A stretch of 64,000 nucleotides of DNA, taken from Symbiodinium sp. CCMP2592 (Eukaryota; Sar; Dinophyceae; Suessiales; Symbiodiniaceae). The notes beneath the pieces are model-generated. The model saw only the letters and a program-made list of their open reading frames with translations, had not been told where the DNA came from and did not search any database. Of the stretch, positions 1-64,000 are shown in pieces. A program made the translations under genes and the position numbers. How positions within the stretch are numbered: position 1 is the first letter of the stretch; each line of letters begins with the position of its first letter. Where the stretch lies: contig CAJNDT010003535.1 in assembly GCA_905221615.1 (NCBI GenBank), positions 1 to 64,000 of the forward strand. Reading direction: 5' to 3'.

Positions 1-72
1 CCCCTGGACCCTAATCCCTAAACCTCGAGACCCAAAACCCTAAACCCCCCAAACCCTTAAACCCTTGGACCC
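1..72. repeat. Degenerate CCCTAAA telomere-like tract
   Basis: The window opens with spaced variants of CCCTAAA (CCCTAATCC, CCCTAAACC, CCCTTAAAC). They are too degenerate for an active telomere end and resemble the interstitial tracts found throughout the window. Confidence 0.7.
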
Positions 73-207
73 TACTTGGAGGGTCGGGGAACTTAGCAAC
101 TGGTTATTTTAGGGACTTATCAGTACCATAACCCCCTAATCGTCCCTTTTAGGGTACTTATAAGTCTACTTACTACCTACTTACTAAGCCCCCCGACCCT
201 CCAAGTA
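73..207. mobile_element. MITE family A, full copy
   Basis: This 135-bp palindromic element begins TACTTGGAGGGTCGGGG and ends with the reverse complement CCCCCGACCCTCCAAGTA. It has no coding capacity. The terminal TA on both sides suggests a TA target. Near-identical copies lie at 20755, 21905 and 29572. Confidence 0.8.
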
Positions 208-552
208 AGCCCCAAGACCTAAAGACCCTAAGCCGGAGGCCTCAAGCCCTACAGCGTTCGGAGTTCGATGAGGTCGTGGGGTCCCCGGTATGATGACACT
301 AGAGCCTAGGGGTTTAGGGTTTAGGGTTCAAGGGTGCGGGGAAGAGTTTAGGATTGCTTCTGGGCTCAGGGAATGAGTGGGGATGGTGGAGTTTTGGGGT
401 GGTGTGTCAAGGCTTGAGGCTTGTGGGACATTGGGTGCTTTGCTTTCAAGACCTAAGGCTTTTCAGGGTTTTAGTGCTGGAGGTTTGAGGCGTACAGTGC
501 GTGATTTCGACGGCTTGAAGTGGAGGGTTGACCCTACACTCTAGACCCTAAA
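208..552. other. No gene seen; degenerate G/T-rich telomere-like DNA
   Basis: Scattered TTTAGGG variants sit in otherwise unique-looking sequence. No open frame or structured element is recognisable. Confidence 0.5.
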
Positions 553-555
553 CTT

Positions 556-662
556 CGGTTTAGGGTTTAGGGTTTAAGGGTTTAGGGTTTAGGGTTTTAG
601 GGTTTAGGGTTTAGGGTTTCAGGGTTTAGGGTTTAAGGGTTAAGGGTTTAGGGTTTAGGGTT
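556..662. repeat. TTTAGGG array
   Basis: About 15 units of TTTAGGG occur with occasional A or T insertions. The array is interstitial and is followed by low-complexity DNA. Confidence 0.9.
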
Positions 663-1560
663 ACCCACCCAACAGGGCTTTGGGCCTTTGGTCGGAGCTG
701 CTGCTTCCAGACCGGGGCTCTTGCCACAACTGCAGAGAATGAATGCATGGCGTCGATAACATGTGCAATCTTCGTGATAACAGAAGAAACCGCAATGACA
801 CCGGTCGCAGCAACAGCAACGACAGATGAAAAAATCTACGAGAAATCAGAAGCCGATGAACAGCAGTAAGAGTCACCCGATGCTCATGACGAGTATGTGT
901 GCATCCGACACTGCAGAAGTAGCAGGCATGCTACAGATAGTTATACAGTAAGCCTGACAAGTCCAGCCGTAGATCTCAGAATAAGCGGGGGCAGGAAGAG
1001 AAACTCTACAGTAAAGAAGGTAAGTGGGGAACTTTGCTGCAAAGATACTTGGTACAACATATGGCATGATCCAAGCACAGCAGCAGCAGCAGCAGCAGCC
1101 GCAGCAGACGCCGCCACAGGCAGCAACGGCAACATAGCGAAGCAACGACTAGAGCTTGACAGGGACAACAACCTCTACAGAACAAGAAATACAATGACAA
1201 CTGCAACCACAACAGCTCAAGCGACAACCACAACCACAAGAACTACCACAGCCGCTTCCACAACTACGACCACAAAGAATAACAAGAACTGCGACAGGAA
1301 CTACCACCACCCAACGACGACTTGAACCGGCCGAGACGACGACAAGTCGTTGTTCTCCTCCGGCTCTGTAGTATTGCTATTGCTGTTGGTGGTGTTCTTT
1401 TGCTGCTTATCTTCACTCATACTAGAACTACTTTTCAGTAATCCTGTCGTCACTCGCGTACATACTATCCCCGTCGCGGTCATGACAATATTCCTCGCGG
1501 TACTACTAGCGGGCTCGCAAAGCCTAACAAGGCAACAAAGGAGTTCGGCAGATCTTCCAG
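663..1560. repeat. Low-complexity CAG/ACA-rich region
   Basis: It includes a (CAG)n microsatellite at 1078-1108 and degenerate ACAACC-type triplets at 1196-1320. Frames open here encode poly-Ala or poly-Thr on several frames at once, as expected from simple DNA, so I do not call a gene. Confidence 0.6.
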
Positions 1561-1651
1561 CTGAGGACCCAAAAACCGTAAACCCTAAACCGTTTCAGTC
1601 CGAAGGTTCCGAGGCTGTAGGATGTGAACGTAAAGTGGCTCTGGAGATTAC

Positions 1652-1756
1652 TACGGTTGATGATATAAATCCTGCATTAGTCATAACAAGGAATATACCA
1701 TGATTCCCATAGTTTAGGGTCATTAAGGTAATGCAGGATTCATATCATCAACCGTA
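1652..1756. mobile_element. MITE family F, full copy
   Basis: This 105-bp element has inverted ends TACGGTTGATGATATAAATC and the reverse complement ending ATCATCAACCGTA. The inner arms carry TGCATTA and TAATGCA. Related copies are at 26022 and 40445. Confidence 0.8.
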
Positions 1757-2044
1757 CGGGTGTGGGATTCAAAGTTGTAGGGGTTCAGGGCTTAGGGATC
1801 CTTCAACCAGTCAACAAAGACTCGGACCTCGCTGTTTTTTTCTAGGTTTAAGAGTTTAAGATGGTTTAGGGCTTAGGGCTTAGGGCTCAAGGTTTAGGGC
1901 TTTTCTTTTAGGGAGCCGTGGCAAAAATGTGTGAAACGATCCCACCGACGGTCCTTCTCTCGAGGCTCCGGGTGCCGGTCCGGGTGCATGGCAGATGGCA
2001 GCCAGGGCCGCCTCCGAAAACAGAGCTCGGTCTGCATATCTTGA

Positions 2045-2160
2045 TTTGGGAGTTTCCGAAAATAGCGGACCATAAAAATAATACCCTAAATAGTAGGACA
2101 GTAGGATCCTTATTATAAGGACCCCCAAATAAGGTACGCCTAGTTTTCGGAAACTCCCAT
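2045..2160. mobile_element. MITE family E, full copy
   Basis: The termini are GGGAGTTTCCGAAAAT and its reverse complement ending GGAAACTCCCAT. The centre holds AGGATCCTTATTATAAGG. About ten family members lie in the window. Confidence 0.8.
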
Positions 2161-2400
2161 TTCAGAACCCTAAACCCTAAACCCCTAAACGGTAGATTCT
2201 GGTTCTTTGCTTCACGTCCATAGCAGGACAGCTGTTTGCATCAGTGTGGTTGCTGTGAATGCCAAGGCTCTGGAGCTACCCCGCTGTTCTTGGCCCTAGT
2301 CGCGATGCTCGCAAACCTTTACCAGAATCCTCATAGGATCCTTGTGGAAACGAATGACCTGGGATGTTCAGCATCAGCTGCCATTGTACCAGGAGTGTAT

Positions 2401-2445
2401 GTAGAGCAGAAGTAGCAGCAGGAGGAGCAGCAGCAGCAGCAGTAG
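2401..2445. repeat. (AGC)n / (AGG)n microsatellite
   Basis: Imperfect AGC triplets with AGG and AGT variants. Confidence 0.8.
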
Positions 2446-2676
2446 TGCTAGAACGAAGGCAAAAGTACAAGTACTGGAAGTATTCGCTGCTGAAGTAGTA
2501 CTGCAGTACCAAGTAGCAGAAGCCCACACTATCATAGAAACATCTGCCTCTAAAAGAGAAGCCTTCTCACCAACGCCTTTAAAGCTCTTATTTTCGACAC
2601 GAAAACCACAAAACAAAGGAACAACTACAGATTCAAAACAAAATGAAAGCAACATATAATCATCAGCATCATGACC

Positions 2677-2681
<5 letters not shown>

Positions 2682-2724
<43 letters not shown>

Positions 2725-2910
2725 AGACACGGACACAGACACGGACACGGACAAACAGACCGACAGACAGACAAACCGACAGACAGACAGACAGACCGCC
2801 AGCCCGCCGGCCGGCAGGCAGGCAGACAGAGAGAGACAGACAGCGAGAGACTTACAGACAGACAGACGAACGGAAAAAAGCCAGCCAGGCAGGCAGAGAG
2901 ACAGAGAGAC
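2682..2910. repeat. (GA)n microsatellite followed by ACAG/ACGG tetranucleotides
   Basis: A 40-bp GA run at 2682-2722 passes into degenerate ACAG, ACGG and GGCAG units. Long frames through it encode RERERE or TDRQTD and are not genes. Confidence 0.85.
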
Positions 2911-4480
2911 AGGCCAAGGAGGCCTCGGCGGCTTTGGCCCTTTCTTCGGCCTGCTTCGCCCGGGCCTGAAGGCCAAGTTTCTGCGTGCTTTCATCTCTTA
3001 AGAGTGGGCGGGGAGGTGAGAGGTTTTGGCGCTTTTGGGTGTAGGGTTTGGGATTGGGGTGTGGTTTGTGGGCGGCTGATTGGATTCTTTCAGGTCTTTC
3101 TCTGCAGGGCTTCGCGAGTTTGTTACAACAAGGTTTTAACGGGACGGCTGGAGTTTATGCAGCATTGTGCAGGGGTTTCTGTGTGGGTGGTGTTTAGCGC
3201 TTTCATAGGGTTCGAAAGGCCTTGGTAGGGCTCTAGAGGGAACTTTACAGGGTGTTCTGTAGCCCGTAGACACACCCTTCATTGCGGAATACTGTGGTTT
3301 CTTCAAGATGTCTAGCTTTGGGGTTTCCGGTTTCGGCAACAGTTGCGATAGCGGATACTACCCTGAACTCCCTCACCCCCACACCCCCACCCACCCCTTT
3401 CCGAAGCCCTGGTACCCTAAACACCCCGACCTCCGCCAGAACGGCCCGCTCCGCCGACGACGCCTCTGAGTTCTTAAGCGTTTTAAGCAGGGAATCAAGG
3501 CCCCGAGGTTCGGAGTTTAGGGCGTTTCGGGTTTAGGATTTAGGGTGAGGCCGAGCATTTAGATAGTGTTTAGGGGTCTTGGGTTTCAGGGCTTGCGGAT
3601 TAAGGATTGGAGGCTTAGGGCTCTGGGTGTCGGGTTTAGGGCGTAGAGCCCAGAGAATTAGAGTAGGGCTTCGCGTGACTATGATGTATTAAACTTGCAT
3701 AAGGACTTTCATGAGAAGTCATCTCTTGTTGCTTACACCCGTAGATTAGGAGTTGTGGCCTTCAGGCGTGGACGGCTGTCGGGTTTAGGATTTCAAAGTT
3801 TCCCGTGTTCATGAAGGGGGTTACCAGGGAGGTTCGGCTGGCTTTCTGGTTTGAAAGTGTATAGACGCATGGGTTCAACAAACGATTCACGAAGTCCCAC
3901 ACTCGTGGCGGTTCGCAGAACACCGCTTTTGGCGTTGATCTCGTGCAAGCACCAGAGGAGCTCTAGCTTGACGCTGCTTCACCTCAAAGTTCGCCTTAAA
4001 CTTCTGAGCTCTAAACCCTAAACCCTAGGCCCTAAACCCTAAAACTTACAATCCATGCCCAACAAACAGACCCGGAGCCTGCAGATCTGCCGAGCCGTCG
4101 GCCCGCGGCAGGGACCCAAGAAAGCTCGAAGTAACCCAAATCCGCAGACCTTGAAGACCCATAAACCACTTTACAGGAAGAAGAATCTTTTAAAAACTGC
4201 CCCTCACCAACCTCTCTTCACTCCTCCCTAAACCCAAAACCCCAAAACCCCAACGGACCATGATCCCTCTTCAACCCTATGACGCCCTTTAGAAACCGAA
4301 AGGCCTAAGAAGCCCTGGCAAATTCCCGACAGAAGAAAAAGCAGCTACAACACCCTATAAAGCCTTCTAAACCCATTGCAAAACCCCAATACAAACCTTA
4401 TTATAAGACCCTATAAGAATAAACTCCTCCAAGAACCTTCAAAACCCTCATGTAACAAAATCAAAACTAACGAACTTGCA
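2911..4480. other. No supported gene; scattered telomere-like fragments
   Basis: Mixed-composition DNA carries isolated TTTAGGG or CCCTAAA variants (for example at 3520-3660 and 4010-4050). No frame has convincing coding character and no element has terminal inverted repeats. Confidence 0.4.
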
Positions 4481-4493
4481 AAACACACAACCC

Positions 4494-4573
4494 TGACCCC
4501 TAAACCCTAAACCCTAAACCCTGAACCCTAAACCCTGAACCCTAAACCCTAAACCCTGAACCCTAAACTGCAA
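4494..4573. repeat. CCCTAAA array with CCCTGAA variants
   Basis: Eleven or so units alternate between CCCTAAA and CCCTGAA. The same variant mixture recurs near 49900. Confidence 0.85.
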
Positions 4574-4709
4574 ACCCAAAAAAGACGTTGGAAGGCCTCG
4601 GCTGCGGTCGCCCGCGCCGTAAGCTTGTCCTGGAGCTCCAGAACCTTCGGGTTCAGAGCGGGGCCTGCTGCATGTCTATAGATTACATACATTCTATAGA
4701 CTACACTCA

Positions 4710-4793
4710 TACAATGTGTATATGTGTGTATGTATATGTATATGTATATGTATATATATATATATAGATAGATACAAATCTATTTATTTATTG

Positions 4794-4838
<45 letters not shown>

Positions 4839-4876
4839 CATACATACATACATACGTACATACATACATACATACA

Positions 4877-4908
<32 letters not shown>

Positions 4909-4925
4909 CATGTACATATACGTCT
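4710..4925. repeat. TA / TGTATA / CATA microsatellites
   Basis: TGTATA units are followed by a (TA)n run at about 4798-4832 and a (CATA)n run at about 4833-4905. Confidence 0.9.
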
Positions 4926-4995
4926 GCATATACATATACCTCTACATGTGCACAACAAGGGTCCTTACTACTTCAGATAGGGTGTTGGGGTATAC

Positions 4996-5042
4996 TGGAC
5001 TAGACGAGACTAGACTAGACTGGACCAGACTGCACTAGACTA
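4996..5042. repeat. ACTAG-type degenerate pentanucleotide
   Basis: Repeated ACTAG and ACCAG blocks such as GACTAGACTAGACTGG. Confidence 0.6.
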
Positions 5043-5099
5043 TACAGCCATCCATCCATATCTATTTCTATATCTATATCTATATGCTTATATACTTCA

Positions 5100-6480
5100 A
5101 GGATCAGTCAGGGGACTTCGTAAGTAGGGTGTTCGGCTTAGGCTGCAGGATTTAGGGTGCGGAGGGGCCTATTATAAGTCAGGTAAGTAAAGGAGTTGAA
5201 CGACGCACAGCCCGAAATCGTAAACAGTGATTCCTGAAACCCTAATCCCTAAACCCTGAAACCCTAGAATCCCTCCGAGGTTCCTGAACTCCTGTCCGCG
5301 GCGCTTGCCTGTCGGACTTGGTTCAGCATGCCCAGCAGCGGACCCTCCAGCAAAAGGCGTGGAGCACCGTTGCCTGACCATCTTTTAATTTTCAGGGCGC
5401 GCTGTGCTGTCTTCCCTACCTGGCCTTTCGAAGGGTTTCGCTTCTATGGTTAGGGTTCGGGGCTTGGGGTTCAGGGTCTACTTAAAGGATCATGGGACTT
5501 CGTAACTGGGGTTACAATACAGGGCTCTTTAAAGGGGTTCAGGGTGCAAGGTTTAGGGTTCAAGGTTTGTGACTGAAGAGGTTCAGGGCTTGCTGTCGTC
5601 TTCTTGCAGATAGTGATTTTCGAAGCAAGTATGGCATCATCCCCACTACCCTCCCAGCGCCCTAAGTGCCCAAAGCCCCACCCAGAGACCTCGAAACCTA
5701 AACTTTGAACCCTGAACCTAAGGCCTCCCTGGAGCCACCCCCCACAAAAAAGCCATCTCGAAGCCCTTCAGTAGACGTATCCACGAGGAAAGAGGACTCT
5801 TTAGGCTTTGGGACGCGAGTCGAAGGTCGCTTCAGATCTAGGGTTTCGGGCTCAGGTTTTGGGTTCTCCTTCTTTTGAGAGAGGGGGGAAGGTTTTAGAC
5901 TGTTCTGAGCTTCGGGATAAAGCTTGACAAGATAAGGCATGGTTTCGGGTGGCTTTAGTCCCCCTCCACCGCTCGTACTATTGTTGCTACTTGTTGCAAC
6001 TATTGAACGAGGCCTTGCTGCACTGTTCCATGTTGCTTTGAGGTGTAGTCCACGTCATCTTCCGGTCTACCACGAGTAGCACTCCAGCTGCCGACTTTCA
6101 TTTGCAATACCTCTTCTGACAACGATGCTGCCCTAAACCCGATGGCAGGTTGGCAACCCTGAGCATCTTTGTTATATTGTACTACAGTTTCGTAGTTTAG
6201 TATGGGTGTGCTGAGGTCAGCACCCAGTTTTATCGGATCCCTAATTAGGAAGGAACCACGGAAGATTCTATTCAAGGGGACCATATCCTGTTACGCTTTA
6301 GGGTTTAAGGTTAAGGGTTGACGGGGAAATGTTAGTTTTTTGAATTCAGGATCCCTTCCGAAGGATTTGTTAGGGAAACCCCTCAACCCTAAACCCTGTG
6401 ACATTCCAATGGCTGGCCTAAGCTGTGACTCGTAGCAGCCTTTGGCTGCGAGTCCGCGGTCCTGGGCGGAGAGACCGCTG
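5100..6480. other. No supported gene
   Basis: Several telomere-like fragments (5230-5260, 5440-5570, 6300-6320, 6380-6400) lie in unique-looking DNA. Open frames of up to about 95 codons exist, but none has a recognised domain or splice context. Confidence 0.35.
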
Positions 6481-6499
6481 ATTAAAGTAGCTAAACAAC

Positions 6500-6760
6500 T
6501 AGCTAGCTAGACGGATAGATGCAAAGATAGATAGATGCATAGATAGATAGATAGATGGATAAATAGATCGATGAATACATGCCTGGATAGATAGATGGAT
6601 GGATAGATAGCTGGATACGTAGGTGTGCAGATAGATAGATGGATAGATCGATATAGATCTCGTCTATTTCATAAATATTTATATATATATATACATACAC
6701 ACACATATGTAGAGAGGTAGATGCATAGAGAGATAGATCGATGGATGGATAGAGAACAAA
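6500..6760. repeat. (GATA)n / (GATG)n microsatellite region
   Basis: Imperfect AGATAGATGGAT blocks with a short (TA)n near 6675. Confidence 0.85.
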
Positions 6761-6974
6761 CAGACTTAAGTGTTCTGCTGTCTAGGGCTCTAGCCTTTGG
6801 GGGCTTTACATGCCGTACACAGAAGAAGGGCTCAAGCCCCTACATGGTAAACTGCAGGATCTAAACCCCATTTACGAAAAAAAAGTCAGACACAACCATA
6901 AACCGAACTCACCCCCAAACCCAACATCCTGAAACCTGAACTCTAGATCCCTCAGAGTACTCCACATAGCCTAC

Positions 6975-7075
6975 CCCTTTGGCAAGCCTTCTGGCAACAC
7001 TTCTGGTAACCCGTCTGGTAACCCTTACAGCAACCCTTCTAGTAACCATCGTAGTAGCCCACATAAGAACTGCTA
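6975..7075. repeat. Degenerate CTTCTGGTAACC tandem repeat
   Basis: About six 12-15 bp units vary around CTTCTGGTAACCC. A weaker relative lies near 42815-42865. Confidence 0.5.
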
Positions 7076-7645
7076 AAACCCGACACCCTCCAGTGAATTG
7101 AAGCTCTTGACCCGTATGCGCTTGGGTTGTCGAAGTTCGGTGGGTTTCGGTGCTTGGGCTTTCGGGTGCAGGTCAAGGGCTCGGGGTCTGAGGGTGCAAG
7201 ATGTAGGAAACGGTTGGAGTTTAGGGCTTCGGGTTTAGGGCGTAGGGATTGGAGTTGAGCTTAGATGGCAAAGCTTAGGTCTAGGATTCCAGGGTCGGTA
7301 GACCCACATGTGCAATTGGGTTATCTGCACGGTTCAAGTGCATACCCCTGAACCCTAAACCCCTGACCCGAATGCCGAAAGCCATAACACCGAACCCGAA
7401 AACCCAGACCCAAACCCCTAAACCCTAAACCGTGAACCTGCGTAGCCTTTCCATCCTCTCCCAAGAAACGGATCTGTCCATCAGAACCCCAAACACAGAA
7501 TCCCAGAGCCCAAACCCCCTGCTCATATTACCACAACCCCGGGCTTACTTGTACGGAGCTTGGGAAGAAGCACTGCCAGTGTGAAGGTTAGTTTGCAGCC
7601 CCAAAAGCCCTTTCCTTTTGGGGACATATTATATAAGGGGGTCAT

Positions 7646-7752
7646 GTGGAGTTTCCGAAAATGGGGGGGTACCTTACTTTGGGATCCTTATAGTACGGAT
7701 CCTACTATTTAGGGTACTATATTGGGATCCCCCCATTCTTGGAAACTCCCAT
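7646..7752. mobile_element. MITE family E, full copy
   Basis: The ends are GGAGTTTCCGAAAATG and TTGGAAACTCCCATA, with CGGATCCTACTATTTAGG at the centre. It is 107 bp long and non-coding. Confidence 0.8.
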
Positions 7753-7807
7753 ATGCCGGAAGCCTCGGCAATGATATGTGGTGGGCTGCAGCTCGGGTGT
7801 AACGGTT

Positions 7808-7999
7808 TACTTGAAGGTTCATGGGTAGTTGTAAGTAGGGCCATAAGTAGGGTAACTATACTTATAACTCATATTAGGGGACTTCTAACCCCACTTATAA
7901 CTACCACTGAACCCTAGAATCCTACTAGACCCTAAACCCTAAACCCTATAGATCCCTTAGAGGAGCCCTACTTATAACTACCCATGAACCTCCAAGTAG
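7808..7999. mobile_element. MITE family B interrupted by telomere/GATCCC cassette
   Basis: A B element starts TACTTGAAGGTTCATGGGTA. Its right end (CTTATAACTACCACTGAACC, near 7896) is followed by CCCTAAACCCTAAACCC and TATAGATCCCTTAGAGGAGC. A second copy of the B end then follows, closing with CCATGAACCTCCAAGTA. The host end is therefore duplicated around the cassette. Confidence 0.75.
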
Positions 8000-8162
8000 A
8001 ACTCCGATGTCATCCCCAGAGCAACGGCTTTGGCTCCGGCCACTTTACCCTCAGCCGGACGGTGTACTTGTCGTACATTGCGTTGTGCAAGACCAAGTAC
8101 CTGCGGCCCAGGCGCAAACGCTCGAAATACTAATGTGGGAGCCTTTAGGGAATGTTCTAGGG

Positions 8163-8230
8163 GGAAGTGGGTTTTAGGGTTTTAGGGCTTTTTAGGGGGG
8201 GATTCAGGGTTCAGGGTTTAGGGCTTTAGA
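8163..8230. repeat. Degenerate TTTAGGG tract
   Basis: Imperfect TTTAGGG and TTCAGGG units with GGGTTTTAGGG variants. Confidence 0.7.
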
Positions 8231-8754
8231 CTATTATACTGCTGTGGATAGACCAAGCCCCCGCATCACTTTTCATGAATGCCTTTGTAAGATAGCTTTG
8301 GAGTTGAAAGGCTATGGGCCGGAATTGCTCCAATATCCGAAATCCTGTACCGGCCAAGTAGTCCTAGCTCTCTTAAGTAGGCCACGCTTCAGGGTTCAGG
8401 GTTAGCCGGCAATCTTAAGAAGGAGATGCGGGGCTTGAGGCCTCAATCTTGGATACTGCCCCCATACAGTAACAGTCTGTAATAGGGCTACTGTTAAGGT
8501 CCTAATATATCTATATTATGAATATTTTCCAACTGTTGCTGAGTGGGAGCAGTATCCAACCTCAATCGCTTGAAGTATGCATGTACAGGTGGTGCTAGAT
8601 TTCGTCTATCGTCTATCCACCCGATAATTTTTTGAGGAGAACGGCACACACCATGCCCCTGTACAAACAGCAAACATTTGGCAGTAGAGGAAAACGGGTG
8701 CAGAATGAGAGATTAGGCCTTCACAGCGCCCAGAATGGACTAAGCAGGAGTTCT

Positions 8755-9010
8755 TTCTATCTATCTATCTATCGACCTATCTATCTACCTACCCACCTAA
8801 CCTACCTACCTGGTTGCCGAACTGGCTAGGTGTCAGGCACGTGCGCTTTGTTTTTTTATTTGCCTATATACCAAATGTGTCTATGTACTTACTTGCTAGT
8901 TGTCCTAATTTCTCATTCGCCAATCAGTCTACCTGTCTGCTTATCGAACTACCTGTCTACCCTCTATCTGCCGATCTGTCTGTCTGTCCGTCCCCGAGTC
9001 TATCTCATGT
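8755..9010. repeat. (CTAT)n to degenerate CTGT/CTAC region
   Basis: A near-perfect CTAT run at 8757-8790 decays into CTAC, CTGT and CCGT motifs up to about 9005. Confidence 0.75.
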
Positions 9011-9060
9011 AGAGGCCTCAATAATTAGAACCGGGTTTGCGGGTATATTGCTATTATAGA
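9011..9060. mobile_element. MITE family D, partial
   Basis: AGGCCTCAATAATTAGAA is followed by GGGTATATTGCTATTATAGA, matching the left half of family D. The right half is not recognisable. Confidence 0.5.
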
Positions 9061-9313
9061 ATGAGTATACTAAGCCTGCAAAATCCTATGCGAACCCGAA
9101 ACCCTGAACCCTTATTCAGGCCCCTACAGCATCCAGCCCCCGATCTTTCCGGACTTGGCAGGAAGAGCTCTTCTGAACTCTAACGTTCGCCTCACGACCC
9201 CCAAACCCTGCCACCCTTGAAGCGAAACCCTCACCCCAAACTCACATACCCGAAAGCCCCTTAATCCTAAAACCTACCAACGAAACCACAAAGCAAGTAT
9301 ACCCTTAACTGGC

Positions 9314-9338
9314 CATATATATATATATATATATATAT
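9314..9338. repeat. (AT)n microsatellite
   Basis: About 12 uninterrupted AT units. Confidence 0.95.
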
Positions 9339-9613
9339 GCTCACACCCCCCCCCAAGACCTACCGCGAGGTGCTTCGGCTAGCAATGGGTAGTAGAACAT
9401 GTAAGGATTTGAGGAAACCATTAGGATAAAATACACTCATACATAAACAATGGAAACGTATATCGTGTATAATCAATAGCTGAATACACTGTAATGACCT
9501 ACGACGGCGCGACATCGCCGTTGGCGGATTTGGGCAAGCTTCAATGCCTGCAATTGTTTAATAGGATACTGCCTAAATGTTCCGGATATTCATAACTCTG
9601 GTCATATAATGAC

Positions 9614-9818
9614 CATAGGCATAACCCGAAGACAGGACCAAGACAGAACAGTGTCTACATCCTACGTAAGATCGTTAGATGCGCCGGGTAACTTTGTGTT
9701 TGTCATTGTCAGTTTTTAATTTTGTTCATGTACTCATAGGCATAACCCAAAGACGGGACCAAAACAGAACGATGTGTGCATCCTACCTAGGATCGTAATG
9801 AGGGTTACATGTGCACAC
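9614..9818. repeat. Diverged tandem duplication, period about 121 bp
   Basis: CATAGGCATAACCCGAAGAC at 9614 recurs as CATAGGCATAACCCAAAGAC at about 9735. The next 60 bp (ACCAAGACAGAAC, CATCCTAC, GATCGT) also match with substitutions. Confidence 0.75.
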
Positions 9819-9854
9819 ATGTTTATTCTGTGTGAAGCTCTTAGGTTACTCATG

Positions 9855-10980
9855 CGCCAATGTGTATAATAGCTATTACTAGTGCGAATACTAATACTGA
9901 TACTAAGATTTCTATTCCTACGAATAAGGATATTACTGTTCATAACATAATAGGCTTAATGGTTAATACTAGTATTAAAAACTGCACTACTAATTCGAAT
10001 AGTAGTGCTGATGGGAATATTAACACTCCTGGGGATACTAATACGCATATTCTTATTAACTGTTCTCAATATGAATACTAATAGTAGTTGTTTGGAATAC
10101 TAATACTTGTCCGAATATTCATACCAATACTCAGGCTACTGCGATTATACATAATAGGACATTAATATGGGTATTCGTATTAAGGTCAGCATTTCCTTCG
10201 AAAGTATTCATATGCGCATCATAATTCATCTTAATACTCGTACTGATATGAATTAGTATGATTACAAATACTTTTACGAAGACGGGTACTTTCAGTAATA
10301 CCGATACTAACATGAATACTAGTGTTCCTACGAATATTAAAAAAACATACCCATATTGATAGTAATTTTATTTTTTATTTGTTACCAATATACACGCAAA
10401 TGCTAACATTAATACTAATATGCACATAAGTGATACAGTTCCTCCGCAGATTAATGCGCATAGTCTTATTAATTATTCTCAGTATTTATATTCACATTAA
10501 AAAACCTACACTAACATGAATAGCAGTATTACCACTTGATACTCCAGATAATACGATTATGCATAGTATGAACAGCGATACTGCTATTGATACCAATATT
10601 AATGCTCCTACGAATACTAATAATCACGTTCAAACCAAATACAAAAAACAGACACATCAATGTACCAAAGAATCTGTATTTTCACATACCAATAAATAAT
10701 ATACTCGTATACTACTATTCCAATGTTACCATAGACTATGAGACTATACACTGGTTAATATTAACACTAAGAATAAGGCAGAGACTAAGACCAAGACTAA
10801 TACGAATACTAAAACTCACACTAGACATTAACACTACCATTAGTACACCTATTGTATAGACTTATATTCAGACTAATACTAACGCTGACATTGGAATTGA
10901 CATTGACACTGACACCAACACTAACAGTAACACGAATCAACACGCTAGAACGCAGATACTAATACTAACACTAATGCCTA
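9855..10980. repeat. Degenerate AATACT-type AT-rich region
   Basis: More than 1 kb is built from variants of AATACTAATACGAATATT with no exact period. It is lower in GC than its neighbours and lacks telomere-like motifs. The frames it opens are rich in Asn, Thr, Ile and Tyr on both strands and look like shadows of the simple repeat. Confidence 0.65.
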
Positions 10981-11068
10981 ATGCACATCTGAAGACTACT
11001 GCGCGTAAACAACGAAACCATTTCCGATCAAGCATGCTGCGCGCTGTATTGGCTCTAAGGCTCCGAGA

Positions 11069-11492
11069 ACCAAAAATCCAAAAAACCAAAAAACCAAAAA
11101 TCCAAAACCTTTGTCAGGGGGGTCGAAACTTTTGGATTTTTTGGTTTTCCTAGGGTTTTTTTGGTTTTCCAACAGAAAACCAAAAAAATCCAAGGTTTTT
11201 TTGGTTTTCCAGCAGAAATCCAAAAAAATCCAAGGTTTTTTTTGGTTTTCCAGCAGAAATCCAAAAAAACACAGGTGTTTTTTGGTTTTTCACGAGAGAC
11301 ACAGCAGAAAAACCAAAAAAACCTTGTGTTTTTTTGGTTTTCCACCGAAAATCCAAAAAAAGCCATGGTTTCGCCAAGGCAAAGCCCAAAAAACCAAAAA
11401 AGACCTAGGAAAACCAAAAAATCCAAAAGTTTCGGGCCCCTCAGAAAGGCTTTGGATTTTTGGATTTTTGGTTTTTTGGTTTCCGCCGTCGT
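11069..11492. repeat. 424-bp foldback repeat with AACC/TTGG-like tandem core
   Basis: The left arm runs from GAACCAAAAATCC through GGGGTCGAAACTTTTGGA. The right arm is its near-complement, TCCAAAAGTTTCGGGCCCC to TTTTGGTTTCCG. Between the arms are five or six units of GGTTTTCCAGCAGAAATCC spaced by AAAAAAATCCAAGG. Both strands have long low-complexity frames (rich in F, W, G and K), which are artefacts. Confidence 0.85.
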
Positions 11493-11835
11493 ATCGTATG
11501 GTTTCTTTTAATGTTTCTTGCTTATGAATACAGGCATATGAATTTGAAAGCGGACATGAGTAGGCACGACGTTGTAAAGAGACATGACTTCACATCAGCC
11601 ATGATAGAAAGGTATCATCCCCGAAAATTACGCAAAACACGAATCGTATGCCAAACGCGAATCCCTGCCAAGAGAAGGTTTTGACGGTATTTACAATGGA
11701 AAAGAGGCCGAGGTAGGTCATGGGGGGGGGTGTGTCCATATATATATATATAAAAGCCCTCAAGAAAAAAGTCCTTATCCGCAAATGAAAGCCGATGGAT
11801 AAAGTGACTGGCTTGTGAGGCCCCAGAGTCCATAG
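11493..11835. other. No supported gene
   Basis: Unique-looking sequence with a (TA)n at 11740-11752. There are short frames on both strands and nothing recognisable. Confidence 0.4.
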
Positions 11836-11837
11836 GA

Positions 11838-11930
11838 TTTAGGGTTTAGGGTTTAGGATGGAAGGCTTAGGATTGAGGGTTTAGTATTTAGGGTTTAGGA
11901 AGTAGGGTTTGGGGTGTGGAGGGCCTGCGG
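11838..11930. repeat. Degenerate TTTAGGG tract
   Basis: Units of TTTAGGG, TTTAGTA and TTAGGAT occur in succession. Confidence 0.7.
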
Positions 11931-12022
11931 CTTAGGGGTGAGGGGTGGCTCTACAAGAATGGGAAGATCCTGATAAAGGGCTCAATGACGCCTTACTGCT
12001 GCCGCTTAAGGCGGTGTTGCAG

Positions 12023-12215
12023 AATGGGAGTTTCCGAAAATAGGGGGACCCCAATATAGTACCCCAACTAGTAGGATCCTTACTATGAAGGACCCCAAAA
12101 CAAGGTACCCCCATTTTTTGGAAACTCTAAACCCTAAACCCTTTATAGATCCCTTATAGCTCCCTTTAAGGCTGATAGGATCCTTACTATGAGGACCCCA
12201 AAACAAGGCACCCCT
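12023..12215. mobile_element. MITE family E with cassette and duplicated internal segment
   Basis: A complete E element (12023-12128) ends at GGAAACTC. It is followed by AAACCCTAAACCCTTTATAG and ATCCCTTATAGCTCCCTTTA, then a second copy of the E interior (TAGGATCCTTACTATGAGGA, ACAAGGCACCCC). This is the same arrangement as in other cassette-bearing MITEs. Confidence 0.7.
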
Positions 12216-12219
12216 TTCC

Positions 12220-12251
12220 AAATACCCTAAACCCTAAACCCTAAACCCTAA
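12220..12251. repeat. CCCTAAA array bordering the satellite domain
   Basis: Four or five CCCTAAA units lie immediately left of the conserved boundary motif. Confidence 0.85.
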
Positions 12252-12277
12252 ACCTCTTTATCATATAGTAATTTAAA
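12252..12277 (-). other. Satellite/telomere-array boundary motif, reverse copy
   Basis: The reverse complement reads GTTTAAATTACTATATGATA then AAGAGG. It matches the boundary sequences at 17150 (GTTTAAATATACATATGAAA) and 14880. It separates a telomere-like array from a minisatellite. Confidence 0.6.
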
Positions 12278-12900
12278 CCTTAATGAATTCGCGGGCAAGG
12301 CCCAAAATTTCCTACCAACCTTAATGGATTCGCGGGCAAGGCCCAAAATCCTACCAACCTTAATGGATTCGCGGGCAAGGCCCAAAATCCTACCAACCTT
12401 AATGGATTCGCGGGCAAGGCCCAAAATTTCCTACCAACCTTAATGGATTCGCGGGCAAGGCCCAAGATCCTACCAACCTTAATGGATTCGCGGGCAAGGC
12501 CCAAAATCCTACCAACCTTAATGGATTCGCGGGCAAGGCCCAAAATCCTACCAACCTTAATGGATTCGCGGGCAAGGCCCAAAAATCCTACCAACCTTAA
12601 TGGATTCGCGGGCAAGGCCCAAAATCCTACCAACCTTAATGGATTAGCGGGCAAGGCCCAAAATCCTACCAACCTTAATGGGTTCGCGGGCAAGGCCCAA
12701 AATCCTACCAACCTTAATGGATTCGCGGGCAAGGCCCAAAATCCTACCAACCTTAATGGATTCGCGGGCAAGGCCCAAAATCCTACCAACCTTAAGGATT
12801 TAATGGATTCGCGGGCCATTCGCGGGCAAGGCTACCAACCAGCAAGGATGGATTCGCGGGCAAGGCCCAAAATCCTACCAACCTTATTGGATTCGCGCAA
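12278..12900. repeat. 39-bp minisatellite, about 15 copies
   Basis: The unit is AACCTTAATGGATTCGCGGG followed by CAAGGCCCAAAATCCTACC. Some copies carry a 1-2 bp insertion. Because 39 is divisible by three, both strands stay open and encode 13-residue repeats. Uniform conservation across all frames argues for satellite DNA rather than a gene. Confidence 0.9.
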
Positions 12901-12902
12901 GG

Positions 12903-13250
12903 CTAGGGCTTAGGGTTTAGGGCTTAGGGTTTAGGGCCTAGGGTTTGGGCTTTAGGGTTTAGGGCCTAGGGTTTAGGGCCTGGGCTTTAGGGTTTAGGGC
13001 CTAGGGTTTGGGCTTTAGGGCTTAGGGCCTAGGGTTTGGGCTCTAGGGTTTAGGGCCTAGGGTTTGGGCTTTAGGGTTTAGGGCCTTGGTTTTGGGCTTT
13101 AGGGTTTAGGGCCTAGGGTTTGGGCTTTAGGGTTTAGGGCCTAGGGTTTGGGCTTTAAGGTTTAGGGCTTAGGGTTTGGCCTTTAGGGTTTAGGGCCTAG
13201 GGTTTGGGTTCTAGGGTTTAGGGCCTAGGGTTTGGGCTTTAGGGTTTAGG
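12903..13250 (+). repeat. Telomere-like higher-order array, 28-bp unit
   Basis: TTTAGGGCCTAGGG alternates with TTTGGGCTTTAGGG to give a unit of about 28 bp, repeated around 11 times. The reverse-complement array at 13643-14196 makes this one arm of a large inverted repeat. Confidence 0.85.
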
Positions 13251-13252
13251 GT

Positions 13253-13370
13253 TCAGCAGCTCTGGTCGAGCAGTATCTAGTCAAGTTCGCTAGTAAGAAC
13301 CTGGAAGAATACCCACCCACCCAAAGAATCCCAATACATAAGAGTTAGAAAAAAATTTTCGTTACCCTCA
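13253..13370 (+). repeat. Conserved module next to telomere-like array, copy 1
   Basis: It starts CAGCAGCTCTGGTCGAGCAG, contains TCTAGTCAAG and ACCCACCCACCCAAAGAATC, and ends in A/T-rich DNA. Copies are at 14965-15069 (reverse) and 15449-15575. Each abuts a telomere-like array on the CAGCAGCTC side. Confidence 0.75.
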
Positions 13371-13438
13371 GACGACATCAAACCTCAAACCCTACGCCTT
13401 GATTTCTAGCATATACTTATGTTTCTATTGCTGCAGTA

Positions 13439-13640
13439 CAGAAAGAAGCATGACACATTTCAGGCCGGAAATGTGTCATTTTTTCCGCCTTGCAGAGTGT
13501 CATCGTTTCCGCCTTACAGAAAGAAACATGACACATTTCAAGCCGGAAATGTGTCATCTTTTCCGCCTTACAGAAAAAAGCATGACACATTTCAGGCCGG
13601 ATATGTGTCATCTTTTCTGCCTTACAGAAAGAAGCATGAC
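13439..13640. repeat. 54-bp minisatellite with internal palindrome
   Basis: About 3.5 copies of a unit contain CATGACACATTTCAGGCCGG and AAATGTGTCATCTTTTCCGC. The ATGACACATTT and AAATGTGTCAT arms can form a hairpin in each unit. Confidence 0.85.
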
Positions 13641-13642
13641 AC

Positions 13643-14196
13643 ACTAAAGCCCAAACCCTAGGCCCTAAACCCTAAAGCCCAAACCCTAGGCCTTAAACTT
13701 AAAGCCCAAACCCTAGGTCCTAAACCCTAAAGCCCAAACAAACCCTAGGCCTTAAACCCTAAAAGCCAAATCCTAGGCCCTAAACCCTAAAGCCCAAGCG
13801 CTAAACCCTAACCCTAAAGCCCTAGGCCCTAAAGCCTAAAGCCCAAAACCCTAGGCCCTAAACTCTAAAGCCCAAACCCTAGGCCCTAAACCCTAAAGCC
13901 CAAACCCTAGGCCTAGGCCCTAAACCCTAAAGCCCAAACCCTAGGCCTAGGCCCTAAACCCTAAAGGCCAAACCCTAGGCCCTAAACCCTAAAGCCCAAA
14001 CCCTAGGCCCTAAACCCTAAAGCCCAAACCCTAGGCCCTAAACCCTAAAGCCCAAGCGCTAAACCCTAAACCTCAAAGTCCTAGGCCCTAAACCCTATAG
14101 CCCAAACCCTAGGCCCTAAACCCTAAAGGCCAAACCCTAGGCCCTAAACCCTAAAGCCCAAACCCTAGGCCCTAAACCCTAAAGCCCAAACCCTGG
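13643..14196 (-). repeat. Telomere-like higher-order array, inverted
   Basis: CCCTAAAGCCCAAACCCTAG is repeated about 20 times. It is the reverse complement of the array at 12903-13250, so the two flank the module and 54-bp satellite head to head. Confidence 0.85.
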
Positions 14197-14879
14197 GGTC
14201 CTGACGAAAACCTGGTGCAACACTGGTGGGACCAGTCTTGCACCAGGTTTCCGTTGACGGAAACCTGGCTCAACACTGGGGGGTCCTGACGGAAACCTGG
14301 TGCAACACTGGTGGGACCAGTGTTGCACCAGGTTTCCGTTGACGGAAACCTGGCTCAACACTGGTGGCTCCTGACGGAAACCTGGTGCAACACTGGGGGT
14401 CCTGACGGAAACCTGGTGCAACACTGGTGGGACCAGTGTTGCACCAGGTTTCCGTTGACGGAAACCTGGTGCAACACTGGGGGTCCTGACGGAAACCTGG
14501 CTCAACACTGGGGGGTCCTGACGGAAACCTGGTGCAACACTGGTGGGACCAGTGTTGCACCAGGTTTCCGTTGACGGAAACCTGGCTCAACACTGGTGGC
14601 TCCTGACGGAAACCTGGTGCAACACTGGTGGGACCAGTGTTGCACCAGGTTTCCGTTGACGGAAACCTGGTGCAACACTGGGGGTCCTGACGGAAACCTG
14701 GTGCAACACTGGTGGGACCAGTGTTGCACCAGGTTTCCGTTGACGGAAACCTGGTGCAACACTGGGGGGTCCTGACGGAAACCTGGTGCAACACTGGTGG
14801 GACCAGTGTTGAGCCAGGTTTCCGTCAACGGAAACCTGGTGCAACACTGGGGGGTCCGTGACGGAAAAATGGCTCAACA
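14197..14879. repeat. Hairpin-forming satellite array
   Basis: GACGGAAACCTGGTGCAACA is followed by CTGGTGGGACCAGTG and the inverse arm TTGCACCAGGTTTCCGTT. Variants have GGCTCAACACTGG. Seven or so inverted pairs occur, each able to form a stem of about 20 bp. Frames are open on both strands, and I read no protein there. Confidence 0.9.
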
Positions 14880-14906
14880 TTTAGATACTCATTTGAAAGA
14901 GAGGGT
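14880..14906 (+). other. Satellite/telomere-array boundary motif, copy 2
   Basis: TTAGATACTCATTTGAAAGA followed by GAGGGTTTAGGG resembles the 17150 boundary (ATACATATGAAAGAGAGG). It marks the transition from satellite to TTTAGGG DNA. Confidence 0.6.
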
Positions 14907-14964
14907 TTAGGGCCTAGTTTGACAAGCTAAGTTGTAGGTAGAACTCTCTGAATGATGATGAAAG

Positions 14965-15069
14965 AACTTTATATTGCTTAATGTTATGGGATTCTAAGGG
15001 TGGGTGGGTGTTCTTTCTAGACCGCAGACTCTACTTTACTGTAAAACTGCTCGATCCGGAGCTGCTGAA
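14965..15069 (-). repeat. Conserved module next to telomere-like array, copy 2 (reverse)
   Basis: ATTCTAAGGGTGGGTGGGTG and AAAACTGCTCGATCCGGAGC then TGCTGAACCC are the reverse complement of the 13253 module. It abuts the CCCTAAA array at 15070. Confidence 0.75.
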
Positions 15070-15160
15070 CCCTAAACCCTAAACCCTAAACCCTAAAAAC
15101 CTAAACCCTAAACCCTAAAAACCTAAACCCTAAACCCTAAAAACCTAAACCCTAAACCGT
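15070..15160 (-). repeat. CCCTAAA array with AAAACCTAAA interruptions
   Basis: CCCTAAACCCTAAAAACCTA is repeated. Its orientation is opposite to the array starting at 15242. Confidence 0.9.
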
Positions 15161-15241
15161 GAAGCAAAAAGTTGATGGAGGGCTCTTTTGGCTCGACTTC
15201 GGGGCTCCGGGGCCAGGCCTTCGGTGTTTAGGGCTGGGGTT

Positions 15242-15448
15242 TGATACGGTTTAGGGTTTAGGGTTTAGGTTTTTAGGGTTTAGGGTTTAGGTTTTTAGGT
15301 TTTTAGGGTTTAGGTTTTTAGGGTTTAGGGTTTAGGTTTTTAGGGTTTAGGTTTTTAGGGTTTAGGGTTTAGGCTTTTAGGGTTTAGGGTTTAGGTTTTT
15401 AGGGTTTAGGGTTTAGGTTTTTAGGGTTTAGGGTTTAGGGTTTAGGGT
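15242..15448 (+). repeat. TTTAGGG array with TTTTTAGG variants
   Basis: TTTAGGGTTTAGGTTTTTAG is repeated for about 200 bp and leads directly into the conserved module at 15449. The same variant pattern is seen at 17178-17413. Confidence 0.9.
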
Positions 15449-15575
15449 TCAGCAGCTCTGGGTCGAGCAGTTTCTAGTCAAGCTTACATTTCTGGACTTA
15501 GACAAAAACCCACCCGCCCAAAGAATCCCCTAACATTAAGAAAATACAGAGTATTTTTTTTTCACAGCTTGTACT
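15449..15575 (+). repeat. Conserved module next to telomere-like array, copy 3
   Basis: CAGCAGCTCTGGGTCGAGCA, TTTCTAGTCAAG and CCCACCCGCCCAAAGAATCC then TAACATTAAG align with the 13253 copy and the reverse copy at 14965. Confidence 0.75.
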
Positions 15576-15734
15576 CCTCATCACCGTTGGTCAGCACTTC
15601 ACTAGTAGCGTTAACTTTGCTCGCCGATCACCGAAGCATGGTTGAACTGAAAAACTTGCCCAGTTCGGCGGTGCTCGTCGATCACCGAAACATGGTCGAA
15701 TCGAAAACTTGCCGAAGTTGCCGGAAGTAAAAGG

Positions 15735-16350
15735 AATTGTTGGTTAAACCCTAAATATCTCATGGTGTTAACACCGTTGCTTGCTTGTTGTAAGCTTTTT
15801 TAAGTTGCTGCTGTCGGTAAACCTTAAAATTGCTATGGTGTCAACACCGTTGCTTGCTTGTTTCAAGTAAATCAATTCCAAAAATCTTTTACGGTGGCTT
15901 CTGCTATGTGAACGAGGACACATAAATTGAAGGAAAGAAACCCATGATTGCTGTCGTCGGACGGCAAGGTCACTGGCTAGTGGTTGAACGGTCATCGCAA
16001 AGAAACTTGTGAGGAGATTCAAGGCATGACATGCAACAGCTCTGCTTGCTGTCGTAAAGCGATGGCGTGACCGCAGCTTCAACTGTTGTGGGTAGTGCTT
16101 GTATAAAGCAAGTAAAACATTGAAGCGATGCTGTTGCTAAACCTTAAAATTCCTATGGTGTCAACACCGTTGCTTGGTTGTTTCAAGTACAGCAGGTAAA
16201 GGATTGAAATTGTTGCTGTCGTTAAACCCTAAATTTCCTATGGTGTCAACACCGTTGCTTGCTTGTTGTAAGCAAGACAATCAGAAGACTAAAGTTGCTG
16301 CTGTCGCTAAACCCTAAATTTGCTATGGTGTCAACACCGTTGCTTACTTG
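15735..16350 (+). repeat. Five dispersed copies of a TATGGTGTCAACACC repeat
   Basis: TATGGTGTCAACACCGTTGC then TTGCTTGTT occurs near 15761, 15833, 16155, 16238 and 16323. It is preceded by GCTGTCGCTAAACCCTAAAT or variants. GGTGTCAACACC is itself nearly palindromic. The DNA between copies is diverged repeat. Confidence 0.8.
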
Positions 16351-16355
16351 TCAGA

Positions 16356-17150
16356 AACCCCACCTACAGGGTTGGTCGAAAAGACCAAAATCGCCTACAG
16401 GGTTGGTCGAAAATCCCCGACAGGGTTCGTCGAAAAGGCCAAAATCCCCTACAGGGTTGGTCGAAAAGGCCAAAATCGCTTACAGGGTTGGTCGAAAAGG
16501 CCAAAATCCTCGACAGGGTTGGTCGGAAAAGGCCAAAATCCCCTACAGGGTTGGTCGAAAAGGCCAAAATCCCCTACAGGGTTGGTCGAAAAGGCCAAAA
16601 TCGCCTACAGGGTTGGTCGAAAAGGCCAAAATCCTCGACAGGGTTGGTCGGAAAAGGCCAAAATCCCCTACAGGGTTGGTCGGAAAAGGCCAAAATCCCC
16701 TACAGGGTTGGTCGAAAAGGCCAAAATCGCCTACAGGGTTGGTCGAAAAGGCCAAAATCGGCTACAGGGTTGGTCGGAAAAGGCCAAAATCCCCTACAGG
16801 GTTGGTCAGAAAAGGCCAAAATCCCCTACAGGGTTGGTCGAAAAGGCCAAAATCGGCTACAGGGTTGGTCGAAAAGGCCAAAATCGGCTACAGGGTTGGT
16901 CGGAAAAGGCCAAAATCCCCTACAGGGTTGGTCAGAAAAGGCCAAAATCCCCTACAGGGTTGGTCGAAAAGGCCAAAATCGGCTACAGGGTTGGTCGGAG
17001 AAGGCCAAAATCGGCTACAGGGTTGGTCAGAAAAGGCCAAAATCCCCGACAGGGTTGGTCGGAAAAGGCCAAAATCCCCGACAGGGTTGCTCGAAAAGGC
17101 CAAAATCGGCTACAGGGTTGGTCCCGAAAAGGCCAAAATCCCTTACAGGG
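16356..17150 (+). repeat. 31-bp minisatellite, about 25 copies, with higher-order structure
   Basis: The unit is ACAGGGTTGGTCGAAAAGGC followed by CAAAATCCCCT. Variants are GGAAAAGG or AGAAAAGG, and CGCCT, CGGCT or CTCGA. Since 31 is not a multiple of three, the same peptide cycles through all three forward frames. I read no gene from this. Confidence 0.9.
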
Positions 17151-17177
17151 TTTAAATATACATATGAAAGAGAGGAT
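17150..17177 (+). other. Satellite/telomere-array boundary motif, copy 3
   Basis: GTTTAAATATACATATGAAA followed by GAGAGGATTTAGG separates the 31-bp satellite from a TTTAGGG array. It is related to 14880 and to the reverse copy at 12252. Confidence 0.6.
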
Positions 17178-17413
17178 TTAGGTTTTTAGGGTTTAAGGTT
17201 TAGGTTTTTAGGGTTTAGGGTTTAGGTTTTTAGGGTTTAGGGTTTAGGGTTTAGGGTTTAGGTTTTTAGGGTTTAGGGTTTAGGTTTTTAGGGTTTAGGG
17301 TTTAGGGTTTAGGTTTTTAGGGTTTAGGGTTTAGGGTTTAGGGTTTAGGTTTTTAGGGTTTAGGGTTTAGGGTTTAGGGTTTAGGTTTTTAGGGTTTAGG
17401 GTTTAGGGTTTAC
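17178..17413 (+). repeat. TTTAGGG array with TTTTTAGG variants
   Basis: About 32 units, including regular AGGTTTTTAGGG variants as in the 15242 array. Confidence 0.9.
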
Positions 17414-18050
17414 GGTCTGCATGACCCCAAGGACCCTAAATTATTGTAGGTATGGTCTATTCCTTCTTATGGGTAGTGCAGGATTTTGTCCACCACCAGT
17501 ACCATAAACGGTTTCGAGAGCGTCGCGTGGGACGGTCGCTTCATCTCGACATCCATGCGCAAGCTTTAGGACGGGGGGGGGGGTGCTGCTTAGGGCCTTT
17601 ACTGCTTAGGGTTTGGGGTTTAGGGGTGATGTTAACTTACCAGAAAGGCTCTTGTGTAACGAGCTTGATTAAGCTACCATTTCCAAGGAAAGCCCATTAT
17701 TCTTTGCAACAAAAGCCATTGTTGGAGTGCGGGGCGTGAGATGAGGTTCTAGGGTTTGCGGTTTCGGGTTTATAGATTCGGGAGTGAGTCTTTCAACCCT
17801 CTGAACCGCGCCTGCCGCCCGTGTCCTTGAAGTCCTTCCCGCCCCACCACTCGATGCTGACGAAGCCGATGCCCTCTGGGGGACGGCTGGGTTTGCTTTT
17901 CTCTGGGAGTGCAGGGTGTGATATAGGGACCTCAATCATTCGCATATGGGTATATCATACTCAGATCATGGACTACGAGGGGACACTCGTCCAGCCCCGA
18001 TGTTGAGGAGGATGGCCCAGCGTCGGATTTAAGGCTCTTAGGTGTGGGGG
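17414..18050. other. No supported gene
   Basis: A poly-G run is at 17573-17583, with degenerate telomere motifs nearby. The short ATG frame at 17452 is not supported by splice signals or a family. A weak D-like fragment (ATAGGGACCTCAATCATT) lies near 17920. Confidence 0.35.
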
Positions 18051-18051
18051 T

Positions 18052-18250
18052 CGAGGTTTAGGGTGTAGGGTTGGGGTTAGGGTTTAGGGTCTAGGGCTTA
18101 AGGCTTAAGCCAACACCCTAAACCCTGAACTCCAAACTCTGAACCCTAAACCCCAAACTCTGAATCCTAAACCCCAAACCCTAAACCCCAAACTCTGAGT
18201 CCTAAACCCTGAACATCCTAAACCCTGAACCCTCAAACCCAAACCCTGAA
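18052..18250. repeat. Opposed telomere-like tracts
   Basis: TTTAGGG variants to about 18100 are followed by CCCTAAA, CCCTGAA and CCCCAAA variants to 18250, so the orientation switches. Confidence 0.75.
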
Positions 18251-18347
18251 GAGTAAAAGCATAAACCCGTCCGCCTGCAGCTGGAGAGCCAGAGCCTGCT
18301 CACGGGGGCAAGCGGCAGAGACACCAAAATAGAGCTCTACCATGGAA

Positions 18348-18450
18348 GCTTAGGGCTTTAGGGTTTCGGGTTTAGGGTTTAGGGCTTTAGGGCTTTAGGG
18401 TTATGCTTTAGGGCTTAGGGCTTTAGGGTCTCTAGGGTTTGGGGTTTAGG
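18348..18450 (+). repeat. TTTAGGG / CTTTAGGG array
   Basis: Roughly 13 degenerate units with frequent GGGCTTTAGGG. Confidence 0.8.
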
Positions 18451-18879
18451 GTTGGGTACTACCAAAACAACCCGACATGATTTAGGGCTTGCGGTTAAAG
18501 GCTTAGGCTACAGGACCTGGGGCAAAGGGTTTAAGGCTTCATGCATTAATGTTTTCGGGTCAGTGACGTTGAATGCTTCAGCTTGCTTAGAGGATCGAGA
18601 GATAGTGGGTCGGGTTGTAAACCAGGTAGCTTTAGTTATTTCTACTCATAACCCTATTCAGCTAAGGTAGCTATCGCCCGTCTTACTAAGCCCCCTGAAC
18701 CTTTAAGAGGGGTTTAAGTGTTCAGGGCATAGGGTGTGATTGTAGCAGAGATGATCAGGGACTCCGAATTTATAGATTCCTCCCTGCAACGACTCCTAAA
18801 CAACGTGCCCACTACTTGGGCCTTGACTGCTAGAATAGGGCCTTGCGGTATATCGCCGACGTAGTATCCTCCGATGGTC

Positions 18880-19335
18880 AGGCCTAAACTCCAAAACCCC
18901 TAACCGAACCCTAAATCCTTAAATTCCAACACCAAACCTCTAAACCCCCAAACCCTACATCCCCAAACCCTCAAGCCTTCAACCCTAACATCAAGATCCC
19001 TAGAGCCTGCAAACCCCTAAACCCCTTTACCCCGAAACCCCAAAGCCTCTACACCCCTAAACCCCCCCCAAACCGCCAAAGCCCTGAACCCCAATCCGCC
19101 AAATCCTAAACCCTAAACCCCTGAACCATAAACCCTACCTAAACTCCTATACCCTAAACCCTAAACCCCTAAACCTCTAAACCCTACACCCTAAACCCCA
19201 AACCCTAAACCCTACCCAAACTCACGCCCTAAACTTTAAAACCCTAAACCCTACAGTCTAAACCCTAAACTCCTACACCCTGAACCCTAAACCTCTAAAC
19301 CCTACACCCCTAAACCTCTAAACCCCTAAACCCTA
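18880..19335 (-). repeat. Long degenerate CCCTAAA tract
   Basis: About 450 bp consists mostly of ACCCTAAACC with C-run length variation. Frames encoding TLNPKP-like peptides here come from the repeat. Confidence 0.75.
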
Positions 19336-19446
19336 CTACCCTAAACACGGCTTCGGGGGTCCCCAAGCGGCCTGGGCCACTAGAGAGCTGAAGCGTCGGC
19401 CGCCCGGCAGCACACCCTCCCAGACCTCGGGGGCTCGAGGGACGCC

Positions 19447-19690
19447 CAGGGTTTAGGGCTTAGGGGGTTTTAGGGTTTAGGGGGTTTGGGGTTTAGGGTT
19501 CAAGATGGTTTAGGGTTTAGGGTTTAGGGCTTAGGGTTTAAGGTTCGAGGAGGGTTTAGGGCTTAGGGGGTTTAGGGCTTTGGGGGGTTTTAGGGCTTGG
19601 GGGGTTTTAGGGTTTTAGGAGGGTTTAGGGCTTAGGGGGTTTAGGGTTTCAGGAGGGTTTAGCGTTCAGGATGGTTTAGGGCTTAAGGGC
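19447..19690 (+). repeat. TTTAGGG array with AGGAGGG / GGGGG variants
   Basis: Units such as AGGAGGGTTTAGGGCTTAGG are repeated about ten times. Confidence 0.8.
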
Positions 19691-19931
19691 TGAAGCTTTA
19701 GGGCGCGAGCTTTGGGGCACAGGGTCCATGGGTTTAGCGTTCGGGGCTTCGGGTTTCGGGCCTGACACCCCGAAGTTCCTTTCAGTTAAATTCCTGAGCA
19801 GTCAGAATTGGGGCCTGTGGAATTTCGCGCTGAGAAGAACCACAAGGAATAGTTTAGTACGCATCTATATATAATCCCTTAACCCTAAACCCTAAACCCA
19901 AACCGCTACATATATATATATATATACATAT

Positions 19932-19972
19932 TAAGGGGCCTGATCACAAGAATAAGGCTCTGGGCCTGTACG
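19932..19972. mobile_element. Possible MITE family D fragment
   Basis: AAGGGGCCTGATCACAAGAA and TAAGGCTCTGGGCC resemble the first 35 bp of family D. There is no matching right end. Confidence 0.3.
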
Positions 19973-19976
19973 CTGT

Positions 19977-20468
19977 GTGCAGAAGGAATGCCAAACTCTT
20001 CCAGTGCTTCCTCATTGCTGGGCGTCCTTGAAAGGCAAAAGACACGGAATGTCTCCAATGCTGAATCTGCGAATATCTGCGAACAGCAACTGCAAGGGAC
20101 CTGGAGATCTGCCCCTTTGCCTGTCCACAGAGGGCTCCACACTTCGGATGCAATACCAGGTTCCTTCCAGAGCGATGATCCTCGCTCTAGAGGCAAGTTG
20201 TTCTGATCTTTCTACACTCCTCTTCATCTCCCTCTTCAATCAACTTCTTCAATAGGTGGGATATGCAAGTATTCCCTGTCCGCGACACGTAGAGAAGGCC
20301 TCTAGGAGGCACCGACAAGGCGCAGCAGACGCGCTGGAAGAGAATTTCGTGATTTCGCTCTCGAGGTCGAGGAAGCTGGCCGACTTGGTACTCCGGATAA
20401 TCAACCGTCCCGAAGATTCCTTCAAAAACATCCTTCTACCCTCCCCGCCCTGGAGCAACCTGTCTTAA
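19977..20468 (+). CDS. Coding-like island, possible two-exon gene fragment; strand uncertain
   Basis: This 0.5-kb non-repetitive stretch is bounded by repeats. On + a pyrimidine-rich run ending CTTCAATAG at 20255 looks like a 3' splice site. AGGCAAGTTG at 20191 could be a GC-type donor. Splicing 20192 to 20256 keeps one frame open (phase 0) to a stop at 20466-20468, with the downstream part containing ADALEENFVISLSRSRKL. The minus strand is also open in two blocks with credible composition, so orientation is not settled. No family is recognised. Confidence 0.25.
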
Positions 20469-20754
20469 GGATACTGTAAGGCACCCAAGAGACTCCCTAA
20501 CCTTAGATCTAAAGCATCGGCGCCCAAGCCCGCATCCACAAAGTAAGTCCGGCAACAGTGTCAAAGGTTCAGGGTGTAGGGTTTGGGGTTTACGAGAGTT
20601 TAGGGTTTAGGGTTTAGGAGGAAAGTCTAGGGTTCAGGAGGATTTTAGGGTTTAGGGTTTAGGAGAGTTAATGCTTAGGGTTTAGGCACGGTTTTAGGTT
20701 CCAGCAGTCCCCAAATGCCCAAAGCCCAAAACTCATCACTGAAACCTAAACCCT

Positions 20755-20874
20755 TCTTGGAGGGTCGGGGGTAGTAAGTAGACTTATAAGTACCCTAAAA
20801 GGGACCCTAATTGGGGTTATGGTACTTATAAGTCCCGAGAATAACCAGTTACTAAGTGCCCCGACCCTCCAAGC
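20755..20874. mobile_element. MITE family A, internally deleted left end
   Basis: CTTGGAGGGTCGGGGG is followed directly by TAGTAAGTAGACTTATAAGT. The right end CCCCGACCCTCCAAG is present. The terminal TA dinucleotides are lost. Confidence 0.75.
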
Positions 20875-21334
20875 TCAGCCCCAAACCCCGACAGTGCGCA
20901 CCCTGAGTCGTAAAGAACCAAAAGCCCTACGGCCCTACGTGCCTGAGCCCGAACCCTCAAAACCCTCGAGGGCTAACCCTTATAAAACCCGAAACCCTAA
21001 ACCCTGAAACCTAAAGCCCTCCAAAACCTACGCCCCTTAGCAGGCCACGCAGACGTTCTGGCCAAGATTGGCCTCATCGATGCAGTTCCTGTCATCTCTG
21101 AGTGTCGCTGTTGGTTCAGAGCTTGGGATTTGGGCTGAATTTAGCCCAAACCCTAAACCTGAAACCTTTACCCCTAAACCTTAAACCCTAAACCCTAAAC
21201 CTTAAACCTTGAACCCTAAACCCTGCTTAGAAGTCTCAATAACTAGAATAGTGAATAGGGTTCCTGAAGGGCTCCTTCCCCAAGATGCCTTTTTCAAGGC
21301 GGCGAGCTAGAGAAGGTTGAGAAGCCCCCTAACC

Positions 21335-21430
21335 TTAGGGTTTAAGGGTTAGGGTTTAGGGTTTAGGGTTTAGGGTTTTGGGTTTAGGGTTTAGGGTTTA
21401 GAATTTTGGGGTTTAGGGCTTAGAATTTAG
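21335..21430 (+). repeat. TTTAGGG array
   Basis: Twelve or so units with TTTTGGG variants. Confidence 0.85.
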
Positions 21431-21503
21431 GCAACATCTAGCTAAGTCCCTGAATCATGACAGGGCTCCTCAGCAAGGGATCCTTGTAGGGGTAGACCGT
21501 CGA

Positions 21504-21616
21504 CCCAGAGACTCCAATATCCCTAAATTAAGGAAACTACTTGAACTTATAGTAGGATCCTTAAAATGATGAAAAAAAAGGTAGTCATTAATTTAAAGGA
21601 TAGTGGAGTCTCTGGG
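21504..21616. mobile_element. MITE family C, full copy
   Basis: Inverted ends CCCAGAGACTCCAATATCCC and GGAGTCTCTGGG, with the core TAGTAGGATCC. It is one of about ten family C copies. Confidence 0.75.
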
Positions 21617-21904
21617 GTATGTAGTTTCTACACGTGCCCATCGGGTCTCACCATAGATTATAGGGTCTCGGGTTTAGGGCGCGCCTTAGCCGGGGATCCT
21701 TATGTCTAGGGTCTTGGGTTTAGGGTATCGGAGTCAACGAATCAAGCTTTACAAACCAATGGACTTCCGCAGGAAAGCCTACAAGAACAAGGTGTTGGCA
21801 GTAGGGCGCAGGTTGGAGTACAGTGTCCGAATATAGTCCCTATCTAGTTGCGGTATGTACCCCTATTCAGCCATGCCCTGACCTAATTCCTATCCGGCCC
21901 TCTC

Positions 21905-22039
21905 TACTTGGAGGGTCGGGCGACTTAGTAAGTAGGTAGTAAGTAGACTATAAGTACCCTGAAAGGGACCCTAATTGGGGTCATGGTACTTACAAGTCCC
22001 TAAAATAACCAGTTACTAAGTCCCCCGACCCTCCAAGTA
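21905..22039. mobile_element. MITE family A, full copy
   Basis: A 135-bp element running from TACTTGGAGGGTCGGGCGAC to CCCCCGACCCTCCAAGTA, with TA at both termini. Confidence 0.85.
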
Positions 22040-22078
22040 GGAGGCTTTTCAGGCTCTACAGGCTTGGGGGGGCGTTCT

Positions 22079-22197
22079 GCTTGGAGGTTCATGGGTAGTT
22101 ATAAGTTGGTCTTATAATAAGTAGGGTAATTATACTTATAACCCATATTGGGGGGGACTTATAATCCCACTTATAACTACCCATGAACCTCCAAGTG
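22079..22197. mobile_element. MITE family B, full copy
   Basis: CTTGGAGGTTCATGGGTAGT and ACTACCCATGAACCTCCAAG are inverted ends about 119 bp apart. It lies 40 bp from the A element at 21905. Confidence 0.8.
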
Positions 22198-22399
22198 GGG
22201 CCACCCTGGGTTTGGGTAGAACTCGAAAATTTCGTCCCGCTTTCTCGGCCCCCCGAGGTTTGAGGGGGGGTATCCTAAACACACCCTAAATTCTACAAAA
22301 CCCGAAACCCTGAAGCCTTAACCCTGAACCTTGAACTCTGAGGCCTACACTCTAAACCCTAGACCCTGAACCCTAAAAATCTCAAAATCCCAAAATACG

Positions 22400-22474
22400 T
22401 AATTACCCTTAATGGAGTTACCCTAACTGTAACCCTACTTATAACCTACTTACTAAGTCCCCTGGGCCTCCAAC
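22400..22474. mobile_element. MITE family A2, right half
   Basis: ACAGTTAGGG in reverse (CCCTAACTGTAACCC), then ACTTACTAAGTCCCCTGGGC and CTCCAA, match the right arm of A2 at 41461 and 53359. The left arm is missing. Confidence 0.6.
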
Positions 22475-22567
22475 TATCCTAAACCCCAGGTCCTTTGGGG
22501 TCGAAGGTTCAGCGTTTTTCTGGGAGGGCTTCGGGCTAGGAGCTCCTAGAATTGTAAGGTTAGGGTT

Positions 22568-22686
22568 TACCTATAGTCTCCATTGTAGTTCTTTTTTTTG
22601 GCGAACCCAAAAACTCTATTATGGAAGGATCCTAACCATAAGACTTGTTAACCAAAAAAAGGAACTACAATGGAGACTATGGGTAG
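22568..22686. mobile_element. MITE family I, full copy
   Basis: Termini TACCTATAGTCTCCATTGTA and AATGGAGACTATGGGTA are inverted. The core has AAGGATCCTAACC. A second copy is at 24932. Confidence 0.8.
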
Positions 22687-22802
22687 GGCTGAAAGCAAAA
22701 TCACTCCAGGCTCTTCGTGCAAAGTTCTGCGGTTCGAGGCGAACTCGATTCCTCAAGCCTAAAGCCCGTGCGGTTCAGGGTTCAAGGGTTTATAATGCAG
22801 TC

Positions 22803-22824
22803 TACATATATATATATATATACA
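22803..22824. repeat. (TA)n microsatellite
   Basis: A short run of TA units. Confidence 0.9.
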
Positions 22825-23369
22825 TATGTAAGGTTTATGATCTATGGGTTTATGGGATGTTCCCCTAACTTGCGCACTCGTCGCTTTTGAGATTCCGCAC
22901 GCTCCTAAGCACGAGGCACCACACATGGCAGCAATTTGTGCCATGGTGCTACGGTTCAGGGATTCCAGGCGCGGCAAGTAATCGAATTTTCAGAGATCCC
23001 TTCAAACTTGGATCCCCAACAATGAAGAAAGTCCTGAAAAAGTCCTAAAACTTTTGCTACAAGGTGAAACAAAGCCTGGCATCCATATCCTGACAGCAAG
23101 GAGTCGCGTAGTTTCCGGGGCTGGACGGGTTGTAGAAGGTTGGACTTTCGCTGCCTCGGCCTGAAAGTTCTTCAGGGTTTAGGGTTTCGGGTTTGGGGTG
23201 CAAGACAACTTGCTGCCGAACTCCTTCAGAAGGACGCAGGCCAAAAAAATTGACGACAATTCTTCGCTTCATGTTCTGATGGCCCTGATTGGAGCGTTCA
23301 ACGCAGCAGTCCAGCAGCGAAGGAAAAGAACAAATGCGATTCGGTGGCACTACAACGACACTCCCATAG

Positions 23370-23620
23370 TAGCAATCTGAAGACACATCCAGAACATCAC
23401 TTCGATCACCATCAAGACCATATCTGCTTCTGCGTTAACACCATGATCATCTTGATCTACCACCACAACATCGGTAGCAAAAGCATCGCAACAAACGAAT
23501 ACCATCATCATCTTGCCAAAGGTATCAGCACCACACAACCACACTACCATCATCACCGTCACCCACATCATCGCCATCACCTCCAGCAAAGGCAGCAGCG
23601 CGGGGCCCCTTCCGAAAATA
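23370..23620. repeat. Degenerate CATCAC-rich region
   Basis: Many CATCAT, CATCAC and CACCATC triplets make poly-His-like frames on + and Val/Met-rich frames on -. I treat it as simple DNA. Confidence 0.5.
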
Positions 23621-24050
23621 TGGGAGCCATTCATAGGTCCACAATAGTGGGGTGCTGCTTATATGTACCCCTGTCAAGGCCCTTACTTTTACAAAGGTCC
23701 CATACTTCAGAGTCATCATCGGGAAACGGCGGTTCATCTGTCAAGCTCCGAAGAGTGAAGGTGGTGGTCAGAGTAGTAGGCAACACAGGTTTCTCGGAAA
23801 GACTGTCAACTTTGCTGGAAAGCCTGCGGCCCAACTAGGCTTCCTGCCATAAACCCTGAACCCTAACCTTACACGACTGATACACACTACACCCCCCGCA
23901 TGAAGGCCGTCAAAGGCAGGTTACACGCCGAGTGCTTTGGGAACTATCAGGGCTTGGCCTCTCGATCAAGCCGCTAGCCGTTTACTAGGGTAAACCCTAA
24001 ACCCTAAACCCGGCGCTCAACCGATACTTCGTCTAACGGCTCGGCGCGCT

Positions 24051-24166
24051 CAATGCAGGATCCTGATTAGGAAACCTTGGGCCTTTATTAGGGTTCCTTG
24101 TATGAAGCTTACTATCTTGGGGTTATCATATAGGCCCAGGGTTTCTAAGTTAGGTCCCTCCACTAC
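24051..24166. mobile_element. MITE family G, full copy
   Basis: AATGCAGGATCCTGATTAGG and GTTTCTAAGTTAGGTCCCTC are imperfect inverted ends. The interior CCTTGGGCCTTTATTAGGG pairs with ATAGGCCCAGGG. Other copies are at 33838 and 56142. Confidence 0.7.
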
Positions 24167-24417
24167 TGAAGCGTGCATAAACAAAACCCTAAACACCCAA
24201 ACCCTCAGTTCTAAGCCCCAAATTGGCTCCTACAGAACTGCAGCACCCACACGGCAGATGCTGTGTTGCGACGCGCACCGTGGGTAGTTCTTTGTTTCAA
24301 GGGTTTGTCGAGGTCCCAAAACTAGTGCGGCACCCCCATAAAGAAGGACCAGGAAAGGGAACCCACTTGAAAGAACTCTAAACACTAAACCCCTAAACTG
24401 GAACTCTGAATCCTAAA

Positions 24418-24535
24418 CTACAGTAAACCCCAAAAAGTTGGAAACCGGATTAAGGCCAAATAGTGCTAGGGTTCCCTACATATTACTCTTAAGGATTGAG
24501 GCTACAGGGTTTCCAACTTTTGGGCTTCTACTGTA
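24418..24535. mobile_element. MITE family J, full copy
   Basis: ACAGTAAACCCCAAAAAGTT and its inverse ACTTTTGGGCTTCTACTGTA form the ends. A second full copy is at 57272 and a fragment at 52667. Confidence 0.75.
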
Positions 24536-24624
24536 TCCTCTTACCAAGGACATCGAGTCGCCTCAGAACACGAGTTCCCACAAACTGGCAAGTGCGATTG
24601 ATGACAGCCCGAGCCCCTGCAAAG

Positions 24625-24730
24625 GGTTTAGGATTTAGGGTTTAGGGTTAAACAAACTAAGTAAACCCTAAACTCCTAAACCCTAAACCCTAACCTCCTC
24701 AACCCTAAACCTTAAACCCTAAACCCTAGC
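24625..24730. repeat. Opposed TTTAGGG and CCCTAAA tracts
   Basis: Three TTTAGGG units are followed by about nine CCCTAAA variants. Confidence 0.75.
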
Positions 24731-24931
24731 CGTAACCCGAATTATCAAGGGGCAGACTGCTTGCAATCTCGGTACATGCCGGAAACCTCCGAAGGGGCTC
24801 AAGGAGTCATGAGAAACGGTTTCCCGAAGGCTTTTTTCGAGATTTCTCGCTGTCCTTCAAGATTTCACCTTGAAGGCTATGTGATAGCCTTTTGGAGTAG
24901 CTCCAGATGACGAAGGACCCTAAAAGGGATC

Positions 24932-25044
24932 CTACCTGTAGTCTCTATTGTAGTTCCTTTTGAGGTTACCTTATAGGATCCTAATTATATGTTTGGTTAG
25001 ACGGTTAGACCAAAAAAAGGAACTACAATGGAGACTATAGGTAC
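24932..25044. mobile_element. MITE family I, full copy
   Basis: TACCTGTAGTCTCTATTGTA and GGAACTACAATGGAGACTAT then AGGTA are inverted. The core is TAGGATCCTAATT. Confidence 0.8.
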
Positions 25045-25146
25045 TTTGGGGCAGCCCCATGTGAGACTCGTTGCATCGCGGAAGCGGTCAGCCACTGCCG
25101 GGGATGCCTCTGCTCACGCGAGGGCTTGGGGGTTTGCCTGGTGGTT

Positions 25147-25257
25147 TACTTGGAGGTTCATGGATAGATATAAGTGGGGTTATAAGTCCCCTAATATGGA
25201 TTATAAGTATAGTAACCTTGCTAACTCGACTTATAACTACCCATGAACCTTCAAGTA
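25147..25257. mobile_element. MITE family B, full copy
   Basis: TACTTGGAGGTTCATGGATA to ACTACCCATGAACCTTCAAG then TA. It is 111 bp with TA at both ends. Confidence 0.85.
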
Positions 25258-25325
25258 GGGTGTTAGGGCTTGCGGGTCTTGAGGGTTTGGATTTAAGTCT
25301 TTGTTGATGCTTAGGGTTTCAGGCT

Positions 25326-25802
25326 TTAGGGCTTCAAGGCATGTTGTCTGGGGCTGTGGTGTTGGTCAGTCAGGGCAACTACAGTGAACTTCAGAAAGTT
25401 AGACACTGGCATAATGATCATCCGTCCGTGCTGGGGTTCCATGAATGCACCCTGAACTTTTTGATGATATTGATGTTCAGACTTTCTGGCACGCAGGGCT
25501 GAGCGCGTCATTTTCGTGGATTTGGCAGAAGCTCCGTCGAGTTCGCGGTTCATCGAAGGCACTTCGGTGTTCATACAGGCTCGTGTGAACTGGAGTCGGC
25601 CGAAGTCAGGCGTTGTCAACGAACTTGATTGAGATTGAATTGAAACTGAGCTTTCAGCCGGATACTCATCGTTTGGATTCTTTGCCATGCCTCGGGATTC
25701 TCTATTATAAGTACCCACAATTACCAAGACAATACACCCCGAAGTGTAGCCGGTGCTAACCACGGCTTTGTACTCAGGATTTCTGAAAGCTGGAGGTTGT
25801 TG
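25326..25802 (-). CDS. Exon-like open frame, unknown product
   Basis: The minus strand is open for about 159 codons, from just after a TAG at about 25803 to a stop at 25326. Composition is ordinary, without repeat bias. Residues such as VLVIVGTYNRESRG and GAFMEPQHGRMIIMPVSNF read like a real polypeptide. The first ATG is about 51 codons in (MAKNPNDEYP). The upstream edge ACGATAG could be a splice acceptor, so this may be an internal or last exon. No domain recognised, and repeats flank it. Confidence 0.35.
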   Translation of the reverse strand, partial: QQPPAFRNPEYKAVVSTGYTSGCIVLVIVGTYNRESRGMAKNPNDEYPAESSVSIQSQSSSLTTPDFGRLQFTRACMNTEVPSMNRELDGASAKSTKMTRSALRARKSEHQYHQKVQGAFMEPQHGRMIIMPVSNFLKFTVVALTDQHHSPRQHALKP

Positions 25803-26021
25803 AAGTGGCTGCTATCGTACATTCAGCTGGATTGGTTTGGGTTTGGGAGGCTTGGGCAGCCATGGGCTAACGACTGAAGAAACACTGGAGAGTTGAGACG
25901 CGGCACTGTGAACCCGAAGATAGGCCTTGTGCACAAATTTCCTTGCGAAGCGTAAGCCAAAGATGCTCTACTAACTCTAATCCCCTCGAACCTAAGCCAC
26001 CGACTTCCTTGTATGACGGGA

Positions 26022-26126
26022 TACTGTTGATGCTATAAATCCTGCATTGCCCATACTAAGGAATCTGCCATAATTCCCGTAGCTTAGGGCCCTTAAGGTA
26101 ATGCAGGACTTATATCATCAACCGTA
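26022..26126. mobile_element. MITE family F, full copy
   Basis: TACTGTTGATGCTATAAATC and TTATATCATCAACCGTA are inverted ends. The middle shares AAGGAATCTGCCATAATTCC with the copy at 1652. Confidence 0.8.
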
Positions 26127-26204
26127 GCTTGCTTACCCAGCTGCGCTCCCAGGACATGAGTAACTCCAGCAAGTCCTCGTGGCGAGTTGCAGGCGCGTGG
26201 GCCA

Positions 26205-26376
26205 CAAGAATTAGAATAGGGTTCCTTTCAAGGGGTCTGTAAGGGCTATAAGGGATCCATAAGGGTACAATAATATAGGGGCCAAAATCATTAGAATAGG
26301 GTGTTGGGGCCCATTATACCATAAACATAATAAGGAACCACCAAAATAGTTTAGGTAGTTGTTGAGGCCCCTATAC
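26205..26376. mobile_element. MITE family D with cassette and duplicated left end
   Basis: AGAATTAGAATAGGGTTCCT begins a partial D end. It is followed by the cassette (TTTCAAGGGGTCTGTAAGGG, ATAAGGGATCCATAAGGG) and then a full D element starting TATAGGGGCCAAAATCATTA and ending GTTGAGGCCCCTATA. Confidence 0.7.
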
Positions 26377-26452
26377 CCCTGACCCTACGAAGCTTTTATG
26401 CAAAGGGTCCAAGTACCATTCTAGTAGGTACTTAGTACCCTAAAGTATGTAC

Positions 26453-26554
26453 TACCCAAGGACTCCAATATCCCTTAAATTAGGGAATATACCTTAAATC
26501 GTATTAGGATTTATGGCATATTCCTTAATTGAGGGATTTTGGAGCCTCTGGGTA
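26453..26554. mobile_element. MITE family C, full copy
   Basis: TACCCAAGGACTCCAATATC to GGAGCCTCTGGGTA. It is 102 bp with TA at both ends. Confidence 0.8.
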
Positions 26555-26686
26555 TACAGCTACTTGGACCGTTTGGGTTACCCATCTTAGACGCCAGATC
26601 GACGAAACCTTAATCCTAAAGCGCAACCCCTGAGCTCCCAAGCCCAAAACGCGGTGGTTCCTGGGAGTCTGAACTCTTTAGAGGTC

Positions 26687-26798
26687 ACCCAGAGACTCCA
26701 AAATCCTTCAACTAAGGAATATCCCCCAATTTCTACTAGGAACCCTAATTGTGGTTTAAGGTATATTCCTTAACGAAGGGGTTTCGGGGTCTCTTGGT
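26687..26798. mobile_element. MITE family C, full copy
   Basis: CACCCAGAGACTCCAAAATC and GGGTCTCTTGGTA are imperfect inverted ends. It lies 132 bp from the previous C copy. Confidence 0.7.
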
Positions 26799-27235
26799 AG
26801 GGGGCCTCAGAATCCGGCTCCTTCCCTGAAATTCTACAAAACCCTGGCCCAATGCTCAAGGTCTGGGCTTTTTGAAATTGGGGCTTAGGGTGTCGGGTTT
26901 AGGGTTTAGGCTTTACGGTTTTGGGTTTCAGCTCAAGGGCTTTGGGTTTGGAGTTTAGGGTTTTAGGGCTTACAGCCCGCAGTGCTTGGAGGACGACAGC
27001 TGTACGGCTTGAAATTTAAAGCCGTCTGATAAATCATTTCGGGTCGAGGAAGAGGGTTTCAGTCGTTTTGCTCTCTGGGGGTTGGGGGCAATCAGATGGC
27101 CTTCTAACTCGCAAGCACAGCGAAGCCTGCCTCGATTGTGGCAGTGTGGGCCACCACCGCCCTGCTTGCAGCTGCTCGCTTCGGGCTTAGGGTTTATGGT
27201 TTAGGATGCGGGGGCGCAAGTGCCGCAAGTCGAAA

Positions 27236-27340
27236 TTGGAGTTTCCGAAAATGGGGGTACCTTATTCTGGGGTCCTTATAATAAGGATCCTACTATTTGG
27301 GGTACTATATTGGGGTCCCCCTATTCTCGGAAACTCCCAA
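27236..27340. mobile_element. MITE family E, full copy
   Basis: GGAGTTTCCGAAAATGGGGG and CTCGGAAACTCCCAA are inverted. The core is AAGGATCCTACTATTTGGGG. Confidence 0.85.
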
Positions 27341-27469
27341 ATAGCAGACAGGGGGGTCTAGACCCTAAATCCTAAACCCTGAACCCTGACATGGTAGCAG
27401 CTGTCGCGGCAATGGAAGTGGCGACGGCAACTACAGTCACACCACGAGCCGCAACGGAGGCAGGGTTTC

Positions 27470-27605
27470 GGCTTTAGGGTTTAGGGCTTTAGGGTTTAGG
27501 GCTTTAGGGCTAGGTTTAGGGCTTTAGGGTTTAGGGCTTAGGATTTATGGTTTAGGGCTTCAGGGTTTAGGGTTTAGGGCTTTAGGGTTTAGGGCTCAGG
27601 GCATA
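27470..27605 (+). repeat. TTTAGGG array with GGGCTTTAGGG units
   Basis: About 18 units, many as GGGCTTTAGGGTTTAGGGC. Confidence 0.85.
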
Positions 27606-28137
27606 GCATAATCGAAACTGACACTGCGTCTGACTGTGCCACATGCATTGTGCCTCATCAGCGGTATCAAAAACTTGACGGCAGGCTTCGGTTAGGAGGA
27701 GTGGGATTCAGTGTGTGATGTTGAGGAAGGTTAAGGGCCGAACCTCTTTGAAGTCATGGTTTGGAGCTGACCTTTGAAGTCCACTACGAGAACAACAATG
27801 TTAAAAATATCCACAATGATAAATAATGGTAAGAACTATGATGATTTTGACCATGCTGACAATACTAATAATCATAATAACAATCATAATGACATTTGCA
27901 ATCATGGTCATTGTAATGGTAATGTTAATGCGGTCTACGATTTGAGTTCGGAGTCGACCTCGGGATCAGGTGCTCGTCCTAGTCCGAAAACCGTGAGCCT
28001 TGAAGCCAAGTGCCCAGCCCAAACCCAAAACAGTAGGGTTTAGGGCTTGGGGTTTAGGGCTTAGGGCCCAAATCCTGGACCCCAACCGCAACCCAGAAAA
28101 CCTGAAACCCTGAGCCCTAAGCCTGGACCCTTAATAG

Positions 28138-28265
28138 TAAGCCAGCATAGATCCCTTAAATTAAAGGAACCCTTTAACTTCCTAAGTCCCCTCTACTAAA
28201 TCTTTATCATAGCCCTTATCGTTGCCCTTATAGATCCCTTTAAAGGAACCCTTTAGGTTACTAAG
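28138..28265. mobile_element. Decayed MITE family A end with cassette
   Basis: AACTTCCTAAGTCCCCT resembles the A right end. It is followed by GCCCTTATAGATCCCTTTAA and AGGAACCC, then GTTACTAAGTCCCTAGACCC and TCC, a second A end. The host end is again repeated around the cassette. Confidence 0.5.
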
Positions 28266-28269
28266 TCCC

Positions 28270-29000
28270 TAGACCCTCCCTAAACCCCTAAACCCAAACC
28301 CTAAACCCCTTAAACACTAAACCCTAAACCCTAAGTCCCATGATCCGCCATCAACCCTCAAACCCAGGCTCGCGGCCTGTCGGCCAACACGCGAAAGGCC
28401 GGTGTTCCCACCTGGCACTGCTGAGAGTTTTGAGGCTGAACTAAGAGATTCTTACCTTAACGTGAAGGGTTTCGGGGTTTAGGGCTTTAGGGGTTTAGGG
28501 TTTAGCGTGTAAGGATTAGGGGTTTAGGGCTTGAGGGCTTACCTTAACCTACCAAGATCTGTTTTTTGTAGGGCCCCGAAAGATTCCACGCTCGGGCTTA
28601 GAACAAGAACCTACAAACCAAGGAGGGTTTAGTGGGTTTAGGAACAGTAACACAAGCTCACTGTGTTAGGATCTTGCTTACAAGTAACCCCGTCCGCCCG
28701 ACCACCACCAAGGAACAACAACGAAAACACTACACCTGGCTTTCTGAAACCCCCAACGCGGTTGTCGGCTAGCAACGCGGGATGTAAAGCTTCTGTGTAG
28801 GGGTTGAAAAGGCTTGGGCGTTCGGGATTAGAGTCTACGGAATTGGGGTGCTTAGAGGTTCGGGGTTTACCGCTTTAGCCATGTAACGTAGGGCCATCAT
28901 TGGCAAGCACTTGCCGGATTTTTGAGCGACCCGCTCCTTCTTCGGGGAAGGCCCTCCGCTTCTAGCGTCTGAAACTTAGTGTGTAGGACTGTCTGAATCC
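28270..29000. other. No supported gene
   Basis: Short CCCTAAA or TTTAGGG tracts (28270-28340, 28470-28530) lie in otherwise unique DNA, with nothing else recognisable. Confidence 0.35.
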
Positions 29001-29047
29001 ATTGGAGAAGACATGGACCAAATGATGCGAAGAAAGAATCAACATAC

Positions 29048-29296
29048 ATGTCGTTGCTGCTGCTGAGTGTCTTGCTGCTTCCTCATGAGGTCACTCTTCA
29101 GTACTTTGGGATCACATGGGGACCAATGATGTATTCCAAGTGGTTTCTCGCAGATTGTGCCCATCGCATAAACAACTGTTCACGAGTCTTACAGTGTCGA
29201 AAACCTATGAGGCTGGAGAACTACAAGTTTGAACCCCTAAAAGCCCGCCCGAAACTCGCAAAACTCCAGATATCAACTCTAAACGCTCATTCCTAA
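29048..29296 (+). CDS. Short ATG frame with signal-peptide-like start, unknown
   Basis: An 82-codon frame begins at a real ATG. The first 12 residues (MSLLLLSVLLLP) are hydrophobic, as in a signal peptide. Three cysteines follow in the middle, and a basic C-terminal part reads like repeat-derived sequence. It could be a small secreted protein, a first exon, or chance. Confidence 0.25.
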   Translation: MSLLLLSVLLLPHEVTLQYFGITWGPMMYSKWFLADCAHRINNCSRVLQCRKPMRLENYKFEPLKARPKLAKLQISTLNAHS

Positions 29297-29339
29297 ACCC
29301 TTATTCGAGAATCAGGGCTTCTAAGAACTAAAGTGGATG

Positions 29340-29430
29340 GAGCTAACGTAATGGCATTGATAAATAGAATAGGGTTTGGGGGTATATGATATAGATATAG
29401 TAAGGAACTCTATGGAAAAATATTGATATC
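29340..29430. mobile_element. MITE family D, partial
   Basis: GATAAATAGAATAGGGTTTG, GGGTATATGATATAG and ATAGTAAGGAAC match the left two thirds of D. Confidence 0.45.
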
Positions 29431-29571
29431 TTAGACCGTTATAGTAGACCACCTGCAGCACTGTCTTGGAGCTTACAAATAGGACTTGTGAATAAGTCTT
29501 GAGGGCTGCAGGGTGTGGTTTCGTGCTTAAGGTTGGGGTTTGTTGGCGTTTGGTGAGCTTGGTATGTGTTG

Positions 29572-29707
29572 TACTTGGAGGGTCGGGGGACTTAGTAACT
29601 GGTTATTTTCGGGACTTATAAGTACCATAACCCCAATTAGGGTCCCTTTTAGGGTGCTTATAAGTCTACTTACTACCTACTTACTAAGTCCCCCGACCCT
29701 CCAAGTA
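29572..29707. mobile_element. MITE family A, full copy
   Basis: A 136-bp element running from TACTTGGAGGGTCGGGGGAC to CCCCCGACCCTCCAAGTA, one of the best preserved A copies. Confidence 0.9.
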
Positions 29708-29775
29708 GGGACGCTCGAGAACTGACGACTCCAACCTGAACCACTGCACGCCGATTGAGATGCTTCTGAGCTTTC

Positions 29776-29866
29776 CTTACCTTTGGTTAGTAGGGAATGG
29801 AGGAATGGGGTATAATTATAACTACTATTACTACCATTCTTCCATTCCCTACTAACCAAAGGTAAG
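29776..29866. mobile_element. MITE family N, copy 1
   Basis: A 91-bp palindromic element with ends CTTACCTTTGGTTAGTAGGG and CCCTACTAACCAAAGGTAAG. By eye it is identical to the copy at 30495. Confidence 0.85.
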
Positions 29867-29879
29867 TTTCCCTATGTGG

Positions 29880-30250
29880 TTAATCCTAAACCCGAAACCC
29901 GCACCTGAAAACTTTGAACCCGAAGCCGTACCAAAAAGCCAAAACTCTAAAACCCCAAACCGTACCCTAAGACTTCAAGACACAGAACCCCCCAAAAAAC
30001 CCAAACCGTACTCTAACTCTAAAGCCGAAGAAAGACCTAAAACCCAAGCCGTATCCCTAGGACACCACAACTCGAAACCCTAACATCCAAAACCTTCAAC
30101 CTAAAACCCTAAAACCCCGCACCCTTGACCTAAACACTAAAAACCCCCAAACCCTCAATCTATAACCCTAAAACTCCAAACCCTCAGCCTCGGAATGTAA
30201 AAATCACACCCTCAACCTAAAACATTCCAAAAACAAGCCCTAAACCCTGA
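29880..30250 (-). repeat. Degenerate CCCTAAA-derived tract
   Basis: AACCCTAAA-type motifs with many substitutions fill most of the interval. The frames produce NPKP-like peptides. Confidence 0.5.
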
Positions 30251-30494
30251 GCGACCTCCACAACCACGGAGGCGGGCGCTGCGCCCAGCGCCTCCAAGCG
30301 CTGCCTCACGGATCACTAGACGACTGTTATGGTAGCTTGAAGTTCCTAACCCTGAACCCTGAAAGGAGCCCTTAAAGGAACCCATAAAGTAGCCGTTAAA
30401 GGAGCCCTTGGCGCTTATAGAACCCTTGAGGCATCCCGTACAGGTACCCCAAACTATGACAACTTGAAGCAAGTTCTTTAACAAGAACCCACAA

Positions 30495-30585
30495 CTTACC
30501 TTTGGTTAGTAGGGAATGGAGGAATGGGGTATAATTATAACTACTATTACTACCATTCTTCCATTCCCTACTAACCAAAGGTAAG
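30495..30585. mobile_element. MITE family N, copy 2
   Basis: The same 91 bp as at 29776, with different flanks. Both strands end in GGTAAG. Confidence 0.85.
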
Positions 30586-30689
30586 ACAAACGCCTCACGG
30601 GGGCGAGTCGAAGAGGCAGTTGCCAGTCGCCTCGGCTGAGGGTTTTGACGTCTTTCGGGCTTTGTAGGCTTGGGGCTTCGGGCTTTACC

Positions 30690-30771
30690 TTTAAGGGTCC
30701 CTTGGGGTTTCCTTTGCGGGTCCCTCTAAAGGGATCTATAGGGATTCTATGAGGGTATAGGGTTTAGGGCC
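30690..30771. repeat. Cassette-type sequence abutting a family B MITE
   Basis: TTTAAGGGTCCCTTGGGG, CTCTAAAGGGATCTATAGGG and TATAGGGTTTAGGGCC run straight into the B left end. No duplicated B end is visible upstream. Confidence 0.5.
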
Positions 30772-30885
30772 TACTTGGGGGTTCATGGGAAGTTGTAAGT
30801 AGGGCTACAAGTAAGGTAACTGTTCTTCTAACCCGTATCAAAGGACTTATAACCCCACTTATAACTATCCATGAACCTCCAAGTA
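30772..30885. mobile_element. MITE family B, full copy
   Basis: TACTTGGGGGTTCATGGGAA to ACTATCCATGAACCTCCAAG then TA, 114 bp. Confidence 0.85.
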
Positions 30886-31069
30886 GGGTTTTAAGTTTAG
30901 ACTTTTCGGATGTAGGCTTTTCGGGTTTCCTACTTGAATTATGGGCTTGTTTGGGGTTTAGGGCGTTTCAGCCTATTCTGGCACCAGGGAGCTGTGCGTT
31001 CTATTCGGGTGTGCGGGTTTTGGGCTTTAGTTAGGCATGGAGCTGCAACGCAAGAGTCGAAACAGGTTG

Positions 31070-31174
31070 CTAGACTCCAATATCCCTTAATTCCTGAATA
31101 TACCTTAAATCATATTAGGACTCCTACTATAACTTAAAGTATCTTCCTCAATTAAGGGATATTGGAGTCTCTAA
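31070..31174. mobile_element. MITE family C, full copy
   Basis: CTAGACTCCAATATCCCTTA and AAGGGATATTGGAGTCTCTA are inverted. The outermost CCCAG is lost. Confidence 0.75.
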
Positions 31175-31233
31175 AAGAATACTGCGTGGAGGTAGAGGAC
31201 GCTAGGAGTCCTGGGGCTTCGACGCTAGCTGAT

Positions 31234-31342
31234 GCCCAGAGACTCCAGTATCCCTTCATTTAGGAGCATACCTTAAAGTATAGTAGGATCCCTCTTATGA
31301 TTTAAGGCAAAATCCTTAGTTAAGGCATGCTGGAGTCTCAGG
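31234..31342. mobile_element. MITE family C, full copy
   Basis: GCCCAGAGACTCCAGTATCC and GCTGGAGTCTCAGGA. The core is TAGTAGGATCCC. It lies 60 bp after the previous C copy. Confidence 0.75.
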
Positions 31343-31390
31343 ATGTAGAATGCCTTGGCCAACGAAGGGTGACTTTCAAAGCTCCTAAAC

Positions 31391-31663
31391 GTGTTTTTAG
31401 TTGCTGCGTTCATGAGTCATAAGCCCCTCAAACATTGGAACTTGCAGCTCTTACTTTGGGGGATGATATTATCCCGGGAAGTGACAGTATTCTCATCAGC
31501 TGCTGAGCTTTTGCTGTCAACCCTGAGCAGGGCTATTTGTGTTGGAATTGGGGCTAGAAGTAGATATGCTTGCAAAGTCTCGGCCCAGAGCACGCGATGT
31601 GTGAGCTGCTTCCGAGCCACTCCTCTCCAGCGACGCGAGGAGCGTGACGACCGGAGCCTGTGA
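31391..31663. other. Coding-like island, strand undetermined
   Basis: Both strands are open for over 65 codons with balanced composition. Plus is open 31391-31663, and minus is open from about 31680 down to a stop at 31417 (with KSSAADENTVTSRDN). The openness without repeat structure suggests an exon or a remnant, but I cannot choose a strand or a family. Confidence 0.25.
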
Positions 31664-31689
31664 AAGATACATGGACCAAGGTTTGGAGG

Positions 31690-31895
31690 TCCAGAATTTA
31701 GGGTCTAGCGGTGAGTTTCGGGTCTGAGGTTTACAGATGAGAGTTTAGGGTTTAGAGGCTAGGGCTTAGAGGCGAGAGTTTATGGCTTAGAGATGAGAGT
31801 TTAGGGCGTAGAGGCGAGAGTTTAGGACATAGAGATGAGAGTGTAGGTTTTAGAGGTGAGAGTTTAGGGTTTAGGGTTTAGAAGTGAGAGTTTAA
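31690..31895 (+). repeat. Degenerate GAGAGTTTAGGG-type tandem array
   Basis: About seven units of TTAGAGGCGAGAGTTTAGGG with a period near 30 bp. It looks like a telomere-like motif fused with GAGGTGAGA. Confidence 0.75.
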
Positions 31896-32833
31896 CGCTC
31901 CGATCAGGGTTCGAGATCACGGCAAGGGTCTAGGACTCAGGACGTGCAGGGCTTCGAGCACAGCTTTGAGGATCCAAAACACCGAGCTTCTTTGGAGCCC
32001 AAGGATTCAACAAATCCTTCGATGCTCGGAGAGATCTTCTCGGGATTAGGGGCTGAAGCATCGTCCCCTTAAGTCGCAAGTAAGGGCGCAAATGATTAGT
32101 TAGAGCATGGTTTGGCAGATACATGACACGATAACTCTGATAGGAGCCCTAGGGAACGGTGTGATAGGAACCCAAAGGAATTGTACGTTCGGCTTCTATA
32201 CTTCTGCAAAGGCGGTTGGGATGAGCATTGGCATTTGACTACTGGGTAAGAAACCTCCAACCCTACACCGTTCGGAAGCTTTCGAACCACTTGCTAGCCT
32301 CCAGGTGGCTGTCCCCGGGCGTGAGGGCAAAGACCGCATCGATGAAGGCCAGGTAAGCCACAGGGCCTGCGTATCTCGAACAGTCAGTTTAGTTTGGGCT
32401 TCCTTATTATGACGCTTACATAAGATGCCCCAAAACCTTGTTCTGATTGTTATAGTGCCCTTATATTAAAGCCAAAAGCTTGGGGTTGCGAAACGGAGCT
32501 TTGCTGTGCAAGTTACCCGGTAGTCAGAAACGCCCCTGCACCCGCCAAACCCGGGGTCAGGCTTGGGTGGAGCGTTGCAAAAGGGGGTTTGGGATATGGT
32601 GTTGTAACTCTGCTCGCCAGGTAAGAGCCTCAGAGTTCAGGATTTGGTCCAACTCGGCACTAACCCATAAACCCTGAACAGTTATTGCTTCTACTATGTT
32701 TTTCTAGAAAAACCTAGTATAAACCCTGAACAATTAAGTTGCAGGTTTGCGGCTGCGGCGTCAGGCTTGCGGCTTCGAAACTCCCGCAGCTTCAAGCTTC
32801 CAGACTCGAAGGCTCAAACTTATGGGTTTTTAA

Positions 32834-32905
32834 TGCGGGGGACTTAATAATAAGAATAAGATTCTGTATGTTATACTATAATCATAATCAGGAAGCCCAA
32901 CATAG
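32834..32905. mobile_element. Degenerate MITE family D, left part
   Basis: GGGGACTTAATAATAAGAAT, ATGTTATACTATAATCATAA and CAGGAAGCC follow the D layout with many substitutions. Confidence 0.45.
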
Positions 32906-33021
32906 GATGGGTATGTACTTACCCCCCTTTTTTCATTTTTGGAGCCAAAGGCCATGAACCGCTTCTCCCGAACCCTGCAACGCACCACAGCCCAGGCCCC
33001 GAAAGACCAACACAAGCTTTC

Positions 33022-33131
33022 CTACTTGTCGGTTATCATGGGGAACTAAAGCTTAACATCTTTGGTCATATGGGGGTTACATAGGGACTATACTACCCAA
33101 AACAGGTTAAAGGTTGCCTACTCTACTACTA
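33022..33131. repeat. Dispersed repeat K, copy 1
   Basis: TACTTGTCGGTTATCATGGG, GAACTAAAGCTTAAC and ACATAGGGACTATACTACCC then CTCTACTACTA match 54512-54645. Inverted ends are not clear, so element type is unknown. Confidence 0.6.
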
Positions 33132-33399
33132 AGCTTTTGATTCGGAATTTAGGATCGAGGGAGGTGATAGTTGCGGGTTCAGGTCTCGGACCCTAAACAA
33201 GTAACAACTGACTGGGGGCCAATAAGCCCAGAGGTATATACCCGTTTCACCCTGGACCCCAAACCCGTGGGCCACGCATGTCATGGCCAGGAACAAAACC
33301 GCCGACAAGTAGGATTGGGTTATACACTTCGGTTTAGGGATAAGGGTTTAGTACAGTTTGTGGTCTAGGGCTGAATGACTAGAACTTGTCGCGGGGGAA

Positions 33400-33780
33400 G
33401 CAGAGCCTAAATGAAGAAGACCCAGCTACAAAAAGAAAACCGCTGCAGCTGCTGACCAATAACAGACACCTACAAACGAGAACATGATACCCGATCATCC
33501 TAATTGCCGAAACTGAAGAGTCCATGACAAATTATACGTCGATCAGCCGTACCGTCATGATGTTCAGCATCACGGCTGGCATTCGTCAGCCTCGACAACC
33601 AGGCCATCACCATCGGCGTCAGCTTCAGGTACAATCAGCATCACCAGCAACATCATGAGAGCCGTACGCACAGCGGCATGGCATCATGCCGCCAGCCGAC
33701 CGCTTTGAAAAACGATCTAAACCCGGAACCCGAACAAAAATCTCAAATAAAGACGAAATCCCTAGCCCTCGACATCGGTC
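33400..33780. other. No supported gene; CATCA/GCAGC-rich DNA
   Basis: Degenerate triplet-rich sequence without a single long frame. Confidence 0.35.
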
Positions 33781-33837
33781 AGCCTGGGGCATCGCCGAGC
33801 AGTTGCTGCAGCAATATTTCTACCTGCGCCATCACTT

Positions 33838-33948
33838 AATGTAGGAACCTGATTAAGAAACCTTGGGCCTTTATTGGGGCTCCTTATATGCATCCAACTA
33901 CTTGGGGGTTATAGGCCCAGGGTTTCTAAATCAGGTTCCTACATTATG
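33838..33948. mobile_element. MITE family G, full copy
   Basis: TAATGTAGGAACCTGATTAA and TAAATCAGGTTCCTACATTA are near-perfect inverted ends. It is 111 bp and the best reference for this family. Confidence 0.85.
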
Positions 33949-34252
33949 CTGTTTGGGACCAACGACTACGGCTCTGGGAAGGTGGGGGGCCTTAGGGCCT
34001 ACGAAAGGTATCTGGCCTGGGTATAGGGCTTGGGGAGAAGAGTGTCCCAGCCCCAAAGCCACCAATATTCTGCAGTCGCCCAAAGAGAACGCGTGAACCT
34101 CGCATCGTCTTTTTCCTCGGAATCAGGAACACCGCAAGCGGCCCGGCCCTGACACCCAAGAGCCCTTTCCGGGTGCCTTTTCACTGATTAGAACCAGGTT
34201 TTTAGTAACATACGTAAGCAAGGGGCTGAACTGTGATAATCCTGAATCCCAC

Positions 34253-34322
34253 GTAGATCCCCAAATTTGGGGCCCTATACTACTAAGGGTACTTTATAGG
34301 AGCCCCCATTAAGGGATCTACT
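34253..34322. mobile_element. Single short palindromic element
   Basis: GTAGATCCCCAAATTTGGGG and CCCCCATTAAGGGATCTAC are inverted ends of a 70-bp element. I found no second copy. Confidence 0.5.
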
Positions 34323-34427
34323 TTTAGCCACCATTGGTGCCTGCGCCTGGCTTAGTACTGGTGCCGCGATCTCGCAGAGCACCCGTGAAAGGGCAGCACC
34401 TCAGGCTGGCAAGGCCGGGGGTGGCTG

Positions 34428-34542
34428 TACCCAAAGACTCCAATATCCTTTGATTACGGAATATACCTCAAAATTACAGTAAGATCCCTAATATTATTTT
34501 CAGGTATACTCCTTAACTAAGGGATATTGGAGTCTCTGGGTA
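34428..34542. mobile_element. MITE family C, full copy
   Basis: TACCCAAAGACTCCAATATC to GATATTGGAGTCTCTGGGTA, 115 bp, with TA at both ends. It is the best-preserved C copy. Confidence 0.9.
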
Positions 34543-35026
34543 GCTCAGGATATCATGCTTCTTCGGCAGCGAGCGTAATGGATCCTGAATAAAGCTACTT
34601 TTGTAATTATATATATACACCGAAAAGGGTTTAGGGAGTTTGGTTCTAAACGTTTGGGGTAGAACCATGGAGGCTCGATTCTTTCGGGTTTGGGGGTTTA
34701 GGGTCTTGAGGGCTGAAGATCCGGCCTCCGGCAGGCATCGGAAAGATGAAGCGCTCGAAGGCCATGTAAACATGCTACTTGGACCCCACAGCCCCAGGCG
34801 CCCAAACAGAACTGGAAGGGATAAGCCCTAAACCCTGAACCCTAAACCCTAAACTCATAAAACCCTAAGCCCTAAACCCTAAACCCTCTTCAGGCCTTCT
34901 TTGAGATGCAGTCAGGCTACGGTCGATCAGCCCGGCTCCCTGCCGGTCGAACTTGGCGAAAGCGGATTTCACGCACTCCTCAGCTCGGAGAGTGGCGACC
35001 CGAAGGATGCCCCGAAGGGAGATGAA

Positions 35027-35220
35027 AGTTTCCGAAAACAAGGGGTACGTTTAAAGGGATCCTTATATAGGGTTCCTGAAAGGGGGCTATAAGGGATCTA
35101 TAAAGGGTTTAGGGTTTAGAGTTTCCGAAAATGAGGGATACCTTATTTTCGGGTCCTTATGATAAGGATCCTACTATTTAGGGTGCTGTATTAGGGTCCT
35201 CTATTTCCGGAAACTCCCAG
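35027..35220. mobile_element. MITE family E with cassette and duplicated end
   Basis: AAGTTTCCGAAAACAAGGGG (partial E end) is followed by ACGTTTAAAGGGATCCTTAT, AAGGGATCTATAAAGGG and TTTAGGGTTTAG. A full E element then runs from AGTTTCCGAAAATGAGGG to CCGGAAACTCCCAG (35118-35220). Confidence 0.75.
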
Positions 35221-35289
35221 ATGGAGATGGTGATTGCGGTTTAACCGCTTTGCGCGATGATGACGATGAGAGATGCATAGGGTTTAGGG

Positions 35290-35530
35290 TTTAGGGTATA
35301 GGAGTGGTGGTGATGGTGATGGCGGAGGCAGTGGTGATGATGATCGTGGCTGTGGTGGTGGTGGTCATAACGTGGCTGAGAGTGCTGATAAGGGTGCTGG
35401 TGGTGCTGGTAGTGGTGCTGGTGTTGCTGGTGGTGCTGGTGGTGGTGCTGGTGGTGCTGGGGGTGCTGGTGGGGGTGCTGGTGGGGGTGCTGGTGGTGGT
35501 GCTGGTGGTGCGGGTGTTGCTGGTGAAGCT
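35290..35530. repeat. GTG/GCT trinucleotide-rich region
   Basis: GGTGGTGCTGGTG-type units stay open in all frames on both strands (poly-Val, poly-Gly/Ala, poly-His/Gln, poly-Pro/Ala). This is diagnostic of simple repeat, not of a gene. Confidence 0.85.
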
Positions 35531-35759
35531 GTCGATGAAAAAGACTGCACTTAAACATGGTGCTTAAGTCTTGCATACGTGTTGAGATGACAAAGGCGGA
35601 TGAGGAAGATGCCGGTGATAGCGATGGCGGTGATCATGACGATGCACACGGCTGTGATCATGACGACCATCATGACGATGATGGCGTTGAGCGTGAGCCA
35701 CATTGAGTCAAGGTAGTGCGAATTGAGCTGGCGATGATTTTGTCAGATCCTACGGTCCT

Positions 35760-35900
35760 AAATCCCGAACCCTAAACCCTGAACCCTTAACCCAAACCAT
35801 GAACCCTCAACCGCAAACCCTGAACCCTGACCCTAACCCCAAACCCTAAACACCAAACCCTGAACCCCAACCCCAAACGCTAAACCCCAGACCCTGAACC
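35760..35900 (-). repeat. Degenerate CCCTAAA / CCCTGAA tract
   Basis: Around 18 variable units. Confidence 0.8.
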
Positions 35901-35955
35901 CTAAACCCAAAACCCTGAAGCCTACACCCCAATCTCTAAATCCCAAATACTAGCC

Positions 35956-36055
35956 TCATAGGGACCGTTACGGGGGTAGGGGGAGGGGGCCCTATTATAG
36001 AGGCAGTATAGTCCCCTACCCCCTGCGCCCCCTACACCCCTTAAGGGTCCCTATG
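35956..36055. mobile_element. Single palindromic element, MITE-like
   Basis: CATAGGGACCGTTACGGGGG and CCCTTAAGGGTCCCTATG are inverted ends. The interior AGGGGGAGGGGGCC pairs with CCCCTACCCCC. It lies between two CCCTAAA tracts. Confidence 0.55.
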
Positions 36056-36060
36056 AAAAT

Positions 36061-36117
36061 GCTAAACCCTAAACCCTAAACCCTAAACCCTAAACCCTAA
36101 ACCCTAAACCCTAAACC
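36061..36117 (-). repeat. Perfect CCCTAAA array
   Basis: Eight consecutive perfect units. Confidence 0.95.
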
Positions 36118-36185
36118 CCGGTGGCTTATGAAAGCCGAGCCACTGGCATACCCTGGAGGTTTCCTGCGGCTCGCCTGAACTCCGG

Positions 36186-36335
36186 GTATAATATAGGGGC
36201 ATTCATGACTAGAATAGGGCTCCTTTAAATGGGTATATAAGGACTACTACCAGGGGTCTACAAGGGTACTATGATATAGGGCCTTATTCATTAGAGTAGG
36301 GTTTTGGGGCGCATCTGTAAATATGATCAGGAACA
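36186..36335. mobile_element. MITE family D with cassette; right half missing
   Basis: A D end (ATATAGGGGCATTCATGACT, AGAATAGGG) is followed by CTCCTTTAAATGGGTATATA and GGTCTACAAGGGTACTATGA. A second D left end follows (TATAGGGCCTTATTCATTAG, AGTAGGGTTTTGGGG). Confidence 0.65.
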
Positions 36336-36359
36336 TGCTGGGATCACGCAGGGGTATTG

Positions 36360-36715
36360 GTAGTTCAATGGGGTTGCGCTACATTTTTGTGCAAACTATG
36401 AAGGCAAAGTATCCGCAGTTCTTCAGACAACTGCAGCAACACGACCACTACCTAAGAGTGTGTGCCTCATCTTTGACATAACGGTGACTCACACTGCTGC
36501 TAATCGTAGAGGGAGAAGCTGCGCTTGTCAGATTGCCACAGCATGCTACTGTTACTCGTGTGATTACAGTTAGGCTTTTCTCACCCTCACCCTGCTGACT
36601 GCTCTTGCTCTCGCAGTTGCCCTCACAAGCGCTACCAGTATCATTTTGACAATAGCCAATATGACATAAGGTGGAAGATCCTTTGTTCTAGTATTCGTCA
36701 GCAATATTCGAACCA
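36360..36715. other. No supported gene
   Basis: Unique-looking DNA without telomere motifs or open frames of note. Confidence 0.35.
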
Positions 36716-36768
36716 ATGAGTGGTAGTAGTACGAGCCGCAGCAACGACAGTGGTAGTAGTGGCTGTAA

Positions 36769-36869
36769 TATAGGGGCCTTAATAATTGGAATAGGGTTTT
36801 TTGGCCCAGTATGCTACAATTATCTTAAGGAACCCCAAAATAGTACGGGTAATTATTTAGGCCCCTACA
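36769..36869. mobile_element. MITE family D, full copy
   Basis: ATAGGGGCCTTAATAATTGG to AATTATTTAGGCCCCTACA, 101 bp. It is embedded in GTAGT triplet-rich DNA. Confidence 0.85.
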
Positions 36870-37067
36870 GTAGTAGTCATCGCTGTCCTCGCGTCAGTCT
36901 CGCAAGCGTTTTTGCCGCGCATGTACAGTCTACTTATGCTCAAGTTTGTGAGCATGCACATATAAATATGTCGTGGTGGCTGGGGCAAGGCGACCTGTCC
37001 CATTCCCATACTGATCCCACCACTACTACTCGCCGACGACTACAACTACGACGACGAAGCGACACCG

Positions 37068-37068
<1 letters not shown>

Positions 37069-37112
<44 letters not shown>

Positions 37113-37118
37113 TCTTCT
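37069..37118. repeat. (CTA)n / (CTT)n microsatellite
   Basis: About 14 CTA units then four CTT units. Confidence 0.95.
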
Positions 37119-37205
37119 TGTTCTACGACCACTGCTCACCCCTCAGACCCTAAACCTTGCCAGGCTCTCAGTTTCTGGAGTATACCATCCAAGCGGCAGA
37201 GGAGA

Positions 37206-37508
37206 TTATCTTTGCTCCTTCGGGCATGCTGACCACACGGTCTCACGGAGGCTTAACTTTTGGTGCTTTCTGCATGCAGAGGAGGGTATAAGCTTAAGAA
37301 GTGCTTCTGAATGGGACCAACTCTCGTGCCATGGCAGCTTTTCTGGAGAAACAACAAGTCTGGGAATGATCCGAAGACTTCTGGCAATCAGCTCCTCGTC
37401 ACGTGGCACACCGGCCACACCATGAAATGGCCGCATGGACACGCATAGATGTGTAGCAAGATTTATATAGGGCATAGAGTTTGGGGGGAGGGTTTGGACT
37501 TCCAGCAT
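37206..37508 (-). CDS. ATG-initiated 100-codon frame, unknown product
   Basis: The frame starts with a true ATG and ends at a stop at 37206. Composition is balanced, with no repeat-derived stretch. The central part (GVAGVPRDEELIARSLRIIP) looks like an amphipathic helix-rich polypeptide. It lies between a triplet microsatellite and a family A MITE. It could be a complete small gene, a first exon, or a remnant. No domain is recognised. Confidence 0.35.
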   Translation of the reverse strand: MLEVQTLPPNSMPYINLATHLCVSMRPFHGVAGVPRDEELIARSLRIIPRLVVSPEKLPWHESWSHSEALLKLIPSSACRKHQKLSLRETVWSACPKEQR

Positions 37509-37713
37509 AAAGGGCTGCCCGGTGTGGATAGCTGGATAGCTGCAAGAATGATAGCAACGATGAACAGAAAGCCGGTGTCGAGAAGGGTCCTGCGAATCAG
37601 AAGGCGACTCTCACCCATCAGCAGTCAAAGGCTGGTAAAGGGTTCCTTTCCGTGTGAGAAGCCAGGGTTTGTTCTACTCACGTTGCGATGCGAGCCAAGC
37701 AGCAGTGGATACC

Positions 37714-37926
37714 TTCTTGGAGGGTCGGGGGACTTAGTAAGTAGGTAGTAAGTAGACTTCTACGTACACAGAAAGGGACCCTATTTGGGGTTATGGTACT
37801 TATAAGTCCCTAAAACAACCAGTTACTAAGCCCCCTAAACCCTAAACCCTAAACCCTTACAGAATCCCTATAGATCCCTTTAAAGGAACCCTAAAGGAAC
37901 CAGTTACTAAGTCCCCCGACCCTTGA
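37714..37926. mobile_element. MITE family A with cassette and duplicated right end
   Basis: The A left end (CTTGGAGGGTCGGGGGACTT) runs to AACCAGTTACTAAGCCCCC. There the sequence switches to CCCTAAACCCTAAACCC and CCCTATAGATCCCTTTAAAG, then GAACCAGTTACTAAGTCCCC and CGACCC, a second right end. Confidence 0.8.
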
Positions 37927-38000
37927 GGTTTCTGTGAGGAAGCTCATGGCGGCTAAGCTAAAACCTGCGTCGGATCCGGGCTCCAAGCGCTTTTGGGTTT

Positions 38001-38050
38001 TTACGGTTTAGGGTTTAGGGTTTAGGGTTTAGGGTTTAGGGCTCTAGGGT
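38001..38050 (+). repeat. TTTAGGG array
   Basis: Six units directly before the amplified D element. Confidence 0.9.
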
Positions 38051-38055
38051 TGTTT

Positions 38056-38456
38056 AATAAAGGGGCCTTAGTAATTAGAATAGGGTCTCGGGGTATATTA
38101 TAGCTTTTGGCTTTAATAAAGGGGCCTTAGTAATTAGAATAGGGTCTCGGGGTATATTATAGCTTTTGGCTTTAATAAAGGGGCCTTAGTAATTAGAATA
38201 GGGTCTCGGGGTATATTATAGCTTTTGGCTTTAATAAAGGGGCCTTAGTAATTAGAATAGGGTCTCGGGGTATATTATAGCTTTTGGCTTTAATAAAGGG
38301 GCCTTAGTAATTAGAATAGGGTCTCGGGGTATATTATAGCTTTTGGCTTTAATAAAGGGGCCTTAGTAATTAGAATAGAGTCTCGGGGTATATTGTACTA
38401 AAAATACAAAGGAGCCTTAAGGAATAATGTTGGTAGTTACTGAGGCTTCTATACTA
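38056..38456. mobile_element. MITE family D with left half amplified six times
   Basis: Six near-identical 59-bp units start AATAAAGGGGCCTTAGTAAT and contain GAATAGGGTCTCGGGGTATA (starts at 38056, 38115, 38174, 38233, 38292 and 38351). The last unit continues into a single D right half ending ACTGAGGCTTCTATACTA. Confidence 0.85.
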
Positions 38457-38779
38457 GGGGTTCTGGGCTGCAGGAAGCTCATAGCTTCCTCGGGGCCCAG
38501 GGCTTCCTTGAAGGTTGCATTTATCTAGTAGCACCTAAGTTTTGAACCCGGGATCATGGAAGTCTTTGAGCCCGAAACCTTTCTACTCCTATGCTTTTAA
38601 ACCCTAAACCCCGACGGTCTCGACGCCGTAAGTGCCAAACCCTAAACCTCATACTCCCTGAACCCTAGGCCATAAGCCTTGAAATGCAGGTGCTGCAGCC
38701 AAAATGCAATCTCATCCGAATGGAATCTGAATCTTGCAATGAGATCGAATAGCGGAACATGAATCACATGAACTTTCGA

Positions 38780-38890
38780 TTTGGGAGTTTCCGACAATAG
38801 GGCCCCCCCCCAAGTATAGTACCCTCGATCGTAGGCTCCTTATTATATGAACCCCAAAATAAGGTACCCCTGATTTTCGGAAACTTCCGA
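38780..38890. mobile_element. MITE family E, full copy
   Basis: GGGAGTTTCCGACAATAGGG and TTTTCGGAAACTTCCGA are inverted. A run of nine C occurs at 38806-38814. Confidence 0.8.
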
Positions 38891-39029
38891 CTTAGGAATT
38901 TACAGGTCACCTTAACACCAAATCCGACATTTGCTTCTGTTTGTCCTTCTTCGTCTTCTTTTTGAGGCCTAAACCCCAAATCCTTACAGAAGCCTTGTAA
39001 AGGCGCTTGAAGGAACCAACGTCCCAAAT

Positions 39030-39135
39030 TACCAGACCCTCAACCCCTAAACCCTCAACCTCAACCCTTACACCCTCAACCCCGAAGCCCTGAAACCCTA
39101 AACCCTAAACCCTAGACCCTAAACCCTAAACCCCT
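39030..39135 (-). repeat. CCCTAAA / CCCTCAA tract
   Basis: Roughly 14 units, degenerate on the left and near-perfect on the right. Confidence 0.8.
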
Positions 39136-39606
39136 GAACCCTCTAGAGCCCTGTAAGCGCGCTGGGAGCGACTGTTGGAGGCTGACGACCATCTTCTCGG
39201 CTATGCGCTCCTCCAGTTTCATCTCATTGTAGGAGTGGGTTATGGGGCTTACTAACAAGACTATCATAGGGATCCGTTCCCTCATTCCCTACTGAAACAG
39301 TTTCAGGGGTTTCGGGTCTTGGGCTTAGGACTTCGGGGCATCGTTCGGGCCTTGAGGCTTCATGTTCACGATTTAGGGCTTAGAGTTTAGGGCTCGGTGT
39401 TGCGCGGGTTTCGGGTGTACGTGGGTCTAGAGTTTAGGGCTCAGTGTGAGGGTTTAGGGTTGAGGAGGCGTGGGTTTAGGGTTCAGGGTTCTTTTAAGTG
39501 CAATGGGGTTCACGGTCTTTGTTTTTAAGGTGCAGTGGCCTTTCGCTTGCACCCAGAGAATACAGGGGTCTTTATGGTCAAATATCCTGGCATGGCCGTA
39601 AAACAT

Positions 39607-39709
39607 AAGAGCGTTTATAATCAGAATTCGGCTTGCATGTATACAATACTGTGATTACAAGCAGGAACCCCCAAAATAATATTCGTAATGATTTATTTAG
39701 GCGCCTACA
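39607..39709. mobile_element. MITE family D, diverged copy
   Basis: TTTATAATCAGAATTCGG, TATACAATACTGTGATTACA and GATTTATTTAGGCGCCTACA follow the D layout. Confidence 0.6.
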
Positions 39710-39719
39710 TTAGAGCTGG

Positions 39720-40440
39720 AAGGGACAACTCTGACCAGTTGTTTGCAACCCTTAGCTTTAACAAAAAATGAACCTGATGGCAGACCTTCCAAGCTGTTGA
39801 ACCTCACCGACTAATGTTCGCTTTATCTCAACACGGTGGCTTCTGTCTCGGCAACTTTTTTTCAATTGGGATCCCTCTATCTATGTTCGCTGAATTAGAT
39901 CCCCTATCTTGACAACGTGCCAACCTGTCAAAACCCAAAAGACGTGAGCCATGTCTCTAGTCAGATTAAGTCCGCCGGCGCCCAAATTATCTGCAAACTG
40001 CGAAGCCCTTCACCTTCGATGCTTGTTGGCGTTTTAGGGTTTAGGGTTTAGGATTTTCTCGTCATTTCAGGCATCGTGATGGTCTTCCTCCGCGTCTGAT
40101 TGGCTGTCGGGGCACATGCCCTTCTCAGAGCCACCCAGACATGCGGCGAAACAGCTAAGACAGGACTGCATGTCTACTAGCGAATACCACAGCTGCGGTT
40201 CCCTTATGGGTGTGCCTATCTCCCCCATCACGCAATGCCGTTCACTTAGCACTAGAAAGAAGTGTAATCATGTATAAACGTATTAACAACAGTAACCCTA
40301 GACCCGAAAGCTACACCGCAAACCCCAACCCGAAAGCTAACCCTAAACCCTAAACCGAAGCCTCAATCCCAAGCCTATACCCGAAACCCTACAACAAAGG
40401 GTCTGAAAGAAGGCCCGGCACCGAAGCAGGCCCCAAATTA
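39720..40440. other. No supported gene
   Basis: Unique-looking DNA with a few telomere-like motifs (40030-40050, 40340-40390). A 61-codon minus frame at 40067-40252 has no support beyond openness. Confidence 0.35.
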
Positions 40441-40444
40441 CACA

Positions 40445-40556
40445 ATACTGCTGATTGACAAAATCCTGCACTCACTACCCATTATAAGGAATATACCATA
40501 GTTCCCATAGTGTAGAGTCGTTACGGTCATGCAGGATTTTGCTCATCAACAGTATG
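40445..40556. mobile_element. MITE family F, diverged copy
   Basis: ATACTGCTGATTGACAAAAT and TTTTGCTCATCAACAGTAT form the ends. AAGGAATATACCATAGTTCC matches the 1652 copy. Confidence 0.7.
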
Positions 40557-40577
40557 GCAAAGCAAAGGCAGGTACAA

Positions 40578-40756
40578 CAGGGGCCTTATTGATTGGAATA
40601 GGGTCCCTTTAAAGGCTTCAAATTCAAAGGGATCCATCGGGGATCAAAATGAGCTCTAGAGTACTAGGGGCCTGAATGGTTAGAATGGGGTGTAGGATTT
40701 ATTGCAGTATCACCCCTCTTTCTTACACCCCGGTTCCTCGTCGCCAGCCCCTACAG
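40578..40756. mobile_element. MITE family D with cassette and duplicated left end
   Basis: ACAGGGGCCTTATTGATTGG, AATAGGGTCCCTTTAAAGGC and AAAGGGATCCATCGGGG lead to a second D left end (TAGGGGCCTGAATGGTTAGA). A diverged right end (CGGTTCCTCGTCG, CCAGCCCCTACA) follows. Confidence 0.65.
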
Positions 40757-40796
40757 ACATTCAGATTGCAACTCCGAACAACCCGAAGCTGTAATT

Positions 40797-40899
40797 ACAG
40801 GGGCCTCAATAATTAGAACAGGGCGTTGGGGCCCATTATACTGTAGTTACAATAAGGAACCACCCGAAATAGTAAAGGTAATTCTTAAGGGCCCTATAG
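40797..40899. mobile_element. MITE family D, full copy
   Basis: ACAGGGGCCTCAATAATTAG to AATTCTTAAGGGCCCTATA, 103 bp. Confidence 0.8.
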
Positions 40900-41047
40900 T
40901 AGAGGTCGTCCTCTTTAGAACCGAGCGATGGCCCAGATCAGAACATGACCACGTCTGAAACCCTGAAACACTGAGTTCTTCCCAAAACCCCCTGAAAACC
41001 TCTGACAACCGGGTAATATATCAGCACAGGACCGAGCATTTTCAACA

Positions 41048-41114
41048 TAACATAACATAACATAGTTCTGCTATACTCTAAACCATGTAATATATATATA
41101 TGTATATACATATA
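41048..41114. repeat. CATAA pentanucleotide and (TA)n
   Basis: Four ACATA units near 41050 and a TA run at about 41090-41112. Confidence 0.75.
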
Positions 41115-41337
41115 GCACAGAAAATAGTCCCCCCAAGACCCCTAACCCCGAAACCTCATAATAAAAACTGCTGTTACTATAAACTAAACCCAAACAATCA
41201 AAAGTCATAGAAAAGAACTCCCGAAACCGACGGGCCCGTCCGGAGCGCTCGCTGTTGCCATAGCCAAGCTCCGCGCAAAGGGCGTCAGAGCCTACCAGGG
41301 CTTCGGGCTTCGAGGGGCTCTTTGGGGGTTGGGGGTT

Positions 41338-41450
41338 TAGGGTTCAGGGTTTAGGGTTTAGGGTTTAGGGTTTAGGATTTAGGGTTTAGGGTTTAGGATT
41401 TAGGGTTTAGGGTTTAGGATTCAGGGTTTAGGTTTTAGAGTTAAGGGGGG
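41338..41450 (+). repeat. TTTAGGG array with TTTAGGA variants
   Basis: About 15 units directly left of an A2 MITE. Confidence 0.9.
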
Positions 41451-41460
41451 GTTTAGGGTT

Positions 41461-41581
41461 TACTTGGAGGCCTTGGGGACTTAGTAAGTAGGTTATACGT
41501 AGGGTTACAGTTAGGGTAAGTCCATGTAGGGTACTTATAATCCTACTTATAACCTACTTACTAAGGCCCCTGGGCCTCTAA
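41461..41581. mobile_element. MITE family A2, full copy
   Basis: TACTTGGAGGCCTTGGGGAC to CTAAGGCCCCTGGGCCTCTA, 121 bp. It shares its first 10 bp with families A and B. Confidence 0.8.
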
Positions 41582-41712
41582 TAAAGAGGGGGGATCAGGG
41601 GTTCTTGAATTTGAGGGGTTCGGGAGTTTGGGGTTTAGGGTGTCGGTTTTTAGGGTTTAGGGTTACGGGTTTAGGGTTTAGATGGGTTCGAGGGGTTCTT
41701 GGGGTTGAGGGG

Positions 41713-41768
41713 TTCCCAGAGACTCCAACATCCCTTAAGGAACATACCCTAAATCATATTGAGGATCC
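41713..41768. mobile_element. MITE family C, left half only
   Basis: TCCCAGAGACTCCAACATCC, AACATACCCTAAATCATATT and GAGGATCCCACTATA. The right half is replaced by TTTAGG-type DNA. Confidence 0.6.
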
Positions 41769-42218
41769 CACTATAGTTCAGGGGTTTAGGTGCTTGAAGG
41801 TTGATGAATTTAGGGGTTTAGGGCGTAGGGTTCTGGGTTTTGATATGGTTTGGGGTTTCGAGTTTCATTCGAGCTAGAGTGTTCTGTATGGCATACATAT
41901 GTGCTTGTACGGCTGTAGTTAGTGGGCTGCGAAGGGTCGTTGTGCAAGGGTTTGAAAAGGCTTTGGCAACACAGGTGTACTTTCTCTGTATGAGTAGACC
42001 GTTGCAGTCATTGCACCGTTTCCCATCACTGCTCAAGGACTTCCTTGCTGTGGCTCTCTAAAGACTGGACGCAAGAGCACAACTACGACGGAAAACAACC
42101 TCTTCGAGGCAACAGACAGAAATAACAGCACCTCGACCCGACCTTCGCACCCAAAGCCCAAGCCCCTAGACACCCTCAGGCCGACAGAAAAATTACCATA
42201 GACTCAAAATTCTCGATC

Positions 42219-42590
42219 TCAGCAGCCGAGCTCTTCAGCTCCGGCCTGCCTAGGAGGATGACTTACGGACAACCGTTTAGCAGGGTTTAAAGGGATGGTG
42301 GCTTTCGGATTAAGGTTTGCGCGGACCAGATACCCTCCACTAGCACTTGGAGGATTCAGAGAGAATTCTCTCTCTCGGGCCGTCTGCCCCGTCGCGGCCA
42401 CAGCCGAAGATCCAGCCTCGGCCGTCGAAGAAGGTGCCCCCGAAGGAGCACGAGGAGGTGTTGGCAAACGGGCCCTCGGTGGCACAGAAGGGGGAATATT
42501 GACCCCATGCCGCTGAAAATCTTCTCGCTGGAGCCCTTCCGGCAAGCCATAGTATGCCTTGTCTGGCCTCCCACTAAAATCGAACTTCAT
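42219..42590 (-). CDS. ATG-initiated 123-codon frame, proline-rich, unknown product
   Basis: The frame starts at a true ATG with MKFDFSGRPDKAYYGLPEGL, a plausible ordered N-terminus. It then has a Pro/Ala/Ser-rich linker (about residues 33-75) and a final part of mixed composition. It is repeat-free except perhaps the last 30 residues, and an intron could begin near GGAGGGTATCTGG at about residue 84. Neighbours are unique DNA of similar GC. No family recognised. It could be a first exon, and is among the better candidates here. Confidence 0.4.
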   Translation of the reverse strand: MKFDFSGRPDKAYYGLPEGLQREDFQRHGVNIPPSVPPRARLPTPPRAPSGAPSSTAEAGSSAVAATGQTAREREFSLNPPSASGGYLVRANLNPKATIPLNPAKRLSVSHPPRQAGAEELGC

Positions 42591-42819
42591 GTTTCTGTGT
42601 TAGCCCAACAGCGCCAAGCAGCAGCGATTTCTCAACTCCATTCCTTAACCCTGATCCCTAGACCTAACAATTCTTGTCCCGTACGCCGTCAACCTCCGTT
42701 CCCTAACACTGGATCCTGACCCTGAACCCCGAAACCCTGCACCCTAAGCCATTAAACCTTTGAACCCTTAAACCCGAAAAAACGATTAAACCCAAGAGCC
42801 GAAACCCTGGTGGCAACAC

Positions 42820-43240
42820 TGAGAGTCACCTTTATAGCAACCCTTCTAGGAGCATTTCTACTAACCCTTATGCTAGATATCGATTGCAGCAGTCCCCAGC
42901 TTTTTCAAGAAGTTGGAGCTCTATATTAAACAAGAAGGGAAATTGAGAATCATTCCAAATCGGTATCTAGTCTACTAACCTAGGTGGGGCTTTTAGAGCC
43001 TTTGGAAAATATTAGTAAATAAGATCCTCTTAAGCCCAATAAGGGAAAATATAAAATCTCCCAAAGCCCTACCTAGTAACTCTAAACCTTACCCAAACCC
43101 TGAACCTTACAGGTGCCTTGACCCAAACGAACCTTCATTAAAGGAACCCTTAAAGGCACCCTCAACGGCGTTTCTTGAACAAAGTCCCAGCCAGCCTTCT
43201 TTGGCCTTCCGCTTCCTGCTCCGCGGATTACACTTCCATG
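42820..43240. other. No supported gene
   Basis: Degenerate CAACCCTTCTAG-type repeats at 42815-42865 are followed by unique DNA. Confidence 0.35.
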
Positions 43241-43275
43241 TGGGTTTAGGGTTTAGGGTTTAGGGTCTCGGGTTT
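43240..43275 (+). repeat. Short TTTAGGG tract
   Basis: Four to five units with one TCTCGGG interruption. Confidence 0.75.
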
Positions 43276-43957
43276 AGGGTCTGGGGTGTCTTCTTGCGGC
43301 TGGTAATCCATGCTAGGATCGCGCCACCTCACACCAGGGTTTGTGGGTGGCGGCATATTACGCGTCAAGCGACCTTCCCTACATGTGTCATAGAACTCGG
43401 TGAAATCGAAAGTTCTCTTAAACCCGCCGGCTGTGCTGATACCACAGGCAACCACCCAAAAAGATTTCCTGTTAGGGTTTAGATCAATTCCGACAGGGCA
43501 GGGGCTTGGGTTTGGGGTGTTGCCGGCCGGATGCTGGCGAGACGGCAGCCCAGATCGGGCTATATTCCACTCTCCATCGGCTCCACCCGTTGTTTGGCAG
43601 AGTGCGGGAACTGCAGTGTCTGGGCACCCAGTTATGGGTGGGAACGGCCCCGGGGCGGCCGGGTGGGAATTTAGGGTTTAGGGTTTTATTTAGTGTCTCG
43701 TTTTCCGTTTAGGGTTTAGGGTCTAGGGTTTAGGGTTGTAGGGTTCAAGTTATCCTTCGGTTCGGGGCGTTTTACTTGCGGGTGCTAAGGGTTTAGGATT
43801 TAAAGTTGCCTTTTTCGAGGTTCAGGTTTTAGGGCCTGGGATTTAGAATGTCTTCCTGCTTAGGGTTTAAAGTTCAAAGGACTGAGGGTCCTTGTTAACT
43901 AGAACATGAACTACACATAAGGACTGACTACCAGGACCTGTGGGGAAGGGCGAATAT

Positions 43958-43982
43958 GTATGTATATATATATATATATGCA
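43958..43982. repeat. (TA)n microsatellite
   Basis: GTATGTATATATATATATAT run. Confidence 0.9.
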
Positions 43983-44793
43983 TAATCGCTAGGTTTAGGT
44001 TGATACGCATGCTGAATGTGCGGAATGTGTACCCTGAACCGAAAACACCCAAGCCCGAAACCCTACAGCGAAAACCCTAAGCCCCAAACCCTTTCTATCC
44101 GAAAAGCGTGTTCGCAATACTCGTACAGGAACCATTTAAATAATGCGAAAACAAATCCTGAACAAAAAGCCAGCCTGCAACCAGCAAACCCTGAACAACT
44201 AAACCCCGAAACCTACACCCCGAAACCCTGACCCTAGACCCTTAAACCCAGGTCCCGTACCCGCATGAAACCCGAAAACGCCAACTCAAGCTCCAACAAA
44301 ACAAGCCACTACAGCTGAGAGTAGGGATCCGGATATTTGGGATCCTACGATTGGAGCCCTTGAAGACAAGGAGGAATGATCCTGAAGCCATGACTTACAA
44401 GATTGCCAGAGGTCCGTTAAACTGTAGGGTTTCAAGGCTTCAAGGTTTAGCCTTAAGGGCGAATGTGTTGGAGTGCGGAATGTTACAACCCTAAGCACCA
44501 AAAACCCGGATGCGTTCTAACCCCAAACCCCTAACACCCAAAACCTCAAGACCTGAAACCTCAAAGCCTTAAAACCCAAACAGTAAAACCTAAAACTCCT
44601 AAAGCCCTATCCGCAATCCCAAGACCTTGGACGAGCATGCTCGACATTGGCTTTTATGGGGGCTTTACATTTCCATGGCTTCATACAGGTTTAAGGTTTC
44701 AAGAGGTGCCTTGAAGGGAGGGTGTAGGGTCTCGCAGTTTGGGGATTTCAGGCTCAGAGCTTGTTCTAACGACTTCTTCCATCTGCCCCTCCA

Positions 44794-44863
44794 GGGGTCC
44801 GGAACACCTAATTCAGTCGAGACGGTCCCAGCTTCCACGAACCACATGTCGACCAAGCCCTAG
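44794..44863 (+). CDS. Possible terminal exon
   Basis: TTCTTCCATCTGCCCCTCCA then G is a textbook pyrimidine tract plus AG. After it one frame reads GSGTPNSVETVPASTNHMST then KP and a stop. The minus strand of the same DNA (44665-44850) is also open, so the call is weak, and the upstream exon was not identified. Confidence 0.2.
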
Positions 44864-44999
44864 AGGTCTAGAGATCCCTTAAAAGAAGCCCTAGAGACAT
44901 CCCGTAAAGGAAACCCCATAGATCCCCGAGAGGAGCCCTCTGTGTCTGCCTGGGGCCGGTGAGGAAGCCTTGCGAGCCTTGCAGAGGGGCGCAGCCAGA

Positions 45000-45190
45000 A
45001 AGGCTACTCTAAGGGCACTCCTTGGCTACTGTAAGGGTTAGTCTAGGGTTTAGGGTTTTAGGATCTAGAGTTTATGGTTTAGGGTTTAGAGAGGATACTC
45101 TTTGGCACTATAAGAATACTAAGCATGCTACTTTACGGGTACTAGTAGGCTAATGTAAGGCTACTACTAAAGCTACTATAACGGTACTAA
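45000..45190. repeat. Degenerate GGCTACTATAAGGGTACT repeat
   Basis: Units such as GGCTACTGTAAGGGT, GGCTAATGTAAGGCTACT and GCTACTATAACGGTACT recur with loose 10-20 bp spacing. The same motif returns at 45640, 47400 and 48962. Confidence 0.6.
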
Positions 45191-45639
45191 AGTTTGTCCG
45201 CATTCTTCAAGTGGCAAAACCTTTGTAAAGCGGGAAACGCTGCAAATACCAGCGGTTTGGGCATGCTCGCACGAGACACAAGCACTTGTGACAGTGCGCC
45301 ACTGCTGAGAAAGAAATAAGAATGCAGCAGTCGCCGTTTTCAACCGACGACCCCCCCGGCACACGGCAAACAGCGAAAAGCCAAAGGAGCATCGACCTTA
45401 GAGGTGATGCCTAGTGCGAGCATGCCCAAAGCACTTCTCTTTACAGCATTGGTGCCTGGTGATGGCGATGATGACGAAGAACCCATGCTACCATCAATAT
45501 CTCATAAGAAAATGATTGCCTTTTAGATTTTAGAGGTCTCAGAACCCACCTACATGCATAAGTTGCGCGGCTGCCACGTAAAAGGCACTTGAGACAGCCA
45601 GCATGACGCGGGAAAAACAAGGCGAATCAACCCACAATA

Positions 45640-45755
45640 AGGGTATAATAAGGGTACTTACAGGCTACATTAAAGGTATTAAAACGCTACTCCAAGCGTA
45701 CCATGAGGATACTCTAGAAGACTATCTTTAAGGCTGACATAAGGGTACGTACTAT
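45640..45755. repeat. Degenerate TACTATAAGGG-type repeat
   Basis: AAGGGTATAATAAGGGTACT, GGCTACATTAAAGGTATT and GGCTGACATAAGGGTACG. Confidence 0.55.
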
Positions 45756-46204
45756 CAGGGCTTAGAGCTTGCTGCTTCGAGTTCAGGTTGAATGAAGGAT
45801 TTAACATGCGAGTTCCGGGTTGGGCTTAGGATCTAAGACCCAGGGCGGGCTCTAGGGCTCAAGGTTCAGATTTTATTGTGTGTTCAGGGTTAGTGTTTAG
45901 GGTTCAGCGTGGATGAAGGATTTCAGATCTTGGGTCTAGGCTTCAGATTTAAGTTTTCGGATTTGGGGGCAGAGCAGTAGAAATGCACCCGCAAGACCGC
46001 CTTTTTCGGGCCCACAAAAGCCCAAAAGCCTTTTCAGGAGCCCCTTTATAAAGGATTGTTGCATTCGTCCGAAAAAGCAACGATCAGGCTTGGAAGGGCC
46101 CACCAACCCAAAAACATTTTATCTGCAACTTCTATGTGTATACCACGCTCTGCCACGTTCATAAAGCCTTCAAGGACAAGGCAACAACCCTCCAACACAT
46201 GCAT

Positions 46205-46252
46205 AGATATATATATATATACACACACATATATCTATTTGTTTATATGTAC
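46205..46252. repeat. (AT)n / (AC)n microsatellite
   Basis: ATATATATATATATACACAC with short interruptions. Confidence 0.9.
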
Positions 46253-46261
46253 ATGTTTGAT

Positions 46262-46634
46262 TGAATTTAAGCAGCCAGGTATCTCGCTTCAGTTCCACTT
46301 TATTGAAGATGCTGATCGTGGGCCTCTTGCCAGTCGGATTAACCATCATGCCGTTGGCGTACTGCTTGTGCTTCTTTGGTGGGTCAGTGCCATCTCGTGC
46401 TACCGACTGCCCTTCTGCATCCCTGCTGTTGCCTCTCTGCTCCGTGCGTTTCGGGTCCATGGACTGCACAATCTGATCGAGGCGATCCTGTTGAATCTCA
46501 GTGGCCGTGTGGGACCGTGCAGTGAATCTTGGGTCCTTTGTCTTTTGTCGCAGTCGCCGTTTAGATGGGGTGTGTCGGTGTGATGCAGGGGAGCACGTCC
46601 ATTGCCGACACGCCCCATCACTCCGAGTTGCCGG
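46262..46634 (-). CDS. Exon-like open frame, unknown product
   Basis: The minus strand is open from a TGA at about 46640 through roughly 125 codons before it enters a TA/CA microsatellite, where an exon boundary is likely. Composition is basic and polar. Readable stretches include QQDRLDQIVQSMDPKRTEQR and NGMMVNPTGKRPTISIFNKV. The plus strand is open over part of the same region but is less convincing. No family is recognised and splice sites were not resolved. Confidence 0.3.
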
Positions 46635-47739
46635 TCAACTCAATAACCCCCTTGAGCTTAAGACAAGAATCCACATGGATCGGGAAAGTCGAAATAACGA
46701 TGCAAACGACCGGGCTTGTAGCAGCCACTTACGCACCCCCAAAACCCAATGCTTAAAGCAGATACCCCTGAAAACCAAAACCTTCTCACTTAGCCACATT
46801 CCGTTCAACCCTAAACACACCTTCTTAACAAACTGACTCCTGAAAGCCCTAATGAAGGGTTTAGAGGTTTAGGGCGTAGGGTTCAGGGTTCCTTAACCTT
46901 AAAACCTCGCACCCTTTCCCTGGGCGCCTTCCCTGCGCTGGGAGAACTCGGTGTGGCGAGGCCTCGGATCAAGAAATTTGCGAGTGTCTAGCAGTTTAAG
47001 GATTTATTTGGGGTTTAGGGTTGGGATTTAGAGTTTAGGGTTTATAGGGGTACTGCCAGGGTTCCCACAAAGGTTCCGATGAGGGTTGCTATAAGGATAC
47101 TTGTACCACTGCCAGGGCACAATACGAGCTTAGGGGTTGTGTGTCCAGGGTCGCCAGCATTCGAGGTTTAAGGCAGAACGTACTGGGGGAAACAGGTTCA
47201 GTTTCGAAACCATTCTCGTGTAGGGTCTAGGGTTCATGGTTCTGCTTGTTTTTAAGATCCGGGAAAGAGGGTTTAGGGGTCAGAAGGAAACTCCAGATGT
47301 GGGTGGGCGTTGTGCAAACCCTTAAACCCTAAACCCCAATTGGGGTTTGCCTGTGCTTGGTCGGGGCTTTGGTTTAAGGTGTCACGCGCCTGGATCGGCT
47401 GAAGGTTATAAGGGTTACTATGAGGGCAACGTAACGGGTATTGAAATTGTACGGGTACAATGAAGATAAAATCAGGAGTTGGGGGTTAAGGGTTAAGGAA
47501 CCAAAAATGACCAAAATTCCAAAGCTGTGCCCGTGCGACCAAGACTTGTCGCAATCATAGCAACAGGCAGCAGGAACCAGCATCTCATGTTCTTCATTCT
47601 TGGCGTCAGTTTACATGCACACGTCATGTTGCAGCATGGAAACATCAGCCATTACTGCCCAGGCCAACTAAGGCAGCAGCAAGAGCGACAACGACTAAAG
47701 TGTCGCTGACGATGTGTTTACCACACGTTCATGGTAAGG

Positions 47740-48170
47740 CGGGGGGCGGAAGGATGTATGCAAATGATGCCGGTGATGGTGCTGCTGATGATGACGAAGA
47801 AGATGATGATGACGATAAGGAAAATGAGGATGATGAAGGTGACGCTGATGACAAGAATGATGGTGATAGTGATGATGTGGCTATGACGACGATGATCATC
47901 ACCACGCAATATGAGCACGGTCATGATTGAGCTGGTCAAATGTCAGAAAGGCGAACTTCGTGCTGAACACAGCAATGACAATCGTGATGAATAGACTGGT
48001 CATCATGAACAGCAGCAGCAGCGGCGGCGGCATCATAGTATTGTTGATCCATCCATATCTCTCAGCTTGTGTCATTACGACAATCATCCCCATCAGCAGG
48101 AGCATCATCATCGTCCTCAACGCTACAAATGCCAAGATCCAGGATCATGACCCTATGACGACGATGATGC
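47740..48170. repeat. Degenerate GATGAT/CATCAT-rich region
   Basis: GATGATGACGAAGAAGATGA-type triplets on + change to CATCATC-type after about 47990. It gives acidic frames on + and Ile/Val frames on -, typical of simple DNA. Confidence 0.55.
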
Positions 48171-48359
48171 TGATGTACCCAAACAGGCTACATTGACACG
48201 CGAGGCACTTCGAAATCCTTTGGTCTTGCGACGTCGAACATGCAGACGAAATACAGATCCTGGGACGAGAAGAGTCGCTCAACAGTTCCTCCCTCAACTG
48301 CTTACCCTAAGGAGTAAACCATGAAACCCTATACCCCAAAAACCCTAAACCCTAAAACT

Positions 48360-48957
48360 CTAAACTCTACAAATGGACAAGGGAATAGAGTGGTCGCTGA
48401 GCAGCAGCGACCATGCCACTTTCCCGACTTTGATCAACACGAGCTCCTCGTCCTTGTACAGGATGAACACATGTACCACGCCCAGTCTGCTGGAGCCGCC
48501 TGTCTCCGTCGACAAGCCAGGCACCTTCAGCAGCTGCCTGGACACCAGTCTGGAGATGCTAATGTTGCCTTGGTAGCCAACCAGCTCCTCCAGACTGGCA
48601 CGCAGGTCGCCCCAGGTGCGGAGGCAGGTGCTATCCAAGCTCTCCAAGGGCTTCCAGCGGCCAGCGGAAAGCCTCATGCGCAAGAGCTCGTAGTCGTTAG
48701 TGCCTGCAAGCTCCATGGCGGTCTGCGACGTCCGGAGGTCTTTAGTTCGGATCACATACACTCACGTGACGCCCACGCTGCGCGCTGGTAGTGTGTGACC
48801 GAGAGGAGTGAGCCGTTGGGCCCCGAGCAGTAACTCTTAACCCTTCACCGTAACCCTTTACACCCAAACCTTGGGCGGCATCGAAACCAACCGCTGAATC
48901 CGAGTGGCCAAAGCTGTCGCTTGCCGGCGCCGGCTCCTTCTTGCCCCAGGTTGGCAT
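48360..48957 (-). CDS. Two-exon gene model, 152 residues, unknown product
   Basis: Exon 1 (48957-48862) starts with a true ATG and reads MPTWGKKEPAPASDSFGHSD for its first 20 residues. GGT|GTAAAG gives a strong donor in phase 0. Exon 2 (48722-48360) follows GTCGCAG and reads on in phase 0 from TAMELAGTNDYELLRMRLSA to a stop. The intron would be 139 bp. The C-terminal part (VVHVFILYKDEELVLIKVGK) has beta-strand-like alternation. The antisense frame over exon 2 is also open but looks like a shadow. No family recognised. Flanks are CCCTAAA on the left and a TACTATAAGGG repeat on the right. Confidence 0.4.
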
Positions 48958-48961
48958 TATA

Positions 48962-49160
48962 CGGCCTACCGTAAGGGTGCTATGCGGGGAGCTATAAGGG
49001 GTATTACAAGGGTATCAGGACGCTACAAGGTACCAGAAGGGGCAGTATAGTGCCATGCAGGGTATTACAAGGCAAGGGTAGTACAAGGGTACCATAAGGA
49101 TACTACCAGGGTACTGTAAGGGGTACTATACAGGTACTGTAAGAGTACTATAAGGGGATA
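48962..49160. repeat. Degenerate TACTATAAGGG array
   Basis: About 15 units such as GGTGCTATGCGGGGAGCTAT, AAGGGTATTACAAGGGTATC and GGGTACTGTAAGGGGTACTA. Confidence 0.8.
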
Positions 49161-49319
49161 GGTTCGAGTGCTTCACAGGGCATTGAGGGATGGATTTCTG
49201 AGGCAACGGATCTTGGTAAAACAACGAGCCAGTGCAGCAAGCGACACATTTACGAATGAGCGAAATGATGCGGAGTGGTGCAAGATGCAAGGTGGTGGGG
49301 CTGAAACGCACTCTCCTGC

Positions 49320-49429
49320 TAGGAGGTTCATGGGTAGAAATAAGTGGGCTTGTAAGTCCCTTAGTATGGGGGATAAGGGATGGCTTCCTTACTTACAACC
49401 CTACTTATAACTACCCATGAACCTCGAAG
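49320..49429. mobile_element. MITE family B, full copy
   Basis: AGGAGGTTCATGGGTAGAAA to ATAACTACCCATGAACCTCG. The terminal TACTTGG is mutated. Confidence 0.8.
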
Positions 49430-49562
49430 CTGAAAGAAGAAGTCATCCGATCAGGATTACAGGATGCTGAGATGTTCGTTCCGGAGTCGTGGGAAAAGGC
49501 AAAGATGCTCCGACGCCTGAACTCGCGGGTGTCCGGCCCTCTCAAAAGAAAGCTCTGCCAAT

Positions 49563-49630
49563 CTAATGTAGGGGCCTTCATGATTAGAACAGGATTTTGG
49601 GGTATACTTTAACTATAGTAAGGAACCCTA
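49563..49630. mobile_element. MITE family D, left half
   Basis: TAATGTAGGGGCCTTCATGA, TTAGAACAGGATTTTGGGG and ACTATAGTAAGGAACCC, then CCCTAAA DNA replaces the right half. Confidence 0.6.
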
Positions 49631-49879
49631 CGCCTAAACCCTAAACCCTCAACTCTAAACCCTAAACCCCTAAACCAAGCTCTGGGCCCGGAGACACAAA
49701 TCTGGACCGAACCCCAAAACCAGAAATCCCGAACCCCTCAGGCCCCAAACCTCCGAAACGAAGGGCTCACGCACAAGATAGGGTTTAGGGTTTAGGGTAG
49801 AGGATAGAAAAAAGTGTAGAGCAACTTGTGGTACTGCTATCGAGGGACCTTTAGGGGGATTCGATGTTTTAAAACCAGT

Positions 49880-49975
49880 TCATCAAAACCTGAACATCTA
49901 AACCCTAAACCCTGAACCCTAAACCCTGAACCCTAAACCCTAAACCCTGAACCCTAAACCCTAAACCCTGAACCT
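49880..49975 (-). repeat. CCCTAAA / CCCTGAA array
   Basis: About 13 units with the same CCCTGAA variant as at 4494. Confidence 0.9.
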
Positions 49976-50069
49976 TTTCTTAACATGAACAAAGCACCCG
50001 GTCCTCCGCGTCGCCGCTCGCCGGCCGCGAGGGAGTGCGGGTCTCGCAGGTGTTGCAATGCGCATTTGA

Positions 50070-50210
50070 ATACGTTTAAAGGGATCCTTATATAGGGTTC
50101 CTTAAAAGGATTTTTCAGGGATCTATGAAGGGTTTAGGGTATAGAGTTTCCGAAAATTAGGGGGTACCTTATTTTTTGGGGTAGGGTACCCGATTTTCGG
50201 AAACTCCCAT
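50070..50210. mobile_element. MITE family E, internally deleted, preceded by cassette
   Basis: TACGTTTAAAGGGATCCTTA, TATAGGGTTCCTTAAAAGG and GGGATCTATGAAGGG then TTTAGGG precede an E element of only 69 bp (AGTTTCCGAAAATTAGGGGG to GATTTTCGGAAACTCCCAT). The cassette matches 35050-35115 closely. Confidence 0.7.
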
Positions 50211-50284
50211 TTGGGTGGTGCTCCAACTTATGGGTCGACGGTTAAAGGTTTGGGGCTTAGGGTTTTTGGCGCCCAAGAGTCTAA

Positions 50285-50389
50285 TAGGTGGTTGTCAAAT
50301 TTATGGTCCCTTTTTGGGGCCCCTAATAGAGTACGGCACCAAATATTTAGGCGGCCCAAAAAGGGACCCTAATTTTGACAACCACCCTA
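50285..50389. mobile_element. MITE family H, full copy
   Basis: TAGGTGGTTGTCAAATTTAT and AATTTTGACAACCACCCTA are inverted. It has TGGTCCCTTTTTGGG inside. Two more H copies lie inside G elements at 56271 and 56676. Confidence 0.85.
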
Positions 50390-50627
50390 ATCAATAGACG
50401 AGGGTTTTGGGGTGTCTCACATTGAGAAACGGAACGACTCGTGTACAGGTAAGTACGCAGGCTTTATATTACGTTGCTCTTATAACCCAAGAATGGTCTA
50501 GGGATTCTGGTTTGGAGAACTACCCATACCCGTTCTTGTGCTGTTTGGTGCTTGAGGTTGGGTTGAGGGATCTAGGATTGTGTTTGGGAGCTCAGGGTGT
50601 GAGGCTTTCGGTGAAAGCTCCTAGACT

Positions 50628-50733
50628 GCTTGGAGATGGGTAGTTAGAAGTGGGGCTATAAGTCCCCTGAGTATATATATATATATACCCTACTTGTAAC
50701 CCTACTTAAAACTACGCATGACCCTCCAAGTAG
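50628..50733. mobile_element. MITE family B with TA-repeat core
   Basis: CTTGGAGATGGGTAGTTAGA to AAACTACGCATGACCCTCCA then AGTA. The centre is replaced by a (TA)n run at 50671-50688. Confidence 0.7.
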
Positions 50734-50877
50734 GCCCTAAACCCCTACGTGTACCCTTATAGAACCCCTATAGATCCCTTTAACCGCCAAGTTCTGGCCT
50801 ACTGCAAGCGCTTTGAATCCCCATGGTGTTGAAGATCGAAGGTTTCGGGCTTTCGGGGTGCAGCATCAGGGGGGGTG

Positions 50878-50919
50878 ACTTGGAGGGTCGGGGGACTTAG
50901 TAAGTAGGTAGTAAGTAGA
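50878..50919. mobile_element. MITE family A, solo left end
   Basis: CTTGGAGGGTCGGGGGACTT and AGTAAGTAGGTAGTAAGTAG, then unrelated sequence. Confidence 0.7.
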
Positions 50920-51403
50920 GTTCTCAATGTTGACGTCGCCGTGCGCTTGGCAGTATGTTGGAACGGGCTTGTGGCATTTTGCTTGTTGGGGACGCGACCG
51001 AAAGCCAAAGCCAAATGATAATCATTACAACCACTGTAACAGCAACGACAACACCATAAGCACCAGCACCCTGTTGTTCACTGTCACCTGCGCGAAGGGG
51101 GGAAAACATGCAACTGTTCGTGCAAGTGAAGCAGGAACCGCCGCGCCGCCGCCGCCGCCCGCCGCGCGCCGCTTCCCGAATGCGCGGCAGAAGGGTTCTC
51201 GTTTGAAGGTTGGGGTCTGGGGGTTAGGAGTTGACGCGAAATGCGAGGAACGCAGTGTCAGAGAGCATCCTCCACCGTAAAATCTAAGCCCCTAAAACCC
51301 GAAACCCCTAAACCCCAAAACCCTAAACCCCTAGTGATGAATAAATTGCGGGGTCTTGGGCTTTAGAGAGCTTCAAACAGGGTTTAGGGTTCGCACCAGA
51401 AGC

Positions 51404-51512
51404 CACTTAGAGGTTCATGGGTAGTTATAAGTGGGGTTATAACTCCCCGAATATGGGTTATAAGCATAGTTACCCTGCATATAACCCGACTTATAACTAC
51501 CCATGAACCTCG
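51404..51512. mobile_element. MITE family B, full copy
   Basis: CACTTAGAGGTTCATGGGTA to ACTACCCATGAACCTCG, 109 bp. Confidence 0.8.
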
Positions 51513-51779
51513 CAGCAGAGGTAAGAAGCATGCAGCAATGTCGGCACGGGGCTCTTCAAATCGCACGCACTCGCTGGGAAAGCCCCAAACCGCAAGTCCT
51601 GAACACCAAGCCCAAAGCGGCAAAAACCTAAAAGCTGCACACCTTAAGCTACAGCCCGTAATGTAGGGCAAGGTCTCGGGTTGCACATAATTTCACAGAT
51701 TTAAGAAGGGAGCTGAAGGAATCGTAATTGTAGGTATTGTAACTATTCAGCCACCTAATATAGATCATGACGATTATGC

Positions 51780-52079
51780 TCAATGAACGCACCGAAAAGG
51801 TTGAACCCCAAAAAAAACCTTCCCACAACTTGGAAAATGCTGGAACTGGGGTCGTGGCATTGGTCTCTTCAACGATGGTGCCTGTGCTGACTGCTCACTG
51901 CGAAGGGGCTCTCTGCGTAAAGAGCTGAAAATCAAAACCCTGTGCCCCCAAACAAGGGAAACGTGCAGAAAGTGCTGCAAATACCGAGCACTGTGCCTTT
52001 GACAGAAGTTACATTGTAAAGACGGCAAAACCAAAACGAGAAGAAGGTTGCACTTTGAAGGAGCGAAAGTGCTGTACAT
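51780..52079 (-). CDS. ATG-initiated 99-codon frame, unknown
   Basis: It starts with a true ATG and has a hydrophobic N-terminal third (NLLLVLVLPSLQ) and four cysteines. It ends at 51780. There is no repeat bias, but no splice or family support either. It may be chance openness. Confidence 0.25.
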   Translation of the reverse strand: MYSTFAPSKCNLLLVLVLPSLQCNFCQRHSARYLQHFLHVSLVWGHRVLIFSSLRREPLRSEQSAQAPSLKRPMPRPQFQHFPSCGKVFFGVQPFRCVH

Positions 52080-52118
52080 ACCGCGGAGTTTGCCTGTCCA
52101 CAGGCAAAGGGATGATCA

Positions 52119-52203
52119 TAATATAGGGGCCTGAATACTTAGAATAGGGTTTTGGGGCCCGTTTTAAAACAACTATAATGTGGAGCCCTTAAGACAGTAT
52201 AGG
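52119..52203. mobile_element. MITE family D, truncated by adjacent B element
   Basis: TATAGGGGCCTGAATACTTA, GGGTTTTGGGGCCC and AGACAGTATAGG run directly into TACTTGGAGG of a B element. The D right end is absent. Confidence 0.7.
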
Positions 52204-52317
52204 TACTTGGAGGTTCATGGGTAGTCATAAGTGGGGTTATAAGTCTCCTAACATGGGTTATAAGAATAGTTACTCTACTTATAACCCTAGTTCTAGCTAC
52301 CCATGAACCTCCTAGTA
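52204..52317. mobile_element. MITE family B, full copy
   Basis: TACTTGGAGGTTCATGGGTA to ACCCATGAACCTCCTAGTA, flanked directly by D on the left and C on the right. Confidence 0.85.
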
Positions 52318-52322
52318 GGATC

Positions 52323-52593
52323 CTAGAGACTCCAATCTCCCTTGGTTAAGGAATATACTTTAATCTACGGTAGGATCCCTAATACGATTTAATGTATATT
52401 CCTTAATTCAGGAATAAACCGTAAATTGTAGTCGGATCCCTAGTAGGATCTAAGGTATATTCCTTCATTAAGGGATTTTAGAGTACCCCAAAACCCTAAA
52501 CCCAATAGATCCCTTAAGGGATCCCTTTTAATGAACCCACCCGAAACCCTAAACCCTAAACCCCTGAACCATTAAGGGATATTGGTTTCTCTG
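52323..52593. mobile_element. MITE family C with duplicated core and cassette
   Basis: CTAGAGACTCCAATCTCCCT starts a C element whose centre (GGTATATTCC, GGATCCCTA) occurs twice. Its end CATTAAGGGATTTTAGAGTA is followed by ACCCTAAACCCAATAGATCC and CTTAAGGGATCCCTTTT and more CCCTAAA. A second C end follows (ATTAAGGGATATTGGTTTCT, CTGGG). Confidence 0.7.
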
Positions 52594-52666
52594 GGATTTC
52601 ACTGCCGCCTTGCCTGCTGGCGAGGGAAGAGGGAGGCGGTTGGGTGCCGCCTCATCAACCTCAGTT

Positions 52667-52707
52667 ACAGTAGAAGCCCAAAAGTTGGAAACCCGGGTTG
52701 CACCACA
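52667..52707. mobile_element. MITE family J, solo end
   Basis: TTACAGTAGAAGCCCAAAAG and TTGGAAACCCGG match the J right end in reverse, with no partner. Confidence 0.6.
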
Positions 52708-52929
52708 CAACCGTCATCCCACACTCAGCGGATAAGGGCAAACGGCATAGGACTTGCCCCTCTGAACTTTCCGACCCCAAACAAGACCCTGAACCCTGAA
52801 CCTGAGATTTGTGCAGATTGCAAGAAGAACGACCTAAACCCTACACCCTTATTGAAATGGGAACCCGGAAGCCCTAAACCCTGGACCCCAATTAAACCCT
52901 AAACCCTAGTAAGCCCTAAGCCCTAGTCC

Positions 52930-53190
52930 TTTGGGGGTTCGGTGTTCCTTTAAGGGTCCCTTTGGGGATTGCGTCTTTTTTAAGGCATCTTTTCAGGATT
53001 CCTTTACAGGTTCCTTTACATGATCCGTTAAGGGTTCCTGTCCGGGCTCCTTTCAGGGTTCCGGCAAGGGTTGCATTACGGGTTCCGGCAAGGGTTGCAT
53101 TAAGGGTTCCTGTAACACATCCTTCAAGGGTTCATGTCAGGATTGAGCTAAGGGCTCTTGCAGGGGTTCTTTTAAGGGATCCTTGAAGGA
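52930..53190. repeat. Degenerate GGTTCCTTTAAGG tandem repeat
   Basis: About 17 units of 15 bp vary around GGTTCCTTTAAGG and GGTTCCGGCAAGG. The 15-bp period keeps one frame open. The motif resembles the cassette's GGTTCCTTTAAAGG. Confidence 0.7.
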
Positions 53191-53221
53191 ATCCATCTTG
53201 CAAAGGCCAACAAAAAGAACC

Positions 53222-53265
53222 CTTATCACTACCCATGAATCTCCGAGTAGATCCCTTTAAAGGAA
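53222..53265. mobile_element. MITE family B end followed by cassette motif
   Basis: CACTACCCATGAATCTCCGA then GTAGATCCCTTTAAAGGAAC. The rest of the B element is missing. Confidence 0.55.
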
Positions 53266-53358
53266 CCCCCAGAGAGCTGGCGGCCCGCGCTGGCAGAGGC
53301 GGCGGCGTCCCAAAGAAAGGCCGCGGCGACGGTGGCGGCTCCTACATGAGCTGCTGTA

Positions 53359-53475
53359 TTTGGAGGCCCAGGGGACTTAGTAAGTAGGTTATAAGTAGGG
53401 GTACAGTTGGGGCAACTCTATTTAGGGTACTTATAACCCGACTTATAACCTACTTGCTAAGTCCCCTGGGCCTCT
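53359..53475. mobile_element. MITE family A2, full copy
   Basis: ATTTGGAGGCCCAGGGGACT to TGCTAAGTCCCCTGGGCCTC, then a short (CT)n. It sits at the left edge of the TGA-rich open frame, and an A2 end fragment sits at its right edge (54487). Confidence 0.8.
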
Positions 53476-53484
53476 CTCTCTCTC

Positions 53485-53650
53485 TCTGTCGCGCAGAGCG
53501 TGTCCACAGGTGAGACCGCTCGTCAGCAGCCCTGTCAATGGGACTAACGCGCGGGGAAAACATACAATCGGCGGAAGCATACAGGTTGGGGAACAAGTTC
53601 AAGGAAATTACATACGCAGTGGACATGTCTATACAGGGCTCTTCGCTACC
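53485..53650 (-). CDS. Second exon-like frame in the 53.5-54.5 kb island
   Basis: The minus strand is open for about 50 codons, including DMSTAYVISLNLFPNLYASA and SPIDRAADERSHLWTRSAR. It is in a different frame from the main island frame upstream, so it may be a separate small frame or a frameshifted continuation. No family recognised. Confidence 0.2.
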
Positions 53651-53732
53651 CTTTTCGGGTGAGACGATGGCAGGACTAGGGTAAATTTTCCGGCCACCCT
53701 GGGGAAAAGCTTACTCTGAAGGGACTCTTCTA

Positions 53733-54487
53733 TAGTCGCTGATAAAGCTCACCCGACGCACAAGGGGAATTCGCGACCACTCGCCGATAAAAAATGGATC
53801 ACCCGGTAAGTCAGTTGACGTTGGCATAGAGCATGGGAAGGCCGTGGTCCCCCGGTTCGCCTCATGTCGGCTCCCCTAGACAGCATTGCGGAATACTTCT
53901 AACGAGGCGCTTGCTAAGCTGGGGTCAATGTCATCCCGTGGGAAATTGTTGTACAAGCTTTCTCAGATCATATGCATGGTAATCCAGAAATGCGTCCCGT
54001 CATAAAGTGTAGACATGCACCTGCAGACCTGACAGTCTGATGGGGTGTTCCAGAGGTTTCCGGTTGCGTCATTGGGAGCCACCGGTCTCCCATGGTTGGC
54101 AAAACACGTAGGCAAAAGCGGCAGGGTCAAGTGGAACAAACGTAGGGAGGCTCGCCACTCCCACATCGGTCTGGAAATAGAGTGCGGGATGACATTCAGA
54201 CCCACATAAAACCTCCAGAATAATTTGTTGGAAAGCATCATACCAGTCGAAGGTGATGGTCAGGTAGGAGAAGACTAAGGAGAGCCCATCCTCCACTAAT
54301 AGTCTGATCATCGTAGCGGTGGAAGTGAATACCGACCTGCAGTGGACGGTCAGGCGCATGTGCTTGTATTGGCAATCGGCAACGAGTCATAATGGCAATC
54401 CTTGCGGGACATAGTGGCAATCTTGCGGTTCGAGTGAAGTTGGTACCATGGCGGCACGGATAAGGAAAGGGACGATCCACGTGCCAG
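53733..54487 (-). pseudogene. Long frame interrupted only by TGA; possible organelle-derived or decayed gene
   Basis: One minus frame has no TAA or TAG for about 250 codons. It is interrupted only by TGA, eight times (54387, 54069, 54000, 53931, 53925, 53862, 53811, 53799; lowest coordinate of each triplet). The first in-frame TAG is at 53730. TGG also occurs in the frame. Legible stretches include MIRLLVEDGLSLVFSYLTIT, ECHPALYFQTDVGVASLPTF and DAFLDYHAYDLRKLVQQFPT. UGA is read as Trp in many mitochondria and in chromerid plastids, so transferred organelle DNA is a possibility. A nuclear pseudogene is the alternative. I cannot name the protein. Confidence 0.4.
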
Positions 54488-54511
54488 AACCTCCCCTGGG
54501 CCTCTGAGTAA

Positions 54512-54645
54512 GCCTACTTGTCGGGTATCATGGGGAACCTTTAGGTATCATGGGGAACTAAAGGTTAACCTTGGTGGTGATATAGGGACTATACTACCCA
54601 AAAAAAGGTTGAAGGTTACCTCCTCTACTACTAGATAAAAGTTAC
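54512..54645. repeat. Dispersed repeat K, copy 2
   Basis: TACTTGTCGGGTATCATGGG with a small internal duplication (GGTATCATGGGGAAC twice), TATAGGGACTATACTACCC and CTCTACTACTAG. It matches 33022-33131. Confidence 0.65.
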
Positions 54646-54703
54646 TACATCTAGGGCGAGGGCTCCCTCAATGGATCTATAAGGGATCTATAGGCTTCAG
54701 GGT

Positions 54704-54814
54704 GCCTGAAGACTCCAATATCCCTGAATTAAGGAGTATGCCTTAAATTCTAGAAGGATCCCTCATAGGATCTAAGGTCTATTCCTGAATTGAGAAATAT
54801 TGGAATCTCAAGGT
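54704..54814. mobile_element. MITE family C, diverged copy
   Basis: GCCTGAAGACTCCAATATCC and ATATTGGAATCTCAAGGTA, with the core AAGGATCCCTCATAGGATC. It is preceded by AATGGATCTATAAGGGATCT, a cassette-like tract. Confidence 0.7.
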
Positions 54815-55033
54815 AAGGGTGACTATAAGTGCGACTACAAAGGTACTGGAAGGCTAGAAGGGAACTGTGACGGTTTAGGGTTTAGAGTTTGGGTTCAAGT
54901 GCTTCGGGTTTAGGTTGCAGGGTGTAGGGTTTAGGGTTGAGTGCTTTTGATTATTTCTTGGTTTGTCGGGGCTTTGGGTTTAGAGCGTGAGGTACAGGTT
55001 TCCATGATTTTGGCCAGGGTCGACTGGCCCACC

Positions 55034-55154
55034 TATACAAAGGCCTAAATGATGAGTAATAAGAATTCCCTTCGAGTCCGTACGCATTCATTATGCTACG
55101 TAGTTACAATGCTACTATATACTATACCCTAGTCTAGTCATTAAGGCCCCTATA
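55034..55154. mobile_element. Diverged MITE family D
   Basis: ATACAAAGGCCTAAATGATG and GTCATTAAGGCCCCTATACT are inverted ends. The interior is AT-rich and poorly conserved. Confidence 0.5.
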
Positions 55155-55429
55155 CTCGAGTTTAGGGCTGCGGCTCAACACATAGGGTGGAGCCACAAAC
55201 GAAGTGCAACGTTGAAGCTGCAAGCTACTTATGAAAGACTTCATGTTTACTGTCGCGGCTTGGAAGGCTGTTCGATTCGGATTTGCACGGACGGCCAACC
55301 TGTCAACAGGCAGCATGCTACAACCTCAACAGACTAGGTTCCGTAGGTTTTGTAGGAGGTTCCATGACCAGCCCTGAACAAGCACAAGGCTGGGTCTTGA
55401 AGTACGGCCCCTCAACTCCCAAACCCCAA

Positions 55430-55730
55430 ACTCTAAACCCCTAGACCACCCAAATCCCTAAACAACCCCTCAACCAACCTCTAGACCTTAAACTCTAAAC
55501 CCTCAACCCTAATCCCTAAAACCCCAGACCCTAAACCCTAAACCCTCAACCCTAATCCCTAAACCCCTAGACCCTAAACCCTCAACCCTCAACCCTAATC
55601 TCTAACCACTAGACCCTAAACCCTAAACCCTCAACCCTAAACCCCAAACCCCTAGACCCTAAACCCTAAACCCTCAACCCTAATCCCTCAACCCCTAGAC
55701 CCTAAACCCTAAACCCTCACTCTTAATCCC
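55430..55730 (-). repeat. Long CCCTAAA tract with CCCTCAACCCTAATCC units
   Basis: A higher-order unit of roughly 45-50 bp (CCCCTAGACCCTAAACCCTA and CCCTCAACCCTAATCCCTA) recurs four to five times. Confidence 0.85.
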
Positions 55731-55794
55731 TAAACAGGGGTTTTGACACCCCTGTAAAGCCCGACTCCGGCCGCTCCATCACTATGTGCGGATC

Positions 55795-55905
55795 AACAGG
55801 GTTTAGGGTTTAGGGTCGGGGTTTAAGGTTGGGGTTTAGGGTTGGGGTTGAGGGCTTAGGGTTTAGGGTTGGGGTTTAGGGTTTAGGATTTAGGATTTAG
55901 GGTAA
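55795..55905 (+). repeat. TTTAGGG / TTGGGG array
   Basis: About 15 units including GGTTGGGGTTTAGGG. Its orientation is opposite to the 55430 tract. Confidence 0.85.
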
Positions 55906-56141
55906 CGCTGGCATGCGGCTTCCTTGTTTGGTTGAATGTACGGGGCTTACATGATGATTTTTAATATTTGGAATGACTCTTTCGGGCACGCAGCCTAACC
56001 AAAAATCTGCCTCGCTAAGACCCTTAACGCAAAACGCCCATCGGAAGTGGTTAATGATAAGACTGGCGCGTTGCAGCACATGGCACTATACAGCTGTGCT
56101 CAGAAACTCGGTGTCTGACGCTGAAGCAGTTCGAGGCTAGT

Positions 56142-56437
56142 GCAGGAACCTGGTTAAGAATTGGGTTCCTTTAAAGGGGTCTATAAGGGTTACTATAAGG
56201 GATCTATAAGGGTACTATTATAATGTCGGAACCTGGTTAAGAACTGGGCCTTTATTAGGGTTCCTTATATGGATGGTTGTCAAAATTATGGTCCCTTTTT
56301 GGGTACCCTATATATTAGGTGCCGTATTATATTAGGGACCCAAAAAGGGACCCTAATGTTGACAACCACCCATATGAATCCTACTATTTTGGTGTTATAG
56401 GCCCGGGGTTTCTTAGTCGGTTCCTACATTATACTAT
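56142..56437. mobile_element. MITE family G with cassette and nested family H
   Basis: A G end (GCAGGAACCTGGTTAAGAAT) is followed by the cassette (GGGTTCCTTTAAAGGGGTCT, AAGGGATCTATAAGGG). A second G start (AATGTCGGAACCTGGTTAAG) follows. An H element (56271-56373) interrupts it after CCTTATAT, and the G right half resumes at GAATCCTACTATTTTGGTGT, ending GTCGGTTCCTACATTAT. Confidence 0.8.
56271..56373. mobile_element. MITE family H nested in G
   Basis: ATGGTTGTCAAAATTATGGT to CTAATGTTGACAACCACCCA. About 103 bp, inside the G element. Confidence 0.85.
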
Positions 56438-56614
56438 TTCGGGGGTTCCTTATGTCTGGTGTAATATATCCCCCAAAGCCCTTATTATAGTACCCTTATA
56501 GAGCCCTTAGGGTTTAGGGTTTTTCATGTCGAGGCTTTAGGGCTGAACTATGAATTCTACCTTAACCCCAAGCAACCTACCCTTTTAAAGACTTATATGA
56601 ACTTAAACCCTGTA

Positions 56615-56805
56615 CTGTAGGAACCTGACTAAGAAACCCCGAGGGGCTATAACACCAAAATAGTAGGATTCATATGGGTGGTTGTCAAAATCAGGGTCCC
56701 GTTTTGGGTCCCTAATATAGTACGGCACCTAATATTTAGGGTACCCCAACAAGGGATCATATTGTTGACAACCACCCATACAAAGAAATCATATCAGGGA
56801 ACCTT
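56615..56805. mobile_element. Inverted second copy of the G right half with nested H
   Basis: ACTGTAGGAACCTGACTAAG through CACCAAAATAGTAGGATTCA is the reverse complement of the G right half at 56374-56437. An H element (56676-56780) begins at the same junction. The remaining G half beyond H is not clearly recognisable. Confidence 0.75.
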
Positions 56806-56829
56806 CCTTTTCCAGGTAAACCCTCAACC

Positions 56830-56895
56830 CTCTAAACCTAAACCCTAAACCCTAAACCCCAAAACCCCTAAACCCTAAACCCTAAACCCTAAACC
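56830..56895 (-). repeat. CCCTAAA array
   Basis: Nine units with CCCCAAAA interruptions. Confidence 0.85.
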
Positions 56896-57271
56896 CCTCT
56901 CGGAAGCCCCGCTGCTTCAGGACTTCGGCTTACAGTTACGGTCTGGGGTTTAGGGTTTAGGGCGGTTCGGTTTCAGTTTGAGGGAACCCCTGAATCTTAA
57001 CCTTGAACCAAATCGGATCGGACCTCTCTTCCTTCCTCACACACTGCGGTGGTAGAAGAAACACTGGTGAAACCAGCGGCACGTGAGAAGCTCTCAGATG
57101 TTCTGTGGAGCTCTCTGCCCTGCAGCTTGACTTGCGTGCTTTAAGGTTTCTGAGCTAGGGTCCTGTTTCTGCCTGAAGCCATGAGGATTTCTACCCCTAA
57201 ACTTCCATCGCCTGGACCCAAAGCGCAAAAGCCAGACCAGGCCCCCCGAACCTTTGAACTCAAGGCCTCCC

Positions 57272-57387
57272 TATAGTAAACCCCAAAAGTTGGAAACCTG
57301 ATTAAGGACAAAAAGTGCTGGGATTACCTTTGCATTACTCTTAAGGATAGAGGCTATTGGGTTTCCAACTTTTGGGCTTCTACCATA
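57272..57387. mobile_element. MITE family J, full copy
   Basis: TATAGTAAACCCCAAAAGTT and ACTTTTGGGCTTCTACCATA are inverted. TGATTAAGGACAAAAAGTGC matches the copy at 24418. Confidence 0.8.
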
Positions 57388-57480
57388 AACCCTTAAACCC
57401 CAAGGCCACAAGCTCAAGAGATTCCGAAACAAGAGACCCACCAACATCGGGCCGCATTCGGAAGCCTGAAGCTCCCTAAA

Positions 57481-57660
57481 CCCAAAGACTCCAATATCGG
57501 TTGACTAAAGTAGATACCTTAAATCATGGTAGAGATACTACCTAACTTAAGGTATATTCCGTCATTAAGGGATGTTGGAGTCTCTGGGAGCCCGAAAACT
57601 TAAACCCTATAGATCCCTTACAGATCCCTCAAAGGAAGCCTAGCCCTTGGTATTCCTTAA
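57481..57660. mobile_element. MITE family C with cassette and duplicated end
   Basis: A C element (57481-57588; CCCAAAGACTCCAATATCGG to GATGTTGGAGTCTCTGGGA) is followed by AACCCTATAGATCCCTTACA and GATCCCTCAAAGGAAG. GGTATTCCTTAACTTGGGGA then CATTG is a diverged second C arm. Confidence 0.6.
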
Positions 57661-58062
57661 CTTGGGGACATTGCCGAAGATCCAAAACTCCCCGGCCGCC
57701 AAGAGCCCCGTTGGCTTGGGTCACCGAGGGTTCAGGGTTTAGGGTTTGAAGAGGAGAAGACTTGCGACCCAAGTTTCCGGCTTCGTGGTTTCGAGGTCTT
57801 TTTAGGGCTTAGGGCTTTAGGAGCTGAGAGGGGTTTAGGGGTGTATGGCTTATATGGGTTTTTTAGCACTGAGGGTTTGGGTGGCCTAGGGCTTTAAGAT
57901 TTTAGGGTTTCGGGTCTAGGGTATACCGGTATACCCCATTAAGCTTGGAGTTTAGGGTCTAGGGTGGTTAAGGCATAGGGCAGAAGGTCTATAGGCGTGG
58001 CGGACGTTGGGTTCCGTGCTTCTTTGAGGCTTTCGTGCTTTGTTTATCGAGGCTTCGGGATA

Positions 58063-58165
58063 TGGGAAGTTTCCGAAACTGGGGGACCCTGATATAGTAC
58101 CCTAAATAGTAGGATCCTATTATAAAGATCCAAAACAAGGAACGCCTAATTTTCGGAAGCTCCCC
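58063..58165. mobile_element. MITE family E, full copy
   Basis: TGGGAAGTTTCCGAAACTGG and TAATTTTCGGAAGCTCCCC are inverted, with TAGGATCCTATTATAAAG inside. Confidence 0.8.
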
Positions 58166-58389
58166 TAAACTCAGACACCTCGAAGCATGAGGACGCTGGG
58201 TTAAAATAAGTTGCTCTGTGAAGTGCCGACCTGAAGACTAGTTCAAACCCGGTCCACGACAACCCGCATCTGCACATCGCTTTCGGTCAAGGTGCCCAAG
58301 CCCCAAGACCCTGGCCTCACCTGAAGAGCGACTCCTGTCCCCCGGTAGCTGCAAGAAGGACAACCACTCAAAAGCAACCCTGAGTGCCA

Positions 58390-58480
58390 AACCCTAAACC
58401 CTAACCGTTTAACCCCCCCCAACCCTAAACCCCTAAACCCTAAACCCCTGAACTCCAAAACCCTAAACCCTAAACCCTAC
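58390..58480 (-). repeat. CCCTAAA tract
   Basis: About ten units with CCCC-rich variants. Confidence 0.85.
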
Positions 58481-58492
58481 ACCCCAAAAAAT

Positions 58493-58606
58493 ATGATGCG
58501 ATGCCTTCTCCTGCGCTCTTCATGGCTGCGCGCCCTCCGTCAGCAAGACCTGCCATGGAGAGCGCTTAGGGCTGCGACCACGGCAAGTCCAACTGAAAAT
58601 TGAGCC
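58493..58606 (+). CDS. Possible first exon upstream of the 58.7-kb model
   Basis: Tandem ATG codons open a frame of about 36 codons beginning MMRCLLLRSSWLRALRQQDL. It is rich in Arg, Leu and Ala without acidic residues for its first 18 positions, like a mitochondrial presequence. ACGGCAAGTCC could be a GC-type donor. The link to the exon downstream is not in a proven phase. Confidence 0.2.
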
Positions 58607-58614
58607 GACGAGTG

Positions 58615-58685
58615 GAGTTTAGGGATTAGGGTTTAGGGCTTAGAGTTTAGGGTTTAGGGTTTACGGTTTAGGGGTTAGGGTTGGA
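58615..58685 (+). repeat. TTTAGGG tract
   Basis: Nine degenerate units, possibly intronic if the flanking exon candidates belong together. Confidence 0.8.
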
Positions 58686-58689
58686 GAGA

Positions 58690-59292
58690 GGTGGACATTC
58701 CCCCTCTCCTTCGTGCTATACACTACGATATCGTCCAACCCGAGGCCACTTGCTGTTTCTTGTTTGCGCTTCGCCGAGAAGGCTGCGGATGAAATCCATT
58801 ATACACGGGTCGCTGCACGGATCTATCAACAAAACAGCAGGAATAACAGTGCGGGGGACAGTGTAGTGTCCGTCCTCACAGAGTTGTTACATAAGGGCTT
58901 CGGGCTTGGAGTGTACCGAGGTCCAGTGGCTGCCAGCCTTTGTGGAATTTCGGGGTTATGTTTATGGTCTGTATAGTGTCTTGGGTTTAGGGTTTACGGT
59001 TTGGGGCTATTTAAATTCGTCTTCTCAGGTCATACAACACAGTGCTTCCCCTAAGCACGCTGTCGTTTGCGGCTTGACGGGCTCAGGTAAGGCATAGAAT
59101 TGTAGGGGCCTTAATAATTACCTGTACGGGGGTCCTTATTTTAATTATAGTATAATATACTCCCACGCCCAACTCTATTTTTGAAGGATTATTAAGGCCC
59201 CCGTATTACTGTGTTTCCGTCTTGCTTCGCAGCTACATGCCATAAGGCCGTTGAGGCCTTCCGCATGTCGCAGCGCGGCGCTAGCCCACATG
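58690..59292 (+). CDS. Three-exon gene model (partial), unknown product
   Basis: Exon A (about 58690-58970) reads ISSNPRPLAVSCLRFAEKAA and onward. TCT|GTATAG gives a phase-0 donor, with a 58-bp intron holding TTTAGGG repeats and ending TTCGTCTTCTCAG. Exon B (59029-59086) reads VIQHSASPKHAVVCGLTGS with donor CAG|GTAAGG in phase 1. Exon C starts at 59233 after TCCGTCTTGCTTCGCAG and reads ATCHKAVEAFRMSQRGASPH. All joins keep frame. The second intron (146 bp) is mostly a family D MITE. Exon C runs into a B MITE at 59293, where the model is lost. No domain recognised. Confidence 0.4.
59101..59206. mobile_element. MITE family D, copy inside a predicted intron
   Basis: TGTAGGGGCCTTAATAATTA and ATTATTAAGGCCCCCGTATT are inverted. 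It fills about 106 of the 146 bp between the donor at 59087 and the acceptor at 59232. Confidence 0.8.
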
Positions 59293-59397
59293 AACTTGGA
59301 GGTTCATGGGTAGTTATAAGTAGGGTAAGTATACTTATAACCCACATTATTAAAGGACTTATAGCCCCACTTATAATTACCCATGAACCTCCAATGT
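59293..59397. mobile_element. MITE family B, full copy
   Basis: AACTTGGAGGTTCATGGGTA to ATTACCCATGAACCTCCAAT. It directly follows exon C of the gene model. Confidence 0.8.
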
Positions 59398-59723
59398 ACC
59401 TTGTTTGGCCTGCAAAGTCTCTCGGCTTAAGACTCAAGGAATTCAGGGTGAGACTAATTATAGATCTACGTTGGCCACCATTTAGGCGGCTACGGCTTAG
59501 GCTTCAAGGAACGGTCGTCAAGTCAACCGAGCCCAAACGGTCGAAGGCCACAAACCAAAGAAGAAAAGAAAGCTTGCGTACTTAAGACGGGCCAAAAGAG
59601 CAGAGGCTGCACGAGCAACATGTCTGATAAAACAACCGAAAACGCGGCATACACGCTTATTATCAGGGCTACTATGCTGACACGGCTACTATGTTGAGAT
59701 GCCTTGCCTGAGCGCACACGTCC

Positions 59724-60044
59724 TTGCCACGCTCCTGCATGACAAGGTGGCGAGTAAGCACGATGGCAGTAGCCATACTAGTGGTTGGCTTCGTCGTCGT
59801 GCTCTTCACAACTATACTCATGGGCAGTGTACACAGAGGTAGCAACAACAATCAGAAGAACTACGACAGTAATCGTATCAAGACTCATGAAAGGGTACAG
59901 CTGCCGCGGCAGCAGCAGCAACGACAATGACAATGACAATGTTGATCATCATCATTACCGTTTTCATAAACAAAGAAGGGCAGTACAGAAGTAAATGGGC
60001 CGGTAGCAACTACAATATAAAACAATCACGTAGTAATAGTAGCC
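59724..60044. other. Triplet-rich DNA, no supported gene
   Basis: Increasing AAC/CAG/TGA triplet content leads into the microsatellite at 60045. Confidence 0.4.
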
Positions 60045-60184
60045 CTCGTCGTCGCAGCAGTAGCAGCAGCAGCAGGACAAGCAGGAACAGTATCAGCCGT
60101 CGTCGTCGTCGTAGTAGTAGTAGTAGTAGCAGCAGCAGTAGTAGTAGTAGTAGTGGTCGTCGTCGTAGTCGTGGTAGTAGTGAT

Positions 60185-60218
<34 letters not shown>

Positions 60219-60364
60219 GCAGAAGAAGAAGCGGAAGCAGAAGCAGAAGTAGAAGTAGAACTAAAAGTATGAGTTGTCGTGGTGGTGGTAGTAGTAGTAG
60301 TAGTAGCAGCAGCAGCAGCAGTAGCAGTAGCAGTATTAGTCGTCGTCGTCAGCAGCAGCAGGTA

Positions 60365-60421
<57 letters not shown>

Positions 60422-60480
60422 AAGCAGTAGAAGCAGTAGTAGCAGTAGCAGTAGTCGCAGCAGTAGCATCAGGCACCGTC
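60045..60480. repeat. AGT/AGC/CGT trinucleotide region
   Basis: Blocks of (AGC)n, (CGT)n and (AGT)n include a run of about 18 AGT units at 60364-60420. Frames encode poly-Ser, poly-Leu or poly-Thr on all frames. Confidence 0.9.
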
Positions 60481-60799
60481 ATCAAGAGTAGCAACAACAT
60501 CCCTGATAACTTTGATCGATACGGCGATGATGGTGATCAAGGGTAGTGATGACGATGATGATGACGACGGTGATGGCACATATGAGATCAGCTGTATTGA
60601 CTGCAAGACGTAATGCCAATGCTGATGATGATAGTCATGCGAACGACAGCATTGACGAGAACAATCGCAGGATTGATCAAAGCACGATGACACTAGCAAC
60701 GTTGATAGGAATGACTAGGACCCTTGTCACTTGGAAGGAACGAGTTCTATAACGACACGAGCGATGGTCTCACTACGCTGCTGCTTCAGTATCGTAGTG

Positions 60800-61015
60800 A
60801 TACTGAGAGAGTATCTCAAATCTTACTATAGCATGCTATAGTAGACTGTAGTATGCTATAGCATATTGCCGTACATTTTCCTACAAGTATATCGAAATAT
60901 GCTACAGTACACTGTGGCATATAAATAAAAGTGTGTTACAACATGTTGTCGTAGATTATAGCAGGATTTGGTATACTAGAGTATAGTATAGTACGATCTG
61001 GTATTCTACAGTATT
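60800..61015. repeat. Degenerate CTATAGTATGC palindromic repeat
   Basis: CTATAGCATGCTATAGTAGA, TGTAGTATGCTATAGCAT and GTATACTAGAGTATAGTATA recur. A weaker relative is at 62360-62450. Confidence 0.65.
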
Positions 61016-61596
61016 TCGATTCTATGGGTGACTCGATTTGACATCTTCGGTACCTGACATTCGTTCCGTTCGGGCGTCAGCTCAATGATGAGGGGTTGAG
61101 GCCTGGGAATCGTGGCGCCTTGGGGAGAGGTTGATGACTTGGATTTCCATCGTGCTCTTCTCTCTGTCTCTGTCTCCCTCTCTGTGCGAGGTCCTGAACC
61201 CGCAACCCTGAGCCCAATCCTGTTCATCAACACGAGACCCCAGAACGACAAATCCTAAACCCTCAACCGTAAGCCATAAACCCCAAACCGTCAAATAGGG
61301 GACCAGTCCTGCGCTAGCTGGAGGAGCGTCTGACCTCCTGCATTCCTCGGATCGCAACTCCGTGGTCAAAACAGTCTCTGCGTATTTTAGGACGCTCGCT
61401 GAGGCATTACATGGCAGAGCTTCACAACTTCTTTTACCATTCCGCGATTTGTACAAGGGATGCTTGAGGAGGCCCTCAACTAAGGCGGTCTAGGGTTTCG
61501 GGTTTATTGTAATCCCGAGTCCCTATAAGACTGAGGGCTGTTAGGGTGTCCAGGTCTATGCCGGGATACATCTCTTGCCCTCTCGGGGCTGAAATG

Positions 61597-61706
61597 TACC
61601 TAGACGTCCATGGGTAGTTCTAAGTGGGGTTGTAGACGGGGTAGCTATAGTTATGACCCATATTAGGGGACTTATAAACCCCACTTCTTCCACGGACCCC
61701 CAAGTT
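61597..61706. mobile_element. MITE family B, diverged copy
   Basis: TACCTAGACGTCCATGGGTA, ATATTAGGGGACTTATAAAC and CTTCCACGGACCCCCAAG keep the B layout. Confidence 0.65.
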
Positions 61707-61837
61707 TGGCCGGGAAGGTAAGCTGAGTGTTCAGGGGTGGGAGCCGTAGCGAATTTGGCTTAAAGTGCTCATGTCGTTTGATGTGACCGAATGGGAGAGC
61801 TGGTACAAGGATCCAATACAAGCGTAGGACGAAAATT

Positions 61838-61927
61838 TGGGGGCCTCAATAATCAGAATAGGGTTTCGGGGCCCATTATACCATAATTATGATAAGGAAC
61901 CCGCAAAATAGTATAAGGCCCCATATT
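61838..61927. mobile_element. MITE family D, short copy
   Basis: TGGGGGCCTCAATAATCAGA to AAAATAGTATAAGGCCCCAT. About 15 bp of the usual right arm is missing. Confidence 0.75.
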
Positions 61928-62132
61928 AAAGCGTGTTTCCCTGGAGTTTGTTTTCACGATCATCACACCTTGTGCTACCTTCATGAGATTCGTGCAACTT
62001 GTTGCCGGGATCATTCACACGACGGCTACTTCTCCTTGCTAGCATCCAACCGTTAGCAGACATTCCGTGGCGACGATCGTTATCACTACTGCTTCTACCG
62101 CTCTACTGCGAGTACCAATGTTCATGCTGCTG

Positions 62133-62230
62133 ATTATACCTACTACCACCACCACCCCACCAGCACCACCACCACCACCAACACCAACACCGCAGCAGCA
62201 CCACCGCCACCATTGAAAACGCCATTGCTG
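62133..62230. repeat. (CAC)n / ACC trinucleotide region
   Basis: ACCACCACCACCCCACCAGC-type units. Confidence 0.85.
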
Positions 62231-62734
62231 CAGTTGCTACTGCAACTACCACCATAAACACCACCAAAGCCATCACAACCACGAAAGCGGTAACTGTGAT
62301 TGCTCTTGATCTGGCTGCTGCAGCGACGGGTTTTACACTCACATACGACCGTTCCTTGCGTAGAAGGATGCTAATATACTCTCATACACTCTAATTTACT
62401 ATGAAAGACTACAACATACTAGAACGTGCTGTCGAATACTACAGCATAGTCGGCCTATTCATTGGCTCTTCGCTGGGCAGCTCTCGCAGCGATAAACACA
62501 AGAGCCCTTCACCGAAACCCTGCGACCAAGTCGAGGCGCGAAATCTGAGTGCAGAGTTTAGGGTTAGGGTTTTGGGTTTAGGGTCTAGGAGTTTGCTGAT
62601 TTTTTATCGGTTTACAGTTTAGGAGTGCACGGAACCCCCAACAGCACAGAAAGGAAGCTCGCGCAAAGGCCCAGGTTCGTCGTTTCCAGATCAAGCCCGT
62701 GGCCTCGGCTTTGGAAAAGCAAGGCTTAAGGCTT

Positions 62735-62790
62735 ACGGTTTGGGGTTTAGGGTTTAGGGTTTAGGGCTTAGGGTAAGGGTTTGAAGCTGT
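62735..62790 (+). repeat. TTTAGGG tract
   Basis: About seven units with GCTTAGGG and GTAAGGG variants. Related motifs continue to 62860. Confidence 0.8.
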
Positions 62791-63134
62791 TTGCCTCAGG
62801 GATTATTATACCTTTTGGGGTGCCAGGGCTTAAGGTTTAGGGTAAGGGTTAGGCTTGAAGCTTTTTTTGCCTTAGGGATGATTGTAAAGGGCTGTTCGTC
62901 TTCAGGGTGCCAGAAAAGGCAATGACACAACCTCTACAGCGACTGTTGTGTAGCATATCCTCCTCGGATCAGAGGGCCTACCATTAGGGTGAGGGTTGAG
63001 GGTTTGCGACGTCGGCTGCTGTTGCCACCAGCAGTCCCAGTAGGAGAAGCAGGAGAAGCAGCACAGTCATTGAAACGAGTATGAGAACAACGGACCGCAT
63101 GGAAAGTTGAGCACTGGTACTCTTCGCCACAGTC

Positions 63135-63389
63135 TTACTTGCACGAAAGCCCGGCAGGACTTAAGAATAACCTAAGATCTTTGCAATTCGGAACACATGC
63201 AGCACCCCCACTTACTAGCAGCCGCTCGTTTGAGGGACTGACCAGGAAGCGTCCCAAGGCCCTACCCGAAGAACAAAAGCAGCGAAGCAGGAAACCAATG
63301 AAGGGCTGCACCGAAAAACGTCTTGATGAGTGGAGTCTTGCTATGTTTGTCTTTGCTTCTGTTTCATCGGCACTTTTTGGATGAATCAT
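63135..63389 (-). CDS. Coding-like frame, 84 codons, strand uncertain
   Basis: The minus frame begins at a true ATG (MIHPKSADETEAKTNIARLH) and ends at 63135. The plus strand of the same DNA is open without an ATG and reads equally well (FEGLTRKRPKALPEEQKQRS). Such dual openness without repeats suggests an exon or a remnant. I favour neither strand strongly. Confidence 0.25.
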   Translation of the reverse strand: MIHPKSADETEAKTNIARLHSSRRFSVQPFIGFLLRCFCSSGRALGRFLVSPSNERLLVSGGAACVPNCKDLRLFLSPAGLSCK

Positions 63390-63479
63390 GTTATACCCAG
63401 TAACCTGTATGTCGTGACGAAGGAGCTGTGCTCATATTTCTACTCTGTACGATTACCATCAAGGCCAACATTCGCAGCA

Positions 63480-63620
63480 CGATTGATGCTCTGTTGCTAC
63501 AACATCATCAACAACGGCTGCCAACAACAACAACAGCAGCCTCAATATCATCACCATCATGATCACTTTGATCACCATTACCATCATCAAATCATCATGG
63601 CCGACGTCGCCATCATCGGC
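63480..63620. repeat. CAT/CAA triplet-rich region
   Basis: CATCATCAACAACGGC and CATCACCATCATGATC motifs, simple DNA. Confidence 0.6.
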
Positions 63621-63627
63621 GTTACCA

Positions 63628-63705
63628 TCACTTGCAGGTTCATGGGTACTTATAAGTGGGGTCACAAGTCCCTTAATACGGGTTAGAAGTATAGTTACCC
63701 GACTT
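63628..63705. mobile_element. MITE family B, right end missing
   Basis: CACTTGCAGGTTCATGGGTA, TATAAGTGGGGTCACAAGTC and AGTATAGTTACCCGACTT, then unrelated DNA. Confidence 0.7.
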
Positions 63706-63796
63706 TAAGGGTCCACAGGACACCGCACGGAGGACATCGAGACGAAACGGGGTGAGCGATCTGAATGAAAACCGTAAGCACCAGGGACAAGGGATC

Positions 63797-63822
63797 CGGT
63801 TTAGGGTTTAGGGTTTAGGGCA
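63797..63822 (+). repeat. Short TTTAGGG tract
   Basis: Three perfect units. Confidence 0.85.
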
Positions 63823-64000
63823 TGGGATCCTACACGGAACAGCAGGAGAGGCCAGATAGTTAAATAGTTTGATCCTGGAAATTCAACATTCCGAGCCTCT
63901 TGAAAACAAGAACGAAGACAAAGCGAAGCGGTACACGTTACGAGTTCTATACGGGATCTACAGTATAGTACTTAGAATAGGAATATGGTTAGTGCACTCG

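What the first reader, a model, noticed from the sequence alone, without database searches (positions are those of the whole stretch)
7808..57660. A shared telomere-repeat/GATCCC cassette sits inside MITEs of six unrelated families, each with the host element's end duplicated
At 7808 (B), 12023 (E), 26205, 36186 and 40578 (D), 28138 and 37714 (A), 35027 (E), 52323 and 57481 (C) and 56142 (G) the same pattern recurs. A MITE end is followed by a cassette made of CCCTAAA units and/or TATAGATCCCTTTAAAGGAA-like sequence, then a second copy of that same MITE end. The cassette is common but the flanking duplication is specific to each host family, about 15-35 bp long. This does not look like a normal 2-bp target duplication. 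Possible causes are break repair with telomerase-type filler and template switching, or an undescribed mobile sequence that makes long target duplications in palindromic hosts. Seen directly: the arrangement. Inferred: the mechanism.
Basis: partly seen in the sequence, partly recalled or inferred. Interest (0 to 1): 0.85.

Follow-up and report, generated by a model that had tools for sequence, protein, structure and literature searches.

The report
Telomere-like cassettes inside mobile DNA tips
In what looks like a dinoflagellate genome, many families of tiny jumping DNA carry the same short telomere-like insert near one tip, often between two copies of that tip, which suggests a repeated, directional way of building new mobile elements.

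Summary
The window lies in a 1.10 Gb genome with 25 DVNP matches, so very probably a dinoflagellate. The cassette core GATCCCTTTAAAGG occurs 14,582 times (control 2). Of 81 core hits read, 33 have the same MITE family on both sides and 18 on the right only; read backwards 1 and 7; at 1000 random positions 9 and 101. About ten MITE families are hosts. The cassette's G-rich strand points from tip to interior: 2,235 matches to 91 at A/B tips, 721 to 19 at E tips. Duplications range from about 8 to 55 bp, and junction positions differ within families, so acquisition recurred. Short target duplications outside some composites and junctions in hundreds of copies show spread as units. Best reading, inferred: repair synthesis starting at a cut MITE tip switches to telomere-like repeats, is joined back near the tip, and the longer element then transposes. 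A cassette that is itself mobile is not excluded. My literature searches listed no description of this arrangement.

The parts
7966..7996 (-). family B, extra tip copy L'
7914..7965 (-). cassette (B)
7810..7913 (-). family B MITE; its cassette-side end lacks about 6 bases; outer flanks TA/TA
12172..12223 (-). family E, long extra copy of the left half
12128..12171 (-). cassette (E)
12026..12127 (-). family E MITE
26199..26221 (+). family D, extra tip copy L'
26222..26273 (+). cassette (D), no TTTAGGG tail
26274..26375 (+). family D MITE
28257..28279 (-). family A-like end copy
28194..28256 (-). first cassette (A)
28170..28193 (-). second family A-like end copy
28142..28169 (-). second cassette (A)
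30718..30773 (+). cassette (B); no clear L'
30774..30883 (+). family B MITE, cassette at its R-type end
35027..35048 (+). family E, extra tip copy L'; outer flanks AGAT/AGAT (by eye)
35049..35118 (+). cassette (E)
35119..35218 (+). family E MITE lacking the first two tip bases
36192..36219 (+). family D, extra tip copy L'
36220..36274 (+). cassette (D)
36275..36301 (+). family D end, rest truncated
37900..37923 (-). family A, extra tip copy L'
37844..37899 (-). cassette (A)
37716..37843 (-). family A MITE, cassette-side tip eroded
40579..40603 (+). family D, extra tip copy L'
40604..40664 (+). cassette (D)
40665..40690 (+). family D end, rest truncated
50071..50143 (+). cassette (E), L' almost absent; outer flanks ATTT/ATTT (by eye)
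50144..50208 (+). family E MITE (shortened)
50787..50796 (-). possible 8-10 bp remnant of a family B tip (weak)
   Evidence: reading by eye
50731..50786 (-). cassette (B)
50629..50730 (-). family B MITE
52571..52595 (-). family C, extra tip copy L'; outer flanks AT/AT (by eye)
52485..52570 (-). cassette (C)
52322..52484 (-). family C MITE, cassette-side tip eroded
53248..53268 (-). short cassette (B)
53222..53247 (-). truncated family B end
54660..54709 (+). cassette (C), no clear L'
54710..54809 (+). family C MITE
56145..56165 (+). family G, extra tip copy L'
56166..56227 (+). cassette (G), no TTTAGGG tail
56228..56424 (+). family G MITE
56487..56512 (-). cassette next to a damaged family D MITE
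57651..57673 (-). family C, diverged extra end copy
57589..57650 (-). cassette (C)
57481..57588 (-). family C MITE

Best explanation
These are composite MITEs. Shown: the order tip copy - cassette - MITE, its polarity, its many hosts and its abundance in the genome. Supported: composites were mobilised as units. Inferred: a MITE is cut at one tip (transposase cut, or a fork stalled at the palindrome). The broken flank copies the tip inward for some 8-55 bases and stalls. The new 3' end pairs with abundant G-rich repeats (units such as TTCCTTTAAAGGG, ATCTATAAGGG and the telomeric TTTAGGG) and copies one to several units. The product is joined, in part with a few bases of microhomology, to the MITE at or near its tip. 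The old tip copy becomes the new end and the lengthened element spreads by transposition. Telomerase may add the last TTTAGGG units, but nothing here requires it.
For: Polarity, cassette G-strand from tip inward: 2,235 vs 91 matches at A/B tips, 721 vs 19 at E tips; MITE on the right in 51 of 81 core hits, 8 of 81 when read backwards. Placement: in the copies read the right copy starts between the tip and about 25 bases inside (38 in L004 if it is counted as family G), the left copy ends at about 8-57. Recurrence: 22 distinct family/right-start pairs in five families among 40 copies with a telomeric tail (some differ by one base and may be alignment noise); cassettes at both end types of family B, 10 L, 11 R, 3 unclear. 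Right-junction overlap with the TTTAGGG period: mean 1.83 vs 0.49 for random joins; at least 3 bases in 13 of 40 vs 4.6%. L' variants are shared with the copy's own right copy in 10 of 101 cases vs 24 of 559 for other copies, permutation p 0.026. Spread as units: outer 2-bp flanks match in 13 of the 20 A/B composites where the script found both tips, shuffle mean 8.8, p 0.005, two of them TT/TT; one E-type right junction in 823 exact copies and one E-type left junction in 407.
Against: The same core next to L' in different families is more uniform than random filler should be. Left-junction microhomology was inconclusive (median overlap -1, n 49). Inner 2-bp flanks also match, in 6 of 11. By eye, the outer 4-bp match at E composites 35027 and 50071 is not seen at E 12026, nor at 3 of 5 simple E copies (7648, 38783, 58065), and B 30718, B 50629, C 57481 and G 56145 show no outer match. 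D, G and N cassettes read here have no TTTAGGG tail. 25 of 81 core hits have no host by this test and 5 only a left one. No empty sites or strain alleles were available, so no event was caught in isolation.
Confidence: 0.45

Rival explanations
1. The cassette is itself a tiny mobile element, perhaps a retroposon whose RNA ends in UUUAGGG repeats, inserted by target-primed reverse transcription into MITE tips with long target duplications.
For: A defined sequence of roughly 75 bp recurs in hosts A, B and H, a 33-base part of it 645 times exactly with control 0. In L011 (I), L016 (C) and L004 (G) the duplication, read by eye, lies inside the element, as a target duplication would. The side next to the right copy is usually TTTAGGG while the other side varies.
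Against: Cassette variants cluster by host: nearest neighbour has the same host in 60 of 87 vs 0.14 by chance. D, G and N cassettes lack the tail. By reading, I saw no copy with a clear target duplication in non-MITE unique DNA among the 68 loci taken in contig order. An autonomous partner was not searched for.
Confidence: 0.25
2. A few captures happened long ago, and the ready-made end module (tip copy, cassette, tip) then spread between members and ends of a family by recombination within the shared 25-30 bp inverted repeat, and rarely between families through G-rich microhomology.
For: The same GGCC-TACTTGG junction sits on both L-type (3) and R-type (6) ends of family B, 1 unclear. Cassette variants cluster by host. 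Junctions are amplified.
Against: Many different junction positions within single families; families with different ends still need their own capture.
Confidence: 0.18
3. The insert is a reverse transcript of a telomerase-type RNA extended by telomerase at breaks, as in vertebrate TERC-ITS loci.
For: A non-telomeric block followed by telomeric repeats resembles TERC-ITS in outline (PMC2246262, PMC8537989, passages).
Against: The non-telomeric block is modular, repetitive and variable, unlike one RNA gene. Duplications were a minority there (6 of 130 loci in rodents, 4 of 25 in primates) and TERC-ITS show no transposon preference.
Confidence: 0.05
4. Ordinary: simple MITEs inserted by chance into abundant telomere-like arrays, with tandem MITE pairs explaining the duplications.
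For: TTTAGGG-like repeats are very dense here (328 dimer hits in 64 kb), and many A/B MITEs sit at TA within them. A cassette-free tandem array of D ends exists.
Against: Polarity of about 25:1 and 38:1; host on both sides in 33 of 81 vs 9 of 1000 random positions; inner tips are eroded in several composites.
Confidence: 0.03

Closest known systems
CMITE families of Acropora corals (PMC2872659; abstract and two sections read)
   Same: Several MITE families share one internal sequence (75 bp there) while their terminal repeats differ; the origin of the shared part is unknown and tandem arrays occur.
   Different: piggyBac-like, TTAA target duplications, about 1,600 copies estimated. No telomeric repeats and no duplicated tip around the shared part in the sections read.
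Interstitial telomeric and TERC-ITS insertions at double-strand breaks (PMC2246262, PMC8537989; passages read)
   Same: Short telomeric repeats, sometimes with an attached non-telomeric piece, inserted in one step; some with target duplications.
   Different: Few loci, no transposon preference reported, not amplified as part of a mobile element.
Abortive gap repair and filler DNA after transposon excision (recalled; search listing only)
   Same: Partial copies of element ends joined by filler with microhomology.
   Different: Filler is usually varied and local (recalled); here one filler type recurs in about ten families with one polarity.
SINE-derived HCD-V domain carried by the MER6 DNA transposon (PMC6887750; listing and start of abstract only)
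   Same: A short foreign module spreads by riding a DNA transposon.
   Different: One host transposon is named; no tip duplication known to me.

Membership tests
MITE (non-autonomous DNA transposon), host elements | short, terminal inverted repeats, many copies | tested here: met
   facing tip pairs, mostly about 100-130 bp, in six families
MITE (non-autonomous DNA transposon), host elements | short target-site duplication | tested here: met
   A/B composites: outer 2 bp match in 13 of 20, shuffle p 0.005. For C and E only single cases by eye, with exceptions; D and G not settled
MITE (non-autonomous DNA transposon), host elements | related autonomous transposon | not tested
   transposase genes were not searched for in the genome
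TERC-ITS / interstitial telomeric insertion | telomeric repeats in one orientation at a former break | tested here: inconclusive
   TTTAGGG tail in most A, B, E, H, J cassettes read, absent in D, G and N; no empty sites available
TERC-ITS / interstitial telomeric insertion | adjacent block derived from telomerase RNA | not testable with these tools
   telomerase RNA of this organism unknown
SINE-like retroposon (cassette) | constant 3' end, variable 5' truncation, target duplications in unrelated targets | tested here: inconclusive
   3' side mostly telomeric but host-specific; duplications seen only in MITEs or arrays, by reading
CMITE-like shared-core MITEs | shared block with family-specific ends | tested here: met
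CMITE-like shared-core MITEs | CC[C/T]T termini and TTAA target duplication | tested here: not met
   A/B tips CTTGGAGG with mostly TA flanks

The most novel reading that the evidence does not exclude
A minute, possibly RNA-copied, telomere-tailed mobile cassette that homes directionally to the tips of other transposons, makes long target duplications there, and then travels as the host's new end.
Probability: 0.25. Interest if true: 0.85.

Novelty: new variant of a known kind. Interest (0 to 1): 0.68.

Why it matters
It points to a recurrent, directional way in which many MITE families gain the same telomere-like module next to a duplicated tip and then multiply. It offers thousands of junctions for asking how repair at transposon ends generates new elements, and whether telomeric or telomere-like repeats are preferred filler in dinoflagellate chromosomes. 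If the cassette is itself mobile, it is a parasite of parasites of a kind I know no example of.

Tried and rejected
Pattern scans for a family B tip in viral contigs and genome contigs and for a cassette 20-mer in viral contigs gave 0. ARAGORN and Rfam found nothing in the window. Of 166 stop-to-stop frames of 75 aa or more with enough complexity, 140 were scanned against Pfam: 9 families, one member each, best E 1.6e-4, none convincing. 520 bp against plasmids: no match. The spliced-leader string (recalled) was not in 341 kb; organism identity rests on DVNP alone.

A generic inverted-repeat test downstream of cassettes was not informative, 4 of 34 over the 5% control line. Left-junction microhomology was inconclusive. 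A first impression that the duplication in L013 extends outside the MITE was dropped when the same GGCC flank turned up in other copies. The idea that synthesis always rejoins at the exact tip was weakened by L016, L011 and L004.

Limits of the counts. Consensus strings of A-E and G came mainly from the window; H, I, J, M and N were read from loci that are then counted. With A-E and G only, both sides 19 and right only 14, that is 33 of 81. A and B share their outermost bases and are related. The 81 hits include two double reads of one place (L084/L085, L089/L090) and tandem arrays. They come in contig order (C1-C15) from the 100 places listed; three places were left out of this sample because they were already in the 33-mer set, and the places on C18-C23 were not fetched. 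The 1000 control positions come from the window and from L009-L028, themselves chosen around core hits. One search's consensus-free duplication test (33 of 79 at score 16 or more vs 11.8% of cross pairs) also counts tandem arrays. One search's host label is the best right-side match; rows L002, L024, L078, L087 have doubtful hosts. Searches also use the 33-mer set and some window copies. In one search one overlap of 9 (L045) is probably tail read as MITE. Pattern counts are matches, not elements, and searches test one spacing range only.
Full report
WHAT THE WINDOW IS. The 64 kb has no tRNA, Rfam match or convincing protein domain in 140 scanned frames. It is crowded with degenerate TTTAGGG/CCCTAAA repeats (328 dimer hits against 0.15 expected) and short inverted-repeat elements. 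It is part of a genome of 1,098,105,373 bases in 5,383 contigs. A search for DVNP, a nucleoprotein of dinoflagellates and some large viruses (recalled), found 25 matches, best E 3.4e-23, several in tandem, with 0 of 14 control genomes. TTTAGGG is the dinoflagellate telomere repeat (PMC11508785, PMC11453091, passages). So this is very probably a dinoflagellate; the species is unknown.

OBSERVATION. At all 11 listed places a MITE end adjoins a cassette; the duplicated end is clear in 9. Written with the G-rich strand forward they read: extra copy of the tip (L'), cassette, then a MITE or the start of one. The cassette is built of units ending in AGGG: TTCCTTTAAAGGG, ATCTATAAGGG, ATTCTATAAGGG and TTTAGGG. 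Profiles trained without one host family still found that family's cassettes (part of the output cut). Six further cassette-plus-MITE places in the window lack a clear L'. By script 11 of 17 window cases have the host on both sides.

GENOME-WIDE. The 14-base core GATCCCTTTAAAGG has 14,582 exact copies, against 2 for the reversed string. A 33-base form has 645, control 0. I read 81 core hits in 68 loci taken in contig order (L001-L028, L059-L098), two of them double reads. With consensus strings for 11 MITE families, 33 have the same family on both sides, 18 on the right only, 5 on the left only and 25 neither. Read backwards the counts are 1, 7, 4 and 69; at 1000 random positions 9, 101, 64 and 826. 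With the families defined mainly from the window (A-E, G) the first two counts are 19 and 14 of 81. Hosts seen on both sides are A, B, C, D, E, H, I, J, M and N in this sample and G in the window; A and B are related.

POLARITY. A cassette core 20-50 bases before an A/B tip occurs 2,235 times with its G-strand pointing into the element and 91 times the other way. For the different E tip, at 15-45 bases, the counts are 721 and 19. Chance insertion of MITEs into telomere-like DNA should not give this.

JUNCTIONS. In the copies read the right copy starts between the tip and about 25 bases inside it (38 in L004 if that is family G); the left copy ends about 8-57 bases in. Among 40 copies with a telomeric tail there are 22 distinct family/right-start pairs in five families, some differing by one base. 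Overlap with the TTTAGGG period averages 1.83 bases against 0.49 for random joins, and is 3 or more in 13 of 40 against 4.6%. The alignment that sets the start may inflate this. A test at the left junction was inconclusive; by eye B shares TATAAG, E CCTT, I TATA and H CCC with the cassette. In family B the cassette sits at both end types, 10 L, 11 R, 3 unclear; in A 15 L, 1 R, 1 unclear. So captures appear to have recurred, at either end of B, with one polarity.

ORIGIN OF THE TIP COPY. Of 101 positions where L' differs from consensus and the right copy is readable, the copy's own right copy shares the change in 10, other copies of the family in 24 of 559; permutation p 0.026 (53 composites). 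This weakly supports L' being copied from its own host, with later divergence.

SPREAD AS UNITS. In the 20 A/B composites where the script found both outer tips, the two outer flanking bases match in 13 (shuffle mean 8.8, p 0.005); two matches are TT/TT rather than TA. Inner flanks match in 6 of 11, so this alone does not exclude an inner insertion. By eye, E at 35027 has AGAT/AGAT, E at 50071 ATTT/ATTT and C at 52322-52595 AT/AT outside the composite, while their inner tips are eroded; E at 12026, B at 30718 and 50629, C at 57481 and G at 56145 show no outer match, and of five simple E copies only 2048 and 27238 show a 4-bp match. One E-type right junction exists in 823 exact copies and one E-type left junction in 407. 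Cassettes resemble those of the same host: nearest neighbour same host in 60 of 87, chance 0.14. Most copies are therefore likely descendants of amplified composites.

MECHANISM. Repair synthesis starting at a cut tip runs inward, which sets the polarity; a stall gives the variable L'; switching to G-rich repeats gives the cassette; joining to the element near its tip gives the right copy; target duplications outside L' and R follow when the composite transposes. The steps up to the joining are inferred. Copies L016 (C), L011 (I) and L004 (G), whose right copy starts inside the element by eye, fit template switching with a backward jump, or a true insertion with target duplication, better than rejoining at an intact tip. 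A mobile cassette is the main rival, because a well-defined block recurs in different hosts.

KNOWN THINGS. CMITEs share an internal block across families with different ends (PMC2872659, abstract and two sections). Telomeric inserts at breaks, some with telomerase RNA pieces, are known in vertebrates; 6 of 130 rodent and 4 of 25 primate loci showed duplications, and TERC-ITS showed no transposon preference (PMC2246262, PMC8537989, passages). Neither has this arrangement in the parts I read. My searches listed no paper that appeared to describe it; they cover only openly licensed PMC texts and I saw capped lists of 12-15.

VERDICT. Real, abundant and directional; a new variant of composite or filler-bearing MITEs by the best reading, and possibly something stranger.

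Noticed in passing
38053-38394: A family D end is repeated in tandem about 5.8 times with a 59-bp period and no cassette: end duplication can also occur without the cassette.
   Followed up: partly
12276-12800 and 16363-17152: Minisatellites with 39-bp (96% matches) and 31/126-bp (90/96%) periods.
   Followed up: no
L025 and L097 (G000 C3 and C15): Cassette units also form tandem arrays outside recognised MITEs, a possible template source; a count of two-unit arrays was requested but did not complete.
   Followed up: partly
G000:C213:301592-301980: Three E-type cassette junctions spaced 168 bp apart suggest tandem arrays of composites.
   Followed up: no
L053 and L086: Family B elements whose other end also carries a reversed cassette, so both ends may be modified.
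   Followed up: partly
G000:C5235:371869-378234: Tandem array of DVNP matches in the same genome.
   Followed up: no
48950-49160: Degenerate array of TACTATAAGGG-like units outside any recognised MITE.
   Followed up: no
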